Source of the DNA: Chitinophaga caeni
Lineage (GTDB): Bacteria; Bacteroidota; Bacteroidia; Chitinophagales; Chitinophagaceae
Length of the DNA stretch: 64,000 bases
NCBI RefSeq assembly: GCF_002557795.1
Contig: NZ_CP023777.1
Span: 3,977,001-4,041,000 of the forward strand
Direction: 5' to 3'
Below are positions 1 through 64,000 of the stretch, piece after piece (the stretch's first letter is position 1; each line of letters begins with the position of its first letter). A model generated the notes under the pieces. The model was not told the origin of the DNA. It ran no database searches and worked only from the letters and a program-made list of their open reading frames with translations. The position numbers and the translations under genes were made by a program.

Positions 1-213
1 GTCAACAGAAATACCGAGTAAAACAGCATCCTGTTTTTCGAAGAATTTCAGCATCTCGTTATACAAAACCATTTGGTCGCTACATACAGGGCTCCAATCC
101 GCAGGGTAAAATGCCAAAATTACATTCTTCCCTTTCAATTCCGATAATTTGATCTTTTGATCCGGCGTTGCATAGAGTGTAAAATCGGGAGCGTGATCAC
201 CTTTCTTCAACAT
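1..213 (-). CDS. Peroxiredoxin (AhpC/TSA family), C-terminus beyond window edge
   Basis: Only the first 71 residues are present; the gene runs off the left edge. The protein begins MLKKGDHAPDFTL and carries FYPADWSPVCSDQ, which fits the peroxiredoxin active-site pattern P-x3-S/T-x2-C with the peroxidatic cysteine at residue 44. The family reduces H2O2 and organic hydroperoxides in the cytosol using thioredoxin-like donors. The usual FTPVC is here WSPVC, a variant seen in AhpC/BCP-like members. A resolving cysteine cannot be judged because the rest is missing. The ATG at 213 directly precedes the conserved N-terminal strand. The neighbour at 308-945 is on the same strand but far enough away (about 90 bases) to be a separate unit. 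Confidence 0.9.
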   Translation of the reverse strand, partial: MLKKGDHAPDFTLYATPDQKIKLSELKGKNVILAFYPADWSPVCSDQMVLYNEMLKFFEKQDAVLLGISVD

Positions 214-306
214 AAATTCGTTTTATTAGAATAACAAGTTGTAACACATCTTGTTCTTTGATCTTAAGAATTTTATAATAGCTGCCAATCACAGCTTTGA
301 AAAGAA

Positions 307-945
307 TTACTTTTGCTGCGGTTGACGAACTATAGGTAAAGAAATATTATATCTTACGGATAACATTCTAATTGTTACAATAATCACGATGCAAAGCACT
401 TCCGATATATGCGTCAGTATCCCCATCTTCCTGGCGAAAAAGTACAAGCTACCGCCGATAATACATGCCAAAGCATAAATCTCTTTACGGAATAATAAGG
501 GTTTATCACCCGATAAAACATCCCGGATCACACCGCCGAAGGTGCCGGTTAATGTGCCGAGGGTGATGCAGATCATCTCGTTAAATTCTTTCTCAATTCC
601 CCTGTTAATCCCTATAATCGTGAAGATCGCTAAACCTATCGCGTCAAAAAAAGTTAACCAACGCTGTACCTTACTGACAAGTGAAAAAAAGACGGTACTC
701 GTAGCCGTAGCAATAAAAATCGTATAAATCACCCTGTTATCATTGAGCCAAGCAACCGGGGAGATACCCAGTAACAGGTCCCTAATCGTGCCGCCACCGA
801 TCGCCGTAACAAATGCCAGGACCAAGATCCCGAACAAATCGTATTCCTTTTCAATTGCTTTCATTACACCCGAAACTGCGAAAGCAAATGTTCCAACCAG
901 GTTCAATAATTCGAATATCCCCCTGGAAGTGATACTATGATCCAT
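307..945 (-). CDS. TRIC-like (UPF0126) inner-membrane cation channel family protein
   Basis: A 212-residue integral membrane protein with about seven hydrophobic segments, built of two homologous halves. Each half carries the family signature: GGGTIRD at residues 50-56 and GGVIRD at 137-142. These glycine-rich kinks are characteristic of the UPF0126/TRIC family, whose prokaryotic members form trimeric cation channels; the ion carried here cannot be read from sequence. Length is normal for the family (about 200-215). There is no partner gene: the upstream gene at 1021 is divergent, so it is probably monocistronic. No clear TAnnTTTG box was found before the start. Confidence 0.88.
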   Translation of the reverse strand: MDHSITSRGIFELLNLVGTFAFAVSGVMKAIEKEYDLFGILVLAFVTAIGGGTIRDLLLGISPVAWLNDNRVIYTIFIATATSTVFFSLVSKVQRWLTFFDAIGLAIFTIIGINRGIEKEFNEMICITLGTLTGTFGGVIRDVLSGDKPLLFRKEIYALACIIGGSLYFFARKMGILTHISEVLCIVIIVTIRMLSVRYNISLPIVRQPQQK

Positions 946-1020
946 GCAAAAGTTTTCATTATAACAATAAAAGCAATTAAGGGTTGGCAGAAATAAGTAA
1001 CTTGCAGTATCAATTTAATT

Positions 1021-1404
1021 ATGAAAGACTATAAGCAATATTTTACGGTAAGCGCCAGCCCGGAGGAAGTTTACATGGCGTTAACCAACCCGTTCACGAT
1101 CGAATTATGGTCCGGCGAGAAAGCGATTATGAGCACCGAACCCGGTTCAGAATTTTCATTGTGGGAAGATAGTATTACCGGGATCAACCTAGATTTTGAA
1201 GAAAACAAACTCCTAAGGCAAGCCTGGGACTTTGGGGGGCAAGAGCCTGCATCCATAGTAACGATCAAGTTACATACCGATAAAAAAGGAACGTCGTTGG
1301 AATTGGTTCATATCAATATCCCCGATGAGGATTATGACCAGATCGTTTACGGTTGGAAGCATTATTACATCGGCTCCATTATAGAGTTTTTCAAAGAAGA
1401 TTAA
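1021..1404 (+). CDS. SRPBCC / AHSA1-like domain protein
   Basis: A 127-residue single-domain protein of the START/SRPBCC fold, in the branch related to activator of Hsp90 ATPase homologue 1. Supporting features are the N-terminal strand running into SASPEEVYMALTNP, the centre ELWSGEKA, a strand ending WDFGG, and the C-terminal helix around YGWKHYYIGSIIEFF. Members bind hydrophobic ligands or act as small cytosolic chaperone-like proteins; the ligand is not predictable. It is divergent from the TRIC-like gene, with 75 bases between the start codons. The ATG at 1021 immediately precedes the conserved first strand. No catalytic residues are visible. Confidence 0.8.
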   Translation: MKDYKQYFTVSASPEEVYMALTNPFTIELWSGEKAIMSTEPGSEFSLWEDSITGINLDFEENKLLRQAWDFGGQEPASIVTIKLHTDKKGTSLELVHINIPDEDYDQIVYGWKHYYIGSIIEFFKED

Positions 1405-1505
1405 GAAGGCAGCGCTATAAGTGATCGCGCAAACACCTATTCTCACGATAATTTTATCAATTTTCTAACACTATTTAACCGATTTCATGGGTAGGAATGA
1501 ATAAA

Positions 1506-1536
1506 TTTGGAGATATTAAATTTACCGCTATATTTG
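1506..1536 (+). promoter_or_regulatory. Bacteroidota-type promoter for the yceI operon
   Basis: TTTG at 1506-1509 is followed by exactly 19 bases and TATATTTG at 1529-1536, matching the Bacteroidota primary-sigma consensus (-33 TTTG, -7 TAnnTTTG). The start point would be near 1543, about 100 bases before the ATG at 1641. This placement supports the ATG over the longer in-frame TTG start at 1569. Confidence 0.75.
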
Positions 1537-1640
1537 CACTGTAATTTATTTTATTACAGTATTAAAACTTGAAAATTCTTATTACAGGGCATTATCAAAC
1601 CTGGACGCGAATTAATTCATCCAAAAAATTCAACTACAAC

Positions 1641-2210
1641 ATGAAACGTACCATCATCCTGGCAAGTTTATTCTTGTCTTTCTCCGCGGTTAGCTTTGCA
1701 CAATCTTGGAAACTCGATAAAGCACATAGCCGTTTCGGTTTTACGGCTATTCACAATAGCATTAACGAGTTCCATGGCAATTTTAAAAATTACGATATCA
1801 AGTTAATGGCTCCCACGGAAGATTTTTCCGGCGCGAGCGTTGAACTGACTGCCAATACTGCTAGTATCAACACGGATAACGAGCGCCGCGACGGGCATTT
1901 GCAATCCCCCGATTTCTTTGATGCTACCGCGAATCCGACCATTACATTCAAGAGCTCTTCCTTTGAAAAGGTGGCTGATAAGAAATATAAAATCACCGGC
2001 GATTTAACCTTCCACGGTGTTACTAAAACCGTAACTTTGGACGGGACATTGAATGGCATTATCACGACCCCGCAAAACAAGAAAGTAGCCGGTTTTACCG
2101 TAACGGGTAAAATCAAACGCTCCGATTACAACTTTGCCAGCGGCATGCCCGTGGCCATGTTGAGCGACGAGATCGAGATTAAAGCGAACAGTGAATTTGT
2201 TAAAGAATAG
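1641..2210 (+). CDS. Exported YceI family protein (first of pair)
   Basis: A 189-residue YceI-like lipocalin-fold protein. It begins with a clear signal peptide (MKRTIILASLFLSFSAVSFA, cleaved before Q), then W-x-LDKAHSRFGF, the usual opening strand. NDERRDGHLQSPDFFDA and GDLTFHGVTKTV are the two conserved YceI stretches. The family forms a periplasmic beta-barrel binding polyisoprenoid or other long lipids. The start is set at 1641 because the 24 codons upstream, from a TTG at 1569, are hydrophilic and would bury the signal peptide. It is five bases from a second YceI gene, so the two are almost certainly co-transcribed from the promoter at 1506-1536. Confidence 0.9.
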   Translation: MKRTIILASLFLSFSAVSFAQSWKLDKAHSRFGFTAIHNSINEFHGNFKNYDIKLMAPTEDFSGASVELTANTASINTDNERRDGHLQSPDFFDATANPTITFKSSSFEKVADKKYKITGDLTFHGVTKTVTLDGTLNGIITTPQNKKVAGFTVTGKIKRSDYNFASGMPVAMLSDEIEIKANSEFVKE

Positions 2211-2215
2211 TTGGT

Positions 2216-2734
2216 ATGAAGAAATTATCTTTTATCTTAGCAATACTACTCCTATCGGGCGTAATGTTTGCTTATACCTTTACAACAGAATGGAAGATCG
2301 CCCCGAAGTATAGCATCGCGTTCGATGGCGGTGAAGTAAGCGGGATATTCCGCACATTTAGCGGGAAGATATTTTTTGATGGGAACGACTTAGCGGGATC
2401 CAGGTTCGATGTAACAATAGATGTTAATTCTATTAATACCGGCAACGGTTTGCAAAACAGGCATGCCAAGGAAGATGACTGGTTTGATGCGGCAAAGTTT
2501 CCTGCTATAACGTTCGTTTCAAAGAAAATTGCTAAAACGGGTAATACTTTCCAAGTGACGGGTGATTTGACGATGCACGGGATAAAAAAAGAAATCAGTT
2601 TTCCATTTAGCTTCCAAGGACAGAAGTTTAGCGGCAAGTTTTCAGTAAATAGGAATGATTTCAAAATCGGCAAACCGGGTGGTGAGGTTGATGATGTGAT
2701 TAGTATTACGGTAAATGTGCCCGTGGTGAAGTAG
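2216..2734 (+). CDS. Exported YceI family protein (second of pair)
   Basis: A 172-residue paralogue of the preceding gene, with an N-terminal signal segment (MKKLSFILAILLLSGVMFAY) and YceI hallmarks: NRHAKEDDWFDAAKFPAITF and GDLTMHGIKKEI, which align with the matching stretches of the upstream protein. The two are clearly divergent in sequence, so the duplication is not recent. As a periplasmic lipocalin-like barrel it probably binds an isoprenoid or lipid ligand. It lies five bases after the first gene and 23 bases before a small membrane protein, an arrangement that suggests a lipid- or quinone-related envelope function for the trio; this last point is inference. Confidence 0.88.
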   Translation: MKKLSFILAILLLSGVMFAYTFTTEWKIAPKYSIAFDGGEVSGIFRTFSGKIFFDGNDLAGSRFDVTIDVNSINTGNGLQNRHAKEDDWFDAAKFPAITFVSKKIAKTGNTFQVTGDLTMHGIKKEISFPFSFQGQKFSGKFSVNRNDFKIGKPGGEVDDVISITVNVPVVK

Positions 2735-2757
2735 TCCAACCACAATTGAAATAAATT

Positions 2758-3171
2758 ATGTTTAAAAGATCTTTATTACTGGGAATCGTTTCTGGAATAT
2801 TGGCTGGCGTAGCCTCGGTTGTATATGCGAAAGTGTATAACGATGCGATCGGTACTGATTTTTCCGCGGTAATTACCCCGTTAAAAATCATGTTAGCCTG
2901 CATAGCGGCAGGGCTCTTAGCCGGTTTAATACATTACGGGTTGATGAAAGCTATCCAGCACCGCGCTACCCTGGTATTCAACTTACTGTTTACAGTTGCG
3001 AGTTTTGCGACCATCGTGTTGCCGTTTGCCAAGAAACTTCCGCTCGATATCGAGTTTCCCGAATTATTTCCCGGTTTGGTAGTGCCCATGCACTTCTTCC
3101 CGGTATTGGGCTGGTTAACTTTATACCCGCTATTCTTCAGGAGCGAATTGATCCACAAGCACAAGATTTAA
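2758..3171 (+). CDS. Small four-helix membrane protein of unknown function
   Basis: A 137-residue protein with four predicted transmembrane helices: residues about 5-24, 41-61, 71-90 and 108-126. I do not recognise a family. The first helix (SLLLGIVSGILAGVASVVYA) resembles a signal anchor. Charged residues are few and concentrated in loops and at the C-terminus (RSELIHKHK). It is the third gene of the yceI operon, 23 bases downstream of the second YceI gene, and is followed by a strong terminator. Association with two YceI proteins suggests a membrane partner for lipid-binding periplasmic proteins, but nothing in the sequence proves this. Confidence 0.72.
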   Translation: MFKRSLLLGIVSGILAGVASVVYAKVYNDAIGTDFSAVITPLKIMLACIAAGLLAGLIHYGLMKAIQHRATLVFNLLFTVASFATIVLPFAKKLPLDIEFPELFPGLVVPMHFFPVLGWLTLYPLFFRSELIHKHKI

Positions 3172-3192
3172 TCCGTTTTGCAAGGATATTTT

Positions 3193-3234
3193 AAAGAAGA
3201 AGGGCATGCGAGATGTTGCATGCCCTTCTTCTTT
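3193..3234. terminator. Strong bidirectional terminator
   Basis: 17-bp perfect arms at 3193-3209 and 3218-3234 around an 8-base loop (GC-rich GGGCATGC core, A-rich and T-rich outer ends). It sits between the yceI operon and the convergent DUF4198 gene, so it can serve both. Confidence 0.9.
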
Positions 3235-3259
3235 ATTACTGATTGCTAGCCGATAGAAC

Positions 3260-3967
3260 TTATTTGATTACTTCGTACCGGATGGTTGCATTTCTCCATA
3301 CATTTTCATAATCCTTGCCGTTTATCTGCCCGGATTCAGCTCTCATGTTTGTTAATTCAAACAAGTAATAGCCGGGCCAAAGCGGGATAAAGTTAGCGGA
3401 ACCATCTTTCCCGGCTTTGATGGTCTTATTCCAACCGCTGGGAGAAAACACCGCTATATGGCTTTCAGCGGCAGCTTTACCATCAACCGTAGCATTCATA
3501 TGAAACGGCTCCTGTATTTTTTTAACGCCGGTCGGCATACTTAGTGCTAATACATTGCCGGTATTGGCAGGTTCGGTATTTGTTCCGCCCACTTGTACCA
3601 AAGCATAAGCATTAAACTGATATAAAGTTGTACCGCCGAGATCTTTTGCATCATGGGAAATCATCAAGGTATAATTTCCATCTTTGCCAGGTGTAAATTC
3701 TGATGTACAATACTTCGCCCCAATTTTTACCGGTAATTCCGTTTTTTGCCCGCCGGGATGCAAGACGAATAATTTAAACTCTTTAACATCGGAATACCAA
3801 TCCTTCACCATTTCAGGCTTCCCTTCTGCCGGTTCACCGTAAAAAATCTTGATATTTTGTTTAACCCCGGCTTTACCCTTGGCCGCGGTCTCTATCCATA
3901 ACATATGGGCAAATGCTCCCATGGAAAGGAACAGGCAGCTAACTAATAATAACAACTTAGCTTTCAT
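3260..3967 (-). CDS. DUF4198 domain-containing exported protein
   Basis: A 235-residue secreted protein. The signal peptide (LLLLVSCLFLSMGAFA) is followed by HMLWIETAAKGKAG, the typical DUF4198 opening in which a His at the mature N-terminus may take part in metal binding. The rest looks like two beta-sandwich modules, including YNFNAYALV-like and PLWPGYYLFELTN stretches. Some DUF4198 proteins occur with nickel or cobalt uptake genes, where a periplasmic metal-delivery role has been suggested; no transporter lies next to this copy, so function stays open. The gene is convergent with the yceI operon and followed by the terminator at 3193-3234. Confidence 0.8.
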   Translation of the reverse strand: MKAKLLLLVSCLFLSMGAFAHMLWIETAAKGKAGVKQNIKIFYGEPAEGKPEMVKDWYSDVKEFKLFVLHPGGQKTELPVKIGAKYCTSEFTPGKDGNYTLMISHDAKDLGGTTLYQFNAYALVQVGGTNTEPANTGNVLALSMPTGVKKIQEPFHMNATVDGKAAAESHIAVFSPSGWNKTIKAGKDGSANFIPLWPGYYLFELTNMRAESGQINGKDYENVWRNATIRYEVIK

Positions 3968-4187
3968 GCTTACAATTTTGAATTTTAATAAAAGGAGACA
4001 CGAAATTAATGGAGCTTTAGTGAAATCATTTACGAATTCGGGAAAAGCTTTTGTCTATACTGGAAATCCCACTCAAAAGTTAAAGTACAGCTTTTCATAA
4101 TCATCCGGGCGCTCGGGAATGAAGAAAAAAGCCGCTACCCGGCCAGGCAGAAAAATTTTACCAGGATATTAATAATAAAAAATCATT

Positions 4188-4513
4188 GTTGCCCGACTAA
4201 AATTGATTCAAGTTTTGCTGTATTCCTTGCCAGTTATGGAATTCCAGCTAAGGATGATATGTTCTACATACGGGGTAGCTCCCCCCAAGAAAACAAGAAT
4301 GCTCCGCACTGTTGATAACGAACGAAGGCTGGTGATACAGTAGTACAAAAGCTCCATCGGGCGATCAAATTGGTGGCCGTGATGGCCAATTTGTGCCCTT
4401 TTTTGGTGCTTTTTTGGGTAACCAAAAAAGTACAAGAAACGGGCAGATGGGCATTGAGTCGAACCTTTAACGGAGACCGTTGTTCTTCCACATTGAAAAT
4501 TTAGTCGGACAAC
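4188..4513 (-). repeat. MITE-like interspersed element, copy 1 (inverted relative to copies 2 and 3)
   Basis: A 326-base element with terminal inverted repeats: GTTGCCCGACTAAA at the left and the complement of GTTGTCCGACTAAA at the right (13 of 14 match). It is bounded by a perfect 17-bp direct repeat AATAATAAAAAATCATT (4171-4187 and 4514-4530). Read on the minus strand it aligns along its core with 27567-27865 and 43954-44256, including two conserved stem-loops (GTACTTTTTTG pairing with CCAAAAAAG; CAAATTGGC pairing with GCCACCAATTTG). No convincing ORF is present. The rest of the 3968-4698 gap shows nothing else beyond the sigma-gene promoter. Confidence 0.8.
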
Positions 4514-4672
4514 AATAATAAAAAATCATTAATTTGCTCCAGCTATAAGGTCAAATTAGGATAGAATTAGATCAACAGTTGGTTCCACGATGATTACCGT
4601 TCCACGCAAGAATAGTATGTGAACTTTATATTAATTCTTATCAGCCAGGATTCATCCATTTACTATCAATTG

Positions 4673-4680
4673 TACATTTG
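4673..4680 (+). promoter_or_regulatory. -7 promoter element for the sigma factor gene
   Basis: TACATTTG matches the TAnnTTTG consensus and ends 18 bases before the ATG at 4699. A good -33 TTTG is not evident. Because the longer reading frame would start at a TTG inside this box (4678), the box argues for the ATG start. Confidence 0.5.
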
Positions 4681-4698
4681 CCGCCAATTTTGGACAAC

Positions 4699-5286
4699 AT
4701 GGATGTGAATATAAACTTGGAGATCAATAAAGATTCCTTCAAACAGCTGTACGACGAATATTTTACGTTGTGCTGCCGTTATGCATATTCATTCCTAAAC
4801 GATTATGAAGCCGCCAGGGATGCCGCATCCGAAGTATTTTGCCAAATATGGAAGCATAGGGCCAACATTAAAATCAATACCAGTATCAAGAACTATCTCC
4901 TGGTAGCTTGCCGCCGCCAATGTCAAAAACAATCTAAAAAAACGGATCGTCAAGATGTATTAAACCAGCATTTTTCGGGTCAACAAACCGCTAGTTTACA
5001 CCCCCATGAAGCATTAGCTAATAAAGAAGCTACCGAGAAATTCCATCAATTATTACAACAGCTGGACCCGGTTAAACAGGAAATCATCGATTTAAGGTTG
5101 CTTGGTTTAACTTATAAAGAAATTGCTGAAATTCTACATATGACCGTCAGGAAGGTGGAATACCATATGAACTCGGCCATTAAATCTTTGCAGGAGGAAG
5201 CCCTGAACTTAAAAAATTCGCACCAGGAAATCTACCTGGTTATCAGTAGTTTATTGTTATTGATGCACTCCCCTGTTTTCCAATAA
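4699..5286 (+). CDS. ECF-type RNA polymerase sigma-70 factor
   Basis: A 195-residue ECF sigma factor of the Bacteroidota type. Region 2 spans about residues 13-78 (FKQLYDEYFTLCCRYAYSFL; AASEVFCQIW), region 4 about 112-168 with the helix-turn-helix LTYKEIAEILHMTVRKVEYH at 137-156. The C-terminal hydrophobic tail (LVISSLLLLM) is common in these factors. ATG at 4699 is preferred over the in-frame TTG at 4678, which lies in the -7 box. The gene precedes a FecR anti-sigma gene by 34 bases and an STN-bearing SusC, the classic trans-envelope signalling set: the sigma factor is held by FecR until the outer-membrane receptor binds its substrate. Confidence 0.93.
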   Translation: MDVNINLEINKDSFKQLYDEYFTLCCRYAYSFLNDYEAARDAASEVFCQIWKHRANIKINTSIKNYLLVACRRQCQKQSKKTDRQDVLNQHFSGQQTASLHPHEALANKEATEKFHQLLQQLDPVKQEIIDLRLLGLTYKEIAEILHMTVRKVEYHMNSAIKSLQEEALNLKNSHQEIYLVISSLLLLMHSPVFQ

Positions 5287-5320
5287 ACACTATTTTTAAA
5301 AAAATTCCCCTCCCAGGCGT

Positions 5321-6319
5321 GTGTTTTTGCGGTCACACACCTCTTATATATTAAAACCGCTCCCATTGAACGCCAATATTTTATTCAAACACATTAACGG
5401 GGAATGTTCCGCAGAGGAAAAAATCATCGTCGCCGCATGGTTAGATGCCTCCCCCCGCAACCGTGAGATTTATGCCACTTTACGTGCCCGCAAGCAAGCG
5501 CTTGAATTTAAGCCCGTGCATGATTGGGAAAAGATGGAACGGATGATGCAAGCGGATTCAGAAATGGCGATCCCGGTCAAGCAGCCTTCCCGCTGGTACA
5601 AGTATGCTGCTATCGCTGCCTCATTCCTCGGCATCGCGGCAACGGGTTACTTTGCCTTGAAAGAATTAAATAAACCGCACTTACCGTCTTTCGTCACCGT
5701 TTTCACGGATCACAGCAGCAAGAAAACCTTGCACTTGCCGGATGGAAGTACTGTTTGGTTGCAGTACAATACGGTCATCCGCTACGATAGTTCATCGGGC
5801 CAATCCGAAAGGAAGGTTTTCTTGGAAGGGGAAGCGTTCTTCGACGTAGTAAAAACATCCGGCGCTGCCTTCTCGGTTCATACCAATGGTATGGACATCA
5901 GGGTGTTGGGAACTTCTTTCAACGTGAAAAGTAGGCCGGGACAAACACAAGAAGTATCGGTAGCTACCGGTAAAATCCAGGTACAAACACCGGCTACGCA
6001 AATGCATTTATTACCGCAACAACGCGCTAAGGTAAACGGCAACCAAGTTAATGTAGACACCCTCTCTATCGAGGTTATCACCGCGAAAAGAGACAACAAG
6101 CTCATCTTCCAAAATGCATCCATGGCTACCATCGCCAAGCAAATCGGGGATTGGTATAATATGAAAGTCGAAATACGCGGAAGTGGTCACGAACCTACGG
6201 CATTTACAGGTACAATTTCCGATGATGGGTTGAAGAACGTGTTAGACGGTTTGGGATACCTCGCAGGATTTAATTACGAAATAAAAGATAGCACCATTTA
6301 TATCCAACCAAAACACTAA
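5321..6319 (+). CDS. FecR family anti-sigma factor
   Basis: A cytoplasmic N-terminal anti-sigma segment (NGECSAEEKIIVAAWLDAS) leads to one transmembrane helix at residues about 95-113, then a periplasmic FecR domain (about 124-225, with LPDGSTVWLQYNT and FLEGEAFFDV) and a C-terminal DUF4974 STN-like domain (about 255-330). The protein sequesters the upstream ECF factor and receives the signal from the receptor's STN domain. No ATG lies near the 5' end: GTG at 5321 gives 332 residues, TTG at 5366 gives 317 and starts just before the conserved N-terminus, so the start is uncertain. It is 25 bases upstream of the SusC gene. Confidence 0.92.
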   Translation: MFLRSHTSYILKPLPLNANILFKHINGECSAEEKIIVAAWLDASPRNREIYATLRARKQALEFKPVHDWEKMERMMQADSEMAIPVKQPSRWYKYAAIAASFLGIAATGYFALKELNKPHLPSFVTVFTDHSSKKTLHLPDGSTVWLQYNTVIRYDSSSGQSERKVFLEGEAFFDVVKTSGAAFSVHTNGMDIRVLGTSFNVKSRPGQTQEVSVATGKIQVQTPATQMHLLPQQRAKVNGNQVNVDTLSIEVITAKRDNKLIFQNASMATIAKQIGDWYNMKVEIRGSGHEPTAFTGTISDDGLKNVLDGLGYLAGFNYEIKDSTIYIQPKH

Positions 6320-6344
6320 TTCTACTTATTTAACACTGATACAA

Positions 6345-9300
6345 ATGAAAAAACTCGTTAGTGGAATTTGTAGCTTGTTACTGGCCGCAACAGTAACGGC
6401 ACAATCGAACTCCCCTATTACCACGTTCAGTAAGAAAGATCTTACGCTCAAAGAGGTCGTGGAAAGTTTACAACGCAAGGAAAAATTATCCGTCATGTAT
6501 GACAACGCGGTAAATTCCAACGCGCTGGTACACCTTCCTTCCACGAAGCTCTCCCTCGATCAACTCGTCAAAATCTTAGGCCAACAAACCGGCCTAGATG
6601 TAAAATTGATCAACAATAATATTTATATCAAGAATAAACCTGCCAATAACGCATCGGTACAACAAGAAAAAATAACCGTGAAAGGTACGGTTTTGTCGAA
6701 AGACGATAACAGTCCGATCCCCGGCGCCACGATAGCTGTAAACGGCAAGGTATCCGCGGTTTCAGGCCAAGATGGATCTTTTGCACTCGATGTTCCGAAA
6801 GGCGCTACCCTCGAATTTAAATCGATCGGTTTAAGCCCGGTAAAATATGTTGCCAATGCCGGGGCAAACAATATTAAAATAGAAATGTCTACCAATGTCA
6901 CGCAATTAAACAGCGTGGTGGTTACGGCCCTCGGTATTAAACGGGAAGAAAAGGCGCTAGGCTACGCAGTTACAAAGATGGACAATGAAGATTTTACAAA
7001 TGCCATCAGTAACAACTGGACAAATAACCTTAGTGGTAAGGTGGCCGGTGTTAATATTCTCAAATCAAACGGTGGCCCCGGTGGTTCTAACAAGATTATA
7101 TTACGGGGTGAGAATACCTTCGATATGAATAACGAGGCGCTCATCGTAATTGATGGTGTAATTACCAGCGCCAGTAGCGGCCGTATGACCGGTACCGGCA
7201 GTGGCTCTTACCTCGATGGCGACTCCCCTACCGATTTCGGAACGAGCCTTAATGATATTAACCCGGAAGATATTGAAAATGTTACGGTGTTGAAGGGTCC
7301 CGGTGCCAGTGCATTGTACGGTTCGCGCGGTGCGAATGGAGCGATCATTATCACCACCAAATCGGGTAGCTCCATTCAAAAAGGATTAGGCGTTTCATTT
7401 AACTCCAACTCTTCTTTCGAGTCTATCTCCCGTTGGCCGGATTACCAATATGAATACGGGCAGGGAGCAGCGGGTCAAGATAGTTGGTACTCTTACCTTA
7501 CTACCGCTGACGGTTCCAGTACGAAAAGTACGAGTTCCTCATGGGGACCGAAATTCGATGGTCAGAGTTATTTCCAATACGATCCGCAAACCCGTACCAC
7601 GGGCGCAGAAAGAACTCCCTGGGTACCCTATACAAACAACCGTAAAGATTTCTTCGAGACGGGGAAAAATTTTACCAATGCACTTTCTATCGAGGGTGGC
7701 AATAAAAATACGAATGCCCGCTTATCATTTACCAACTTAAACAATACCTGGATCGTACCTAATACCGGTTATACCAGGAACACGATCGCCATCTCGCTAA
7801 ACCACAAGGTGACCGAGAAGTTGAAGATTTCTACCAAAGTTAATTATACGAACAAGAAAGCAGACAATTTGCCGTCAACAGGGTACAACAACCAAACCAT
7901 CATGTACTTTATCCGCGGTTTAGTTCCTAATGCGAATATCGACTGGTTCAGGGATTACTGGGTACCCGGTAAAGAACAATTAGAACAAACAAGACCTTTC
8001 AGTAGCTTGCTAGACAACCCGTTTTTACAAGTCTACGAAATGTTGAACACGATGAACCGTCACAGTATCGTGGGAAATGTGTCTGCAAACTATGACTTTA
8101 CAAAAAACTTAAGCCTGACAGTACGCTCCAGCTTAGACTACTCTTACGATGCCAGGTCACAACGCAGGCCTAAAGGCACACAGAAGTTTGTAGACGGTAT
8201 GTACCGCACGCAGAATATTTTTAACCAGGAAACTAATATGGATTTCATGTTGCGTTATTCCAAGAGCCTGGTTAAAAATGTAAAGGCTGACATCTCCTTC
8301 GGGGGAAGCCGCATGCACAACAAGTACAATAAGGACGAGGTACGTGCCGAAAAATTACGGGTGCCGGGCGAATATAATTTTGCCAATAGCAAGATCAACC
8401 TAGAAACCCGTCCATACCATAGCGAATACGCGGTAAATAGCTTGTACGGCTTGATTGCCTTGAGCTATAAGGATTTCCTGTATTTCGATGCGACTTTACG
8501 GAATGACTGGACAAGTACCTTGGCCGTTCCTGCCGACTTAAGCCGCACCTCATATTTCTACGATTCCTACAACGTATCCACGATCCTCTCGGAATTATTT
8601 GAATTACCGAGAAACATCAATTACCTGAAGTTAAGGGGATCGATCGCAACCGTAGGTAGCGGGGGAACAACCCCTTACTTGACCATGTTCGGCTATGTTC
8701 CTCAAACCAATTACAATTCCGGCCTATCCAACCCGACTTACATCGCGAACGAAGACTTGGAGCCATCTAAGACGGTGAGTTATGAAGTAGGTACGGAGAT
8801 GAAGTTGTTCGGAAGATTTAACCTTGATGTTGCAGTCTACCAAAACAACTCCAAGAACCAGATTATCAGGGCGCCGATTGATCCCTCTTCCGGTTTCAGG
8901 GGATCGGTACTGAATGCCGGGGAGATCCGCAACAGGGGCATTGAAATAGCAGCAAGCTACAACGTGTTGAAAAATAAAAAAGGTTTAAACTGGACAACAA
9001 ACATTACTTACTCCACTAACAAGGGAAAGATCTTGACACTTGCTAAAGGACTGGACACTTACATATTGGGCACGGGGCCAGCTAACCGGGGCCAGATCAC
9101 CGCTATTCCCGGCGGATACATGGGCGACCTTTACGGTTTAGGTTACGAAAGAGCGCCGGATGGCCAGATCATTTATAATGATTTAGGCTACCCGATCCTC
9201 GGTCAAAGTGTGAAATACCTTGGTAATACGAATCCTGATTACAGGTTCGGTTGGGGCAATGAGTTTAAATGGAAGCAATTCCGCTTCAACTTCTTGTTCG

Positions 9301-9770
9301 ATAGCCAGTTTGGCGGCGTAGGATATTCATTAACCCACGCGGTATTGGCAGAAGAAGGGAAGCTGAAGAAAACCATCCCCGGTCGCTATAACGGTATCAT
9401 CGGGGATGGAGTAGTCATGGATAAGGATGGTAATTACATTCCCAATACGACGATCGCAACCAATATCCAGGCATATTATAACGAGCACTTCAAACGCGAT
9501 AACGTGGAAGCGAATACTTTCAGCACCGACTTTATCAAGTTAAGGGAAACAAGGATCGATTATACCTTGGATTCCAAATTGGTACGCAGGTTGAAATTGC
9601 AGCGTGCTTCCGTGGGAATCTTCGGCCGCGACTTGTTTATGATTACCGATTGGCCAGCTTTCGACCCTGAATTTGGTACACTTTCAGGTGATGATATCAA
9701 CAAAGGATTTGAAATCGGTCAGTTCCCATCAACGAGAACAATCGGGATAAACCTAACCGTGGGCTTCTAA
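6345..9770 (+). CDS. SusC/RagA-like TonB-dependent transporter with N-terminal STN signalling domain
   Basis: A 1141-residue outer-membrane transporter. Order of parts: signal peptide (1-20, ends TVTAQ); STN domain (about 30-96, KDLTLKEVVESLQRKEKLSV to NNNIYIKN); carboxypeptidase-regulatory-like beta-sandwich (about 110-185, GTVLSKDDNSPIPGATI); linker with VVTALGIKREEKALGYAV; plug with DGVITS and LYGSRGANGAIIITTK; then a long beta-barrel ending in a hydrophobic residue (TVGF). The STN domain is what distinguishes receptors that signal to FecR/ECF pairs, matching the two genes upstream. The substrate is unknown; the SusD and DUF5689 partners suggest a polymer or peptide. The gene lies 13 bases before its SusD. 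Confidence 0.95.
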   Translation: MKKLVSGICSLLLAATVTAQSNSPITTFSKKDLTLKEVVESLQRKEKLSVMYDNAVNSNALVHLPSTKLSLDQLVKILGQQTGLDVKLINNNIYIKNKPANNASVQQEKITVKGTVLSKDDNSPIPGATIAVNGKVSAVSGQDGSFALDVPKGATLEFKSIGLSPVKYVANAGANNIKIEMSTNVTQLNSVVVTALGIKREEKALGYAVTKMDNEDFTNAISNNWTNNLSGKVAGVNILKSNGGPGGSNKIILRGENTFDMNNEALIVIDGVITSASSGRMTGTGSGSYLDGDSPTDFGTSLNDINPEDIENVTVLKGPGASALYGSRGANGAIIITTKSGSSIQKGLGVSFNSNSSFESISRWPDYQYEYGQGAAGQDSWYSYLTTADGSSTKSTSSSWGPKFDGQSYFQYDPQTRTTGAERTPWVPYTNNRKDFFETGKNFTNALSIEGGNKNTNARLSFTNLNNTWIVPNTGYTRNTIAISLNHKVTEKLKISTKVNYTNKKADNLPSTGYNNQTIMYFIRGLVPNANIDWFRDYWVPGKEQLEQTRPFSSLLDNPFLQVYEMLNTMNRHSIVGNVSANYDFTKNLSLTVRSSLDYSYDARSQRRPKGTQKFVDGMYRTQNIFNQETNMDFMLRYSKSLVKNVKADISFGGSRMHNKYNKDEVRAEKLRVPGEYNFANSKINLETRPYHSEYAVNSLYGLIALSYKDFLYFDATLRNDWTSTLAVPADLSRTSYFYDSYNVSTILSELFELPRNINYLKLRGSIATVGSGGTTPYLTMFGYVPQTNYNSGLSNPTYIANEDLEPSKTVSYEVGTEMKLFGRFNLDVAVYQNNSKNQIIRAPIDPSSGFRGSVLNAGEIRNRGIEIAASYNVLKNKKGLNWTTNITYSTNKGKILTLAKGLDTYILGTGPANRGQITAIPGGYMGDLYGLGYERAPDGQIIYNDLGYPILGQSVKYLGNTNPDYRFGWGNEFKWKQFRFNFLFDSQFGGVGYSLTHAVLAEEGKLKKTIPGRYNGIIGDGVVMDKDGNYIPNTTIATNIQAYYNEHFKRDNVEANTFSTDFIKLRETRIDYTLDSKLVRRLKLQRASVGIFGRDLFMITDWPAFDPEFGTLSGDDINKGFEIGQFPSTRTIGINLTVGF

Positions 9771-9783
9771 AAATTGTAACGAC

Positions 9784-11232
9784 ATGAAATTATTGAAATA
9801 CAGCTTTTACATATTAGCAAGTGCAGGCTTATTGCTATCCGCTTGTAGGAAGGATTTCGAAGAAATCAATACCGACCCAAACAAGGCAAGATACGCCAAC
9901 CCTGAAACACTGATCGGCCCATCGCTGATCAGGATGGTACAGGTCAATCAAAATCGTTGCCTTAGGATCAACAACGAGTTGATGCAAGTACACGTAACCA
10001 CGATCAACTCCGACGAGATACACCGTTACGTAATCCGCCCCGCTGAATCAGACTATCTCTGGAATAACTGGTATCCCGAAAGGACAGACTTTTTGGATAT
10101 TTACAGGGGCGGCGTTAAGTTAGACAGTAACAGCACCTACATGGGCATTGGCTTAATCCTTGATGCATGGAACATTTCCTTGTTGACGGATATGTTTGGC
10201 GATGTACCGTATTCAGAGGCGAATATGGGTAGGTATGAAGATATATATCAACCCAAATTCGACAAACAGGAAGATATTTATATGGATGTCTTCAAGAAAT
10301 TGGAAGCAGCAAATACTTTACTGGCTAAAGGAGTTACCGTAGCTGAAGGAGATGCGACATTAGACTACCTATACCATACTGACCCAGCACTATGGCGTAA
10401 ATTTGGTAATAGTTTGTACTTGCGCCTTTTATTGCGCGTATCCGGGAAAGCGGAAGCCAACGCACCAGCCAAGATGCAGGAGATCGTTGCCAACCCTAGC
10501 CAATATCCATTATTTGCCAATAACGATGAATCCGCTATTTTAAGGTTCACAACTACCCCACCCTTCGTATCGGCATTTAACACTTACCGCGATTACGATT
10601 TTAATGGGGACAACGGTTTATCAACCTTCTTTATCAATAATTTAAAAGAATGGGATGACCCGAGGATCAATAAATGGGCATCCAAAGTAAGTGGAACATT
10701 CGAGGGAATCAGTTCCGGTTACGCCGTGGGCGATGTACCGGAAAGACAATCCTATTACTTGGCCGCATTAAAAAACGAACCCTTGCTGGGCAACATCTTG
10801 AATTATCCGGAGTTACAATTCATCTTGGCCGAAGCAGCCTTGAAAGGTTATATCAGCGGCAGTGCGCAAAGTTTCTATGAAGAAGGGGTAAAAGCAGCCT
10901 TAAACCTCTGGGGATATGAAATGCCGGATAATTACCTAAGCCGCGAAGGCATTAAATGGAATGAAAGTGACATGGAATTTGACAAGATGGAGAAAATCCA
11001 TTTGCAGAAATATTATACCATGTTCTTTACAGACTTCCAGCAATGGTACGAATACCGCAGAACAGGGCATCCAGTGCTTCCAAAAGGACCCGGTTTGAGA
11101 AACGATGGTAAAATGCCGAGCCGCTTAAATTACCCGGTTATGGTTCAGACACTCAATGCTACCAATTACAAAAATGCAGTTGAGCAGATGGGTCCAGATG
11201 ATATCAATACCAAGGTATGGTGGAATAAATAA
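9784..11232 (+). CDS. SusD/RagB family nutrient-binding outer-membrane lipoprotein
   Basis: A 482-residue lipoprotein with a lipobox ending LLLSAC (Cys21). It belongs to the SusD-like group commonly paired with SusC in peptide or unknown-substrate systems, with stretches such as GLILDAWNISLLTDMFGDVPYSEA (tetratricopeptide-like helices), NSLYLRLLLRVSG, and QFILAEAALKG. SusD proteins form the lid of the SusC barrel and bind substrate at the cell surface. The gene is 13 bases after SusC and 28 before a DUF5689 lipoprotein, so all three are co-transcribed. No glycan specificity can be inferred, since no hydrolase gene is linked. Confidence 0.93.
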   Translation: MKLLKYSFYILASAGLLLSACRKDFEEINTDPNKARYANPETLIGPSLIRMVQVNQNRCLRINNELMQVHVTTINSDEIHRYVIRPAESDYLWNNWYPERTDFLDIYRGGVKLDSNSTYMGIGLILDAWNISLLTDMFGDVPYSEANMGRYEDIYQPKFDKQEDIYMDVFKKLEAANTLLAKGVTVAEGDATLDYLYHTDPALWRKFGNSLYLRLLLRVSGKAEANAPAKMQEIVANPSQYPLFANNDESAILRFTTTPPFVSAFNTYRDYDFNGDNGLSTFFINNLKEWDDPRINKWASKVSGTFEGISSGYAVGDVPERQSYYLAALKNEPLLGNILNYPELQFILAEAALKGYISGSAQSFYEEGVKAALNLWGYEMPDNYLSREGIKWNESDMEFDKMEKIHLQKYYTMFFTDFQQWYEYRRTGHPVLPKGPGLRNDGKMPSRLNYPVMVQTLNATNYKNAVEQMGPDDINTKVWWNK

Positions 11233-11260
11233 TGTTATAACATCCTAAAGAAATTCACTT

Positions 11261-12541
11261 ATGAATAAAAAATTTTGGTTGATCACCGCCATTTCGGCTT
11301 GCATTGGCTTAGCTGCCTGCATGAAGGAATACGACAACCCCGCTATCGGGCAACCCAGCCCTTATATCTCTATAGAAGTGCTGCGCCAACAATATAAAGG
11401 AAATGACCTCATCTTAACGGAAGCCGCGATGATCGGGGCGAAAACAATCCGCGGGGTCGTAATTTCCGATACTGCGGGACATAATTTTCCCGCTGGCGTA
11501 TTCGTAGTGCAAGATGATAGTAAAGGAAAGATGCGGGGTATTACCCTCGTTCAAGAAAATAATAGTCCCGTTAACGTGTCTATCGGTGATTCAGTGATCG
11601 TAAACATTGTAAACACCCGGATGGTAAACAACCGCGGATCGTTACAAATCGTCGGTGTAAAACCTGGCAATATCAACAAATTATCAGGAGGAGCCGAAGT
11701 GAAAGTTAGTAGCATTACCCTTTCGCAATTGGGCGCAGATTTCGACAATTTTGAAAGCACCTTGGTGCAGTTCAATGCAGACATCTTCCCGGAAGCAGCC
11801 CCCGGCACTAAATACTCCGGTGTAAACGGCTTGAGTGATGGACTGGATTCCACGATCTCCTTATTGACACTTAACACGGCGAAGTTTGCCAATAACAGCG
11901 TTCCGGTCAGTGCCACCTTCAAAGGGATTCCAACAATTCAAAACGAATCCGGCACACAACGCGATAGCACCGCTGCGAAGTATATCGTGATGCGTACTAT
12001 CCAGGATGTACAATTTGCCAGCGGAAAACTGTACAATACTTTCCCTGAAGATTTCGAATCACCCAACGCTTCCGAAAAAGGTAGCTATGCATCCAAGGCG
12101 ATTGATCTTAAGACCGGGAACTGGACACTTAACCAAGCCATCCTCGGTACAACGAAAGACCGCGACCGCTTTAATCCTGCCGGCAAGCAATGTATCCGTA
12201 TGCAGCAGAACTTAAGCTATAACACCTTCGTGCAAATGAACTTTGATTTGCCAAACGGCGCTTCCAAGGTGACTTTATCATATGGATCTTATTACAACGA
12301 TGCCAGTAGTTCCTGGGTGTTGGAAGCCTCTACCGACGGTGGTACAACTTGGACAGCTGTTAGTGATACCATCAGCAATGCATCTTCCCAAGCAAAAGTG
12401 GCCACCATCATGCTGGATATTCAAGTACCCGTGCGTTTCCGCGTAACGAAAATCGGTTTAGGCCCCACGAACGGCACCACGATTCTTAATGGTCGCTTGA
12501 GTATCGAAGATATAGCCATCTACGAGAGAATCCCCGGATAA
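11261..12541 (+). CDS. DUF5689 lipoprotein with C-terminal choice-of-anchor-like beta-sandwich
   Basis: A 426-residue lipoprotein (lipobox IGLAAC, Cys20). Residues about 40-245 match the DUF5689 pattern: an N-terminal strand set around IRGVVISDTAGHNFPAGVFVVQDD, then OB-like strands (GDSVIVNIVNTRM; LVQFNADIF). Residues about 258-425 look like a jelly-roll module of the choice-of-anchor J / MAM kind, beginning FPEDFESPN and containing STDGGTTWTAV. DUF5689 proteins usually sit behind SusC/SusD pairs and are presumed surface-exposed accessory binders. It is the last gene of this operon and is followed by a perfect palindromic terminator at 12560-12590. Confidence 0.85.
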   Translation: MNKKFWLITAISACIGLAACMKEYDNPAIGQPSPYISIEVLRQQYKGNDLILTEAAMIGAKTIRGVVISDTAGHNFPAGVFVVQDDSKGKMRGITLVQENNSPVNVSIGDSVIVNIVNTRMVNNRGSLQIVGVKPGNINKLSGGAEVKVSSITLSQLGADFDNFESTLVQFNADIFPEAAPGTKYSGVNGLSDGLDSTISLLTLNTAKFANNSVPVSATFKGIPTIQNESGTQRDSTAAKYIVMRTIQDVQFASGKLYNTFPEDFESPNASEKGSYASKAIDLKTGNWTLNQAILGTTKDRDRFNPAGKQCIRMQQNLSYNTFVQMNFDLPNGASKVTLSYGSYYNDASSSWVLEASTDGGTTWTAVSDTISNASSQAKVATIMLDIQVPVRFRVTKIGLGPTNGTTILNGRLSIEDIAIYERIPG

Positions 12542-12559
12542 ATAATATTGGTTAACAAG

Positions 12560-12590
12560 GCGGGGAATAAATTTATTCCCCGCTTTTTTT
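12560..12590 (+). terminator. Terminator of the sigma/SusCD operon
   Basis: A perfect 24-base palindrome (12-bp arms GCGGGGAATAAA / TTTATTCCCCGC at 12560-12583) followed by seven T. It starts 19 bases after the DUF5689 stop codon. Confidence 0.92.
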
Positions 12591-12852
12591 ATGCCTTAGG
12601 GCAAATGAATTCAATGGAAAGTAGATCATCCATAAAGAACTTAGGGCTATTATCAGCTGCAAGCAGCGCAGCGTTCGGGATAGCCACTGAAAACGGTATC
12701 GCTAAATTGTACGTTTAAATTGAGGCAAACTGCTAGTATCTTGCAAGAGAGAAAAATAACCGGGGTTCGTCCCGGTTATTTAATTTAAAGTTGTATGGCT
12801 TTTTTGTCAACCCCAGTAAACTATTTACAGGTACTGATTGACTTGGGATGTA
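12591..12852. other. Short intergenic stretch with a weak 37-codon ORF
   Basis: No confident gene. On the plus strand ATG 12605 to stop 12718 gives 37 codons beginning MNSMESRSS; it has no promoter match and no recognisable family, so I do not call it. The remainder holds the hairpin at 12754-12781. Confidence 0.4.
12754..12781 (-). terminator. Terminator downstream of the thioesterase gene
   Basis: 11-bp arms AAATAACCGGG (12754-12764) and CCCGGTTATTT (12771-12781) with a 6-base loop. Read on the minus strand the stem is followed by a short T-rich run, which suits the thioesterase gene ending at 12853. Confidence 0.7.
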
Positions 12853-13353
12853 TTATATTTTAGGGGCAATGTATTTACTCATTTCTTCATCGATACCTTT
12901 ACGCAGCTCCATCAGGCGGATAGCGTAATCTTCCATGGCCTTTTCTTCTTCCGTTTCCGGTGTCCACTTAGGTACGTTTACCGGTTTTCCATCTTCATCT
13001 ACCGCCACGAATACGATTACGCAATGCGTTGTTTTATGTTGGTCGGTACGTTGCGGTTTACCGGCATACACATCAATTGCAACGTGCATGCTGGTTTTCC
13101 CCGTATAGATGATCTTTGCTTTTATTTCGATCAGGTCCCCGATGGCAATAGGTTTATAAAACCTGATTCCGCCCACATAGATCGTGACGCAATATTGCCC
13201 GCTCCAATTTACGGCAGCCACGTATCCTGCCTGGTCAATCCACTTCATCACGGCGCCACCGTGCACTTTCCCGCCAAAATTGACATGTACCGGTTCTGCT
13301 AAAAACCTCAGGTTCGATCCGGGATTTCTTTTCATTTGGGTTTGTTGTTCCAT
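12853..13353 (-). CDS. Acyl-CoA thioesterase (hotdog fold)
   Basis: A 166-residue single hotdog-domain protein related to YciA/BACH-type acyl-CoA hydrolases. The key segment is GGKVHGGAVMKWIDQAGYVAA, where the helix residues Asp and neighbouring Gly/His form the thioesterase site, followed by strands YVGGIRFYKPIAIGDLIEI and KIIYTGKTSMHVAI. It cleaves acyl-CoA to free acid and CoA in the cytosol; chain-length preference is unknown. The ATG at 13353 is chosen; a TTG five codons upstream is the only extension. It lies 41 bases after the dusB-like gene on the same strand, and could be co-transcribed with it. Confidence 0.9.
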   Translation of the reverse strand: MEQQTQMKRNPGSNLRFLAEPVHVNFGGKVHGGAVMKWIDQAGYVAAVNWSGQYCVTIYVGGIRFYKPIAIGDLIEIKAKIIYTGKTSMHVAIDVYAGKPQRTDQHKTTHCVIVFVAVDEDGKPVNVPKWTPETEEEKAMEDYAIRLMELRKGIDEEMSKYIAPKI

Positions 13354-13394
13354 ATTGAATAGTCTCAAAATTGATCATGATAATTAACAGGCCA

Positions 13395-14438
13395 TCACCC
13401 TAATAATCCTGCCTTCGTATGGTAGTCGATGATTTCAATCGGGCTTCTTTCGATCTCGTAAGATGCATAGGTTTGTTGAATCTCGTCCAAAAGCTCCAGC
13501 ACGGCATCAACTTCATCCAGCCTTACCAATTTAGCACGGTAATCTTTAATATTAGGTAACCCCTTGAGGTAATTCGCGTAGCGGCCTCTCATCTCGTTGA
13601 TACCTACACGTTGGCTTTGCCAATTTACAGCCCTCAACAAGTGCTCTCTACATACCGCTATCCTTTCAGCCACGGTCGGCGGTGGCAGTATTTCACCGGT
13701 ATTTAAGTAATGTTTAATCTCCCTGAAGATCCAAGGATAACCGATAGCTGCCCTACCGATCATAATTCCATCCACCCCGTAGCGATTTTTGTATTCCAAT
13801 GCCATCTGCGGGCTATTGATATCACCATTACCAAATATAGGAATCTTGATCCGGGGATTTTCTTTAACTTTTGCGATCAACGACCAGTCGGCAGTACCCT
13901 TATAAAGCTGGCTGCGGGTTCTACCATGAATAGTCAAAGCCTGGATACCTGCATCCTGCAACCTTTCGGCTACTTCTTCAATATTTTTCGAACTATCATC
14001 CCAACCCAAACGCGTTTTGACGGTAACAGGTAAACTGGTAGCTTTCACGCAAGCTGCCGTCAACCTAACCATCAGGTCAACGTCTTTCAATACTCCTGCT
14101 CCGGCGCCGGCGCAAGCTACTTTCTTCACCGGGCAGCCAAAATTGATATCCAGCAGATCCGGATTCGTTACTTCAACTATTTGCGCTGCCATGGAAAGAC
14201 TATCTTCGTCGCCACCAAAAATCTGTATACCTACAGGTCTTTCGTATTCGAAAATATCCAGTTTCTTCCTGCACTGAATCGCGTTTCGGATCAAGCCTTC
14301 ACTCGAAATAAACTCGGTATACATCAAGTCCGCTCCATTCGATTTACATAAAGCACGGAACGGGGGATCGCTCACATCTTCCATTGGCGCTAACAATAGC
14401 GGGAAGCCAGGTAGTTCTATCGGGCCAATTTTAACCAA
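13395..14438 (-). CDS. dusB: tRNA-dihydrouridine synthase, DusB type
   Basis: An FMN-dependent TIM-barrel enzyme reducing specific uridines in the tRNA D-loop. Family motifs are clear: LLLAPMEDVSDPPFRALC at the start of the barrel, DINFGCPVKKV followed by the cysteine-containing CAGAGAGVL (catalytic acid), TVKTRLGWD, IHGRTRSQLYKG, and GIMIGRAAIGYPWIF in the phosphate-binding region. No ATG exists at the 5' end. The frame is open up to 14480, but a TAATTTTG -7 box (14457-14464, minus strand) lies inside that extension, so a TTG at 14438 or 14444 is the likely start; 14438 gives the usual family beginning VKIGPIELPGFP and 347 residues. Confidence 0.92.
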   Translation of the reverse strand: MVKIGPIELPGFPLLLAPMEDVSDPPFRALCKSNGADLMYTEFISSEGLIRNAIQCRKKLDIFEYERPVGIQIFGGDEDSLSMAAQIVEVTNPDLLDINFGCPVKKVACAGAGAGVLKDVDLMVRLTAACVKATSLPVTVKTRLGWDDSSKNIEEVAERLQDAGIQALTIHGRTRSQLYKGTADWSLIAKVKENPRIKIPIFGNGDINSPQMALEYKNRYGVDGIMIGRAAIGYPWIFREIKHYLNTGEILPPPTVAERIAVCREHLLRAVNWQSQRVGINEMRGRYANYLKGLPNIKDYRAKLVRLDEVDAVLELLDEIQQTYASYEIERSPIEIIDYHTKAGLLG

Positions 14439-14456
14439 TTGCAAAATTTTAAGGCA

Positions 14457-14464
14457 CAAAATTA
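14457..14464 (-). promoter_or_regulatory. -7 promoter element for dusB
   Basis: TAATTTTG on the minus strand fits TAnnTTTG and ends 18 bases before the proposed TTG start at 14438. No convincing -33 element. Confidence 0.4.
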
Positions 14465-14662
14465 AGTATTCCAAGCTCAATTCATCTTCATAATCCTGTA
14501 AAAGTTGATATTTAAGCCAACGGAAATCGGGAGAAGAGGGAGTACAAACATTTCACTAAAATATATATTACAATATCATACATATATTTACTTTAAAACA
14601 TACAATAGCTGTTTAGAATTATTCTTGACAGGCAACAGCAACGATATATCCTCAAAGCTCCT

Positions 14663-14670
14663 TACCTTTG
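14663..14670 (+). promoter_or_regulatory. -7 promoter element for the BtuB-like receptor gene
   Basis: TACCTTTG, 28 bases before the ATG at 14699. No -33 TTTG at the right distance. I looked for a cobalamin riboswitch in the 14480-14660 leader and did not recognise one. Confidence 0.4.
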
Positions 14671-14698
14671 CCCGCTCATCACAAAACGAAAGTAGAAA

Positions 14699-16636
14699 AT
14701 GCGACAGAACCGGATTGCATTGAAGAATGGATTCCTAACATTAGCTTTAGCTTTACCTATGGGATTATCCGCACAAGAGATGAACAAACAACTCGATCCC
14801 GTTACCGTGACGGCCACCATTCAACCCGTATCCAGCTCAAGAACGGGGAGAAATCTTACAATTATCAAAGGCTCGGATATTGCATCATTGCCGGTACATT
14901 CATTAGATGAATTGTTGCGCTATGTTCCGGGGCTGGAAGTACAAGCACGTGGGCCAATGGGTGCGCAAAGCGATTTTGTAGTGCGCGGCGGAACATTCCA
15001 GCAAGTGCTGGTAATCATAGATGGATTAAGGGTTAATGACCCCAATACGGGCCATTTTAGCAGTTATATCCCGGTTACTCCCGGGGAGATTGATCGTATT
15101 GAAATTTTAAAAGGAGCTTCTTCAGCCATATACGGCTCGGAAGCGGTAGGCGGCGTAATTCACATTATAACGAAAACCTTCCATGCTAATAACCAGTCCA
15201 GCCAAGATTACGATGCAAGCGTAACGGGTGGCGCGTACGGCTTGTGGAACGCTTCCGGCAATGCCTTTATTAACACCGGCAAAACTGCAATCAGTGCAGG
15301 CGTATTGAGTAACAATACCAATGGCCAGTCGCTGAGAGGCATAGACGGGTTTGTTCATGCCAACACGATCTCGCTCGCAGCTAGCCAGCAGCTCGGTGGA
15401 AAATGGCGTTTATCAGCAAGATCCAGTTATGATACACGCAATTTTGCAGCGCAGGGATTTTATACTACCTATGCCTCCGACACGGCATCAGAAAATGTAA
15501 ATACCTGGTGGAATCAATTGCAGTTGGATTACCAACAAGAAAAAGAACACCTATCGATCCGGCTGGGATATAAATCCGTTGACGATACTTACAAGTACAA
15601 TCCTTCCAGCGTCGCTAACAGCAGCAACAGCCAATTATGGCAGCTGCTAACGACATATGAAAGGTCTATCGGTAAAAAAGGGAGTATCGTTACCGGCGTG
15701 CAAGGGCAAAGCAAGAGTATTTCTTCCAATGACCGGGGAGATCATGATCTTCAACAAGGAGCAGTATTCTTCGGTTACCAGCAAGGCATCGGGGATGGGT
15801 TTACATTAAATCCCGCCTTGAGGTTAGATTGGAACGAGGGAAGCGGAACCGAATTGGTACCGCAAATGAACTTATCTTACCGCCATGCTTGGTACCAATT
15901 AAGAGCGAGTGCAGGCAAAACGATCAGGGATGCCGATTTCACTGAGCGGTATAATAACTATAACAAGGCTTACGTAAGCAGCGGCCGCCTGGGGAACCCG
16001 GATTTAAGCCCGGAACATTCCTGGAGTTACGAAGCAGGCGCAGATATCTATATAGGAAATCACTTCCGCTTGGCTACAACCGTATTCCGCCGCGAACAAG
16101 ATGATGTGATAGATTGGGCGGATACACCCTTCGATGCGTTACCAAGAAAAGAGAATCTTAACCCGGCAGGCTCTTTTGCTTTGGCAAAAAATATCTCCGA
16201 AGTAAATACAACTGGCTGGGAAGCTGATGTATACTACCACAGGAAGATGCCAAGGGGCTACCTATTTTCTATGAATGCCGGTTTTGTGTGGATGGATACG
16301 CAAAGTAGCGATGGAAACACATCTTTTTATATCAGCAGCCACGCGAAATTACTCACGAATTTCAGCTTACAGCTGGGCGCACCGCGTTGGGAAATTGCAT
16401 TGAACGGTTTATACAAAATCCGCAATGCTCAAAGCAATGATGCGATCAAGGCTTATGTTAATAAATCTTATTTCGTAATGAATGGCAAAGCATCTTACCA
16501 TCTTATAAAAGATAGGTGTTCGGTATTTTTACAAGTAGATAACATATTTGACCGTAACTATCAAGATTTGCTCGCCGCACAGATGCCCGGACGATGGATT
16601 ATGGGTGGCGCTCAATTTCACTTACATAAGAATTAA
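14699..16636 (+). CDS. TonB-dependent outer-membrane receptor, BtuB-like
   Basis: A 645-residue TonB receptor without the SusC-type N-terminal extension. Signal peptide 1-25 (ends MGLSAQ), a short TonB-box region (DPVTVTA), plug domain (about 45-165; LDELLRYVPGLEVQARG, DFVVRGG, IDGLRVNDP, ILKGASSAIYGSEAVGGVI), then a roughly 22-strand barrel ending GGAQFHLHKN. Size and plug motifs resemble vitamin B12/siderophore receptors such as BtuB. The substrate is not certain: no cobalamin riboswitch or B12 gene is adjacent. It is monocistronic, followed by a hairpin shared with the convergent gene. Confidence 0.88.
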   Translation: MRQNRIALKNGFLTLALALPMGLSAQEMNKQLDPVTVTATIQPVSSSRTGRNLTIIKGSDIASLPVHSLDELLRYVPGLEVQARGPMGAQSDFVVRGGTFQQVLVIIDGLRVNDPNTGHFSSYIPVTPGEIDRIEILKGASSAIYGSEAVGGVIHIITKTFHANNQSSQDYDASVTGGAYGLWNASGNAFINTGKTAISAGVLSNNTNGQSLRGIDGFVHANTISLAASQQLGGKWRLSARSSYDTRNFAAQGFYTTYASDTASENVNTWWNQLQLDYQQEKEHLSIRLGYKSVDDTYKYNPSSVANSSNSQLWQLLTTYERSIGKKGSIVTGVQGQSKSISSNDRGDHDLQQGAVFFGYQQGIGDGFTLNPALRLDWNEGSGTELVPQMNLSYRHAWYQLRASAGKTIRDADFTERYNNYNKAYVSSGRLGNPDLSPEHSWSYEAGADIYIGNHFRLATTVFRREQDDVIDWADTPFDALPRKENLNPAGSFALAKNISEVNTTGWEADVYYHRKMPRGYLFSMNAGFVWMDTQSSDGNTSFYISSHAKLLTNFSLQLGAPRWEIALNGLYKIRNAQSNDAIKAYVNKSYFVMNGKASYHLIKDRCSVFLQVDNIFDRNYQDLLAAQMPGRWIMGGAQFHLHKN

Positions 16637-16646
16637 AAATAAAAGC

Positions 16647-16687
16647 GATCATCCATCCACTCAAAAATAGTAGATGGATGATCTTTC
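16647..16687. terminator. Bidirectional terminator between convergent genes
   Basis: 11-bp arms GATCATCCATC (16647-16657) and GATGGATGATC (16673-16683) with a 15-base loop, then TTTCC. It separates the receptor gene from the minus-strand gene ending at 16699. Confidence 0.65.
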
Positions 16688-16698
16688 CATCCGTATAT

Positions 16699-17259
16699 TC
16701 AACTAGACTTTTTAACCTTGGCAATCGGTCCAAATTTCCTGCTGGCTTCCAGCTCCTGGATAAACGGCAAGTCATTTTGGATGTACAAACGGGTCAATTG
16801 TTCAAAATAATTATCTAATTGAAAAAATTGAGAAGTCCTGGCGGAACCGATGAGCTTTGTTAACCTCTTGTAATACCTCATTTGAATAGCGCCGTATTCC
16901 TTTTCATTAGCCCATAGATGGCGGGTTATATTGTATAACTTTTCTTCTTCCAACGATGTAAACTTCTCGTTATAAGTCCTCAACAAAACATCTCTTTCTT
17001 GCTTCCAAGGAAGCTTCTCGGTTTCGTACTCCATAAATTCGTCTAAAAATTTCATCTGTTCTCCCGGTGTAATGTCCAGGTACTCGCAAAAGAGTAATTC
17101 CCTTGTTTTACCGAAGATTTTATAGATAACATCCGGTTCATAAACAGGTTTCGCTACCGTGTTAGCGTCGATATTTCCGGGAGATGCATCTTGGGCGACG
17201 GCAGGGAGCACAAACAAACAGGCTACCATCGTACAACAGCCATAAATAAAAGATTTCAT
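16699..17259 (-). CDS. Exported protein of unknown function, mostly helical
   Basis: A 186-residue protein with signal peptide (FIYGCCTMVACLFVLPAVAQ) and a charged, helix-rich mature part (EFMEYETEKLPWKQERDVL; RLTKLIGSARTSQFFQLDNY). I recognise no family. The pattern of alternating helices with many Glu, Lys and Tyr residues and no Cys in the mature domain is like Spy/periplasmic helper proteins, but this is only a resemblance. The start at 17259 places the signal peptide at the N-terminus; another in-frame ATG lies nine codons upstream (17286). It faces the BtuB-like gene and shares its terminator region; upstream is a gene-poor kilobase. Confidence 0.65.
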   Translation of the reverse strand: MKSFIYGCCTMVACLFVLPAVAQDASPGNIDANTVAKPVYEPDVIYKIFGKTRELLFCEYLDITPGEQMKFLDEFMEYETEKLPWKQERDVLLRTYNEKFTSLEEEKLYNITRHLWANEKEYGAIQMRYYKRLTKLIGSARTSQFFQLDNYFEQLTRLYIQNDLPFIQELEASRKFGPIAKVKKSS

Positions 17260-17286
17260 ACGCTGCGGTTTAATTTGGTGTAACAT

Positions 17287-18252
17287 AACATTTACTTACA
17301 GCTACTTGGTTTCCTTACAAGTACTGTATCACGGGTTCTAATTCCATGTAGATCCAAATGGTGAGCCTTTTATAGAGATAGTTATATCCTAAGATTACTT
17401 TGCATACTTTCCAAACAATTTACATACTACATCCAGTGTATCATTCTCAAAACAGGTTCGGGCTCTACCGGTACATCATGTTTGATTGTTAACAAAAACG
17501 GGAACCAGGGTAATTTTAACCTTGGCTTAACCTATAAAATCAAAAACGTATAGTTTAGGAAAATGTTTTGTAAATACTGATATTCTTCTGAAAAACAGTA
17601 TAATTAACAAAACTTTAGAGCCATTGCGTGACTTGCAAATTCCCCTTGGTAAGATAAACTGCAGGGTGGGATCACCCCGCAGTGTTATTCGCCTATAGAT
17701 TACACGCCTATAGCATAGTAATTTCAAGTATGCTTACAAATAATGCTACTACATTAATCGATCCTTTTACCATGTAACACATGGTAAAAGAAATAATTTA
17801 CAAATCAATAATTTGATCAAGATTCGGGAATTGGAAATGGTTCCATTTATGAATTTAACGGGCTATATTATAGTCAACAGACATCGTCAGAAATTGTTTA
17901 GTTTGAATACTTTAGCGAGTTAAGAAAATTGACAACACAACTTATTCCCCATTCTAACGTTAATTACAAGGAAGCTTGACTTTATATACCCATTGAGAGT
18001 AAAGTCTTGCCCGTCTTGCAGGGAAATCTCTACTTGATCTACGCCTTCACGAACCATATCCGGTGAGAAACACCCTGTAATGAATCGGCTAAAAACAGCA
18101 GGGGCACTACGTTACAGCCTTTGCTGTTTTTTTAATTACCCATGTAACCTCCAAGCGGTATAATATATTCTTTGTATGTAATCAATTTCATAGATTTCCC
18201 CTATTACATATATTAAAGACCTGATAAAAAAATATTTTATTACATGATTACC
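17287..18252. other. Gene-poor interval of about 970 bases with hairpins and possible coding remnants
   Basis: No confident gene. Items seen: (1) a plus-strand open tail ending at the TAG 17551-17553 that reads GNFNLGLTYKIKNV, much like the last strand of an outer-membrane barrel, with no intact upstream gene; (2) a perfect 11-bp hairpin CTTTTACCATG / CATGGTAAAAG at 17764-17774 and 17780-17790; (3) a hairpin at 17659-17682; (4) a minus-strand 45-codon ORF, 17920-18057, starting MVREGVDQVEISLQDG, without a recognisable family; (5) a stem-loop with a T-run at 18094-18133 (AACAGCA / TGCTGTT then T5), which looks like a plus-strand terminator without a gene in front of it. Confidence 0.5.
18094..18133 (+). 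terminator. Orphan terminator-like hairpin
   Basis: Arms AACAGCA (18094-18100) and TGCTGTT (18122-18128) followed by more T. There is no plus-strand gene within 1.4 kb upstream, so it may end a small RNA or mark a lost gene. Confidence 0.45.
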
Positions 18253-18260
18253 TATTTTTG
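18253..18260 (+). promoter_or_regulatory. -7 promoter element for the GNAT gene
   Basis: TATTTTTG, 30 bases before the ATG at 18291. It overlaps the TTG of the longer reading frame and so supports the ATG. Confidence 0.45.
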
Positions 18261-18290
18261 TCACTAAATTTACCTGCTGACTTTAACTGT

Positions 18291-18782
18291 ATGAACTACA
18301 CTTTCAAAACGATAACAGCCGGGGACGATGCCGTACTTGCCAAGCTGGTTAGGCAGGTATTAACAGAATTTGGAATCAATAGGCCCGGCACTGCGTATAC
18401 TGATCCTACGACAGATCACCTATCACGTTTATATACAGGCGCAAGGGCGCAATACTGGGTTGTGACAGTTGATGAAAAGATCGTAGGTGGCGCCGGCATA
18501 CGGCAATTGGAAGGCTCAAACGAAGATGTATGCGAATTACAAAGAGTATTTTTATTGCCAGGTTACCGGGGGAAAGGGATTGCTAAAAACCTTATTATAA
18601 AAGCGCTACAATTTGCCAAGGATATTGGATTTAAGGAATGCTACCTTGAAACGACTCCCGAGTTATCCCAAGCGATCGGTTTATACCTGAAATTGGGATT
18701 TTACCACTTGGATCAAGCGATGGGAAATACCGGTCATTTTACTTGCACCACGTATATGTTGAAGGATTTGTTGAAGGATTAA
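18291..18782 (+). CDS. GNAT family N-acetyltransferase
   Basis: A 163-residue acetyltransferase. The acetyl-CoA pyrophosphate loop (motif A) is visible as VFLLPGYRGKGIAKNLI at about residues 88-104, fitting Q/R-x-x-G-x-G/A. Motif B follows with CYLETTPELSQAIGLYLKLGF. The middle strand WVVTVDEKIVGGAGIR is also typical. It transfers acetyl from acetyl-CoA to an amine; the substrate is not predictable. The start at 18291 is favoured over a TTG at 18258. It is convergent with the VOC gene with only four bases between stop codons. Confidence 0.88.
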   Translation: MNYTFKTITAGDDAVLAKLVRQVLTEFGINRPGTAYTDPTTDHLSRLYTGARAQYWVVTVDEKIVGGAGIRQLEGSNEDVCELQRVFLLPGYRGKGIAKNLIIKALQFAKDIGFKECYLETTPELSQAIGLYLKLGFYHLDQAMGNTGHFTCTTYMLKDLLKD

Positions 18783-18786
18783 TTGA

Positions 18787-19134
18787 TTAAACCTGAACCA
18801 GGGTTACCCTCCTACCATCGGGATCTAAAACGATCGCGGAATACCCCAGGGGTGTACTGGTTGGATGTTGCACGATAGATATGCCACGGCTTGTGAGCTG
18901 TTTAACAACCTGGTCTAGATCCTTAATTCCAAACTCCAAGGTAACCGTATTTCCGTTGCTTTGCCCGCTTTTATGTAGTGGCCGTATCTCCAACTTCGGC
19001 AATGACTTGCTAGCATAATACATAATTCCATTGTAAGCCTGCAAACATTCAAAACGAAAACCCAACTGGGTATAAAAGGTAGTTAAAGCATGCAATTGAA
19101 GGGTATGTACTACAATCGCTCTAAATTGACTCAT
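18787..19134 (-). CDS. VOC (glyoxalase/bleomycin resistance) family protein
   Basis: A 115-residue single-copy vicinal oxygen chelate module made of two beta-alpha-beta3 units: VVHTLQLHALTTFYTQLGF at the N-terminus and LDQVVKQLTSRGISIVQHP to IVLDPDGRRVTLVQV at the C-terminus. Metal ligands would be His9 or His13 and a Glu in the strand VTLEFGI, but they are not a perfect set, so it may be a binding protein rather than an enzyme. It starts two bases after the stop of the gene upstream (19137-19487), indicating translational linkage. Confidence 0.82.
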   Translation of the reverse strand: MSQFRAIVVHTLQLHALTTFYTQLGFRFECLQAYNGIMYYASKSLPKLEIRPLHKSGQSNGNTVTLEFGIKDLDQVVKQLTSRGISIVQHPTSTPLGYSAIVLDPDGRRVTLVQV

Positions 19135-19136
19135 AC

Positions 19137-19487
19137 TTATTGAAAGCGGTTAGCCACCAGGGAATATTGTGATAGATCTTTTTCGGGGTAAGCTCCCTCG
19201 TTAGCAATTATTTCGAGCATCTCGATTACGCCATCCGCGAGAAATAAAGTTGCGCTTGCACCATTGGGCAAGTCATCAGAAAGGATAGTCACACCATCGA
19301 TAATTTCGGTTTCCACCGGAAAATGTGCTGCTTCATCCCCGTGTTCAAAATAAACGAATAGCCCTACACCGGTATATTCGGTGCTGGCCACATCCAGGTA
19401 AGGCATTTGCTGTTGTAACTGGGTGCACTCACTACTTTCTTCCATCAGCAAAGAAACGATCTCCTTTATGAACTTTGATTCTAACAT
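19137..19487 (-). CDS. Hypothetical small acidic protein
   Basis: A 116-residue acidic protein with no family I recognise. N-terminal helix (KFIKEIVSLLMEES), central beta strands (VGLFVYFEHG; ATLFLADGVIEMLEI) and Glu/Asp-rich loops suggest a small alpha/beta cytosolic fold, similar in size to immunity or SMI1-like proteins, but no signature is present. It is the first gene of a two-gene unit with the VOC protein, separated by two bases. Normal composition and the tight linkage support it being real. Confidence 0.65.
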   Translation of the reverse strand: MLESKFIKEIVSLLMEESSECTQLQQQMPYLDVASTEYTGVGLFVYFEHGDEAAHFPVETEIIDGVTILSDDLPNGASATLFLADGVIEMLEIIANEGAYPEKDLSQYSLVANRFQ

Positions 19488-19736
19488 GTAATCTTCATTA
19501 GTTTTGAGCGGTAGCTAATGTAATTAGGTACAGAAGTGGATAATACAACTCTTATAGCAGGCTTTTCCATGGTTATAGCATAGGTAATTCAAGCTGCAAA
19601 ATACAACGTGGATTTTAGTCCTGCAAATAAAAAAAGGGAGCGCCTACAAAGTATACCCGGTAAATCCGGCTAAAAAATACTTTTGAGAGTCCTCCCTGTA
19701 AATTAATTACGTTTATAGCATGCGATCATCCTAAAA

Positions 19737-21176
19737 TCATCCCGGCACCTTGTGGTAGATAATCGTATCAGATGCAATCCTTGGCAATGCAGCATCGCCC
19801 GTATCTATTTTCAATGCGGGCAGCATGGTTTTCAAAGCGGTAACCTTTTCTGCCGGTACGCCCGATCCAAACAGGTATAATTGCTGTAATGATTTATTGT
19901 TTTTAAGTCCTGCTAAGTCCGGTTCTATTAAGGTATTCCCCGATAAATTCAAGTATTTCAGTTGCTTGCAGGATGACAAAGCCGCCAGTTTCCCACCGGA
20001 GATCTTTGTTTGTTTTACGTTTAGCCTTGTCAGGTAATGCAACTCCGATAATTGCTGTAATGCTTCATCATCTATCGCTGTGCCCGACAAATCCAACCAA
20101 ATTAACTGTGATTTCAACGGCAATAATAGTTTCATATCTTCATTACTAAAACTGCCGGCATTCATACAGGTTATTGATAAATAATTACTCTCTTCACTCA
20201 CCGGTAATACTTTCACCCCCTTTTCTATCAAGGCGCGTATAGCATTTTTATCGCCGGCGCTTACAGTTTCCCCGGGAACAAATTCATTTTGCATTCCATC
20301 ACCAGACCCTTGCATGCCTTCCAGCACCGCAATAACGACGGGGGATTTAGGAATGTCTTTTACCTTTTTATCGGCAGGCGCCCCCTGGGCAATCCACCAT
20401 TCCAGCAAGGCCAGTTCATGGGGACTCACTCCCGGTTTCCCCTTGGGAGGCATCCGGTGTTCATCGTTTTCCGGAAGCAATAGCCGCCTGAAAAGTTCAC
20501 TGGATGCGGGCATACTATCTTTTAGTACAGGGCCATGCTCTCCTCCTTTACGAATTAGGGCAATGGTCTCTAAACGTAAGCCCCCTTTCAGTTTCTGTTC
20601 ATTATGGCAACCGTAGCATTTGCTCGCCAATACAGGTTGAACAAGATCTTCATATAATTTTGCTTCGGAAATATCTGTGTAACTTACCGTAACGTTTTTT
20701 TCATCAGAACCGCCCACCAACCTACGTAACCCGCCAGGCATGGCTTCTGAAAGATAAGCATCTCCATGGGTGAGACTACCTCCGTAATGCCCTGTAATAC
20801 CCAGCAACAAGGCAATTATTACCAGCCCGGGAAGCTGCCAATTTTTAAATTTATCTTCCTTCCGATAAAAAATATACAGGACTAAGCTGCATACTGCTAC
20901 CGTGATTCCTAGGTATTGGTGTGTAGTTAAAATACCTTCTTCATAGCCACCGTCTAGCGATAACAGGTAACCGGTTATGCAACTGGAAACCGCGGAAATG
21001 AATCCCAACAGCAAGATAATGGGGATTGACGAGCGTAATTTTCCCCATTGCTCCTTACGCGCCAATAGCGCCAACACCATCGCCAACAATAAAATGCCAA
21101 TTGGAAGGTGCACCAACAAGGGATGCGACCTGCCAAGAAATTCTCCCCAGCTGCCCTGGTCTATTTGTAAGTTCAT
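19737..21176 (-). CDS. DUF2231-like membrane domain + planctomycete-type cytochrome c + leucine-rich repeat protein
   Basis: A 479-residue three-part protein. Residues about 18-145 hold four or five membrane helices (HPLLVHLPIGILLLAMVLAL; SIPIILLLGFISAVSSCITG), like DUF2231. A PSCyt1-type c-heme module follows, with the site CYGCH at 187-191 and MPPKGKPGVSP further on. The last 150 residues form leucine-rich repeats (LIWLDLSGTAIDDEALQQL; LKYLNLSGNTLI). The heme would be attached on the periplasmic side. It overlaps the upstream isomerase gene by the ATGA sequence at 21173-21176, so the two are translationally coupled; it is the last gene of the cluster. Confidence 0.86.
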   Translation of the reverse strand: MNLQIDQGSWGEFLGRSHPLLVHLPIGILLLAMVLALLARKEQWGKLRSSIPIILLLGFISAVSSCITGYLLSLDGGYEEGILTTHQYLGITVAVCSLVLYIFYRKEDKFKNWQLPGLVIIALLLGITGHYGGSLTHGDAYLSEAMPGGLRRLVGGSDEKNVTVSYTDISEAKLYEDLVQPVLASKCYGCHNEQKLKGGLRLETIALIRKGGEHGPVLKDSMPASSELFRRLLLPENDEHRMPPKGKPGVSPHELALLEWWIAQGAPADKKVKDIPKSPVVIAVLEGMQGSGDGMQNEFVPGETVSAGDKNAIRALIEKGVKVLPVSEESNYLSITCMNAGSFSNEDMKLLLPLKSQLIWLDLSGTAIDDEALQQLSELHYLTRLNVKQTKISGGKLAALSSCKQLKYLNLSGNTLIEPDLAGLKNNKSLQQLYLFGSGVPAEKVTALKTMLPALKIDTGDAALPRIASDTIIYHKVPG

Positions 21177-22102
21177 TTGTTACCGTATCTTTTTTTGAGC
21201 TGTTGCAACATGTAAACATTTATATCCCACTGGTCTGCCAGGGGTTGACGGGTATAAGGCAAGGTAGGCAAATAGTCGGCAGGTCCGAACTCTGTTAAGA
21301 AAGTAAGTCGCTTCCCTGCTGCACGGTGCTGTGCTACCACATTGTCCCACCAACTAAAATGTGCCTTTACCGCATGTTCCCATTCAGGCGCCCTCGGATC
21401 ATTGACTTGCGGTCCCTCGGGATGACCGACCCGGGCATGTATATGGGAGGTTCTGCTCAATGCTTTTTCTACGGTAGCAGTTTGATCCCCCAATAAACTT
21501 TCGGCAACATTGCACCAATGAGAAATATCCAGTGTAAGCCTCAGGGCCGGTTTGGCAGCGATAAACTGTTGCGCGATATGCGCAGCGAACAGCATTCTTG
21601 AACGATGAGTTTCATGGTATATGGGCACCCCGCTTTGCTTACCGATTTGTAGGCTGGTATCAATTAGCTTACAATTTTGCTCAAAAGTGAAATAATCTCT
21701 ACCGCTATGGCAATTAATGTATAGCGGTTTTATTTCCCTGGCACCGGCGGCAGCCTGCAACATGGAAGTGAACTGTTGTTGATGTTTTTCAAAGTTGCTA
21801 TCGTAACCAGCTGCCAGGTATCCAACTGCGAGGTTGTTTTCTTTCAGCGCGGCAAACAATTCTTTTTGTGCGGCTTCTTCCCTGGGCCACCAGATTTCAA
21901 TGCCATCATAACCGGCATCTTTGGCCGCTTTACAAAATGATGCTATCGACCCGTTAAATCCCCAATTGGTAGCGAGTACTACCAGTTCATAACCACTTCG
22001 CAATGGCGCCGCATTTGCATCGAAGGAAGGGAGCGAAGGCAAGCATAAAGCTGCCCCTAACGTGGCTGATTGTTTCAAAAAATTTCTTCTAGGATTTGTC
22101 AT
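21173..22102 (-). CDS. Tat-exported sugar phosphate isomerase/epimerase (xylose isomerase-like TIM barrel)
   Basis: A 309-residue TIM-barrel protein of the AP-endonuclease-2/xylose isomerase-like family. The twin-arginine signal (NPRRNFLKQSATLGAALCLP) sends the folded protein to the periplasm. Barrel motifs: GYDGIEIWWPRE (first conserved Glu), INCHSGRDYFTFEQN, IYHETHRSRMLF (metal-binding Glu and His), LTLDISHWCNVAESLL and THIHARVGHPEGPQV. Metal ligands therefore look intact, implying an isomerase, epimerase or related sugar enzyme. A periplasmic location is characteristic of versions found in Planctomycetes-like degradative clusters. It lies seven bases after the DUF1501 gene. Confidence 0.87.
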   Translation of the reverse strand: MTNPRRNFLKQSATLGAALCLPSLPSFDANAAPLRSGYELVVLATNWGFNGSIASFCKAAKDAGYDGIEIWWPREEAAQKELFAALKENNLAVGYLAAGYDSNFEKHQQQFTSMLQAAAGAREIKPLYINCHSGRDYFTFEQNCKLIDTSLQIGKQSGVPIYHETHRSRMLFAAHIAQQFIAAKPALRLTLDISHWCNVAESLLGDQTATVEKALSRTSHIHARVGHPEGPQVNDPRAPEWEHAVKAHFSWWDNVVAQHRAAGKRLTFLTEFGPADYLPTLPYTRQPLADQWDINVYMLQQLKKRYGNK

Positions 22103-22108
22103 GTATGC

Positions 22109-23596
22109 TTAGCTTAATATAGGAGTTATTACTTTTCCACTGGTGTCCGTGAGCCTGAAAGGACGGCCCTGGAACTGGTAGGTTAGCTTTTCGTGGTCAA
22201 AGCCTAACTGTTGTAATATGGTGGCATGTATATCATTAATTGCTACTTTGCCTTTAATTGCAGAATATCCGATTTCATCGGTTTCCCCGTAGCTGTAGCC
22301 TTTTTTGATTCCGGCACCGGCCATCCACATGGTAAATGCTTCTACGTGATGATCGCGCCCAAGGAATGGCATGTCTTTCCCATCCCTATTTTCCTGCATC
22401 GGCGTTCTTCCAAATTCACCACCCCATACTACCAGTGTTTCATCCAGCAATCCCCTTTGCTTAAGATCTTGTAACAGCGCTGCAATCGGGCGGTCTATCT
22501 CCCTGCATTTATTCCTGAATCCATAGTCAATAGCCAGGTTTTCATCGGTACCGTGACTATCCCATCCCCAATCGTACAACTGCACGAACCTCACTCCTTT
22601 CTCTACTAGTTTTCTTGCCAGCAAGCAATTATTAGCAAAAGATTCTTTACCAGGCTGTGTACCGTAAAGTTCATGTATATAGGCAGGTTCTTTATTGATA
22701 TCCATTACATCGGGAACGGAGATCTGCATCTTGTATGCCAATTCATATTGCGAGATCCGGGCTAAGGTTTCAGGATCTCCAAATGATTCATATTCTTGCT
22801 TGTTAATCTCATTTATCGCTTCAATGGAAGCTTTGCGTACATCCCTACTTACGCCTTCCGGATCTGATATATACAATACGGGATCTCCCTGGGTCCTACA
22901 CTGTACGCCTTGGTATACGGAAGGCAGAAATCCACTCCCCCAAACGCTCTTACCTGCATCCGGCGTCTTACCTCCGGAGGTCAAAACCACGAACCCGGGA
23001 AGATTACTGTTTTCTGTTCCTAACCCGTAGGTCACCCAGGAACCGATACTTGGCCGGCCTAATCTTGCACTTCCTGTTTGCATTAATAGTTGTGCTGGGC
23101 CATGATTAAACTGGTCGGTCTGCACGGCTTTCAGGAAGCTTACATCATCTGCCATCGAGGCAAAATGCGGCAGATGATCCGATACCCAGGCACCTGATTG
23201 CCCGCGCTGTTTAAATTCGGCCTGTGGCCCCAGCATCTTTGGAACCCCGCGGATGAATGCGAATGTTTTTCCTTCCAGGAAAGACTGCGGGCAAAGCTGG
23301 TTATGTAGTTTTTGCAATTCGGGTTTGTAGTCAAACAATTCCAACTGTGAAGGGGCTCCTGCCATGTGCAGGTAGATCACGCTCTTTGCCCTTGCCGGGA
23401 AATGCGGTATCCGCGGGGCCATTGGATCCGTGATTTGCGCTATGTTGCTCACAGCGCTGTTTCCACAACCTGCCAAGAAAGTACCCATGGCAGCAGCGCC
23501 TAAACCCGTTACACAGTCGAGCAAGAAATGTCTTCTTGTAATATATTTCAGTTGTTCCCCGCTCGCCTCCTTCAGTAGTTTATCATAACTTTTCAT
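22109..23596 (-). CDS. DUF1501 domain-containing exported protein
   Basis: A 495-residue protein with a twin-arginine signal (TRRHFLLDCVTGLGAAAMGT) whose hydrophobic core ends in a lipobox-like LAGC. The body matches DUF1501, a sulfatase/alkaline-phosphatase-fold family: FPARAKSVIYLHMAGAPSQL, QFNHGPAQLLMQTGS, WDSHGTDENLAIDYG, VVWGGEFGRTPMQE, and GRDHHVEAFTMWMAG. Biochemical function is not established. The family almost always sits next to DUF1553/DUF1549 cytochrome-like proteins, as here. ATG 23596 avoids overlap with the upstream gene; an ATG at 23632 would add 12 residues overlapping it. Confidence 0.9.
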   Translation of the reverse strand: MKSYDKLLKEASGEQLKYITRRHFLLDCVTGLGAAAMGTFLAGCGNSAVSNIAQITDPMAPRIPHFPARAKSVIYLHMAGAPSQLELFDYKPELQKLHNQLCPQSFLEGKTFAFIRGVPKMLGPQAEFKQRGQSGAWVSDHLPHFASMADDVSFLKAVQTDQFNHGPAQLLMQTGSARLGRPSIGSWVTYGLGTENSNLPGFVVLTSGGKTPDAGKSVWGSGFLPSVYQGVQCRTQGDPVLYISDPEGVSRDVRKASIEAINEINKQEYESFGDPETLARISQYELAYKMQISVPDVMDINKEPAYIHELYGTQPGKESFANNCLLARKLVEKGVRFVQLYDWGWDSHGTDENLAIDYGFRNKCREIDRPIAALLQDLKQRGLLDETLVVWGGEFGRTPMQENRDGKDMPFLGRDHHVEAFTMWMAGAGIKKGYSYGETDEIGYSAIKGKVAINDIHATILQQLGFDHEKLTYQFQGRPFRLTDTSGKVITPILS

Positions 23597-23606
23597 ATCG
23601 TGTGGT

Positions 23607-26339
23607 TTAGGATTTAGTAAGGAATTCATCAAGATTCATAATTGCATTGGCAACAATTGTCAACGCCGCCAGCTCTGCATCTTGGTTGCTGGAAGTTTTT
23701 TGTTTCAGTAATGCGTTTACATTTCCGGGATTATCGCGATAGCTACTTAAAGCGGTGTTGTACAAGCGCTTCAGCACAATCAGTTCCCCTGTAGAAAGCG
23801 GCCCGTATAAAGCCCTTTTGTATCCCCATTTAATAGCTGCCTCAACATCTTTTTTGCCTTGTTGCTGCATCTGCTTAGCTAATGCTAATGCAGTTTCCAT
23901 ATATACCGGATCATTAAGAGTTACTAATGCCTGGAGAGGGGTATTGGTACGGATCCGGCGTTGCAAACATATTTCCCTGCTGCTACCATCGAAAGTAATG
24001 GTAGAAGGGTAAGGGCTCGTACGTTTGTGGTAAGTATAGACAGCACGCCTGTATTGGTTACCATTTGTAGCGGTATTCCAGGTACTACCACTCCATACGG
24101 TTTGCCAAATATTCGCAGGCTGATACGGCATTACACTTGGCCCATGCAGTGTTTCGTTTAATAAACCGCTCACGGCTAATGCCTGGTCCCTGATTTCTTC
24201 GGCTGTCAGCCTGAAACGCGGTCCCCTGGCCAGGAAGCGGTTGGCGGGATCTTTCTCGATTAGCTCCGGTGAAGCCTTGGAATCGCGCCTATAAGCTGCC
24301 GACATTACCAGTTCTTTCAGCAATGCTTTCAATTTCCATTGATAAGTATACATGAATTTATATGCCAGGTGATCGAGCAGTTCGGGATGCGAAGGCAGGA
24401 ACCCCTGGGTACCAAAATCTTCAAGCGTTTCAACGATTCCTATACCGAATAACTGTTCCCAGCAACGGTTAACCATCACCCTTGCTGTCAGCGGATTTTT
24501 TTTATCCGTCAACCACCCTGCTAATCCAAGCCTGTTCCGCGGTGCCCCGGCGGGGAAGGGATTTAGGGAATGCGGCACATCGGGTGTTACGCTATCCCCT
24601 TTCACGAGCCAGTTTCCCCTTTCAAATATCCGGGTTGTTCTATGCAGCTCCGGTGAGTTTTCTACCATCACTGGAATATCTTCCGGGTTCTTGTTTATCA
24701 ACGTTGCGAAAGTGTTTTTAATCTGCTCGTAGCCCGGCTGACCTTTACCGGGCAAGTCCCCACGGAATGCAAACCATTCTATACTACAAACTGGGTCTTG
24801 CGGCGAAATACTATTGTTGCGGAAAATAAAGTACAAATCATGGATACCCTTTACAGCTGGAATAGGAATGCCAACAGCCTGCCGGCCATTTGTAGGCGCT
24901 ATGGCATAGTTGATAATAGCAGGGCCATTTAAACTATCCAGTTTTACAATCATGGTACCGCCTTTGGCACTTGTCCAATAATTCATCCACATGGTGGTGG
25001 CGCCTTCCAGGTGCTGCTTGGGTAGCCTGGCGCTTCCATTATTCCTGATACCTGCATATTTAGTATCCAAGAGGGCGCCATTGATATACTGATCGAAGGT
25101 ATGTGCGTGGATCTTAGGTTCCAGCACCTTGATAAATTCTTTTACATTCCCGGATTGTGCCGGGGTGCCATATTTAGCAACCCAGTCGCTGATCTTTTTA
25201 GCTTCCGCGAGACCAACACTATCGTACAACCTTAGTTTCGGATGCTCCATATGGGTATCTTCATCCCTGGTATCGTTCAGGAAAGCCATCAGTTTATAAT
25301 AATCTTCAAACCTGATTGGATCGTACGGATGGCTATGACATTGCACACAACTTATCGTCATTCCCTGGAATACTTCCATGGTAGTATTTACCCTGTCTAT
25401 TACCGCAGCCGTCCTGAACTCTTCGTCTTGCGTCCCCCCTTCATCATTCGTCATCGTGTTTCGATGGAACGCGGTGGCAATCAACTGTGCGTTTGTAGGG
25501 TTTGGCAACAGATCTCCTGCCAACTGGTTTATCGTGAAGCTATCATAAGGCATATCAATATTAAAGGCATCAATTACCCAATCACGGTACCTCCAAACAT
25601 TTCTGCCGTCATCGCGTTCATAGCCCTTAGTATCAGAATACCTGGCGAGGTCCAGCCACATAGACGCCCAATGTTCGCCATAATGAGGAGATTGCAGCAA
25701 GGAATCTACCAATTTTTCATAAGCTCCGGGATCATTGCTTGCAACGAAGCTTGCAGCTGCCGCCGGAGATGGAGGAAGACCGGTCAAATCGAAGCTAACA
25801 CGGCGGATTAGGGTCATCTTATCAGCTTCCGGTCCCGGGTTGAGCCCTTCTTTTTCCAACCGTGCTTGTATAAAAAGATCGATTTCGTTTCCATTTTCAA
25901 CGGTTACCCTGGGGATGGGAACATTTTTGGGCGGGATATAAGCCCAGTGTTCTCCCCATTCTGCGCCTTCTTTTACCCAGCGGGTGAGCAGCTCTATTTC
26001 GGCTTTGCTGAGCCCCGGGCCTTTTTGGGGCATCCTTTCTTTAGGATCTTTACAGGTAAGCCTGCGAATAAATTCGCTTTTTTCCGGGTGCCCGGGAATA
26101 ATAGCCGGCTTACCGGATTTAGTTTTACCGAGGGCTTCTTCTTTAAATAATACACTGAAACCACCGCTTTGCTTCACCCCACCATGACAACTTATACAAT
26201 GCTTATTGAGCAATGGTTTTACTTCGGTACTAAAATTTACTTTTTTCCTTGACTGGCATGCAAAAAACAGGCTGCCCAAGCCGATGGCTGTAAGGAGGAG
26301 CACAGTTATCCTTAAAGTGGAATAATACGACATCTGCAT
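23607..26339 (-). CDS. Planctomycete-type cytochrome c / DUF1549 / DUF1553 exported protein
   Basis: A 910-residue surface or periplasmic protein. N-terminal signal with lipobox-like FFAC (Cys28), then a PSCyt1 heme module with CISCH at residues 48-52, DUF1549 (about 145-350) including a second heme-type motif CVQCH at 331-335, a central carbohydrate-binding-like beta module (about 415-520) and C-terminal DUF1553 (about 590-870; TARVMVNRCWEQLFGIGIV, LMSAAYRRDSK-like, RTNTPLQALVTLNDPVY). Such proteins are abundant in Planctomycetes and Verrucomicrobia and are presumed periplasmic oxidoreductases of carbohydrate degradation. It is the first gene of the four-gene unit. Confidence 0.9.
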   Translation of the reverse strand: MQMSYYSTLRITVLLLTAIGLGSLFFACQSRKKVNFSTEVKPLLNKHCISCHGGVKQSGGFSVLFKEEALGKTKSGKPAIIPGHPEKSEFIRRLTCKDPKERMPQKGPGLSKAEIELLTRWVKEGAEWGEHWAYIPPKNVPIPRVTVENGNEIDLFIQARLEKEGLNPGPEADKMTLIRRVSFDLTGLPPSPAAAASFVASNDPGAYEKLVDSLLQSPHYGEHWASMWLDLARYSDTKGYERDDGRNVWRYRDWVIDAFNIDMPYDSFTINQLAGDLLPNPTNAQLIATAFHRNTMTNDEGGTQDEEFRTAAVIDRVNTTMEVFQGMTISCVQCHSHPYDPIRFEDYYKLMAFLNDTRDEDTHMEHPKLRLYDSVGLAEAKKISDWVAKYGTPAQSGNVKEFIKVLEPKIHAHTFDQYINGALLDTKYAGIRNNGSARLPKQHLEGATTMWMNYWTSAKGGTMIVKLDSLNGPAIINYAIAPTNGRQAVGIPIPAVKGIHDLYFIFRNNSISPQDPVCSIEWFAFRGDLPGKGQPGYEQIKNTFATLINKNPEDIPVMVENSPELHRTTRIFERGNWLVKGDSVTPDVPHSLNPFPAGAPRNRLGLAGWLTDKKNPLTARVMVNRCWEQLFGIGIVETLEDFGTQGFLPSHPELLDHLAYKFMYTYQWKLKALLKELVMSAAYRRDSKASPELIEKDPANRFLARGPRFRLTAEEIRDQALAVSGLLNETLHGPSVMPYQPANIWQTVWSGSTWNTATNGNQYRRAVYTYHKRTSPYPSTITFDGSSREICLQRRIRTNTPLQALVTLNDPVYMETALALAKQMQQQGKKDVEAAIKWGYKRALYGPLSTGELIVLKRLYNTALSSYRDNPGNVNALLKQKTSSNQDAELAALTIVANAIMNLDEFLTKS

Positions 26340-26413
26340 AAGATTGATCTCATAAAGTTACTATGGGCAATAGAATAGCTTGCTAGATCATCTGCGGAAA
26401 ATGATGGATTATT

Positions 26414-27334
26414 TTACGGGTTAATTTTCTTTTCCCTGTACTGGTTTGGCGAAACTCCCATTACTTTCGTAAACATTCTCGTAAAGTAATAAGGATCTGA
26501 AATACCCAGCTGCATTGCTATTTCCTTGATGCGTAATGTTGTAAACAATAAGTATTGGCAAGCCTGCTGCACTTTTAAATGATTGAAATACTCTACCGGG
26601 GAATAGCCGGTGCCATTTTTAAATAAATAGGAAAAATGCGACTGTGAAAGGTTCACGGCTGCTGCCATATTTTGCAAACTTAGCAACTGGTCTAAATGTT
26701 TGTGCATGTAGTCAATAGCAAGATCTACTACATCTACCGTGGTGGCTTTACCAACAACAGGAAGCTGGTCGGGATATAAGCAGGAAGAAAGGAAGCTCCA
26801 AAAATTCATATTGGCAAAAGACAAATGTTCTTGCCTATAACCTCTTTCAAGCTGCCGGTAAATATGATCAAACAATTGTACCCTTTCCGTTGCGAAAGGC
26901 AGAAATGTTTTAGGTCCTTTCCAGGTTTTGACGGCCGTTTTTAATAAACCATCGGAGCTTTTACCGAGAAAATGCGCCCAGTAAATAGTCCATGGTTCCT
27001 CTTCATCGGCTGCATATTCGTGGTATTCATTCCTGGGTAGGAGGAAACAATCCCCGGCTTCTACCGGGTAAGTTTTTTTCTTAATAGTGATAGACCCTTT
27101 TCCATCTTGGCAATAGATCAGGATATGTTCGCCAGCCCCCTTTTCTCTTTTCCGGTGGTGGAATTTAGCCTTAGGATAATAGCCGATATCAGTTATATAT
27201 AAATGTTGGGTGGTAGCCTGGCGGGCACAGAGCTGCTGTATATTACGTGGTAATACAATTGCCCGCTGCCCTTTAAATCCATCTTTTTTTCTTCCTGTCA
27301 TGGTTGAAATGGTACTATTGTAACTGTTGGCCAT
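26414..27334 (-). CDS. AraC family transcriptional regulator
   Basis: A 306-residue regulator with an N-terminal cupin sensor domain (about 55-150; GAGEHILIYCQDGKGSI, AGDCFLLPRNEYHEYAADEE) and a C-terminal double helix-turn-helix AraC domain (about 205-304; LQNMAAAVNLSQSHFSYLFK, KEIAMQLGISDPYYFTRMFT, GVSPNQYREK). The cupin pocket suggests a sugar-like ligand. It lies 74 bases upstream of, and on the same strand as, the DUF1553/DUF1501/isomerase cluster, so it probably controls that cluster. The N-terminal 20 residues are poorly conserved; a second ATG lies 11 codons in. Confidence 0.9.
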   Translation of the reverse strand: MANSYNSTISTMTGRKKDGFKGQRAIVLPRNIQQLCARQATTQHLYITDIGYYPKAKFHHRKREKGAGEHILIYCQDGKGSITIKKKTYPVEAGDCFLLPRNEYHEYAADEEEPWTIYWAHFLGKSSDGLLKTAVKTWKGPKTFLPFATERVQLFDHIYRQLERGYRQEHLSFANMNFWSFLSSCLYPDQLPVVGKATTVDVVDLAIDYMHKHLDQLLSLQNMAAAVNLSQSHFSYLFKNGTGYSPVEYFNHLKVQQACQYLLFTTLRIKEIAMQLGISDPYYFTRMFTKVMGVSPNQYREKKINP

Positions 27335-27566
27335 TCTTCCCTTGGCTCCCCGTAGCGTTTCTGGTTACAATATAATTAAATTGGGATTTATTATAGACTT
27401 GATTTTAGGATTCCGGGTTAATACCGCTGCGTATTAATTTCCCGGCATTATGCAAGATGATATAGATGTTCTTATCACATTTCCAACTATACGAAAGATG
27501 CATAGCTCCATATCGCTGTCTTACTTGTAAACGATTCTTCTCTTACGATTAATAAATTAAATCATT

Positions 27567-27865
27567 ATTGTCCGACTAAATTTTCAATGAAAAAATTATT
27601 ATCGCCTCAAAAGTTCGATTCAATGTTCATCTGCTCGTTTCTTGTACTTTTTTGCTTGCCCAAAAAGGGCACAAATTGGCCATCACGGCCGCCAATTTGA
27701 TCGCGCGATCCAGCTTTTGTACTACTGTATCGCCCAGCTACCGTTCGCTATTAAAAGTGCGAAGTTCCACGGTTTTGTTGGCGGGGTTGAATAGATTAGC
27801 ATTCGATTATGTCCTTGACCAGGTAAGGAGTTCAAGTAAATTTAATGCAATTTTATTCGGACAAC
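27567..27865 (+). repeat. MITE-like interspersed element, copy 2
   Basis: A 299-base copy of the element at 4188-4513 (inverted) and 43954-44256. Left end ATTGTCCGACTAAA, right end the complement of GTTGTCCGAATAAA. Flanks are AATAAATTAAATCATT (27551-27566) and AATGAAATTAAATGATT (27866-27882), an imperfect direct repeat sharing the 9-mer AAATTAAAT. It lacks about 12 bases (second arm of the first hairpin, AAGTACCAAAA) that copies 1 and 3 keep. Reading frames across it change frame between copies and are not taken as genes. Confidence 0.8.
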
Positions 27866-27991
27866 AATGAAATTAAATGATTTTTGCTATGTAGATGTTC
27901 CATCGCGATTCAAACCCGGTTAACCGGCATAAAGATGCGTCATATTCATTTGCTTAAAATGAAATTTTACATTCGCATTCTTCAAAAATAA

Positions 27992-28026
27992 AGAGCGCCT
28001 CAAAATAATTAAGGCGCTCTCTTCTC
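27992..28026. terminator. Terminator-like hairpin
   Basis: 9-bp arms AGAGCGCCT and AGGCGCTCT with an 11-base loop, followed by CTTCTCGTT. It could end the minus-strand short ORF at 28191-28349 or an untraced small transcript. Confidence 0.45.
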
Positions 28027-28190
28027 GTTATTTGAATGGGTTAGTAAGTAGTTCCGAAATGAATTATAGAAATTTTCTTCTACTCATTTTGTATTACAAA
28101 TGCTAATTTACCAAATTTATCATTATTAAAACACTTTTTTAAAAATTGTTACCATATTTTTTTCTCCTGGCAATGAAGCGCTTTTTAAAA

Positions 28191-28349
28191 TCAACTTATA
28201 ACAAGGAGCAACATTTTTACAAATGGATTTATTTGATATCCTAATAAATGTCCATTACCCCTTCTTATAAATATGTCTTCCGCTCGTACATTAACGCGTT
28301 GTACTAAGAGGCCATACTTGTTAATAGCAACGACTGTATATAAAAACAT
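28191..28349 (-). CDS. Possible small protein, 52 residues
   Basis: A minus-strand ORF beginning MFLYTVVAINKYGLLVQRVN and ending in a hydrophobic stretch (VKMLLLVIS). Composition looks protein-like but I recognise no family. Directly upstream of the ATG is a perfect 10-bp hairpin CAAGGGTTCA / TGAACCCTTG (28350-28359, 28369-28378), and a terminator-like stem lies downstream at 27992-28020. No TAnnTTTG box was found. This may be spurious. Confidence 0.25.
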   Translation of the reverse strand: MFLYTVVAINKYGLLVQRVNVRAEDIFIRRGNGHLLGYQINPFVKMLLLVIS

Positions 28350-28378
28350 CAAGGGTTCACTTACTAAATGAACCCTTG
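28350..28378. terminator. Perfect hairpin next to the short ORF and downstream of the phosphoesterase gene
   Basis: 10-bp perfect arms CAAGGGTTCA and TGAACCCTTG with a 9-base loop. It may terminate the minus-strand phosphoesterase gene (ends 28537) or regulate the short ORF that starts at 28349. Confidence 0.45.
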
Positions 28379-28536
28379 AAATTTATATAGAGAACCAACT
28401 TTTCAAGATGATGATCACGGCAAGCGGCTTTCATCATCAAGAATCGCTTGTTTTAACGAATTGATTACTTTAACAAATAAAACAATAGTTACTGTAATGG
28501 GAAATCAGTAAGCAAATTATTATTTCTAAGGGCGGA

Positions 28537-29271
28537 TCAATCCCGGTTGCGACCTTTCTCCCCAGGGTACAAAGTATAAACGGGGTCGCTTTGCCAGAAC
28601 TTTTTACTTTTTATATCGAGCGCGGTTATACTACCTCTAAACGCTGCGCCAGTATCAACGTTCCAAACGGTATTAGCATTCATCGGTGTACCTTGGCCAT
28701 AATTTGTAGTTGGTGTATGGCCAATAAATATTTCTTTGAACAGCAACAAACGTTTCGGGTAAAAAATATTATCCTTCCCCAGCTTGGGATTTAACGCCAA
28801 TGCCAGTTCCCACAAGGTACGATCCCAGGAATAATTACTGCTATAATGTTCATTTTCAGGACCATGCATAGAGGAAAAGCCGGCATGTATAAACAATCGC
28901 TTTTCATCGTCTATATAATAATTTTTCATCCTCGAAAAGAATAACAAATGTCTTTGCCTTTGTTCGATCGTAGTAGTTTCGTAACTGGTTAAAGTAGCCA
29001 TACCGCCGTTTGCCACCCAAACCGGGTTAGGCGCTTCGCCACTTAGCCAACCGATGCACCAAGTATCATGGTTTCCCTTGATAAATACGCAAGGGTAAGA
29101 ACGTTCAAATCCGATTAAAAATTCTATTACCTGTGCCGACTGCGACCAACCATCTACATAATCACCTAAAAATACGAAACGATCGCCCTCCCCCGGCCCG
29201 ACCCTCTCCAGTAATTGCCGGAGCGCTTTCAAGCCGCCGTGTATATCTCCTATTACAATAGTCCTTGCCAT
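28537..29271 (-). CDS. Metallophosphoesterase, serine/threonine phosphatase-like
   Basis: A 244-residue calcineurin-like phosphoesterase with the complete dinuclear-metal motif set: GDIHG (residues 8-12), GDYVDGWSQS (GDxVDR-type), GNHDTW, and the two downstream histidines in LFIHAGF and FIGHTPT. This set defines the PP1/PP2A-like bacterial branch that hydrolyses phosphoproteins or nucleoside polyphosphates in the cytosol. The frame stays open upstream to 29439, but the ATG at 29271 (MARTIVIGDIHGG) is where the family begins. It is divergent from the small zinc-ribbon-like gene at 29380, with about 108 bases between. Confidence 0.9.
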   Translation of the reverse strand: MARTIVIGDIHGGLKALRQLLERVGPGEGDRFVFLGDYVDGWSQSAQVIEFLIGFERSYPCVFIKGNHDTWCIGWLSGEAPNPVWVANGGMATLTSYETTTIEQRQRHLLFFSRMKNYYIDDEKRLFIHAGFSSMHGPENEHYSSNYSWDRTLWELALALNPKLGKDNIFYPKRLLLFKEIFIGHTPTTNYGQGTPMNANTVWNVDTGAAFRGSITALDIKSKKFWQSDPVYTLYPGEKGRNRD

Positions 29272-29379
29272 CTTAAACAATTTGTAACATGTAAATTTTC
29301 CCCTATTGGTAAACGATTCTCCCGTAAAGGAACAAAAAGTATTGCAAATTGCTGTTTTTGAAACCTTCAAACCTAGTTT

Positions 29380-29712
29380 ATGTGCCAATTGAAATTTTGG
29401 TTGGATGCCGTTAACGGTTACGTAGCGCAATGTGTACATTGCGGATTATACCAGGTTGCTTACGGTACCAGTTTATTAACTTTCACCGAATTGCAGCTAC
29501 AACAGTTTACCACGGAAATTATGCAGCTAGCAACGATCGGTTGCCCCGGGGGACAAGAACATGTAAAAGCCATCATCTTACCGACACCTGAATTTGGCTA
29601 CCAGGTAATCTTATGCCATAAGGAATTATTGGAATTAGATAAGTTGCTGCAAAATGCCCAGGTAGAAATCACAACCGGGGCGTTGCTTGCGTTAATATCA
29701 AACCCGGACTGA
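29380..29712 (+). CDS. DUF6686-like small protein
   Basis: A 110-residue protein with a CVHCG motif near residue 18 followed by LYQVAYGTS, resembling the Bacteroidota-specific DUF6686 family (CxxCGxYQ-x-x-FGT). Only one CxxC pair is present, with another Cys at positions 2 and 55, so a full zinc ribbon is not assured. The rest is helical (ELQLQQFTTEIMQL; HKELLELDKLLQNA). Function is unknown. It is divergent from the phosphoesterase gene and 73 bases upstream of a membrane-protein gene. Confidence 0.7.
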   Translation: MCQLKFWLDAVNGYVAQCVHCGLYQVAYGTSLLTFTELQLQQFTTEIMQLATIGCPGGQEHVKAIILPTPEFGYQVILCHKELLELDKLLQNAQVEITTGALLALISNPD

Positions 29713-29757
29713 GTTTATAGAAATTTCAATCAAAAACCTGGATATTCTATAAATTTA

Positions 29758-29777
29758 TACCGACAATTTTATCGGTA
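29758..29777 (+). promoter_or_regulatory. Inverted repeat just upstream of the DUF1295 gene
   Basis: TACCGA (29758-29763) and TCGGTA (29772-29777) with an 8-base AT spacer end eight bases before the ATG at 29786. It could be an operator or a translation-affecting hairpin. Confidence 0.35.
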
Positions 29778-29785
29778 CAAGGTAT

Positions 29786-30589
29786 ATGTTAACGATTCAG
29801 GTATTATTAGTAGTGTTCATCATGGCTTTGATGGTGACTGCTTCCGGGTTCAGGAATACGATTTGGTTTGTAACAATAGGCTATACATTTGCCATCCTTG
29901 CCATGGCATTGGCGCTCGGTATAAGTTTTTATAAAAGGTTTACTTGGTTTAACTGGATACAAGTGAGCGGGTTAGCTCTTTGGGGAATACGGCTGGGTGC
30001 TTACATTTTACAGCGGGATAAGAACCGGGACTATCAAAACAATGTTCAAGACCAGGTGCAAGCTGCGCAAAAGCTCCCTTTATTTGCAAAATTTTTCATG
30101 TGGATCGCGGTGAGTTTTTTATTCACTTGCCTTTTTTCTCCTGCCATCTTTAGCTTGAAAGATACGATCTCCTTGAAATTATCCGGCTCACCTTATATCA
30201 TTCTTGGTTGTTTACTGTTACTACTTGGCATTTACATTGAAAGTAGGGCCGATTGGGAAAAATCTAGATTTAAAGCCTATCAACCTGGCACTTTTGTTGA
30301 TGTAGGTCTTTTTAGATGGGTAAGATATCCAAACTACTTGGGCGAGTTAATGGTTTGGACAGGTAATTACTTGCTAAGCATACAATTTTATCAGGCTACC
30401 TGGCAATGGGCAATTGCTACTACCGGGTTAATAGGTATTTGGATTATCATGATCGATGCTACAAGGCGTTTAGAAAAAAGACATTGGTCAAAATACAGGG
30501 ATGTACCGGGTTATAAAACTTATGTTGAAAAAGTTCCCATTCTTTTTCCTTACCTCCCCTTTTACAGTTTCATTAAGCGTAAACCATAA
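29786..30589 (+). CDS. DUF1295 (steroid 5-alpha-reductase-like) membrane protein
   Basis: A 267-residue integral membrane protein with six or seven helices. The C-terminal signature is typical of DUF1295 and the isoprenylcysteine methyltransferase/steroid reductase superfamily: FKAYQPGTFVDVGLFRWVRY, PNYLGELMVWTGNYLL and KRHWSKYRDVPGYKTYVEKV, which form the NADPH- or SAM-binding region at the cytoplasmic face. The likely reaction is reduction of an enone lipid; the substrate is unknown. It stands alone between the DUF6686-like gene and the 2-hydroxyacid dehydrogenase gene. Confidence 0.88.
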   Translation: MLTIQVLLVVFIMALMVTASGFRNTIWFVTIGYTFAILAMALALGISFYKRFTWFNWIQVSGLALWGIRLGAYILQRDKNRDYQNNVQDQVQAAQKLPLFAKFFMWIAVSFLFTCLFSPAIFSLKDTISLKLSGSPYIILGCLLLLLGIYIESRADWEKSRFKAYQPGTFVDVGLFRWVRYPNYLGELMVWTGNYLLSIQFYQATWQWAIATTGLIGIWIIMIDATRRLEKRHWSKYRDVPGYKTYVEKVPILFPYLPFYSFIKRKP

Positions 30590-30744
30590 TTCTAATCCTC
30601 GTAATAAGCAGCCCTGTAAATCAAATATATACAATACTGCACCTCGCTTTTAATCGAGAAGCCAAACAGGTTGTTCAATGCCGCGGGATATTTATCTACT
30701 TACAAGGGCAGGAAAATCCCAATTATACCGTAACTTTTAAAAGT

Positions 30745-30770
30745 AAAGTGCACAAGTATGGCACTTTTTA
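30745..30770 (+). terminator. Weak terminator-like hairpin before the dehydrogenase gene
   Basis: Arms AAAGTGC (30745-30751) and GCACTTT (30761-30767) followed by TTA. It is 155 bases after the DUF1295 stop. Confidence 0.35.
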
Positions 30771-30809
30771 ACAAGAGATTTGTTTTCGCTCAATTAAAAG
30801 ATTCAAAAA

Positions 30810-31781
30810 ATGAAAGTCTACGCAACAAGGATGTTACCCCAAGCGGGAGTGGATATGCTAACAGCTGCGGGCATACCGCTGACCCAATTTGAAGGCCGGC
30901 AAGCGCTGAACCAGGATGAACTGATCGAAATATGCAAACATTACGATGCCGTGATTTGCGCTGGGCAGAAACTGGGCGCCGCTTTTTTTGAAGCATGCCC
31001 ACATTTGAAATGTGTCGCCTTATTATCGGTTGGATATGATAACGTGGATTTACAAGCTGCCAGCCATCTGAATATTCCCGTCACGAATACCCCCGGTGTA
31101 CTCGATGCATCTACTGCCGAAACGGCATTCCTATTAATGATGGCTACTGCCCGCAAAGCTTTTTTTATGCATCAATATATACTTGACGGTCATTGGGGCT
31201 TCACCGACCCAACCGCCAACCTCGGTATCGACCTGGAAGGCAAAACAGTCGGTATTTTCGGGCTTGGGAATATAGGTACGGTATTCGCAAAATATTGTAA
31301 AAGCTTCTATCAAAGCCCGATCATTTATCATAATAGGAACAGGAACATCGCGGCGGAAAATTTACTGGATGCCAGGTACGTAAGTTTTGAAGAACTACTC
31401 CGCGAAAGTGATGTTCTTTCCGTGCATGCTAACCTTTCCGCTTCTACCCGCGGGATATTTAACAAGGATACATTTATAAAGATGAAATCAAGTTCCATCT
31501 TTATAAATGCGGCCAGGGGCGGCATACACGATGAAAATGATTTATATGAAGCTATTGTTGAAGGACAAATATGGGGCGCCGGCTTGGACGTTACCAATCC
31601 CGAACCGATGCTTCCCAACAACCCGCTATTACGGTTACCTACAGTTTCCATCCTTCCACATATCGGCTCGGCAACGGAAGGCACGCGTGCTGCAATGGCA
31701 ATATTGGCGGCAAAAAATATTATCGCGGCAAGAGACGGTATGCCGTTACCAAATCTTGTAAATAAAGATGCGTTGAGCTAA
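30810..31781 (+). CDS. D-isomer-specific 2-hydroxyacid dehydrogenase
   Basis: A 323-residue NAD(P)-dependent oxidoreductase. The N-terminal catalytic half includes VGYDNVDLQAASHLNIPVTN; the Rossmann motif is GKTVGIFGLGNIGTVFAK at about 147-164; INAARGGIHDENDLYEAI carries the substrate-binding Arg; LDVTNPEPM the catalytic Glu; and LPHIGSATEGTR the catalytic His. The set is complete, so it should interconvert a 2-oxo acid and a D-2-hydroxy acid (glyoxylate/hydroxypyruvate reductase is the commonest role). It is convergent with the FemAB-like gene, with 14 bases between stops. Confidence 0.92.
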   Translation: MKVYATRMLPQAGVDMLTAAGIPLTQFEGRQALNQDELIEICKHYDAVICAGQKLGAAFFEACPHLKCVALLSVGYDNVDLQAASHLNIPVTNTPGVLDASTAETAFLLMMATARKAFFMHQYILDGHWGFTDPTANLGIDLEGKTVGIFGLGNIGTVFAKYCKSFYQSPIIYHNRNRNIAAENLLDARYVSFEELLRESDVLSVHANLSASTRGIFNKDTFIKMKSSSIFINAARGGIHDENDLYEAIVEGQIWGAGLDVTNPEPMLPNNPLLRLPTVSILPHIGSATEGTRAAMAILAAKNIIAARDGMPLPNLVNKDALS

Positions 31782-31795
31782 GGCATGCCTAGGCC

Positions 31796-32917
31796 CTACA
31801 GATGGTATCCCTTGCTGCTCATTTCAACTGCCGTGAATGTTTTATAAGCATCATCATATAAAGGGTAATCCCAACAGCCCATCCTGTGGTAGAGTTCCCC
31901 GCCGAAACCAGTTTTAAATTTATATAGCCCGTATAACGGATGCCGTGGATCCGGACTCGGGGAAACACCGAAAAAGTCATATTCGCTCGCGCCTTTCTGC
32001 CTGACTTTCTGCATGGCCTCCCATTGCAGTGCATAGGTAGCCATGTAATTACGGTGCAGGTTTCCAGATGCGCCGTAAAGATAAGTTCCCCTATTACCGG
32101 AAGTTACGAGGAACATAGCTGCCAAGGGTTGTTCATTAGCCGAAGCAATCAATAATTCTACTTCAGCAGGCGATGCTGTATTATCTGCCTTCGCGCTTAA
32201 CACGGCCTCAAAATAATGTTTTTCATTAAGATGGATACGGTTACGCTTGGCTGTTTGTGTATATAAATCATACCAGGTATCAATGTCTTGCAAACCGGTA
32301 GAGCGTACTTGCACGCCCTTCCTTTTCGCCAACTGGATGTTATACCTTGTCTTGGGTTTCATCCTTGACAGCAAGGCGGCATCATCTTTCTTTAAATCCA
32401 TAAAGATGGTATGCGCCGGGAGAATATTCGAATTTGATTTTATCAGCCTATGATGATGGGTTTGAAAATTTAACCGGAACTCCTGGTATTGTTTTCCGGG
32501 TGGGCCAAACCATTTGCCCGACTCATCGAAACGGTCTTCCTCTTTTGCCCAGGGCGATTCCCAAGCTAAATCGTAGCGGATCAGGATACAGTTCTTCGGC
32601 AGGTATGGCCGCATCATCTCCGATAATTCTTCCAAGAATGGTCCTTGTAAATCCGGCAAAGGTTCTAACTCCGGGCCGTACGGTACATATGCAATGCTCT
32701 GCTCCGTATTGACCTGTTGAATAATTACTAATATATCCGTTTCCCCTGATTCGTCGGGGAAATTAAAATACTTCCGTTGTCCTTGTTGAATTGTAAAGTC
32801 GAAGGCATAGGAATCCAAGCCCTGTTTCGACTTCACTTCCGACCAAAATGCCGTTTGTTGCACGATACCAGTTTCCTTTACCTGTCGAACCGATTTTTTA
32901 CATACTTCACTGATCAT
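31796..32917 (-). CDS. FemAB-like peptidoglycan bridge / GNAT-fold aminoacyltransferase
   Basis: A 373-residue protein with a double GNAT-like fold of the FemA/FemB-like group. Indicative stretches: KPKTRYNIQLAKRKGVQV (the usual R-x-x-I-x-x-A-x-K linker), WYDLYTQTAKRNRIHLNEKHYF, AMFLVTSGNRGTYLYGASG and EYDFFGVSPSPDPRHPLYGLYKFKTGFGG. In Gram-positives such proteins add amino acids to the peptidoglycan cross-bridge from aminoacyl-tRNA; in Bacteroidota their substrate is unproven. It has its own leader region (32918 onward). Confidence 0.87.
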   Translation of the reverse strand: MISEVCKKSVRQVKETGIVQQTAFWSEVKSKQGLDSYAFDFTIQQGQRKYFNFPDESGETDILVIIQQVNTEQSIAYVPYGPELEPLPDLQGPFLEELSEMMRPYLPKNCILIRYDLAWESPWAKEEDRFDESGKWFGPPGKQYQEFRLNFQTHHHRLIKSNSNILPAHTIFMDLKKDDAALLSRMKPKTRYNIQLAKRKGVQVRSTGLQDIDTWYDLYTQTAKRNRIHLNEKHYFEAVLSAKADNTASPAEVELLIASANEQPLAAMFLVTSGNRGTYLYGASGNLHRNYMATYALQWEAMQKVRQKGASEYDFFGVSPSPDPRHPLYGLYKFKTGFGGELYHRMGCWDYPLYDDAYKTFTAVEMSSKGYHL

Positions 32918-32951
32918 ATTACTATGTATAGCTTAGGTATAAAAAAATATG

Positions 32952-32976
32952 TTAACATCAATTTTGTTGATGTTAA
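32952..32976 (-). terminator. Terminator hairpin with T-run on the minus strand
   Basis: Perfect arms TTAACATCAA (32952-32961) and TTGATGTTAA (32967-32976), loop of five. On the minus strand the stem is followed by CATATTTTTTT. It lies downstream of the small ORF at 33018-33152 and 35 bases upstream of the FemAB-like start. Confidence 0.65.
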
Positions 32977-33017
32977 TTTCATAATGAATGTTATTATGTC
33001 TTATCAACCCGGAAGAA

Positions 33018-33152
33018 TTACCGGGAAAAAATAGAATGAATACTGTTAGGATAAGAATCATTCCGGTTGGCAGCGGTTGCAGCGAATGACCACTCATGGC
33101 GATTGTATACCACTAAAGGTGCTACCAGTTCCATCTCTAGCAATTCATACAT
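33018..33152 (-). CDS. Possible small protein, 44 residues, with own promoter and terminator
   Basis: Starts MYELLEMELVAPLVVYN and ends SIHSIFSR. The ATG at 33152 lies 17 bases after a TATCTTTG -7 box (33169-33176, minus strand), the same spacing seen for the sigma and dusB genes here, and a hairpin with a T-run follows at 32952-32976. The frame can be read further upstream to 33203 from a TTG, but that would put the promoter box inside the gene. I recognise no family; half-way it has the hydrophobic stretch LVAPLVVY and a polar C-terminus. Alternatively it is an untranslated leader RNA of the FemAB-like gene. Confidence 0.3.
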   Translation of the reverse strand: MYELLEMELVAPLVVYNRHEWSFAATAANRNDSYPNSIHSIFSR

Positions 33153-33168
33153 TGCCGATGAAACGCCG

Positions 33169-33176
33169 CAAAGATA
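33169..33176 (-). promoter_or_regulatory. -7 promoter element on the minus strand
   Basis: TATCTTTG fits TAnnTTTG. It would drive the 44-residue ORF, and possibly the FemAB-like gene if the terminator at 32952-32976 is leaky. No clear -33. Confidence 0.4.
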
Positions 33177-33273
33177 CTCATAATAATCCGAATGGCCTTT
33201 CAATTGCTTAAATAAGGGAGCTAAATCTTGTTTTACAACAAGTTATACGCTAGGTATTCGCAACAGATTCCTT

Positions 33274-33281
33274 TACTTTTG
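33274..33281 (+). promoter_or_regulatory. -7 promoter element of the CI/LexA-like regulator gene
   Basis: TACTTTTG, 34 bases before the ATG at 33316. The palindrome at 33295-33307 sits between it and the start codon. Confidence 0.5.
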
Positions 33282-33294
33282 CGGGCTCAAATAA

Positions 33295-33307
33295 GTTTAG
33301 ACTAAAC
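33295..33307. promoter_or_regulatory. Candidate autoregulatory operator
   Basis: A perfect 13-base palindrome GTTTAG-A-CTAAAC placed 8 bases before the ATG of an XRE/S24-type regulator and about 14 bases after its -7 box, where a bound dimer would block transcription start. Position and symmetry suit autorepression; binding is inferred. Confidence 0.45.
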
Positions 33308-33315
33308 GCCCAAGC

Positions 33316-34053
33316 ATGGATCATCAACAATTATACTGGTCATCGAACCTGAGGTTTTTAAGAAAAAGGCAAGGCATTTCACAACAACAATTAGCGAATA
33401 TACTGCAATTATCACGCGGTAAAATCCATGCCCAGGAAAGCGGGAAAACAAAGAATCCCAGGCTGGAAGATATGGTGCATATTGCCAGGTATTTTGGTAT
33501 CCCTTTGCACCTGTTCGCCACTGAAAATTTATCTGCTTACGATGAAACTACGCTGGTAGAACTCTTATTAAAACAACACGATATACACGGACAAAAGATC
33601 AGGGTGCTTCCCATTACGGTAGATCATGATAACGAGGAGTACCGCGAATTTGTTCCCGTGCAAGCCCAAGCCGGTTACCGCTCGGGATACAATAACCCGG
33701 AGTTCATCACATCATTACCAAAATTTTCATTGCCCGGCTTACCCAGGGAAAAAACGATCCGGATGTTTCCAATTTCCGGGGATTCTATGTTACCCATTCC
33801 CAGCGGAAGCCACGTAATTGCACAATATGTTGATGACTGGACAAGCATTAAAAATAATAGCGCGTGTATATTGGTACTCGGGGGAACAGGGCAGGATATC
33901 GTTTTTAAAATGGTAGAAAACAATATCAAAACAATGGGAAGTCTAACTTTACACTCACTGAACCCTATCTACAACTCATATAAAGTAGATATTTCGGAAG
34001 TACTCGAAATCTGGTCATTCGTAGGGTATATCAGTAAGGAATTGCCCCTGTAA
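33316..34053 (+). CDS. XRE-family regulator with LexA/CI-like S24 C-terminal domain
   Basis: A 245-residue regulator. The N-terminal Cro/CI helix-turn-helix is at about residues 10-65 (RFLRKRQGISQQQLANILQL then RGKIHAQESGKTKNPRLEDM). The C-terminal S24 peptidase-like domain is at about 130-235, with FPISGDSMLPIPSGSHVIAQ: the nucleophile Ser is in the GDSM motif, and a Lys is present in IVFKMVENN, so self-cleavage like LexA/CI is possible. Proteins of this type in Bacteroidota often control stress genes or, elsewhere, prophages; no phage genes are nearby. It has its own -7 box and palindrome and may repress itself. Confidence 0.88.
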   Translation: MDHQQLYWSSNLRFLRKRQGISQQQLANILQLSRGKIHAQESGKTKNPRLEDMVHIARYFGIPLHLFATENLSAYDETTLVELLLKQHDIHGQKIRVLPITVDHDNEEYREFVPVQAQAGYRSGYNNPEFITSLPKFSLPGLPREKTIRMFPISGDSMLPIPSGSHVIAQYVDDWTSIKNNSACILVLGGTGQDIVFKMVENNIKTMGSLTLHSLNPIYNSYKVDISEVLEIWSFVGYISKELPL

Positions 34054-34144
34054 AGGCAAAAATACAGTACTTGGAATATCAGTTACCGTGATGTATCTTG
34101 TAGCATCCGGACTTTAACTACAGCAATATTTATACTCCAATACC

Positions 34145-36088
34145 ATGAAAAGAGTCGCTTGGTTCCTGGCTTTAATGATCTTCCCTTGCTTCACTGCCAT
34201 CGGGCAGGTCCAGTTACCATACATACTGAATGGGGGCGCCTCTCAAGAAAGTTGTAACTGTTATACATTGACACAAGATGTCAACAATACCAGTGGTACT
34301 ATCTGGAATAAGAACCAGGTGAGCTTGCTGAATTCTTTCGATTATGTATTTGACGTAAACCTGGGTTGTAAAGACGCCAACGGGGCTGACGGTATCGGGT
34401 TTATTTTACAAACAAGGGGAACCAATTTAGGATCAACGGGCCAAGGCATCGGCTTTGCCGGTATCAAGCCTTCCGTTGGCGTGATTATAGACACTTTTCA
34501 AAACCCGGATGAAAACGATCCTGCCTCGGATCACGTCGCGATACAAATAAATGGCATCTCCGATCATGCAGATCCGCTCGGTAACCTTGCCGGGCCGGTT
34601 AATGCCGTAAAAGATGAGTCGAATATTGAAGACTGCCAATGGCATCTCTTCCGTATACAATGGGATGCCGGCACACATACCATGATCGTGAGTGTTGACA
34701 AGCAGGAAAGGTTGCGGTTAACTTACGATTTTTTAAACAACGTTTTCGGTGGCAACCCCATGGTATACTGGGGATTTGCCGGATCTACAGGCGGCTACTC
34801 CAACTTGCAACAATTTTGCGCTGCCCTTAGACCTTCCTTCAGCGTCAATGACCAGCAAAGATTCTGTGAAGGATTGCCTATACAATTTCAAAATGCTTCA
34901 AGCTCCTTTGGTAGCATCACGAGGTATTGGTGGGATTTTGGAGATGGTACCACTTCTACTGAAGCCATCCCGCCACCGCATGTTTTCCCGGGGGCCGGAA
35001 ATTATAATATCAAGATGGTCATCGAAGATAATAGCGGCTGCGTTTCTGATACTAATTACACGCAGGTAAGCATCAGCGATTATCCTGTTGTTGCCTTCAC
35101 GCCCAATTTATTATGTACCGGCCAGGACTTTACCATCCACGATGCCTCTACGGCTCAATATGGCGATGTTGTAGCCTGGGAATGGGACTGGGGCAACGGC
35201 GATTACGATTATACGGAAAACCCCGTTTACCCGGTTCAGCAACCCGGTACCCGCCAGGTGAAGCTTACAGCTTTCACCCAGGCCGGCTGCGCCACCACGG
35301 AAACATTCCCCCTGAAAGTATCTGAAAGTGCAGATATAGTAGCTTCGGTAAGCGATGCTTGCTACGGGGATGTGTCGAGGTTTTACGGGTTGAGTTTAAA
35401 TCCGCAGGTGCCTGTCAGCGAATGGCAGTGGAATTTGGGCGATGGTCAGTCTATCGGTACAAAAGATATGCAGTATGTTTACCCCGAACCGGGGAATTTC
35501 CAGGTACAGTTAAGTGCTACCACGCAGGATGGCTGCATTACACGAACCCAGCCGCAAGATGTTACGATCCACTCCATGCAATTAAAAGCTACCGGGGATA
35601 CACTTGTTGCGATGGGGCAACCATTACAGTTAAATGCATATGCCAATGGAGACAACATACAATTTGCCTGGTATCCCGCTACGGGGTTGAATAATCCTTA
35701 CACGGCCAACCCGATCGCGATTTTGCAAGGCGATCAAACATATTCCCTCCGGGCAGAGTCGCCTTTCGGATGTATCGAAACACAAAGTTTGCATGTAAAA
35801 GTTTATAAAGGCCCCACATTCTATACGCCCACGGCTTTCACACCGAATAACGATGGTCAGAACGACTTATTCCGTGCTGTTTCTCCCGGCATGCAATCGC
35901 TGGATTACTTCAGGATATGGAACCGCTGGGGGCAACTCGTATTTGAAAGCAGGGATCTAAGGGCAGCCTGGGATGGCCAGTTCCAGGGGAAAAAAGCAGT
36001 AGGCGGCACCTATACCTGGGCCGTTTCCGGAATTGATTATCAAGGGAAAGTACATCAACAAAAAGGATATGTTGTGTTAATACGCTAG
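34145..36088 (+). CDS. Secreted L-type lectin / PKD-repeat protein with gliding-type C-terminal sorting domain
   Basis: A 647-residue secreted protein. After the signal peptide (ends FTAIGQ) comes an L-type-lectin-like jelly roll (about 25-230; ADGIGFILQTRG, GVIIDTFQNPDEND, ASDHVAIQI, with Asp/Asn residues suited to Ca2+ binding), then three PKD-type repeats (about 235-480: YWWDFGDGTTSTEAIPPPHV, WEWDWGNGDY, WQWNLGDGQS) and an Ig-like stretch. The last 90 residues (TPTAFTPNNDGQNDLFRA, WNRWGQLVFES, GGTYTWAVSG) are the CHU_C/gliding-motility C-terminal domain that directs type IX secretion and cell-surface retention (type B sorting). It likely binds glycans at the surface. Confidence 0.9.
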   Translation: MKRVAWFLALMIFPCFTAIGQVQLPYILNGGASQESCNCYTLTQDVNNTSGTIWNKNQVSLLNSFDYVFDVNLGCKDANGADGIGFILQTRGTNLGSTGQGIGFAGIKPSVGVIIDTFQNPDENDPASDHVAIQINGISDHADPLGNLAGPVNAVKDESNIEDCQWHLFRIQWDAGTHTMIVSVDKQERLRLTYDFLNNVFGGNPMVYWGFAGSTGGYSNLQQFCAALRPSFSVNDQQRFCEGLPIQFQNASSSFGSITRYWWDFGDGTTSTEAIPPPHVFPGAGNYNIKMVIEDNSGCVSDTNYTQVSISDYPVVAFTPNLLCTGQDFTIHDASTAQYGDVVAWEWDWGNGDYDYTENPVYPVQQPGTRQVKLTAFTQAGCATTETFPLKVSESADIVASVSDACYGDVSRFYGLSLNPQVPVSEWQWNLGDGQSIGTKDMQYVYPEPGNFQVQLSATTQDGCITRTQPQDVTIHSMQLKATGDTLVAMGQPLQLNAYANGDNIQFAWYPATGLNNPYTANPIAILQGDQTYSLRAESPFGCIETQSLHVKVYKGPTFYTPTAFTPNNDGQNDLFRAVSPGMQSLDYFRIWNRWGQLVFESRDLRAAWDGQFQGKKAVGGTYTWAVSGIDYQGKVHQQKGYVVLIR

Positions 36089-36181
36089 TGTATTTTATAC
36101 CACTAATTTCAACTATTTTTTCCAGTGCAAAAAAGATTAAATTAAAGGAAGAAAATGTAACTTTAAGGTAATTCCTCGTGT

Positions 36182-36916
36182 ATGAAAGATTTATTTTCAA
36201 CTGATGCGGCAAATTATGCCACGTATAGGCCAGGTTATCCTTCAGAGTTATTTATTTACCTTTCAAACCTAGCACCGGCGCATGAATTAGCTTGGGATGC
36301 CGGCACCGGTAACGGGCAAGTTGCCGCCAGGTTATCATCCTATTTCAAGAATGTAATAGCAACGGATATCAGTAAACCCCAATTAGCGGCAGCAAGGAAA
36401 GTGGCAAACGTCCAGTATCTAGAAATGCCCTCCGAACATACCGATTTTAAGGACGGGTCTTTTGACTTGGTAACCGTAGCACAAGCCGTTCATTGGTTTA
36501 ATTTCGATCAGTTTTATGCAGAGGTGCGTAGAACCTTGAAGCCCGGCGGCGTCATCGCTGTAACCGGTTACGGTTTACTTCGCTCCACGGAAGCTATTAA
36601 TAATGCCATCGACGAATTACATAATGAAATTCTCCGCGACCATTGGGAAGTAGAAAGAAAATACATTGACGAAGGTTACAAAACAATCCCTTTTCCCTTC
36701 GAGGAAAAATCAACCCCGGTCTTTGAGCATAGCTGTGAATGGGATTTGAATCAATTGTTAGGATACTTGGCTACCTGGTCGGCAGTACAGCATTATATCC
36801 GATCAGAACATACTAACCCCGTGAGTTTTATAGAGCCGGCTTTGAAAGCGGTATTTGCAGATCAAGAAAAAATAACTTTTCAATTCCCTATCTTGTTAAG
36901 AGTGGGAACGAAATAA
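36182..36916 (+). CDS. Class I SAM-dependent methyltransferase
   Basis: A 244-residue methyltransferase of the Methyltransf_11 type. SAM-binding motif I is WDAGTGNGQVAARLSSYF (about 38-55), motif II follows in IATDISKPQL, and motif IV is DGSFDLVTVAQAVHWFNFD. The post-motif part (RRTLKPGGVIAVTGYGLL) is also typical. Size and layout resemble small-molecule methylases of the UbiE/trans-aconitate class; the substrate is unknown. It is monocistronic and followed by a terminator. Confidence 0.9.
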   Translation: MKDLFSTDAANYATYRPGYPSELFIYLSNLAPAHELAWDAGTGNGQVAARLSSYFKNVIATDISKPQLAAARKVANVQYLEMPSEHTDFKDGSFDLVTVAQAVHWFNFDQFYAEVRRTLKPGGVIAVTGYGLLRSTEAINNAIDELHNEILRDHWEVERKYIDEGYKTIPFPFEEKSTPVFEHSCEWDLNQLLGYLATWSAVQHYIRSEHTNPVSFIEPALKAVFADQEKITFQFPILLRVGTK

Positions 36917-36949
36917 AATAGCTTGCCATTAAATTTGTTAACATCCTTT

Positions 36950-36975
36950 TGCCCGGTGTCAAAGCCGGGCATTTA
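36950..36975 (+). terminator. Terminator of the methyltransferase gene
   Basis: Arms TGCCCGG (36950-36956) and CCGGGCA (36965-36971) with an 8-base loop, then TTTATA. It begins 33 bases after the stop codon. Confidence 0.7.
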
Positions 36976-37753
36976 TATATGTAACATCGAACAAATCGAC
37001 TAACACCGCCGATGTTTTGAACAGCCAATGTTTGCGTACTGCCTAGTTAATTTTCCTAATTGTTTAATGGGGAAGTTCCGCCATACACTTCTTTATTTAA
37101 CTGGTTCGAGCTTACCAAGATCGGAGTCCATGAAATAACGTTCACCCGGTAGTAGATCTTGTTCGCCAGTATGAGGAACCCGACGATTGGCTGTTACGGG
37201 TGCAACGGTGTAACTACCATTTCGTTTCCCATAAAATTGTAAATGTACTCAATTGTGCGTGGGTCCGAGCTTGGAAGCTCGAACCAGCAAAAATTTTGGG
37301 CTTTGGGCTAAAGCATTCAAAAATCAATCTGCCAGCCCCACAACTCCTGCATAGCATTATGGTCAACCGCTAGTACAACTTGTTCGCCTGTATGAGGAAC
37401 CCGACGATGGGCTGTTACAGGTACAACGCTGTAACTACCATTTCGTTTCCGGTACAATTGTAAATGCCTTCAATTGTGCGTGGGTCCGAGCTCGGAAGCT
37501 CGAACCAGCAAAAATTTTGGACTTTGGGCGTACATCTTGTTCGCCGGTATAAGGAATCCGACGATTGGCTGTTACGGGTGCAACGGTGTAACTACCATTT
37601 CGTTTCCCCTAAAATTGTAAATGTACTCAATTGTGCGTGGGTCCGAGCTCGGAAGTTCGAACCAGCGAAAATTTTGGACTTTGGGCTAAAGCATTCAAAA
37701 AACGACCCCTGGGCACGACCAATTGTGCTCGCGCGCCAGGGTAGTAATTTTCG
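36976..37753. other. Non-coding interval dominated by a triple direct repeat
   Basis: No gene recognised. See the repeat at 37158-37701. The region before (36976-37157) contains an inverted copy of part of the unit (GGTTCGAGCTT, 37103-37113). Confidence 0.6.
37158..37701 (+). repeat. Triple ~166-bp direct repeat
   Basis: Three units in direct orientation: 37158-37323 (166 bases), 37379-37530 (about 152, lacking the tail) and 37536-37701 (166). Each starts CTTGTTCGCC, continues through GACGATTGGCTGTTAC and AACTACCATTTCGTTTCC, has an imperfect hairpin GGTCCGAGCT / AAGCTCGAACC, and the complete units end GGGCTAAAGCATTCAAAAA. Units 1 and 2 are separated by about 55 unrelated bases; 2 and 3 are adjacent. 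Reading frames in the repeat are not conserved as protein. It lies just downstream of the phospholipase C gene. Confidence 0.8.
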
Positions 37754-40282
37754 TTACCCGATAACTGCACCCATAAATGGATCACTGATGCTATCAGCAC
37801 CAGTTTCAACGTGCCCGGTATAACGTCTTTCATATCCATCGTTACCATCGACCATCAGTGTAAAATCATACCAACCCGAGCTTTTCTCCAGGTTAATCAC
37901 GATTTTAACCGGAACTCCGGGATGAACTGTTTTACTGGTAGCAGGACTTTTATATGCATTGTCTACCAGGTTAACAACCAATGGTTGGCTATTGGCTGGC
38001 AGACGTAGTTCAAGGATTAAATTGCCAGTTAACCCGGCCTTTCTAATCTTTCTTTGTTGGTAAGACAAGTTTGCAATCAAGGATGGATCATTTGCGTTAC
38101 CTTTCAACTCGCGTGAGAATCCATTTGGCCCCAGCGCATATAACCAGTAATTGCTCCCTTCAAAATCATTTACATTCCAATCATATTCCAGGGATTCACC
38201 GGCTTCAACCGAAAATGACCATAACTTACAAGATTCATTTTTATACTTACCCGGCGCATACACGCTGAATGGCGCCCCTAATGAACGCTTGGAAAACACA
38301 TCCTTACCGGCCTTCATTTTTACTTTCAGGATACCATTTTGCAAAGGCGCCGCATCAAGATACAACTCGTACGGAATGGCACAAGCCGTTCTCGTACCGG
38401 CTTCCTGCCGCGGTAAGTAAGGCGATTGATGCGGTGAAGCATTGACCGCGGCTATTTGCTCCCCGTTCAGTTTTCTTTGACCGTCCGGTAATTCTTTAAA
38501 CTTAGCATTATAGATCTGCTCGATCACAGCGTCTTTACCAAGGAAAGGTAAATTATGTGCATCGGCAGGATCAAATGGTTTAAAGACGCTGCTCAGGTCG
38601 CCGCAAATTACCCTGCGCCAAGAGGTGATATTCGGACATTCAACGGTTTTGCGGGTCTTATGAGTCAGGAAATGTTCCAAAAACTGTAAGGAAGAAGTAT
38701 GATCAAAAACTTGCGAGCAAACTTTGCCACCCCTGCTCCATGGAGAAGCAATTACCATCGGCACCCGGTAACCTAAACCTATGGGGCTTTCCCTAGCATA
38801 TTTTTTGGATCGCTTGTTGGCCAACTCCTGTTCCATCGTTACAAATTCGCTGCTGGTATCAACACCTTTCGTCGCAGCCCCGGAACTAGGATCAGCAGGA
38901 TTATGTGCTACAAAAGGAGAAAAGTGATCGTAGTACCCATCATTTTCATCATAGGTAAGAACGAAGATGGTTTTCTTCCAAATTTCGGGATCCTGGGTCA
39001 GGATATCGATCGTTTCTGAAAGAAACCATGCCCCGTACCAAGGCGAACCTGGGTGATCAGAATAAGCCGCGGGTGGCACGAGCCAAGAAACCGTTGGCAA
39101 TTGGCCATTCTTAACATCTTCCCTGAATTGATGTAATACATCTCCTTTAGGCACCCTAATACTCCTATCTTCGTTACCATCCTTATATTTCAAAGTAGTC
39201 AACTCATGGTAATCAGGATCCCCAACATTCGTCGTAAATGCTTTCCCGTGTAAAGCCTTCTGGCGCTCGCTCAATTTATCATAAGCAGCTTGTGTAAAGT
39301 TTTTGATGCTGTCTTCCACCATGCTAAGCTGTTTACGCCTGGCGGCCAACTTCCTTTGCAGATCGGGGCTATCCTTTCCTTCGCTGATTTCCCGTTCCAT
39401 GTTAGCGATAGCGATTTCCAAATTAGTTTTGGCTACCGGTAAATATTCACGGTGCGCTTTAGAAAACCGTACGTTGAAATTTTCGAACCATTCCAGCGGG
39501 TTATCTGTAAAATTGGCCAACCAATTTTCTTCCTCATCATCAAGACCAACACCAACGCTGATTTCATTTTGGTAAACTTTCCACGAAACACCGTGATCTT
39601 CCAATACCTCGGGGAATGTTTTCCAATCCGCCCAAGCATTATAATCTACATCGCTGTTCCAAACATTGGCACGGGAATCCGGCTGTTGCTTCGCACGGAT
39701 AGACCCGGTCCAGAAGTACAGGCGATTAGGCGTGGTACCTGTTAATGAAGAACAGAAATTATGGTCGCAAACAGTAAAAGCATCTGCCAAAGCATAGTAA
39801 AAGGGTAAATCATTCCGATCATAATAACCCATGGTCAACGGTAAATGCTCGTAGGATTTGATCGGGGATTTTTTATGCAGTAGCCAACCATCATACTTCC
39901 CTTTATTCCGGGCATCAACTTGGTCGGACCAACCGTGCGGTAAAGAACTCATCCAGGTTGCTTTCGTATCCTTAATATTTAACCTGTAAGGTGCGTAAGT
40001 ATCGCCCTTCTCATCGGTTTGTAGCCAAGCCAAGTTACCATTCGGTTGACGGATGATCCGGGGATCATTGAATCCCCTCACCCCCCTAAGCGTACCGAAT
40101 GTATGGTCGAAAGAACGGTTTTCCTGCATTAAGAATACCACGTGTTCCGCATCTAGATATGTGCTACCGGGTGCAGGGTTAATGGCTAAAGCTTTTTGTA
40201 TTGATGCCGGGATGGTATTTGCAATTCCAGTAGCCCCGGACAATAACGCTGCTTTCTTGATAAAGTCTCTCCTATTACTCAT
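37754..40282 (-). CDS. Phosphocholine-specific phospholipase C
   Basis: An 842-residue enzyme of the PlcH/PlcN (acid phosphatase AcpA-like) family. A twin-arginine signal (SNRRDFIKKAALLSGATG) exports it folded. The catalytic part spans about 40-560: VVFLMQENRSFDHTFGTLRG (metal and substrate motif), YYDRNDLPFYYALADAFTVC, CSSLTGTTPNRLYFWTGS, FVLTYDENDGYYDHFSPF, and VPMVIASPWSRGGKVCS. The tail (about 620-835) carries two DUF756 modules (NGILKVKMKAG; NLILELRLPA). It hydrolyses phosphatidylcholine or sphingomyelin. Bacteroidota make little choline lipid, so the likely use is scavenging eukaryotic lipid phosphate. The stop lies about 50 bases from the triple repeat. Confidence 0.93.
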   Translation of the reverse strand: MSNRRDFIKKAALLSGATGIANTIPASIQKALAINPAPGSTYLDAEHVVFLMQENRSFDHTFGTLRGVRGFNDPRIIRQPNGNLAWLQTDEKGDTYAPYRLNIKDTKATWMSSLPHGWSDQVDARNKGKYDGWLLHKKSPIKSYEHLPLTMGYYDRNDLPFYYALADAFTVCDHNFCSSLTGTTPNRLYFWTGSIRAKQQPDSRANVWNSDVDYNAWADWKTFPEVLEDHGVSWKVYQNEISVGVGLDDEEENWLANFTDNPLEWFENFNVRFSKAHREYLPVAKTNLEIAIANMEREISEGKDSPDLQRKLAARRKQLSMVEDSIKNFTQAAYDKLSERQKALHGKAFTTNVGDPDYHELTTLKYKDGNEDRSIRVPKGDVLHQFREDVKNGQLPTVSWLVPPAAYSDHPGSPWYGAWFLSETIDILTQDPEIWKKTIFVLTYDENDGYYDHFSPFVAHNPADPSSGAATKGVDTSSEFVTMEQELANKRSKKYARESPIGLGYRVPMVIASPWSRGGKVCSQVFDHTSSLQFLEHFLTHKTRKTVECPNITSWRRVICGDLSSVFKPFDPADAHNLPFLGKDAVIEQIYNAKFKELPDGQRKLNGEQIAAVNASPHQSPYLPRQEAGTRTACAIPYELYLDAAPLQNGILKVKMKAGKDVFSKRSLGAPFSVYAPGKYKNESCKLWSFSVEAGESLEYDWNVNDFEGSNYWLYALGPNGFSRELKGNANDPSLIANLSYQQRKIRKAGLTGNLILELRLPANSQPLVVNLVDNAYKSPATSKTVHPGVPVKIVINLEKSSGWYDFTLMVDGNDGYERRYTGHVETGADSISDPFMGAVIG

Positions 40283-40578
40283 TCAAGTTTGGTTTTGGTG
40301 CTACAAGATATAAAAGTGTCGGTTGAATTTCTTACAATGTTTGGTTAAACGGTCATTAAATCATCTAGGGATCGTATTAACGTAACATAAAATAAAAAAT
40401 TAGCAGGCTTTTACTATTAATAACTGGAAACCAATTATTTGTTACAACTGATATAATATCATCACACATGTTGTATTTTTATATTCTACTATTACTGGGT
40501 AACCATTGAATTTGACCTGGAACAAAATACAAATGAGGTTGTTATCAATAAAAGGCCGGTAACTAAAAACATTTATTA

Positions 40579-40950
40579 TTGAGATCTATTACACCAGTTA
40601 TTCAACTAAAAAGAACGTACAGCAGTTTTGATAAAACTGATGGCTACAGGGTTTTAATAGATGCATTATGGCCACGCGGCATCAGCAAAGAGGAGTTGCA
40701 TGCAGATCAATGGTTAAAAACCGTTGCGCCGTCTACCGAATTGAGAAAATGGTTCAACCATGAACCCGCGAAATGGCAATCATTCCAAAGAAAATATGCG
40801 GCAGAACTATCCATCAATGAATCTGTGCAGGCCCTGATCGACATTGTTCGGCTTCACCCGGTTACGACCTTCCTATATAGCGCCCATGATGAAAAGCATA
40901 ACAATGCGATCGTATTAAAGGAATATATTATTACGAAATTAGAAGCCTAG
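40579..40950 (+). CDS. DUF488 family protein
   Basis: A 123-residue protein of the small DUF488 (YeaO-like) family. Recognisable stretches: VIQLKRTYSSFDKTDGYRVL, IDALWPRGISKEELHADQW, APSTELRKWFNHEPAKW and the closing TTFLYSAHDEKHNNAIVLK. These motifs (LWPRG, WFxHxPxxW, YSAKDxxHNxAxVL) define the family, whose function is unknown. No ATG is available: a TTG at 40579 is the best start and gives normal length. It stands alone in the plus strand. Confidence 0.85.
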   Translation: MRSITPVIQLKRTYSSFDKTDGYRVLIDALWPRGISKEELHADQWLKTVAPSTELRKWFNHEPAKWQSFQRKYAAELSINESVQALIDIVRLHPVTTFLYSAHDEKHNNAIVLKEYIITKLEA

Positions 40951-41033
40951 AAGGTTCGCGGGACAAACGGCAACTTCGCGGGATCGGGCTTCAATCTTAT
41001 CAAATGCAATTTCTAAACAGAAAGTGATAATTC

Positions 41034-41411
41034 TTATCCTTCATCCATTTCTTCTTCCATCATGGCCGTGTCGAAATAAGTAGTTAGGTGAATCAACATA
41101 CCATCTTCAATCTCGTAAATATCGCAGATATGCTGCTGCCTCCAAGCGCCATTTAATTGTACCGGTTTCCCATCGCTTTGAACAACTACGAAATTACCTT
41201 CCGCGATCATGTTCGTAACTCTCGATGTTTTTACTTCCGTGCCGCCGGAGCGTAACATTACAAGGAAATGTTCGCGCTTAAGCGGTTCGGGTAGGCCTGG
41301 TAAATGCCATTCGAAATCATGCGATAAGTGCTGCTCAAAAAAACCGACATCTCCCAGTAAAAATGCTTGGTTGATAGCTGTAGCTAATGTTTTATTCTCG
41401 GAAGAAATCAT
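41034..41411 (-). CDS. SnoaL/NTF2-like protein
   Basis: A 125-residue NTF2-like cone-fold protein: helix ISSENKTLATAINQAFLLGD, strand ADFEWHLPG-like FEWHLPGLPEPLKREHFLVM, and later strands FVVVQSDGKPVQLNG and ICDIYEIEDGMLIHLTTYFD. Such proteins are ketosteroid isomerase-like binders or enzymes. The frame runs upstream to 41534, but a TACTTTTG -7 box (41452-41459, minus strand) lies in that extension, supporting ATG 41411. It sits downstream of the ArsR gene on the same strand but apparently has its own promoter. Confidence 0.83.
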   Translation of the reverse strand: MISSENKTLATAINQAFLLGDVGFFEQHLSHDFEWHLPGLPEPLKREHFLVMLRSGGTEVKTSRVTNMIAEGNFVVVQSDGKPVQLNGAWRQQHICDIYEIEDGMLIHLTTYFDTAMMEEEMDEG

Positions 41412-41451
41412 CCTGTTCCATTTAAATTTGTTTGGGTCATGTGCTCTTCCA

Positions 41452-41459
41452 CAAAAGTA
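41452..41459 (-). promoter_or_regulatory. -7 promoter element of the SnoaL-like gene
   Basis: TACTTTTG on the minus strand fits TAnnTTTG, 40 bases before the ATG at 41411. It shows the longer reading frame is not the gene. Confidence 0.5.
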
Positions 41460-41540
41460 AATGGATGCTGCTTTACGGGTTGGGGTTAATTGCGGCATTT
41501 TAACGGTGCAATTGCGCTTCGATACTTGATGCACGGATAT

Positions 41541-41870
41541 TTATTCGTCCTTGGAAGGTCTTTCATCCAGGAGCCGCGCCAGCTTATTCAATTTGGTATG
41601 CCAAAATTGATCAAAATACTGCATCCAATCCTGCAATTGCCGGAACCCATCTTGCTTCAAGGTGCAGTACCGCTCCCGCCCGATATCTTCTATAGATATA
41701 AAGCCCGCTTGATTCAATATTTTTATATGTTTTGAAACTGCCGGCCGGCTCATTTCAAAATTTTCCGCTATCGTATTAATGCTCATGCTATCTTCGGAGA
41801 GCATCTGCAAAATGGTTCTCCTACTAGGATCAGCGACTACTTGAAATACATCTAATTGTTGCGTAGACAT
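41541..41870 (-). CDS. ArsR family transcriptional regulator
   Basis: A 109-residue winged-helix repressor: VADPSRRTILQMLSEDSMSI, then the recognition helix FEMSRPAVSKHIKILNQAGF, and the wing ISIEDIGRERYCTLKQD. There is no metal-binding CxC motif, so it is of the SRPBCC-linked, non-metal ArsR type. It begins one base after the SRPBCC gene and is its co-transcribed regulator. The operator palindromes at 42309-42352 are likely its binding sites. Confidence 0.92.
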   Translation of the reverse strand: MSTQQLDVFQVVADPSRRTILQMLSEDSMSINTIAENFEMSRPAVSKHIKILNQAGFISIEDIGRERYCTLKQDGFRQLQDWMQYFDQFWHTKLNKLARLLDERPSKDE

Positions 41871-41871
41871 C

Positions 41872-42303
41872 TTATACCGGTTTAATATTCTTGATAAAAC
41901 GCTTGCCTATTTTTATCCAACCCTTGTTCATCACGAGGTAAGGGAAATAATTCCGGAAACCATCGAAACCGGCATGTTCTAACTTCAGCAAAGTTCCACC
42001 GTCCATAGGCTCCAAGATCCAGGTAACGATAGAGTCCAGGCCGGGTTTTTCTTTCGACATCCCCCCTTTCCAGGAGTAAACAAGCTTTTGAAAGGGTATG
42101 ATCTCCAGTACTTCGCAGTACACCGTTCCATCAAAGCCGAAATTGATCTTTGGTTTGGTTTTAAAATGAAAATGGTGTCCCACGAGGGGTTTGAAATCAT
42201 TCGGCATAAGCCATTCAGCCAATAATTCCGGATCTGTTAAGTATTCCCATACCAGGGCGGGAGAATGTTGAAATTTGAATTCATGCTGGATGATCTTTTG
42301 CAT
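41872..42303 (-). CDS. SRPBCC (AHSA1-like) domain protein linked to ArsR regulator
   Basis: A 143-residue START/SRPBCC protein: IQHEFKFQHSPALVWEYLTD, PELLAEWLMPNDFKP, GTVYCEVLEIIPFQKLVYSW, IVTWILEPMDGGTLLKLEHA and a C-terminal helix region NYFPYLVMNKGWIKIGKRF. It is first in a two-gene operon with ArsR one base downstream, the reverse of the usual ArsR-first order. In this family the pair likely forms a small-molecule-responsive module, the SRPBCC protein binding the ligand; that is inference. It has a well-formed promoter overlapping two operators. Confidence 0.87.
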   Translation of the reverse strand: MQKIIQHEFKFQHSPALVWEYLTDPELLAEWLMPNDFKPLVGHHFHFKTKPKINFGFDGTVYCEVLEIIPFQKLVYSWKGGMSKEKPGLDSIVTWILEPMDGGTLLKLEHAGFDGFRNYFPYLVMNKGWIKIGKRFIKNIKPV

Positions 42304-42308
42304 AATAA

Positions 42309-42352
42309 GTAACTTTTAAGTTACGCAAACTTAAATGTAACTTAGGAGTTAC
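42309..42352 (-). promoter_or_regulatory. Twin ArsR operators and promoter of the SRPBCC-ArsR operon
   Basis: Operator 1 GTAACTTTTAAGTTAC at 42309-42324 is a perfect inverted repeat (7-2-7); operator 2 GTAACTTAGGAGTTAC at 42337-42352 is 6-4-6. Their centres are 28 bp apart (under three helical turns) and each is followed by GCAAA. The minus-strand promoter is TTTG (42354-42357), a 20-base spacer, then TAAGTTTG (42326-42333): operator 2 lies within the spacer and operator 1 covers the expected start site. Confidence 0.7.
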
Positions 42353-42417
42353 GCAAATTTATCCTTGTCAAAAACTATTCTTAAATTACCTTAAATTGCG
42401 AATTAAATCATTGTTAG

Positions 42418-43461
42418 ATGGAATTTGGTATTAGTACATTTGGTGAAGTGCGACCGGAAAATGTTGTTGGCCGCGCTAAGGAATCGTTTGCAAGGATGCA
42501 AGAATTATTGGAAGAGGCCAAGTTAGCCGACCGGGTAGGCATCGATGTATTTGCATTGGGCGAGCATCACCGGCCCGATTTTATTATTTCAGATCCTACC
42601 ACTGTTTTGGGTGGCATTGCTACCCAGACGAAACAAATCCGTTTATCCAGTTCCGTGACGGTATTAAGCTCAGATGACCCCGTGCGGGTTTATCAAAGTT
42701 TTGCCAGCCTAGATTTATTATCCGGCGGCAGGGCAGAAATTATGGCCGGCCGGGGTTCTTTCACGGAGTCATTCCCCTTGTTCGGATACAGTTTGAATGA
42801 TTACGATGCCTTGTTTAATGAGAAGCTGGCGCTATTATTACAAATAAACCGTGAAGAGATCGTAACGTGGAAAGGTACATTCAGGGCGCCTATTTACCAG
42901 CGGGGCATTTACCCGAGACCCTACCAGGAACATTTACCCATATGGATAGCGGCAGGTGGCACACCGGCTTCCGCGGTTAGGGCTGGCAAACTGAATTTGC
43001 CCTTAGCCTTGGCAATACTCGGTGGTAATCCCAGCCATTTTTTACCGTTCGTACAGCGTTACCGGCAGGCAGCCACCCAGGCAGGGCATGATGCGGCACA
43101 GTTGCAATTGGCGATCAATTCCCAGTTCTATGTTGCCGAAAGTTCAGAAAAAGCGGCGGATGAATTTTATCCTTCTTACGAAGTCTTAATGAACCGGGTT
43201 GGAAAAGATCGGGGTTGGGCGCCTATGACGAGGGAACAATTTGAATACCTGCGTATGCCGGAAGGACCATTATTCGTGGGTAGTGTGGACGAGATCGTTG
43301 AAAAATTATTGTTACAAAAAGAACTCTTTAATAATACCCGGTTCTTGGCCCAGCTGGTGAAAGGGTATATACCGCATGAGAAAGTGTTAAATACGATAGA
43401 ATTATTCGGCAACCAAGTTATTCCGAAAGTAAAAGCGGCACTGGAAAATAAAAGCGCTTAA
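42418..43461 (+). CDS. LLM class flavin-dependent oxidoreductase
   Basis: A 347-residue luciferase-like monooxygenase (TIM barrel, FMN-dependent). Typical stretches: FGISTFGEVRPENVVGRAKE, ADRVGIDVFALGEHHRPDFI, IRLSSSVTVLSSDDPVRVYQ, FASLDLLSGGRAEIMAGRGS, and PIWIAAGGTPASAVRAGKLN. Reduced flavin comes from a separate reductase. It is divergent from the SRPBCC-ArsR operon and 114 bases from that start, so ArsR could also affect it. The substrate is unknown. Confidence 0.9.
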   Translation: MEFGISTFGEVRPENVVGRAKESFARMQELLEEAKLADRVGIDVFALGEHHRPDFIISDPTTVLGGIATQTKQIRLSSSVTVLSSDDPVRVYQSFASLDLLSGGRAEIMAGRGSFTESFPLFGYSLNDYDALFNEKLALLLQINREEIVTWKGTFRAPIYQRGIYPRPYQEHLPIWIAAGGTPASAVRAGKLNLPLALAILGGNPSHFLPFVQRYRQAATQAGHDAAQLQLAINSQFYVAESSEKAADEFYPSYEVLMNRVGKDRGWAPMTREQFEYLRMPEGPLFVGSVDEIVEKLLLQKELFNNTRFLAQLVKGYIPHEKVLNTIELFGNQVIPKVKAALENKSA

Positions 43462-43470
43462 CGGCGCTTT

Positions 43471-43938
43471 TTACCTGCGGGCATTTAACCAGGCAAGGTG
43501 AATTTTGTTATTGAAATAAAAATAAAACAATGCGACCAGGAACAAAATTGCCCTGGACAAAATCGTAATGGAATGCTCCCAGCTGAGCATATTGGTATCG
43601 AAGGTAAAAATTACCATCACCATGGTTCCCATGGCATCCAACCTGGCCCACCTAGGCCCGAAACGCCTATACGTCAGTAAACCGTAAGCGCCAAGAAATT
43701 TCACGACCATCATAACGATCGTCCAAGCGCCAAGGTAATCTACGGGTGGATGGTATCCTAATAAATCGGTTTTACTTAACAACTTCCAAGCGGCAGCAAC
43801 GGCGTACCAAAATGCTAGCACGATATTTAGCCAGGCTAAGAATTTAACCCAGCCGGGAAGCAAAGAATACCTGGACGGCGTATTTAGCTCGTCGAATGCT
43901 TCATCAAAAATGCTTTCCCCTGGATGCTCCTCATTCAT
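43471..43938 (-). CDS. Small integral membrane protein, unknown function
   Basis: A 155-residue protein with four predicted membrane helices (about 30-50, 66-90, 104-120 and 125-147; e.g. VKFLAWLNIVLAFWYAVAAA and ITILSRAILFLVALFYFYF). I do not recognise a family. The N-terminus is acidic (MNEEHPGESIFDEAFDELN). It is convergent with the LLM gene (nine bases apart). Its start codon at 43938 is only 15 bases from the end of repeat copy 3, so its promoter must be inside or beyond that element. Confidence 0.72.
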   Translation of the reverse strand: MNEEHPGESIFDEAFDELNTPSRYSLLPGWVKFLAWLNIVLAFWYAVAAAWKLLSKTDLLGYHPPVDYLGAWTIVMMVVKFLGAYGLLTYRRFGPRWARLDAMGTMVMVIFTFDTNMLSWEHSITILSRAILFLVALFYFYFNNKIHLAWLNARR

Positions 43939-43953
43939 ATAAATTAAATCATT

Positions 43954-44256
43954 ATTGTCCGACTAAATATTCAACGAAAAAATTATCATCTCCTCAAAAG
44001 TTCGATTCAATGTCCACCTGCACATTTCTTTGTACTTTTTTGCTTGCCCAAAAAAAGTACCAAAAAAGGGCACAAATTGGCCATCAAGGCCGCCAATTTG
44101 ATCGCTCGATCCAGCCTTTGTACTACTGTATGGCTTCGCTATCTACAGTGCGAAGTTGCACGGTTTTGTTGGCTGGGCTGAATAGATCATCCTTCGCTTA
44201 TGTCCTTGACCAGGTAAGGCATCCAAGTAAATTTAATGCAATTTTAGTCGGACAAC
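43954..44256 (+). repeat. MITE-like interspersed element, copy 3
   Basis: A 303-base copy. Left end ATTGTCCGACTAAA, right end the complement of GTTGTCCGACTAAA. It is flanked on both sides by AAATTAAAT (43941-43949 and 44261-44269). Both hairpins are preserved (GTACTTTTTTG...CAAAAAAAGTAC; CAAATTGGC...GCCAATTTG). It lies 15 bases upstream of the start of the membrane protein at 43471-43938 and about 40 bases from the fucosidase-operon terminator. Confidence 0.82.
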
Positions 44257-44289
44257 AATGAAATTAAATATATAGAAATCCTACTTCAC

Positions 44290-44320
44290 AAAAAAGCCGG
44301 TACTAAAAATTAGTACCGGC
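44290..44320 (-). terminator. Terminator of the fucosidase operon
   Basis: Arms GCCGGTACTAA (44296-44306) and TTAGTACCGGC (44310-44320), three-base loop, and a T-run on the minus strand. It ends 32 bases after the GH29 stop. Confidence 0.9.
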
Positions 44321-44351
44321 AAAAGCTACTACTTGCGATTTGAAAACCTTA

Positions 44352-45785
44352 TCAAGTTTTCGCGTCTTGATACTTGTTTGCATTTTCTTTACCGTTATCA
44401 CATTCCACAACAATTACTTGCGGGCTAGTGTATAATTTTATCGGCATATGAAGCAAGTATTGATTCTTAGCTATCTCTTCAACTTTAATTTGCTGTCCGG
44501 GCGTAGTCAAGAAATGAGCCTTTTTTAATATCATACCTTTTGGAACATCCACGTGTAAAAGTCCGCTCACCGGCACGTTGAAGATGACCATATTCAATTG
44601 ATTACTTCCCTTTTCACGGGTAAAATATCCCCAATCCTGCTTTTTTAAACCGGCGTAATCGCAATTATAAATTACTTGGCCGTTTACTGCCATCCAATCA
44701 CCGATGGTTTTAGCAATGTTTTGCTCTTCCGACCGGATGCTGCCATCCCCTTTAGGGCCGAAGTTCAATAAGAAATTGCCGCCCATCGAGGTTGCATGCA
44801 CCAACATTTCCAACAGCTCCAAGGGTGACTTCACATGGCTGATACTCCAGTCTTGATGATAGCCCCATTGATTTTCCGGGATCGTCATACATGCTTCCCA
44901 GTCCCAAGAAGTTACTTTAATATCTTTTACCGGGTCAGGCAATCTTCTTTCGTAACCTGATTCGTAATCGCCCATGAGTTCACCGTTAGAGTCTTTATGC
45001 CTGCTACCGTAATCATCTGCCCTAAGCCGGCTGTTGATGATTACGCCGGGGCGAACGGACTTCAGCATCTTCTCTACTTCTAAAGTCCACCAACCATTTT
45101 TCTTAACCGATGCATCCCAGGTACCATCAAACCAAAATGCCTTAACAGTCGGATAATTGGTAGCCAATTCCTTGAGTTGGTTTTCTGCGAAATCGAGGTA
45201 CCTACGGAACGCGATACTATCCTCTTTGGATTTGATATCATACCTCCAGTCGGGGTTATGCCAATCCAGGACGGAATAATAAAAATTAACATCAATTCCT
45301 TCCGCGTTGTAAGCATCAACGATTTCTTTAAGGATATCCTTTTTATAAGGCGTGTTACTGATGTTGAAATCAGTATAACGGGAAGGCCATAAACAGAAAC
45401 CTTCGTGGTGCTTGGTGGTGATGGTCATATATTTCACCCCCATTTTCTTAGCCATCTTCGCCCACTCTTTGGCGTTGAATTTCTTGGGGTTGAATTTGTA
45501 CATCAAGGAATCCCATGTAGCCGTAGAAATGTGGGCGCTGGATTTCAAAAATTCCGCTGCATAATTATAGGTCTTTCCATTCCAAACCCCACCAGGAATA
45601 GCATACAAACCCCAGTGAATAAATTGCCCAAAGCGATTCGATCTCCATTTGTTCATGGCGGCATCTGTTCGCTTACCGGTATACTGTGCTCCATACTTCA
45701 ACTCCAGGCGCTTTTTCGCCGGAGTTTGAGCAAAGGCAGGTAAAAGAATACCTGCCATTGCCAATGCTAAAATAAATTTCTTCAT
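44352..45785 (-). CDS. GH29 alpha-L-fucosidase
   Basis: A 477-residue secreted glycoside hydrolase. Signal peptide 1-20 (ILALAMAGILLPAFAQ). GH29 motifs in order: QFIHWGLYAIPGG (55-67), YMTITTKHHEGFCLWPSRYT (119-138), and AFWFDGTWD with nucleophile Asp220. Further conserved parts are WGYHQDWS and GGNFLLNFGPKGDG. It removes terminal alpha-L-fucose, probably periplasmically after SusC import. It closes the locus: 22 bases after SusD and followed by a terminator. Only one glycosidase is present, so the glycan's other linkages need enzymes elsewhere. Confidence 0.94.
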   Translation of the reverse strand: MKKFILALAMAGILLPAFAQTPAKKRLELKYGAQYTGKRTDAAMNKWRSNRFGQFIHWGLYAIPGGVWNGKTYNYAAEFLKSSAHISTATWDSLMYKFNPKKFNAKEWAKMAKKMGVKYMTITTKHHEGFCLWPSRYTDFNISNTPYKKDILKEIVDAYNAEGIDVNFYYSVLDWHNPDWRYDIKSKEDSIAFRRYLDFAENQLKELATNYPTVKAFWFDGTWDASVKKNGWWTLEVEKMLKSVRPGVIINSRLRADDYGSRHKDSNGELMGDYESGYERRLPDPVKDIKVTSWDWEACMTIPENQWGYHQDWSISHVKSPLELLEMLVHATSMGGNFLLNFGPKGDGSIRSEEQNIAKTIGDWMAVNGQVIYNCDYAGLKKQDWGYFTREKGSNQLNMVIFNVPVSGLLHVDVPKGMILKKAHFLTTPGQQIKVEEIAKNQYLLHMPIKLYTSPQVIVVECDNGKENANKYQDAKT

Positions 45786-45807
45786 GATCTATAATTTCAA
45801 TTCTCAA

Positions 45808-47574
45808 TTACCAACCTGGATTCTGATACAATACCGCACTTTTCGTAATTTCATTGAAAGGTATCGGTGCAAAATACATTTTCGGAGCCAAGAATACTGC
45901 GCTCATCGCGGTAATCTTCTCGTACGACCAACTATCATCTTGCTCTTTTGTTACCATCATACCTTGCATCGGTATATTCTCTGTAACTTCAGCAGTTTTC
46001 CAGCGACGGGTATCATAATACCAATGACCTTCGTATGCGAATTCAACTTCGTATTCATTCCTGATAATGCTACGCATATCTTCTTTGCTAAGCGTGGCGC
46101 TCAAACCATACCTACCATCTACACCGGGATCTACGCCTGCCCGCTCGCGAATTTGATACAACATATCGTACACTTCAGCTGTTGGCCCGTTTAATTCATT
46201 CATTGCTTCCGCGTAACCCAAAATGATTTCCGCATAGCGTATCACGGGGTATACGCGGCTTTGACTGGAATAATCGCCCGTGCTATCATTACACATTTTC
46301 CTGGAATAATAACCCGTTTTGGTTTTGTACGTCTGTAAACCATCCGGGGTTAATTGTCCTTGCCAGGTGCGGTAAATATTGATAGGATCCATCTTCTTGG
46401 TGCTGTTGTTGTAAATACGCGCCTGGTTGAAGATGATGGAGTTATAAAACCTTGGATCCCTATTATCGTAAGGATGTTCCGGATCATAACCACTTGCCGG
46501 ATCGGAGATACGTTTACCGTTTCTCATGCCGAAAGCATCTACCAAGTTTTGAGTAGGCGTACTCCAACCGCTACCACCCCTGGAGATCGGGAACCAAGCC
46601 CCTTCCAAGTTAGTATTATTACCGATCATAAACGGTTGAATATATTCAACATTTTTCCTCGTTAAAAACAGTTTCCAGAAGGAGTAACCATCCCTTGCGC
46701 CGGGCAGATCATTCGTATATAAATGATAATCGCCAAGGTTCATAACATCTTTACACGCGTTTGCAGCACGTTGCCATAATTGCGGATCATAGTTGCTGCC
46801 GTAACTTACTAACGGTTGTAATTCCGGATCATCCGTTATAGCGCCACCGTTAAACAAGGGGCTGGCGGCATACACGAGCATCCTGGCTTTTAGTCCATAA
46901 CACATACCGCTCGTGATACGGCCATAATCTTGTGGCAGTTGCTCTGTTGCTGAAGGTAAATATTGGGCAACGGCATCACATTCTTGTGCAATATAATCGA
47001 TGCATTCTTTGAAAGTATTACGCTTGTATTCGATTGGCGTTGCCAATTCACTAAAAACGGTATCTCCTACCAGCATCACGGCGCCGAAACTCCTAACCAG
47101 CTGGGCATAATAGAATGCCCGTAAATACCTAGCCTCGGCGGCGGTACGCACCTTCATTTCGGAAGACAGCGGGGCGCCCTGCACTTTTTTCATGTACTGG
47201 TTACAAGCACGGATTTTTGAATAATAAGTGCTCCAATAATTATTGGTAAAGTAATTCCTGGCAGTACTAGCGCCAGTCATCAATGATGCCTGCGGCTCAC
47301 TATAAAAGGAAATAGAATGGGATGTTTTATCTTCCATGCAGGAATAATCATTTCCCACTGGAGATTTAATATAGCTATAACGGAAATAGTAAACATCCAT
47401 ACCGGTATAAGCGTAAACATCATTTAGGAATTGTAAGGTCTTGGCGCTATCTGAAAACACCACCTGTTCATTCAAGCTCTCGGTTTGCCTTTTGTCCAAG
47501 AAACTATCGGACTTTTTACAAGCGGCCATCACCGTTAGGCCACAGATTATATATAGTGCGATTTTCTTTTTCAT
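45808..47574 (-). CDS. SusD/RagB outer-membrane lipoprotein (PUL, second pair)
   Basis: A 588-residue SusD lipoprotein with lipobox ending TVMAAC (Cys19). SusD landmarks: RAFYYAQLVRSFGAVMLVGD (after AEARYL), GMCYGLKARMLVYAASPLFN, and the C-terminal IRNEYEVEFAYEGHWYYDTRRWKT. It pairs with the SusC 27 bases upstream and forms the substrate-binding lid at the cell surface. The close linkage to GH29 points to a fucosylated glycan. Confidence 0.94.
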   Translation of the reverse strand: MKKKIALYIICGLTVMAACKKSDSFLDKRQTESLNEQVVFSDSAKTLQFLNDVYAYTGMDVYYFRYSYIKSPVGNDYSCMEDKTSHSISFYSEPQASLMTGASTARNYFTNNYWSTYYSKIRACNQYMKKVQGAPLSSEMKVRTAAEARYLRAFYYAQLVRSFGAVMLVGDTVFSELATPIEYKRNTFKECIDYIAQECDAVAQYLPSATEQLPQDYGRITSGMCYGLKARMLVYAASPLFNGGAITDDPELQPLVSYGSNYDPQLWQRAANACKDVMNLGDYHLYTNDLPGARDGYSFWKLFLTRKNVEYIQPFMIGNNTNLEGAWFPISRGGSGWSTPTQNLVDAFGMRNGKRISDPASGYDPEHPYDNRDPRFYNSIIFNQARIYNNSTKKMDPINIYRTWQGQLTPDGLQTYKTKTGYYSRKMCNDSTGDYSSQSRVYPVIRYAEIILGYAEAMNELNGPTAEVYDMLYQIRERAGVDPGVDGRYGLSATLSKEDMRSIIRNEYEVEFAYEGHWYYDTRRWKTAEVTENIPMQGMMVTKEQDDSWSYEKITAMSAVFLAPKMYFAPIPFNEITKSAVLYQNPGW

Positions 47575-47601
47575 CTTTTCATGTTTTGATTGATAATAGT
47601 A

Positions 47602-50600
47602 CTATAATCCCACTTGTACCCCGAGGTTATAAATCCTTTGCTGCGGGTATTCACCGATGGAAGATGAAACCGCTGATTCGGGATCGATGGCTACCGGCAG
47701 ACCGGTATAAACCAAGGCCATGTTATAACCGTTAGCATAGATACGAACACTCTTGATCACCTTGTGCCTTAACAGGGAAGAAGGAACGTTATAGCCCAAC
47801 TCGATATTCTTCCACCTAACGTAATCACCGGAACGGTACCAGTAGCTAGATGCTTGGGAACTACCTTGCCCATCGGCCAATGCCGGGTAAGAGTTATCGG
47901 TATTCCAAGGCAACCAACGATCGAGGTTGAAAGGAACAGATTGCCTTTCCGGCCTATTGTATGCCAAACTACCCCGTTGGATATTCAACACGTAATCGAA
48001 CGCTCCCTGGAACATCGTGCTAAAATCAAATCCTTTATAAGTGAAACCGAATGCGATACTACCTGTATACCTCGGTTGGTTGTTACCGATAGAAGTACGA
48101 TCGTAATCATTGATAATGCCGTCTCCATTAAGATCGGCAAATTTCAAAGCACCTGGGAATAGGTTCTGCATCGGCACGCTCGTTACCAATTTGGGACTTT
48201 TCATTACATCTTCTACATCTTCGAAGTAACCCACGTATTTATAACCGAATTGCTCACCGATCGACTTACCTGTTTTCGCTAACCATGGGTAAGATTGGAT
48301 AGGTTCATCCATGTAAAGGATCTTATTCTTAGCATAACTTACCATACCTCTCACGAAATATTGGAATTTACCACCGCGGTTGTTATACTCAACTTCCAAT
48401 TCCCAACCTTTATTGCTCACACGGCCAATGTTCATCGGTGGTAAACCTACGCCGAATACATTCGGAACAGTACCACGCGTAGAAAGGATATCGTAACGTT
48501 CGTTAGCAAAATAGTCTGCCGTAATACCCAACTTACCGTTAAACAACTTGGCGTCCATACCGATGTCCAGCTTGCGTTCCTTCTCCCAAGTTACTTCATC
48601 ATTTCCAAGATCGCCTTCGATGATGCCGCTCACACCTGTCGGCACTTCACCGAAATTATAACCTTTACCGCCATTGTAGATTTGCTCGTATAAATACTTG
48701 TACGAACCGATCTTATCACTACCTACTAAACCGTAAGATCCGCGGAATTTCAAAGCATCAACAAACTTCACGTTCTCCTTGAAGAAAGGCTCTTCGCTGA
48801 TATTCCAACCGGCGCTAATGGCGGGGAATAAGCCGTATTTCTTGTCGGATGCGAACCTGTCGGAACCATTATACCCGGCGTTAATCTCCAAGAGGTATTT
48901 CATCTTGTAGTTATAAGATAAACGACCTGTAAAGCCACGGAAATTGTCGGGTATATCTGCGATAACATTCGGGTTGCTGTAGTAGTTGTTGTTGTTAGTC
49001 AACTGGTTCGCCAATGCCAAGAATGAAATGTTGTGATTCCCGAAACTACGGTTGTAGGATAAATTTGCTTGCAGGTTCAGCCTTCTTACGCTGCCCCTGT
49101 AGCCACCCCCCCGGGAAAGTTTCCCCATGCGGTAAAGGTTATTGACGGTTGGTTTATACGTACCTTCAATATCATCATAATAATATGTCAATATCTCGTT
49201 TGAGGCGCGGGTTAAGCTCTTGGTAAAATCGTAATCACTCGCCAAGGATACCAAGGCATTAACGGAAAGTCCTTTCGTGATGAAATCCAAGTTATGCGTA
49301 GCGGAAGTTACCATGTTGAAATTATTCTCGAAATTTCTCTGGTAACCGCTATAGGTCAAGTTCGCTACCGGGTTACCTTTCGTTCCGCTAGATGTTGTAC
49401 CGCCCAAGGTCCCGTTTTCATTATAAACCGGGTAACCGAAGGATGATAATTCCCCATTCCATAAGTATTGGAAGGTAGTACCACCATTGTTGAATGGTTT
49501 ATCATTCGGCTCATTGATCGTGCTGAAGCGACCGGATAAATCCACCCGGATCTTCAAATCTTTCGTGGGATTGATATCAATATTAGACCTGAAGTTATAA
49601 CGGTTGTAAAAATAATTACTGTTATACCCTTCATCGGCGCTAAAGTTTTTATAAATACCTCCTTGGGTAATATAACCCAGAGAGATGAAATACTTGATCA
49701 AATCAGATCCACCGCTGATATCGAAGTTGGTACGGTTTTGCAAGCTGTAATCGCGCATTAACACATCCCACCAATCAACGTACGGATGACCGTAAGGGTC
49801 ACTGTTATCCTTGTAATAATCGAGGTTATTACCGGAGAAGAATTGAGGGTAATTCGCAGCCGGATCATTTTCCTTCATCGTTACCTGCTCCCGCAATAAA
49901 CTCAAGGTCGTAAAACCATTGTTCATATCCGGAGGACGGGTCGGAGTCAAAGCTCCAGTTTCGTTCCTGATGGATAATTTCGGTTTGCCGGATTTACCGC
50001 GGCGCGTTTTAATTACCAATACACCGTTGGCGCCACGAATACCGTAAACAGCCGTTGTAGAGGCATCCTTCAAGATAGAAACACTCTCGATCTCGTTCGG
50101 ATCCAGTTGATTAACCTGGTCGTAAGTAAACTCGATATCATCCACGATGATCAATGGATTATTGGCCACGTTACCACCCGTTGTATTATAAGAACTGATA
50201 CCGCGGATTTGGAATGCGGCGCCGTCTTTACCCGGTTGGCCGCTACGTTGTTGGCTGAACAAGCCGGGTAAGCGACCGGATAAAGCATTTTGCAAACTCG
50301 CGGTAGGACTTTGGCGAATTTGTTCACCCGACACGGAACTTAAGGCGCCGGTAGTAGTGATTTTTTTCTGCTCACCGTAACCTACAACTACAACTTCTTC
50401 CAAGCCCTTGTTATCAGTTTTCAAAACCACCTTCATATTGGAAGAAGCGCCGACTTCCTGCTTCAGAAAGCCCACGTAAGAAAATATCAAGGTTTTAGAC
50501 TTACTTCTAATTTCGAGGGAGAAGTTACCGTTTTCATCTGTAACTACCCCGTGCGATGGCAGGTCTTTCTCGAACACACTCACACCCGGCAGCGGTTGCT

Positions 50601-50700
50601 TGCCATCGGTCACCTGCCCCTTTGCCACGATCTGTTGTGCCTTTACGGCCAGGTTTGCTAATAGCAAGATGGGTAAAAGGCTATATATAAATTTTTTCAT
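47602..50700 (-). CDS. SusC/RagA TonB-dependent transporter (PUL, second pair)
   Basis: A 1032-residue outer-membrane transporter: signal peptide (KKFIYSLLPILLLANLAVKA), carboxypeptidase-regulatory-like domain (about 25-105; DGKQPLPGVSVFEKD to FSYVGF), TonB-box region VVVVGYGEQKK, plug (IRQSPTASLQNALSGRLPGL, LIIVDDIEF, AVYGIRGANGVLVIKT), and barrel to YNLGVQVGL. No STN domain, matching control by the hybrid system rather than by a sigma/FecR pair. The start at 50700 puts the signal peptide first; the frame extends to 50736. Confidence 0.95.
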   Translation of the reverse strand: MKKFIYSLLPILLLANLAVKAQQIVAKGQVTDGKQPLPGVSVFEKDLPSHGVVTDENGNFSLEIRSKSKTLIFSYVGFLKQEVGASSNMKVVLKTDNKGLEEVVVVGYGEQKKITTTGALSSVSGEQIRQSPTASLQNALSGRLPGLFSQQRSGQPGKDGAAFQIRGISSYNTTGGNVANNPLIIVDDIEFTYDQVNQLDPNEIESVSILKDASTTAVYGIRGANGVLVIKTRRGKSGKPKLSIRNETGALTPTRPPDMNNGFTTLSLLREQVTMKENDPAANYPQFFSGNNLDYYKDNSDPYGHPYVDWWDVLMRDYSLQNRTNFDISGGSDLIKYFISLGYITQGGIYKNFSADEGYNSNYFYNRYNFRSNIDINPTKDLKIRVDLSGRFSTINEPNDKPFNNGGTTFQYLWNGELSSFGYPVYNENGTLGGTTSSGTKGNPVANLTYSGYQRNFENNFNMVTSATHNLDFITKGLSVNALVSLASDYDFTKSLTRASNEILTYYYDDIEGTYKPTVNNLYRMGKLSRGGGYRGSVRRLNLQANLSYNRSFGNHNISFLALANQLTNNNNYYSNPNVIADIPDNFRGFTGRLSYNYKMKYLLEINAGYNGSDRFASDKKYGLFPAISAGWNISEEPFFKENVKFVDALKFRGSYGLVGSDKIGSYKYLYEQIYNGGKGYNFGEVPTGVSGIIEGDLGNDEVTWEKERKLDIGMDAKLFNGKLGITADYFANERYDILSTRGTVPNVFGVGLPPMNIGRVSNKGWELEVEYNNRGGKFQYFVRGMVSYAKNKILYMDEPIQSYPWLAKTGKSIGEQFGYKYVGYFEDVEDVMKSPKLVTSVPMQNLFPGALKFADLNGDGIINDYDRTSIGNNQPRYTGSIAFGFTYKGFDFSTMFQGAFDYVLNIQRGSLAYNRPERQSVPFNLDRWLPWNTDNSYPALADGQGSSQASSYWYRSGDYVRWKNIELGYNVPSSLLRHKVIKSVRIYANGYNMALVYTGLPVAIDPESAVSSSIGEYPQQRIYNLGVQVGL

Positions 50701-50729
50701 GTGATGCGATTGAATACGTTTGTGAAATC

Positions 50730-52364
50730 TTACCAATTAGGATTCTGAGCCATGTTTGGATTAGCCAGTAATTCGCTGTAAGGGATCGGGTACAAATACA
50801 TCCGGTTTACATCGAAGCTGGTTTTCAAAACATCCACGCGGTTATATCGGAAGGAATCATCATCTTGTTTGATGACCTGGATTCCCGTTAAGGTTTTATT
50901 CAAAACATCCCCCGCGATTTTCCAACGGCGGATATCCCAAAAACGCTGCTCTTCAAATGCCATCTCAACCCTGCGCTCCCCACGGATGCGATCCCTCATC
51001 TCTGCCTTGCTCAAGCCTGCCGGTAAAGCGTACGGCACTAATTTTGCCCTCCTGCGTATATCTTCAACAGCATCATAAACATCTTGGGTAGGCCCTCCAA
51101 CTTCATTCAGCGCTTCGGCGTAGTTCAATAAAACTTCGGCATAACGGAAGATCGGGAAGCAGTGTTCCGCGTTGGAATAAGAATTGTTAGAGCCACCGGT
51201 ACCCAGGAATTTCCTCATGTAGTAACCTGTACGTGTTTCTCCACTGGTGGCGCGGCCATAACCCAATGGCCTGTCCAAACCACCATCGAAAGTTTCCACC
51301 TTACGACCTAACCAGCTCATATTGTTATGGAAAATAGTTGCATAAAAACGGGGATCGCGACCGGCATAAGGATCATTTTCATCGTAACCGGAACCGGCTT
51401 CATGAATTCCCAAGCCATTCGCCATTCCGAATGCATCCACCAAATCCTGTGTAGGGTTGGTCAGTCCTTGATCTCCTCTTTGGGATCCCATCGGGCCATT
51501 TAACCGCTCCACCGTTGAATTGGGCGATGCCATATAAGCCAGGATAACTTCCGTGTTTTTGCGTTTCAGGAAAGCATCGGTGAAATTACCGGTCAGGCTG
51601 TAGAAATCAAGATCCATAACATCCTTCGCAGCATCCGCAGCGGCTTGCCATTTTTGTAAATCGTTAGACTCATTATGCCATGGGCTCGCGGCGTATAAGA
51701 GATTGCGGGCTTTCAGTGCTAACGCTCCCCCTTTCGTAACGCGACCGAAATAAGCAGCCGTATATTCACTAGGTAAATCATCAACGATCGCGTCTATTTC
51801 ATTAGAAATGTAGCTTACTACTTCATCGTAAGAATCACGGGCTAAAGCCACGTCATCATTCAATTCAAAAACTTTATCGCCCACGATCGGCACACCTGAC
51901 CAGCGTTTAGAAAGTTCGAAATATGCCATCGCCCTCATGAAACGTGCTTCGGCAATCCATTGCTCTTTCAAACCATCCGTTTTCAAAGGCACCCTTCCGA
52001 TGTTTTCAAGGAAGATATTCACCTTGCGGATTACTTCGTAAGAAACCTTCCAACGGTCTTCCGGCATCAGGTACGGGCTCCATTGCCCGGTGGAAAAATA
52101 TTGCACCGAAGCATTGATATTTGAAGGAACGGCATCATCGGTTCCGGCATCCAGTACGTTATTATCGATCCGGTTATAACCCCTGGGAAGGTCATTATAT
52201 ATATTGTAAAGGAATTTTTCAGCATTCACACCCAGGGAATCCAACGGATCGAAAACCAGTTCCAGGTCAGCGTATTCCAAAGGTTCTTTCTCCATCACAT
52301 CCTTTTGGCAGGCACCCATACCTAGGAGTAAACTGCAAGCGATGTAGAGACTATATTTTTTCAT
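50730..52364 (-). CDS. SusD/RagB outer-membrane lipoprotein (PUL, first pair)
   Basis: A 544-residue SusD lipoprotein (lipobox LLGMGAC, Cys19). Landmarks: ARFMRAMAYFELSKRWSGVP, GGALALKARNLLYAASPWHN, RRVEMAFEEQRFWDIRRWK. It shares the fold and the WxxRRW ending with the SusD at 45808-47574 but is clearly distinct in sequence. It lies between two SusC genes, 20 bases after its own partner. The ATG at 52364 is used in place of an upstream TTG. Confidence 0.94.
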   Translation of the reverse strand: MKKYSLYIACSLLLGMGACQKDVMEKEPLEYADLELVFDPLDSLGVNAEKFLYNIYNDLPRGYNRIDNNVLDAGTDDAVPSNINASVQYFSTGQWSPYLMPEDRWKVSYEVIRKVNIFLENIGRVPLKTDGLKEQWIAEARFMRAMAYFELSKRWSGVPIVGDKVFELNDDVALARDSYDEVVSYISNEIDAIVDDLPSEYTAAYFGRVTKGGALALKARNLLYAASPWHNESNDLQKWQAAADAAKDVMDLDFYSLTGNFTDAFLKRKNTEVILAYMASPNSTVERLNGPMGSQRGDQGLTNPTQDLVDAFGMANGLGIHEAGSGYDENDPYAGRDPRFYATIFHNNMSWLGRKVETFDGGLDRPLGYGRATSGETRTGYYMRKFLGTGGSNNSYSNAEHCFPIFRYAEVLLNYAEALNEVGGPTQDVYDAVEDIRRRAKLVPYALPAGLSKAEMRDRIRGERRVEMAFEEQRFWDIRRWKIAGDVLNKTLTGIQVIKQDDDSFRYNRVDVLKTSFDVNRMYLYPIPYSELLANPNMAQNPNW

Positions 52365-52384
52365 AATTGTCAAGCATTAAGGTT

Positions 52385-55186
52385 TTACAATCCCAGGGTA
52401 ATACCCCCGTTTATGATTCTTTGGTTACTGAAAATGCTCATCCTGGATTCAGGATCGAAATCACCCTCATCTTTTTTCCAAGTCAATAAATTGTACCCGT
52501 TCATGAACAAGCGTAACGTGCGTATTTTACCATGAGGGAATAATAAGGACTTGAAGTTGTAACCGATCTCAACGTTTTTCAAGCGGATATAATCACCGGA
52601 ACGCATCCAGAAAGTAGATGTCTGGTTATTATTGATATTAGTACCCAGGCTCAAGCGCGGGAAAGCCGCGTTTACATTGTTGGCCGGTGTCCAGCGGTCC
52701 ATATGCATTTCTAACACGTTGCCATACCCGTTGTAAAACGCGCTGCTTTCATTGGGGCCGAGGTAAAAATTACGGTTATTAACACCTTGTACCAGGAAAC
52801 TGAAATCCAGTCCCTTAAAGCTGAAACCCGCACTCAAACCATAATACAACAAGGGTTTCTCGGTACCGATAGCCTGCTGATCCAAGGCATTGATCACACC
52901 ATCACCATTCAGGTCCTTGTACATGATATCCCCCGGTTGCGGCGTATATCCTTGCCAGTTAGCCGTCTTCGTGATGTCAGTAGATTCCTGGTAAAAACCA
53001 TCAGCTACTAAACCGAAGGACTGTCCTACTGGATGACCGGTGCGGTTCAACCAAGAATAAGGATACTGTGGATTACCATTGTAGAGCAATGTATTTTTAG
53101 CCGCGGAGAAATTGGCATTCACGAAATATTTGAATGCACCGGAAGTTTTCGGGCTAAAGTTAACAGAGGCTTCGAAACCTGAATAACGGCTTTCCCCGAT
53201 ATTTTCTTCCGGGAAAGGGATACCCATGATCCCGCTGTTTTGACCGCGCACCATCAACTCGTCACTGTACTTGTTGCGGTAATAATCAGCAGTTAATGAT
53301 AATTGTCCATCGTAAAAGCTCGCATCCACACCGATGTTCAGTTTCAATGCTTTTTCCCAGGTGATGCCCTTGTTCACTAGGCGGGCTTCTTCTACACCGG
53401 AAATATTGGAGTTCGTTTCTCCCACATTGTAACCCGTTGTACCGATGGTAAAGTTTTGCAGGTAAGCGAAATAGCTGTTGGGATCCCCCCAGGCAGATTG
53501 ACCTACGCTAGCCCTGATTTTTAAGTAAGAAATGTTTTTGGGGTGGAAGAAAGGCATATTGCTCAAAACCCAGCCCAATCCCAAAGATGGGAATACGGCG
53601 CCGCGTTTGCCGGGCTCGTAACGGTTCATAGCGCCGTAATTCAATCCCAGTTCAGCGAAATAGGTTTTATTCCAATTATAGCTGGCATTTAACCCTAGGT
53701 TCTTGTATTGAAGATCCAGTTCGGTGAAATTGTTGATATTATTGTCCACGTTATAGGTAGCGAGTAAATTCAACTGGTGACTTTTCCAGGAGCGATCGTA
53801 CCCGATCATCGCGTTATAATAAGACTGGCGTATCTGGCTATTCACTTCAGCAGTTCCGGCATCTACCAGGCCGTTTTCACCGTAGCGGATATATTCGCCG
53901 GGGTTAGCATCATCCGGTTGGTACACGGCAAATGATTTGCTACGATCGATCATTTCGAGGTAATAGTTATTCATCGATAACTGTCCCTTAACCCACAAAC
54001 CTTTTACGAAATCGTCCAGTTTGTACTTTAAAGCCATATCTGCGGCGATCGTACGTTCGGTATTGACCAGGTAGCCAGAGCTAACAGCGCCGGCATGGAG
54101 GTTATTCGTCCATTGGCTATTACCACCGTAAGAACCGTCAGCATTATAAACGGGGTAAGCCGTTTGCGGCGTAGAAGTGATATTATTAGCCAATGAAACA
54201 GTTCCGACACCCGGTTGGTAACCGGTTGCCAGGGAACCGAAAACGTTCAATGTCAGCTCGATATCCTTGTTAAAAGCTACGGCCGCATTGGTCCGGATAT
54301 TATAGCGTTTATAATCATTGTTCGTCGAGTAAGAATTACTAGGCGAAGTGATGAAGTTTCCGCCTTGCGCGAAATGTTCCAGTGAAGTGAAGTAATGGTA
54401 GTTGCTGGATTTACCGGCCAAACTAATATTATAACGCTGCTGGAGCGGGTTTTGCTTGATGATTTCATCATACCAATTAACATCCGGTTGCGCGTAAGGA
54501 TCGTTGGTATGGTTGGACCAAGCCGCTAGCTCATCCTGCGTGTACCTCGGTGTTGAACCCGGTGTCATATTTTCTTGCGCTTCATTATACAAGGTCGCGT
54601 ACTGGAATGCATTGGCCAATTTGGGTTTGTAAAGGAAATCCATTACCCCGGCCTGTGCAGAAGCATTGATCTCGAAGTTATGCTTGCCTGCGTTACGGGT
54701 AGTAATAACGATCGCCCCGTTGGCCGCCCTTTGGCCGTACATGGCCGTAGCAAGGGCATCCTTCAATACCGTGATGCTTTCAATTTCATCAGGGTTGAAG
54801 TTGGTAAAACTGCGGACTACTCCATCGATGACAATGATCGGGGTTCTACCGCGAAGGTAAAATGCTGCAGCATCAGCACCATTCATACCAGATAGTTGAA
54901 GGGTGTATAAGCCTGCTATTCTACCGGCCATCAAGTTAGTAACATCCGCTACCGGTGTTGAATTGACATCTTTATTATAAATGGATCCGGCAGCGCCAAC
55001 GTAATCAGCCTTCGATGATTGTTTATTCCATAATTGAACTTTCTGCGAAAGCCAAGAAGAATCATTTTTTAATAATACCGTGGTATCTGACTGTGCAGAA
55101 GCCTTTAATGAAATTGCCGCGGCTAGCGCCCAACCCCACTGCTTCATGTACCTGGCACCAGGTTTATTTATAGGGAATAATTTCAT
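52385..55186 (-). CDS. SusC-like TonB-dependent transporter lacking the usual N-terminal regulatory domain
   Basis: A 933-residue SusC-like transporter. After the signal region (WGWALAAAISLKASAQ) it moves within about 40 residues straight into the plug (NSTPVADVTNLMAGRIAGLY, TPIIVIDGVVRSF, AMYGQRAANGAIVITTR), with no carboxypeptidase-regulatory-like domain, unlike its neighbour at 47602-50700. The barrel ends GGITLGL. It is first of the two SusC/SusD pairs. Either of two in-frame ATGs (55186, 55147) could be the start; 55147 begins directly at the signal peptide. Confidence 0.92.
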   Translation of the reverse strand: MKLFPINKPGARYMKQWGWALAAAISLKASAQSDTTVLLKNDSSWLSQKVQLWNKQSSKADYVGAAGSIYNKDVNSTPVADVTNLMAGRIAGLYTLQLSGMNGADAAAFYLRGRTPIIVIDGVVRSFTNFNPDEIESITVLKDALATAMYGQRAANGAIVITTRNAGKHNFEINASAQAGVMDFLYKPKLANAFQYATLYNEAQENMTPGSTPRYTQDELAAWSNHTNDPYAQPDVNWYDEIIKQNPLQQRYNISLAGKSSNYHYFTSLEHFAQGGNFITSPSNSYSTNNDYKRYNIRTNAAVAFNKDIELTLNVFGSLATGYQPGVGTVSLANNITSTPQTAYPVYNADGSYGGNSQWTNNLHAGAVSSGYLVNTERTIAADMALKYKLDDFVKGLWVKGQLSMNNYYLEMIDRSKSFAVYQPDDANPGEYIRYGENGLVDAGTAEVNSQIRQSYYNAMIGYDRSWKSHQLNLLATYNVDNNINNFTELDLQYKNLGLNASYNWNKTYFAELGLNYGAMNRYEPGKRGAVFPSLGLGWVLSNMPFFHPKNISYLKIRASVGQSAWGDPNSYFAYLQNFTIGTTGYNVGETNSNISGVEEARLVNKGITWEKALKLNIGVDASFYDGQLSLTADYYRNKYSDELMVRGQNSGIMGIPFPEENIGESRYSGFEASVNFSPKTSGAFKYFVNANFSAAKNTLLYNGNPQYPYSWLNRTGHPVGQSFGLVADGFYQESTDITKTANWQGYTPQPGDIMYKDLNGDGVINALDQQAIGTEKPLLYYGLSAGFSFKGLDFSFLVQGVNNRNFYLGPNESSAFYNGYGNVLEMHMDRWTPANNVNAAFPRLSLGTNINNNQTSTFWMRSGDYIRLKNVEIGYNFKSLLFPHGKIRTLRLFMNGYNLLTWKKDEGDFDPESRMSIFSNQRIINGGITLGL

Positions 55187-55216
55187 TATAATGATTTTAT
55201 AAGTTGATTGATAAGG

Positions 55217-56011
55217 TTAGCGTAGATTTCCCCTTAGCAATCCATCAGGATGCTGGTCGGAATGAACATCTATGTATACTGCATCTTTCTTCAACGCATT
55301 AAGGATATCGTTACTACCCTCTCCGCTTTTTGGAACATTGAAGTCGGCAGGCCCCGAAGCGAAATTGAATAGCATATCACCCGTTGCAGAGTGTAAATGA
55401 GCCCCGGTTAATGTTTCCCCCGCAGGCACATTCTTGCAATCGATTGCAAAATAAACACTAAAATCTTCCGTGATGCGCAGGTAAGCCGTACCTGTTGCGG
55501 TTGTTGAAACTCCCGGAACAACTTGATCCCCGGTTAAAGGCAGATCCAGTGTATAAACAACTTCTTTTGCAAGTTGTCCCCTTGCTAAAGCGCCGTTACC
55601 GGCACCTGCAACCGTGATATAGGCGTCATTATTGATCGCGCTATCTGCTAAACTTTTCGGGAAATCAACATTTCCTTTCAATTTGCCATCCTGGAAGTTA
55701 CCGTCCAGGGTGAGTATCGTCTCCCCGTTTTCGATAGCATTCCCCATCCTGATTTCCACTACTCCCGGGCTACTACCCTTCGATAGTGAATCAAAATAAA
55801 TGTCATAGTAGAGTTGATAATCATCCCTTAAATACAATAAGGCGTACGCGTGCGAGTTATTTCCTTCCGATGAGGGAACTACGTTGGCCCCGGAAAGCTG
55901 TACGTTCCAGAACTTCATCACGAACCCTTCAGGATGATCCTCCTTGTCGCACCCCATAAATGTACATGCCCCCAAGAGCATGATAAAAATGTACGTTGGA
56001 TTCAAGCGCAT
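55217..56011 (-). CDS. CHRD domain lipoprotein
   Basis: A 264-residue lipoprotein: after MRLNPTYIFIMLLGACTFMG a Cys at 21 starts DKEDHPEG (an alternative lipobox Cys is residue 16). Two CHRD-like beta domains follow: about 32-135 (LSGANVVPSSEGNNSHAYAL, GVVEIRMGNAIENGETILT) and about 145-262 (LPLTGDQVVPGVSTTATGTA, TGAHLHSATGDMLFNFASGP, VYIDVHSDQHPDGLLRGNLR). CHRD domains are calcium- or ligand-binding modules of chordin-like proteins. As first gene of the SusCD-fucosidase operon, it is perhaps a surface accessory binder. Start at ATG 56011. Confidence 0.86.
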   Translation of the reverse strand: MRLNPTYIFIMLLGACTFMGCDKEDHPEGFVMKFWNVQLSGANVVPSSEGNNSHAYALLYLRDDYQLYYDIYFDSLSKGSSPGVVEIRMGNAIENGETILTLDGNFQDGKLKGNVDFPKSLADSAINNDAYITVAGAGNGALARGQLAKEVVYTLDLPLTGDQVVPGVSTTATGTAYLRITEDFSVYFAIDCKNVPAGETLTGAHLHSATGDMLFNFASGPADFNVPKSGEGSNDILNALKKDAVYIDVHSDQHPDGLLRGNLR

Positions 56012-56275
56012 AGTAATAGTTTTTGTAAATGCAAACTGATAATGATAGGCGATTTTAACAGATGCCATTCCGGCAGTCTATTATTAGACCGGTTCATTTT
56101 TCATTTAAAGTGGATTGAATTTTGGTTGATTCAAAAATTAATAAATACAGAATTCAGAGCTCGTTCTTTAGTTTCGATTTTTTTAAATAAATGCAACGGT
56201 ATAAAAGTAAGGAGTTAGCCAGTAAATGGACGGGGACGAATAGCACGAGATTACCCTCATTTTGTATCAAAAAAA

Positions 56276-56301
56276 ACCGGGCCCCTGTAACAAGGCCCGG
56301 T
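56276..56301 (-). terminator. Terminator of the hybrid sensor gene
   Basis: Arms ACCGGGCC (56276-56283) and GGCCCGGT (56294-56301), 10-base loop, and a long T-run on the minus strand. The HTCS gene ends at 56336. Confidence 0.88.
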
Positions 56302-56335
56302 ATAAAACAAACATAAGTAATTAATAAACAATAAA

Positions 56336-59300
56336 TTACGAAACCACTTCTTCTTTCTTACTAAATTCGGTCGGGGTTTTACCAAATTCTTTCTTAAACC
56401 ATTTGCGGAAATAGTCTACATCGGAGAAACCGACCATGTAAGCGACTTCGTTTACAGCGTACTGTTGCATTGACAACAATTGGGCTGCCCTTTTTAAACG
56501 GATGCCCCTTATAAATTCCACGATACTTTGATTAGTTAATGCTTTCAATTTGCGGTACAAGGTCATCCGGCTCATGCACATTTTGGCTGCCAATTCTTCC
56601 GCTTGGAGGTTTGGTTCAGCGATCCTTTCCTCAATATATTTCACGATCCCCTGCAAGAAAATCTCATCCGGCCCCGTAATCTCCAATTCGCTGGAACCCA
56701 GGGTTATTACCTTCCCGAAACGCTCCCGCAACTGTTTCCTGTTCAGCAGCAAATTTTGCAACCTACTTTGCAACAAGGCGATATTGAAGGGCTTCGCAAT
56801 GTAATCATCTGCCCCCGTTTCATACCCTTCGCGGATGAAGGAGACCGTTCCCCTTGCCGACAGCAATATGATGGGGATGTGGCTGGTGCGGCTATCATTC
56901 TTTAGGCGGTGGCAAAATTCTACGCCGTTCATTCCAGGCATCATCACATCTGAAATGATGATATCAGGTAATTTCTCCAAGGCTTGCTCCCAGCCTTCGA
57001 GCCCGCTGGTTGCCAGGGAAACCGAGTAATTATCATTAAATAATTCTAATAAATACTGCCCCAATCCCGGGTCGTCTTCAACCAGCAATAGTTGCGGTTT
57101 CTGATCCCCGGCATCTACCTTGATGGCTAATTCCGGCGCCAAGGGGGCTATTGTTTGGGTATAGTAGCCCGTATGGCAAGCCAATATTTCCTCGGCCTTG
57201 AATGCCTCCCTATTTACAGGGATATATATTTCGAAGCACGTTTTACCGTATCCCTGCCCGATAGCTTGGCTGCTACTTACATGTATTGTTCCGCGGTGCC
57301 TTTCTACCAAGGCTTTAACGAATGCCAAGCCGATGCCCGTTCCGCCCGCCTGTATCTTGTGATCGTCGAAGTGTTGGAATTGTTCGAAAATCTTCTCGAA
57401 CCTTCCGGGTGCAATCCCCACCCCGTTATCTTCTACTTTAATGCTCGCTTTCCCTTGTTCTCCAACCTGCACGCTCAATTTAACCAGTCCCCCGTTAGGT
57501 GTAAACTTGATCGAGTTGGAGATAAGGTTAAACAACATACGTTCCACCTTATCTTTATCGAAATACGTTTCCGTATCCTTTCCGCAGGAATCAAACTGGA
57601 GTTGAATGCCCTTCTTAGTTGCTAAACCTTCAAATGCCGTTAGCGTTGTTTGGCAAAACATGGAAAGATCTCCCTTTTCGACGGTCAATGGTAAACCGCC
57701 TTCTTCCAGCCTCCTAAAATCCAGTAGCTGATCCATCAACCGCATCAGGCGCTCCGTGTTTTGCTGCATGAATTGTAACTGCCGCTTATCCTGTTCGCTG
57801 GAATTGGGCGATTGCAAAAGTTTCTCTACCGGTGCCATGATCAATGTCAGCGGAGTTTTTATGTCGTGGGAAATATTGGTAAAGAAATCCAACTTGGATT
57901 GCACTAATTCGTGTTCCTTCTCCCTTATGATTACCTGGTTCTTAATTTCCTGTTTTAGAAATGCTGTTTTATAAGTGTAATGGTAATACCAGAATAGTAA
58001 TCCCGCGGCAATTAATACGTAAACAAAATATGCATACCAGGTGCGCCAGAAAGGTGGATTTACAATTATTTCCAGGGATCTGACTTCCTGGCTCCAAAGC
58101 CCATCTTTATTGGCAGCTTTTACTTTAAACGTGTAAACACCGGGATCCAGGTTTGTAAAAGTGGCCGAGGTCTGCTTTCCCACGTAATGCCACATGTTAT
58201 CGCTTTTCAAGCCTTCCATCATGTAAGCATACTGGATAGCGGCGGGATTAGCATGATTCAAGGTAGCAAACTTCACCGTAAAATATGCCTGGTCATGCTG
58301 GAGTGTTAATTCATCTGTATAGCTGATCGCCTGTTGAAGCGGGGAATCATCGCCGATAGTTACCGGCAAATTCTTGATGAGAAAATCGGTCAAAATGACC
58401 CTGGTCGGTTGCGTATTGGCAACGATCGTGCTTGGATCAAATACTGTAACACCATCGATACCGCAAAACAACATCATGCCGGATTTATCTTTATAAACGG
58501 ACAGGTATTCGTTTTTTCCCGGCCAATTATCACCGGTATAGGTTGCGATATCTAAATCACCTTTCTTATAAGGAATCGATTGTGTATTGCGGGTAATCTT
58601 TGAAATTTTATCCTGGCTAGCGATCCACAAATTACCGGTATTGTCTTCTACTATTCCCCTGGTATCAACTTCATCCCAATTGAATGTATTATTTACGCTA
58701 TAAAGAGTATCGCGGTTCCGGTTGAAATACAACAAGCCTTTCCCTTCCGTCCCGATCCAGAGTGTACCATTTTTATCGGTATAAACCGCGGATACAAATG
58801 TGCCGGATAACCCGTTGGCGCTTGAATAATTATATATTTGAGTAGCCCCCATAGGTACATAGTACAATCCTTCATTTGTACCGATCCATAACGTACCGTA
58901 AGCATCTTCATGTAAACTGTGAATCTCTCCCAATAAGCTATTAGGCTCGTTCCTATAAAGTGGAAATTCTTTTATAGAACCGTCGGGCAACAATTTGAAT
59001 AAAGCCGTATGGGTACCGATCCAGTATGCTCCCCCGCGCGATGTTTCAATATCAAAAACGGCATAAAAATACTTTCGGCCCGTTCGCGGGTTTGATTTTA
59101 ATGTTATTTCAGAAAATGTTTTATTTCCCCTATCAAAATGATACAATCCTTCCAGCGTGCCCACGAGTAAATCCCCGGAAGGCTGCACCTGGATCGACTC
59201 GATAAAATCCTTATTGATATTGCCTGATACGGCGGGGATATGGTAATATTTAAATTGATTGCTGGCACGATCATAGTAGTTCAACCCCGAAGCAGTCGCG

Positions 59301-60427
59301 ATCCAAAGGTTACCGGCATCGTCTTCCTGCACGCCCATGGTATTAATGCCGTTCATACCGATTCCGCCGCTCATCAAGGGCGTTATGTGGGAAACACGCT
59401 CATTGCCCGGGTACACCAGGGCTACCCCGCCCCAATAGGTTCCAACCCATACGGTACCATCATCGCTTTGGATGATAGAACATACGGAATTGTAAGGGAG
59501 CGAGTGCTGATCAAACCGATCATAAACATAATGCGCGGTAACATTATAATCCTTCAAAATGTATAACCCTTTCCTGGTGCCTACCCAAACCTGGTCATTT
59601 ACAAAACAAATCGATTTCAGCATTTCCGTGGCAATACTATTGGGAGTGTCGTCCGAGCGGTAATTTCTAGTTTGTCCATTCTTGAAATTGTATACCCATA
59701 AACCTTGCTTCTGGGTACCGAACCAAACTTCATCACCCTTAACCGCAATTGTATGAATCGTGCTGTTGCCGTAATTTTCAAAATGGGTCAATTGCGCATC
59801 CACGGGAATTAATTCTGCCCTGGCCGGATCATAGCAAATGAGCTCGCTGCCTTTGCCCAACCAGATGCGTCCCAAGCTATCTTCTGCCATGCCGCGCACG
59901 ATAAAACTACCTTTTAAGGGGAAGGGAGCATCTTGCAATTGTTTCATCCCCGGCGCCAGGTAATACAGGTACCCCGGGCCGCCAACCCATATATTACCCT
60001 TACTATCTTTAAAAACACAAGTAACATCGCGGTGCAAAGTTGCTGAATCCACGATCGAAAATTTATCGGTTCGGGGATTATAAACATTTAATCCCGTTTC
60101 AGTTCCGATATAAATGTTTTGATCCTTGCCCTCGCAAAGCGTCAAAACGGAATTGTTCCCGATAGAACTAGTATCCCCGATTTTATGCTTATATACCTTG
60201 ATCGCATCATTACTGTAACGGCATAAACCATTTTCCGTTCCAATCCAAACAAAGCCCTTCGCATCTTGCAATATGCAGTGCACCGTATTTTGCGGCAACC
60301 CTTCCGCTATACCCAGTTTATTAAAACGCACGGAATGTTTCTGGGCGTAGCTGCCGTTGATATTTATTAATATCAACAATACACATAACAATAACCTGGT
60401 AATTTTCCCCCAAGAATATTCGAACAT
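56336..60427 (-). CDS. Hybrid two-component system regulator (sensor kinase/response regulator/AraC)
   Basis: A 1363-residue HTCS. N-terminal signal helix (LLLCVLLILININGSYA); two-bladed periplasmic propeller of WIGT/WVGG repeats (about 35-700); Y_Y_Y domain (about 735-800); a transmembrane helix (YAYFVYVLIAAGLLFWYYHY, about 802-822); HisKA with phospho-His854 (FFTNISHDIKTPLTLIMAP); HATPase (NLISNSIKFTPNGG, DNGVGIAPGRF, GGTGIGLAFVK); receiver with Asp1160 (IIISDVMMPGMNGVEF); and AraC helix-turn-helix (MTLYRKLKALTNQS; VAYMVGFSDVDYFRKWFKKE). It senses a glycan fragment and activates the adjacent PUL downstream on the same strand. Confidence 0.95.
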   Translation of the reverse strand: MFEYSWGKITRLLLCVLLILININGSYAQKHSVRFNKLGIAEGLPQNTVHCILQDAKGFVWIGTENGLCRYSNDAIKVYKHKIGDTSSIGNNSVLTLCEGKDQNIYIGTETGLNVYNPRTDKFSIVDSATLHRDVTCVFKDSKGNIWVGGPGYLYYLAPGMKQLQDAPFPLKGSFIVRGMAEDSLGRIWLGKGSELICYDPARAELIPVDAQLTHFENYGNSTIHTIAVKGDEVWFGTQKQGLWVYNFKNGQTRNYRSDDTPNSIATEMLKSICFVNDQVWVGTRKGLYILKDYNVTAHYVYDRFDQHSLPYNSVCSIIQSDDGTVWVGTYWGGVALVYPGNERVSHITPLMSGGIGMNGINTMGVQEDDAGNLWIATASGLNYYDRASNQFKYYHIPAVSGNINKDFIESIQVQPSGDLLVGTLEGLYHFDRGNKTFSEITLKSNPRTGRKYFYAVFDIETSRGGAYWIGTHTALFKLLPDGSIKEFPLYRNEPNSLLGEIHSLHEDAYGTLWIGTNEGLYYVPMGATQIYNYSSANGLSGTFVSAVYTDKNGTLWIGTEGKGLLYFNRNRDTLYSVNNTFNWDEVDTRGIVEDNTGNLWIASQDKISKITRNTQSIPYKKGDLDIATYTGDNWPGKNEYLSVYKDKSGMMLFCGIDGVTVFDPSTIVANTQPTRVILTDFLIKNLPVTIGDDSPLQQAISYTDELTLQHDQAYFTVKFATLNHANPAAIQYAYMMEGLKSDNMWHYVGKQTSATFTNLDPGVYTFKVKAANKDGLWSQEVRSLEIIVNPPFWRTWYAYFVYVLIAAGLLFWYYHYTYKTAFLKQEIKNQVIIREKEHELVQSKLDFFTNISHDIKTPLTLIMAPVEKLLQSPNSSEQDKRQLQFMQQNTERLMRLMDQLLDFRRLEEGGLPLTVEKGDLSMFCQTTLTAFEGLATKKGIQLQFDSCGKDTETYFDKDKVERMLFNLISNSIKFTPNGGLVKLSVQVGEQGKASIKVEDNGVGIAPGRFEKIFEQFQHFDDHKIQAGGTGIGLAFVKALVERHRGTIHVSSSQAIGQGYGKTCFEIYIPVNREAFKAEEILACHTGYYTQTIAPLAPELAIKVDAGDQKPQLLLVEDDPGLGQYLLELFNDNYSVSLATSGLEGWEQALEKLPDIIISDVMMPGMNGVEFCHRLKNDSRTSHIPIILLSARGTVSFIREGYETGADDYIAKPFNIALLQSRLQNLLLNRKQLRERFGKVITLGSSELEITGPDEIFLQGIVKYIEERIAEPNLQAEELAAKMCMSRMTLYRKLKALTNQSIVEFIRGIRLKRAAQLLSMQQYAVNEVAYMVGFSDVDYFRKWFKKEFGKTPTEFSKKEEVVS

Positions 60428-60684
60428 AGCACGTTTTGATTTCGGTTGTAGATCGGTAATAGTATTAAATTAGTCAGCAAAAGTGAATTTATGAAATACA
60501 AGGTAATAAAATACTAACAATGGATAATAATATAGGGATGCAAGGAAAACAAATGTTTATAAATATTAGAATTTAGTTTACAGCGCATCACATCAATAAA
60601 TATGTTAAAAATTCGATAGTAAGCCAATTACTTGGTAAACATTCTACTACAAATTTTTGTTTTCTGACAAAAGATCGTACAACA

Positions 60685-61731
60685 TTGTTTTTTACATTGA
60701 CCAAGCGCAAGCTGACATTATTCGGTATCCTACTATTTTTACTCTCGTCGTGGAGTAGCAGTTTATCTGCACAAACCGATAAACTATATTTGCGAAACGG
60801 CACTATCTTGAACGGCACCCTGCGGTCCATTAACCTGGGTAAGATTAACTTCGATGCCAACGACATCGGTATCGTGGATGTGAAGATAACCAATGCCAGG
60901 ACCCTCTTTGCCACCAGTTTCCAATACCGGGTATCTACCGTCCACCAAGACGTTATGTACGGCAGCATACTGCCGGGGAAAGATTCCGGCTCCATAATCT
61001 TCGCCAGCGGCAAAGACAGCGTCAACGTATTACTAGATGATATCGTAACACTTTCGAAATATAGAAAAGGTATCATGCACCAAATTGAAGGTAATATTTC
61101 GGCAGGATACAGCTTTACAAAGTCTAGCGAACTGGGTAGGATTAACCTCGATGCAAGCTTGAACACGAGAAGCAAGAATGTTGCATTAGCATTTACCGGG
61201 GCTACTATTACGAGTATTCAAGGAGATTCGCTTGCCCGCGATTTGGAGAATGCATCCTTACAAGTTTCTTATTACTATTTGCCGGACTGGTACTTACTAA
61301 CCTATGTTAATTATCAAAGAAACTTGTCACTAGGCATCGGGCAACGTTTCCAGGAAGCGCTGGGAACGGGTTACGAATTCCTGAAAAGAAGCAGGATGCT
61401 GGCAAGCGTGGGTACAGGCGGTATCCTTAACCAGGAAAAAAGCTTGGAAGGTGATCGTAACTATACTTTTGAAATCCCCTTATTACTTCAATACGACCTT
61501 TTCCTATTTTCGTCGCCTAACTTGAGCTTTTCATTCAAGCAGCAGCTCTATTTCGGCATTTCTCAAAAAGGACGTATCCGTGAAGATGGGGAAACACGGC
61601 TTTCTTATGAAGTTATTTCAGACCTTACTATCAGCCTGGTATTTTACAACAACTACGACAACCAACCACCCGCGGGAAGCGTCAGAAATTTCGATTACAA
61701 CATGGTGGTGAATGTAGGATACAAGTTTTAA
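60685..61731 (+). CDS. DUF481 family outer-membrane protein
   Basis: A 348-residue exported protein. After a signal segment (LTLFGILLFLLSSWSSSLSA) comes a soluble N-terminal domain (DKLYLRNGTILNGTLRSINL to LDDIVTLSKY; about 30-135), then a beta-rich C-terminal half ending VNVGYKF with alternating aromatic strands (NISAGYSFTKSSELGRINLD; ASLQVSYYYLPDWYLLTYV). This is the DUF481 pattern of outer-membrane barrel-like proteins. Start codon TTG at 60685 or 60697; no ATG is close. It is divergent from the HTCS gene. Confidence 0.8.
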   Translation: MFFTLTKRKLTLFGILLFLLSSWSSSLSAQTDKLYLRNGTILNGTLRSINLGKINFDANDIGIVDVKITNARTLFATSFQYRVSTVHQDVMYGSILPGKDSGSIIFASGKDSVNVLLDDIVTLSKYRKGIMHQIEGNISAGYSFTKSSELGRINLDASLNTRSKNVALAFTGATITSIQGDSLARDLENASLQVSYYYLPDWYLLTYVNYQRNLSLGIGQRFQEALGTGYEFLKRSRMLASVGTGGILNQEKSLEGDRNYTFEIPLLLQYDLFLFSSPNLSFSFKQQLYFGISQKGRIREDGETRLSYEVISDLTISLVFYNNYDNQPPAGSVRNFDYNMVVNVGYKF

Positions 61732-61861
61732 TTGTACAGGGAGCCTCAAAATATAATAATTTAATATATTTACAGTTGTAAAGCCCAGGGGTGTCGCCCT
61801 ACAAGTATTGACCGGGAAAATTTGCAATTTATTTCTTACCTAGAATAAGAAAGCTCTTAGC

Positions 61862-62461
61862 ATGGCAGGAATATCACCTATACAACTCAGCATTTTGCCG
61901 GGCATTATTGCTTGGTTAGACTTGTTGTACCCCGCTTATTCTATAGCCATATTATTATTTCTCGGCTTCACGCTTTGCTCATCTACACTTAGAAAGATCC
62001 GCCCAGCTTACCTTTCCCGCTTAAACAAATTAATATTACTCGTTTCTGCGAGCCTGGTTGTACTGGTGGGACTGGATTACTTTACAAGTTCGAAAACCTC
62101 AAATTCACAAGAAGGTATCTTAGAGCGGTACCATTATTTTTCGCTGTGGGTCGTCATGATGATCCATTGTTGCATCCCGTTTATTTATTGTTTCAAGGCA
62201 GTACGCAGGAGTACGTGGATGAATATTTTTGTCATTTTCTTTTTGTACATAACCCACAATGGTTATGCCGGGCTATCGTACAGGGCCAACTTGCAATATG
62301 GGGATATTCATTGGCCTATCTTTTCATTATTACAATCATATCCGAGATCCATCACCTTGGTAAGCATTTTCTTTATGTTTCCCTTTATCATGGCATATTG
62401 GATCAAGCAACACAAAGTTCGACAAAGAGCCCATATGAATAATGTCGAAGCCGTATCATGA
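61862..62461 (+). CDS. Hypothetical integral membrane protein, six helices
   Basis: A 199-residue membrane protein with about six helices (about 8-20 and 25-45, 52-72, 92-112, 118-136, 160-185) such as LNKLILLVSASLVVLVGLDY and FSLWVVMMIHCCIPFIYCFK. The C-terminus is basic and cytoplasmic-looking (IKQHKVRQRAHM). I recognise no family. It starts 130 bases after the DUF481 gene and ends 60 bases before the O-methyltransferase gene, so it may share a transcript with either. Confidence 0.7.
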   Translation: MAGISPIQLSILPGIIAWLDLLYPAYSIAILLFLGFTLCSSTLRKIRPAYLSRLNKLILLVSASLVVLVGLDYFTSSKTSNSQEGILERYHYFSLWVVMMIHCCIPFIYCFKAVRRSTWMNIFVIFFLYITHNGYAGLSYRANLQYGDIHWPIFSLLQSYPRSITLVSIFFMFPFIMAYWIKQHKVRQRAHMNNVEAVS

Positions 62462-62521
62462 TAAAACTGCTTCACTGAGATCCCATTTCCCCGCAATGGC
62501 AGATATTGGGATTAAAAAAAC

Positions 62522-63532
62522 ATGCAACATTCATCCGGCACGGTACGCAGTATAGAATTAATCGGTCATTTCTGGTTAAGCTGCTGTGTTTACACCGCTG
62601 CAAAACTCAATATTGCCGACCATTTGGAACAAGGCGGCATGCATATCGGGGAACTGTCTAAGAAATGCGGCGCAGCGCAAGAACCACTATTTAGGTTAAT
62701 GCGGGCCTTGGCATCGGGTGGTTATTTCGAAGAAGCCCGTCCAAAATATTTCGTCTTAACCCCGGCAGCAGATGCACTTCGCACCAATGCGCTGCCATCC
62801 ATGAAAGCATTCGTTCTTTCAATGATGGGAGAACATTTCAGTTCCTGGGGTCAACTACATTATGCCGTACAAACAGGCAAACCCGCGTTCGATCATTGCT
62901 ACGGTCAAAGCATCTGGGAATATTACAGCAATCATCCCGCCGAAGGGCAAAATTTCATGAATGCCATGACGGGTTTGTCCAACTTCGCCATTCCTTCCAT
63001 CGTGCAAGGATATGATTATAGCAATTTTAACCTAATAGTGGATATCGGCGGCGGGAACGGCGCTATGCTTACAGCCATTCTGCAAGCCTCCCCCCAGGCC
63101 AAAGGAATAATTTTCGATGCCCCTTACGTGATTGAACATACCGCGAAGTTATTGGCCCAGTCCCCCGTTGCTAACCGGTGCCAAGCGCATCCGGGGAACT
63201 TTATGGAATCTGTTCCCGAAGGCGGAGATGCTTATATCATGAAATATATTTTGCATGATTGGAATGATGAAGAAGCATTACAAATATTACAACATTGCAA
63301 CCGGGCCATGAATAAAGGCGGCACCTTGTTGGCCATCGATGCCGTGATTCCACCCGGCAATGATCCCTTCCCGGGTAAGCTGATGGATATCAATATGCTG
63401 GTAGCGCTTACCGGCAGGGAGCGGACCGCGGAAGAGTTCCGGCAACTATTTGAAGCGGCTGGCTTCCAATTTAACAAGATCATCCACTTACCGATTCCAG
63501 ATGTTTCTATCGTGGAAGGGAAAAAAATATAA
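62522..63532 (+). CDS. O-methyltransferase (acetylserotonin O-methyltransferase-like)
   Basis: A 336-residue SAM-dependent methyltransferase with an N-terminal dimerisation winged-helix domain (about 10-90; LIGHFWLSCCVYTAAKLNIA, GELSKKCGAAQEPLFRLMRA) and a C-terminal Methyltransf_2 domain: SAM motif VDIGGGNGAMLTAILQASP (about 170-188), then GIIFDAPYVIEHTAKLL and the catalytic-His region MKYILHDWNDEEALQILQHC. His in LHDW is the expected general base. Such enzymes methylate hydroxyls of small aromatic or polyketide substrates; none is identifiable here. Terminator at 63588-63609. Confidence 0.92.
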   Translation: MQHSSGTVRSIELIGHFWLSCCVYTAAKLNIADHLEQGGMHIGELSKKCGAAQEPLFRLMRALASGGYFEEARPKYFVLTPAADALRTNALPSMKAFVLSMMGEHFSSWGQLHYAVQTGKPAFDHCYGQSIWEYYSNHPAEGQNFMNAMTGLSNFAIPSIVQGYDYSNFNLIVDIGGGNGAMLTAILQASPQAKGIIFDAPYVIEHTAKLLAQSPVANRCQAHPGNFMESVPEGGDAYIMKYILHDWNDEEALQILQHCNRAMNKGGTLLAIDAVIPPGNDPFPGKLMDINMLVALTGRERTAEEFRQLFEAAGFQFNKIIHLPIPDVSIVEGKKI

Positions 63533-63587
63533 TCGCCGCTGCCCAACGTATACCGGGTGGCAACAGCCTTCTATGTATAAAAAAACT

Positions 63588-63615
63588 CAGCCGGTAAAAT
63601 TACCGGCTGCTTCAT
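63588..63615 (+). terminator. Terminator of the O-methyltransferase gene
   Basis: Arms CAGCCGGTAA (63588-63597) and TTACCGGCTG (63600-63609) with a two-base loop, then CTTCATTT. It is about 55 bases after the stop codon. Confidence 0.75.
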
Positions 63616-63888
63616 TTAATACACTGAATTAATACAAGATTATAATTATTATATTGCTTGTATTAAGAAGGTTTATTCTTGATAATAAAAGAAAGTCATA
63701 AATAAAAATCCCTGCAACAAAATCAAAATTCAACAACCGGGGATACGATTGTACCTTGTTATTGGAACAGTATTGCTAAAATCAACTTTCAAAATAAAAA
63801 TAGGGGAACACAGGAAAGTATATATCAAAAAACATATTTCAATTGCTTTAGTAAATTTAACTGCTTATAAAACATAAGTTTGTAGTAA
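63616..63888. other. AT-rich gap without recognisable gene
   Basis: I see no ORF of interest or repeat here. Confidence 0.5.
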
Positions 63889-63920
63889 TACCTTTGTTTT
63901 GTATGTAGTATTTATACTAC
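63889..63920 (+). promoter_or_regulatory. Promoter -7 box with palindromic operator at the window edge
   Basis: TACCTTTG (63889-63896) is followed 8 bases later by GTAGTAT-TT-ATACTAC (63905-63920), a perfect 7-2-7 inverted repeat like the operator at 42309-42324 in architecture but not sequence. The controlled gene would lie beyond 64000. Confidence 0.4.
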
Positions 63921-64000
63921 AATTCGTATTTATAATAAAACGTGTAATTTTAATATTCAAAGGGTTATCGAAAACATTTAACCTTCCTAATAAACCGGAA

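Follow-up and report, generated by a model that had tools for sequence, protein, structure and literature searches.

The window analysed here, a stretch of 64 kb (64,000 nucleotides) of the Chitinophaga caeni chromosome, carries three copies of a MITE family. The copies, their 9-bp target-site duplications (TSDs) and their hairpins lie at the following window positions:

4184..4517, minus strand: MITE copy 1, 334 bp, among the more divergent copies (G000:3981184-3981517)
4175..4183: left 9-bp TSD of copy 1, ATAAAAAAT, low-coordinate side
4518..4526: right 9-bp TSD of copy 1, ATAAAAAAT, high-coordinate side
4366..4393: hairpin 2 in copy 1, 8-bp arms, read from the sequence; the helix is also in the consensus fold
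4394..4445: hairpin 1 in copy 1, arms 4394-4417 and 4422-4445
27563..27869, plus strand: MITE copy 2, 307 bp, lacking the 3' arm of hairpin 1 through a deletion
27554..27562: left 9-bp TSD of copy 2, AAATTAAAT
27870..27878: right 9-bp TSD of copy 2, AAATTAAAT
27672..27699: hairpin 2 in copy 2
43950..44260, plus strand: MITE copy 3, 311 bp
43941..43949: left 9-bp TSD of copy 3, AAATTAAAT
44261..44269: right 9-bp TSD of copy 3, AAATTAAAT
44025..44067: hairpin 1 in copy 3
44073..44100: hairpin 2 in copy 3

A first-pass annotation had described three copies of a non-autonomous mobile element with 14-bp terminal inverted repeats (TIRs), flanking direct repeats and two conserved hairpins. All three copies are found where it placed them, with ends that extend 4 bp further on each side (CATT...AATG). 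The TIR comprises 18 bp instead of 14 and is imperfect: 16 or 17 of the 18 positions match in 61 of 95 copies and at least 15 in 82. The boundaries are sharp and common to 95 near-full copies. The direct repeats are exact 9-bp TSDs at all three window copies, and copies 2 and 3 share the same one. As to the hairpins, hairpin 2 (CAAATTGGC...GCCAATTTG) is present in all three copies, while hairpin 1 is intact in copies 1 and 3 and broken in copy 2. The three copies are set apart by indels of 1, 2, 10 and 13 columns.

The expectation of many further copies was borne out. At least 110 elements were recovered in the 5.28-Mb chromosome, 97 of them near full length (295-335 bp, about 320 bp). In the BLAST enumeration, the best 40 of 157 and the best 40 of 160 candidates were scored; most per-copy statistics refer to 95 near-full copies. 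Extrapolation from end counts gives a total of about 125-130 copies, which would amount to approximately 40 kb or 0.75% of the chromosome. The 18-bp end with at most one mismatch occurs 205 times in the genome vs. 0 times for the reversed pattern, and the 13-bp core 226 times vs. 21 for its reversed control (the first 100 places were listed). In the window, this core with up to two mismatches was found 8 times compared to a mean of 3.6, and 3 of 100 shuffles reach 8. Since the window alone is only mildly above chance, it is the genome-wide end count that carries weight. One tandem array of copies was also observed.

The flanks display the signature of transposition. A 9-bp TSD matches at 9/9 positions in 45 and at 8/9 in 29 of the 95 near-full copies (together 74), whereas mispaired flanks yielded 0/200 and 8/200, respectively. 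No such peak was seen in these copies at lengths of 5-8 or 10-13 bp. In 16 of 95 copies as cut, fewer than 7 of 9 positions match; several of these show one-base shifts and three belong to the tandem array. Of the 95 TSDs, 54 begin with AT, 43 finish with it and 18 do both, against an AT dinucleotide background of 12.5% in the flanks. When the flanks were joined to reconstruct the empty sites, 92 of 95 had no spanning ORF of at least 100 codons; of 324 positions picked at random from these pieces, by contrast, 211 fall inside such an ORF. At one locus checked for an empty site, tblastn with the downstream neighbour gene gave no match close to the orthologue in the 9 top-ranking genomes out of 32 other matching ones. 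Sharp ends, 9-bp TSDs, sites outside ORFs and more than 100 copies support the view of a non-autonomous mobile element.

The first-pass annotation had also postulated a transposase that recognises the TTGTCCGACTAAA end and had proposed a search for an IS with the same ends. Such ISs were discovered in relatives, though not in the host chromosome: four in G274 and one each in G317, G147 and G022, the last a Chitinophaga with an IS of 1416 bp. The seven full-length ISs span 1405-1418 bp. Five of them (L074, L075, L076, L078, L093) are flanked by 9/9 TSDs and L073 by an 8/9 TSD; L077 has none. In G022, the transposase is encoded by an open frame of 409 codons. The G274 transposase, P0001, scores 220 bits with the IS4 model NF033592 (cut-off 115) and also matches PF01609 and PF14294. 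It carries a YREK motif, YKNRWMIELLFKQIK, and D133, D204 and E311, assigned by eye, are its candidate catalytic residues. A solved structure matching P0001 was not found. In G094, the same ends accompany another IS4-family transposase, P0002, which differs greatly from P0001; a transposase of this type could equally have moved the MITE. Homology between MITE and ISs stops at 18-24 bp of the end. This leaves the idea that the MITE is a deletion derivative of the IS unsupported. Because little beyond the 18-bp end is shared, the IS partner was assigned by ends and TSD length only; on these grounds, the copies were probably moved by an IS4-type (IS4Sa-like) transposase. A 202-base IS end from G008 had no match in plasmid records.

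A coding role for the MITE interior was rejected. Averaged over 40 of the 95 copies, the longest open frame measures 82.7 codons, vs. 67.9 (sd 16) in shuffles. In 82 of the 95, it is a plus-strand frame. These frames are scattered over all three reading frames (35, 24 and 23), and indels separate the copies. Neither a conserved frame nor a transposase gene was found in copies of 295-335 bp, in agreement with the earlier statement that no intact ORF is present.

Alternatively, the interior might have been exapted as a functional RNA or regulatory hairpin that is under selection, with an ERIC- or Correia-like role. Copy 3, the one copy folded, indeed folds better than its shuffles (z = -4.55 and -3.41 for RNA from the two strands, -3.13 for DNA), and for windows of 28 columns, divergence is lowest in those that begin at the hairpin-1 5' arm (0.035) and at hairpin 2 (0.037-0.040, rank 15 of 292), compared to 0.064 overall. 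However, the left-end window is equally low (0.038), and directly over hairpin 1 the value is 0.050 (rank 46). In the consensus folds, hairpins 1 and 2 contain no pair changed on both sides in more than two copies, and with double changes almost absent there, a conserved RNA structure was rejected; larger double-change counts, up to 16/93, sit in a left segment that differs between subfamilies. Singleton changes are distributed fairly evenly along the MITE, hairpins included (0.35-1.24% per site and copy). Furthermore, copy 2 lacks one hairpin, no Rfam match exceeded the gathering score in the 64-kb window, and the pair divergence of the interior differs little from TSD divergence (see below). 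RNAalifold (Python module) returned near-zero consensus energies, which count against a common fold; they are not relied on, as indels in hairpin 1 may cause such values. Extra conservation of the hairpins is thus weak at most, and we consider exaptation improbable.

In the host chromosome, an autonomous copy was looked for in three ways and not found. Searches with P0001 and with NF033592 (over cut-off) gave no matches, and the PF01609 matches were limited to two transposases, one of the IS982 and one of the IS1182 type. The host sequence consists of one contig; a plasmid-borne transposase would escape these searches. The family could in principle still be active via another resident transposase or one on an unsequenced plasmid. 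The closest pairs of copies are 97.4% identical and the TSD is a perfect match in 45 of 95, which would agree with recent movement. Against this, no pair among the 95 copies is at least 99% identical, an IS4-type transposase was not detected in the chromosome, and no MITE-type end with four or fewer mismatches lies within 1.5 kb of the IS982 and IS1182 transposases. Ongoing activity appears slightly less probable still than exaptation. As the host chromosome yielded no transposase of the IS type, present mobility, as implied by the first-pass annotation, is unsupported. The divergence between copy pairs amounts to 0.064 (6.4%), that of the TSDs to 0.055 (5.5%; 95% CI 0.041-0.070). The latter value is derived from 79 copies with at least 7/9 matches and is biased low because only these were used. 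The family looks old, stranded and immobile, since the IS-type enzyme was not found in the chromosome.

REPINs are not known to leave a TSD of this kind. A mobilisation of REP/REPIN-type palindromes by a RAYT (TnpA-REP), which copies outside ORFs, hairpins, high copy number and the tandem array might suggest, has next to no chance of being correct, as the TSDs contradict it and, together with the ends, are those of a DDE element that has full-length IS counterparts.

We consider it very likely (about 90%) that the three window copies represent a MITE family that was moved in trans by an IS4-family transposase and has since been stranded. This interpretation draws on the ends, the TSDs, the site bias, the copy number, the matching ISs of relatives and the undetected host transposase. 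A transposase supplied in trans would recognise the 18-bp ends CATTRTTGTCCGACTAAA. Each insertion would duplicate 9 bp of an AT-rich site in which AT is preferred at either edge, and insertions outside genes would have survived. Later, the transposase was presumably lost from the lineage, or it may have been only a visitor, and the copies would have decayed close to neutrally. A more far-reaching proposal is an orphan family: an IS4-type transposase that failed to become resident in the chromosome would have amplified the approximately 125-130 copies entirely in trans and left them stranded, with the hairpins slightly better kept for transposition (in source copies) or as intergenic RNA signals after insertion. 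We regard it as speculative and rather unlikely.

The interior of the MITE is known from one species only, within the genomes and contigs searched. In 78 other Chitinophaga genomes, in many of which only the best 9 candidates were scored, no interior match at E ≤ 0.001 was obtained; matches in three of them comprise ends or hairpin 1 only. A core pattern with 27 specified bases is absent from GTDB contigs and IMG/VR, from which the host's own records are possibly excluded. A loose pattern for hairpin 1, considered as a possible widespread repeat of its own, occurs in five out of 198 genomes in the order, the host included, and is multi-copy in G108 and G399. Further MITEs that carry the same ends occur in other Chitinophagaceae: G182 (179 bp), G069 (178 bp), G094 (163 bp), G146 (126 bp) and the Chitinophaga G349 (178 bp). 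Like the host family, they carry the 18-bp end with 0-1 mismatch per end, and 9/9 TSDs flank three copies in G182 and one in G069; none was found for the G094 and G146 copies. By contrast, their lengths and interiors differ from those of the host family. In a blastn comparison with all of them except G349, the stretch shared at the ends did not exceed 24 bp among the best 40 matches. Because several other Chitinophagaceae possess their own same-end MITEs, these ends seem to seed MITEs repeatedly. No paper on the host family was found in the literature searched, which largely excludes subscription journals, and the 13-base end does not occur in it on either strand.

With more than 100 insertions and no transposase found, the family documents past IS4-type transposition in Bacteroidota as a clean fossil record, and the agreement between TSD decay and copy divergence offers a simple internal clock. 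At the same time, it is a fresh member of an already known element type, a good but ordinary case with which current views stand. For the IS4Sa subgroup, the published description gives ends of the form CA------T, direct repeats of 8-10 bp, a size of 1150-1750 bp, the motif Y(2)R(3)E(6)K and D(60-110)D(100-150)E (PMC2266710). Judged by ends (CATTATTGT..., of the CA------T form), 9-bp TSD, size (1.4 kb), YREK motif and D-x70-D-x106-E spacing, the full-length ISs fit this subgroup. Unlike them, the host MITE has no transposase and has little beyond the 18-bp end in common with them. Among the short repeats described in the literature are Correia of Neisseria (204 bp, >120), Chunjie of Geobacter (178-235 bp, 38 with TIRs and DRs) and ERIC (30-711) (PMC10969869). 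By these descriptions, the host MITE resembles them as a short repeat with tens to hundreds of copies, and it differs in its IS4-type ends, in an interior found in a single species only and in that no partner was found in the chromosome.

The three copies in the window belong to a genuine repeat family of an ordinary kind, which stands out for the number of its copies, its clean target-site record and its missing transposase. The copies were inspected directly and then aligned:

4184-4517, minus strand: copy 1 of the MITE
27563-27869, plus strand: copy 2 of the MITE
43950-44260, plus strand: copy 3 of the MITE

The first-pass annotation had located these copies, and their true ends lie 4 bases farther out than it proposed. 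The termini are CATT...AATG, with the outermost base altered in copy 1. Copy 1 is bounded by the exact 9-bp direct repeat ATAAAAAAT, copies 2 and 3 each by the exact 9-bp repeat AAATTAAAT. The identical target of the latter two (27554-27562 and 43941-43949, 16 kb between them) probably reflects a site preference. Two conserved internal hairpins had been postulated: hairpin 2 is found in all three copies, hairpin 1 in copies 1 and 3, and in copy 2 it is broken, as its 3' arm is gone. A 121-aa open frame (43896-44261) begins upstream of copy 3 and crosses the entire element to the right target-site duplication (TSD). Since this frame is not conserved between copies, it is most likely due to chance.

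The window (3977001-4041000) is part of a single 5,279,921-bp contig. In this host genome, the end TTGTCCGACTAAA occurs 226 times with at most one mismatch, compared to 21 times for a reversed control, and the 18-base end 205 times compared to 0. Two different copies were used as BLAST queries, and the best 40 of 157 and the best 40 of 160 candidates were scored. Stretches around copies, taken from the listed ends and BLAST loci, were merged with the window to 408 kb. A profile search of this sequence yielded 124 matches, corresponding to 110 elements after merging and removal of matches below 30 bits. Of these, 97 are nearly complete, and 13 are short or broken. This bears out the expectation of many copies in the genome. 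The 408 kb include 178 of the 205 18-base ends; therefore, the chromosome can be extrapolated to contain 125-130 copies. Element length is 295-335 bp (median 320). The copy statistics below refer to 95 copies spanning model positions ≤4 to ≥316.

TSDs were scored after cutting the copies at the 18-bp ends, with 200 mispaired flanks as control. The 9-bp flanks match at 9/9 positions in 45 copies and at 8/9 in 29, compared to 0 and 8 of the mispaired flanks, respectively. No comparable peak was detected at lengths of 5-8 or 10-13. Among the remaining 21 copies, some have ends shifted by one base, and three belong to a tandem array with period 398. AT is present at the target start in 54/95, at the target end in 43/95 and at both in 18 copies; AT dinucleotides make up 12.5% of the flanks. 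When the empty sites were joined and coding regions called by an ORF rule instead of a gene finder, an ORF of at least 100 codons spanned 3 of 95 sites, two of them in the tandem array, whereas 211 of the 324 positions drawn at random from the same stretches lay within one. Neighbouring ORFs are in tandem at 57, convergent at 24 and divergent at 14 insertions. The array (G000:C1:3612266-3613594; L179:2267-3595) contains a 398-bp unit repeated 3.3 times; a complete unit consists of one MITE copy and a spacer of about 76 bp. Because its copies lack matching TSDs as cut, it probably arose by segment duplication.

The reading as a non-autonomous mobile element was right; present movement is without any support. 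None of the 95 copies shares ≥99% identity with another. Two copies are on average 86% identical, a copy and its nearest neighbour 94% (median), and the divergence within 38 disjoint close pairs, all of at least 90% identity, is 6.4%. The two TSDs of a copy differ by 5.5% per site (95% CI 4.1-7.0; 79 copies with at least 7/9 matches). At 0.35-1.24% per site and copy, singleton changes are distributed fairly uniformly over the element. The divergences are most simply explained by near-neutral decay after insertion, the broader diversity being inherited from several source subfamilies. Against purely neutral decay count the 28-column windows of lowest divergence, namely those that begin with the 5' arm of hairpin 1 (3.5%) or with hairpin 2 (3.7-4.0%). 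However, a window over the left end is equally low (3.8%), and the one placed on hairpin 1 itself (5.0%) ranks 46 of 292. Copy 3, the sole copy folded, folds better than shuffles. Each predicted pair in both hairpins has at most two copies with changes on both sides.

At E≤0.001, the MITE interior was found in 0 of 78 other Chitinophaga genomes (at most 9 candidates scored per genome). Partial matches were detected in three: ends in G008 and G349, hairpin 1 in G353. The core pattern was not found in GTDB contigs or IMG/VR. Several other Chitinophagaceae carry distinct short MITEs, 126-179 bp long, whose ends are the same (L080-L085; L282, about 1352-1529), one of 178 bp in the Chitinophaga species G349. 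A hairpin resembling hairpin 1 (TACTTTTTTG...CAAAAAAGTA) recurs in other genomes of the order (L247-L249 and places in G399), for example 13 times in G108 and 20 times in G399.

The 18-base end with at most one mismatch occurs in 42 of 294 genomes of the family, a sample from a larger group, with the host among the 294. In G274, four end pairs enclose 1408-1410 bp; one pair encloses 1405 bp in G317 and 1418 bp in G147. The transposase frame is unbroken in L074 and L075 of G274 (402 codons each) and in G147 (409 codons), and broken in L073, L076 and L077. TSDs match 9/9 at L074, L075, L076 and L078 and 8/9 at L073; none is visible at L077. The G274 transposase P0001 (401 aa; NF033592 at 220 bits, cut-off 115; PF01609; PF14294) is, judged by its sequence, an IS4-family transposase with a YREK motif and D133/D204/E311 assigned by eye. 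Of 60 Chitinophaga genomes, 22 matched P0001 (E≤0.001); in the host chromosome, none of four candidates did. There, NF033592 had no match over its cut-off, the one weak match lying at an IS982 gene. The two host PF01609 genes are of the IS982 and IS1182 types, and no end of this type was found at their loci with up to 4 mismatches allowed. These searches covered PF01609-type families on the single contig; a transposase on a plasmid outside it would have escaped them.

Within the genus, an IS of 1416 bp in G022 has the ends CACTATTGTCCGACTAAA and CATTATTGTCCGACAAAA and the TSD ATTTTTTTC, and its transposase shares 82% identity with P0001. Four more ISs (L094, L095, L096, L098) have related ends at 2-3 mismatches; of three TSDs inspected, two match 9/9 and one 8/9. 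The MITE consensus shares 18-20 bp at the ends with the ISs compared. In G094, an IS of 1832 bp (L079; G094:C1:5629348-5631179) has the same ends, a TSD matching 9/9 and a gene for P0002, an IS4-family transposase of a second kind (NF033592 at 213 bits) that shows hardly any similarity to P0001 in BLASTP. One end sequence thus appears to be used by two transposase lineages. As both kinds sit between the same ends, either of them, P0001 or P0002, may have moved the MITE. In their ends, size and TSD, the presumed partner ISs agree with subgroup IS4Sa as described in Table 1 of PMC2266710.
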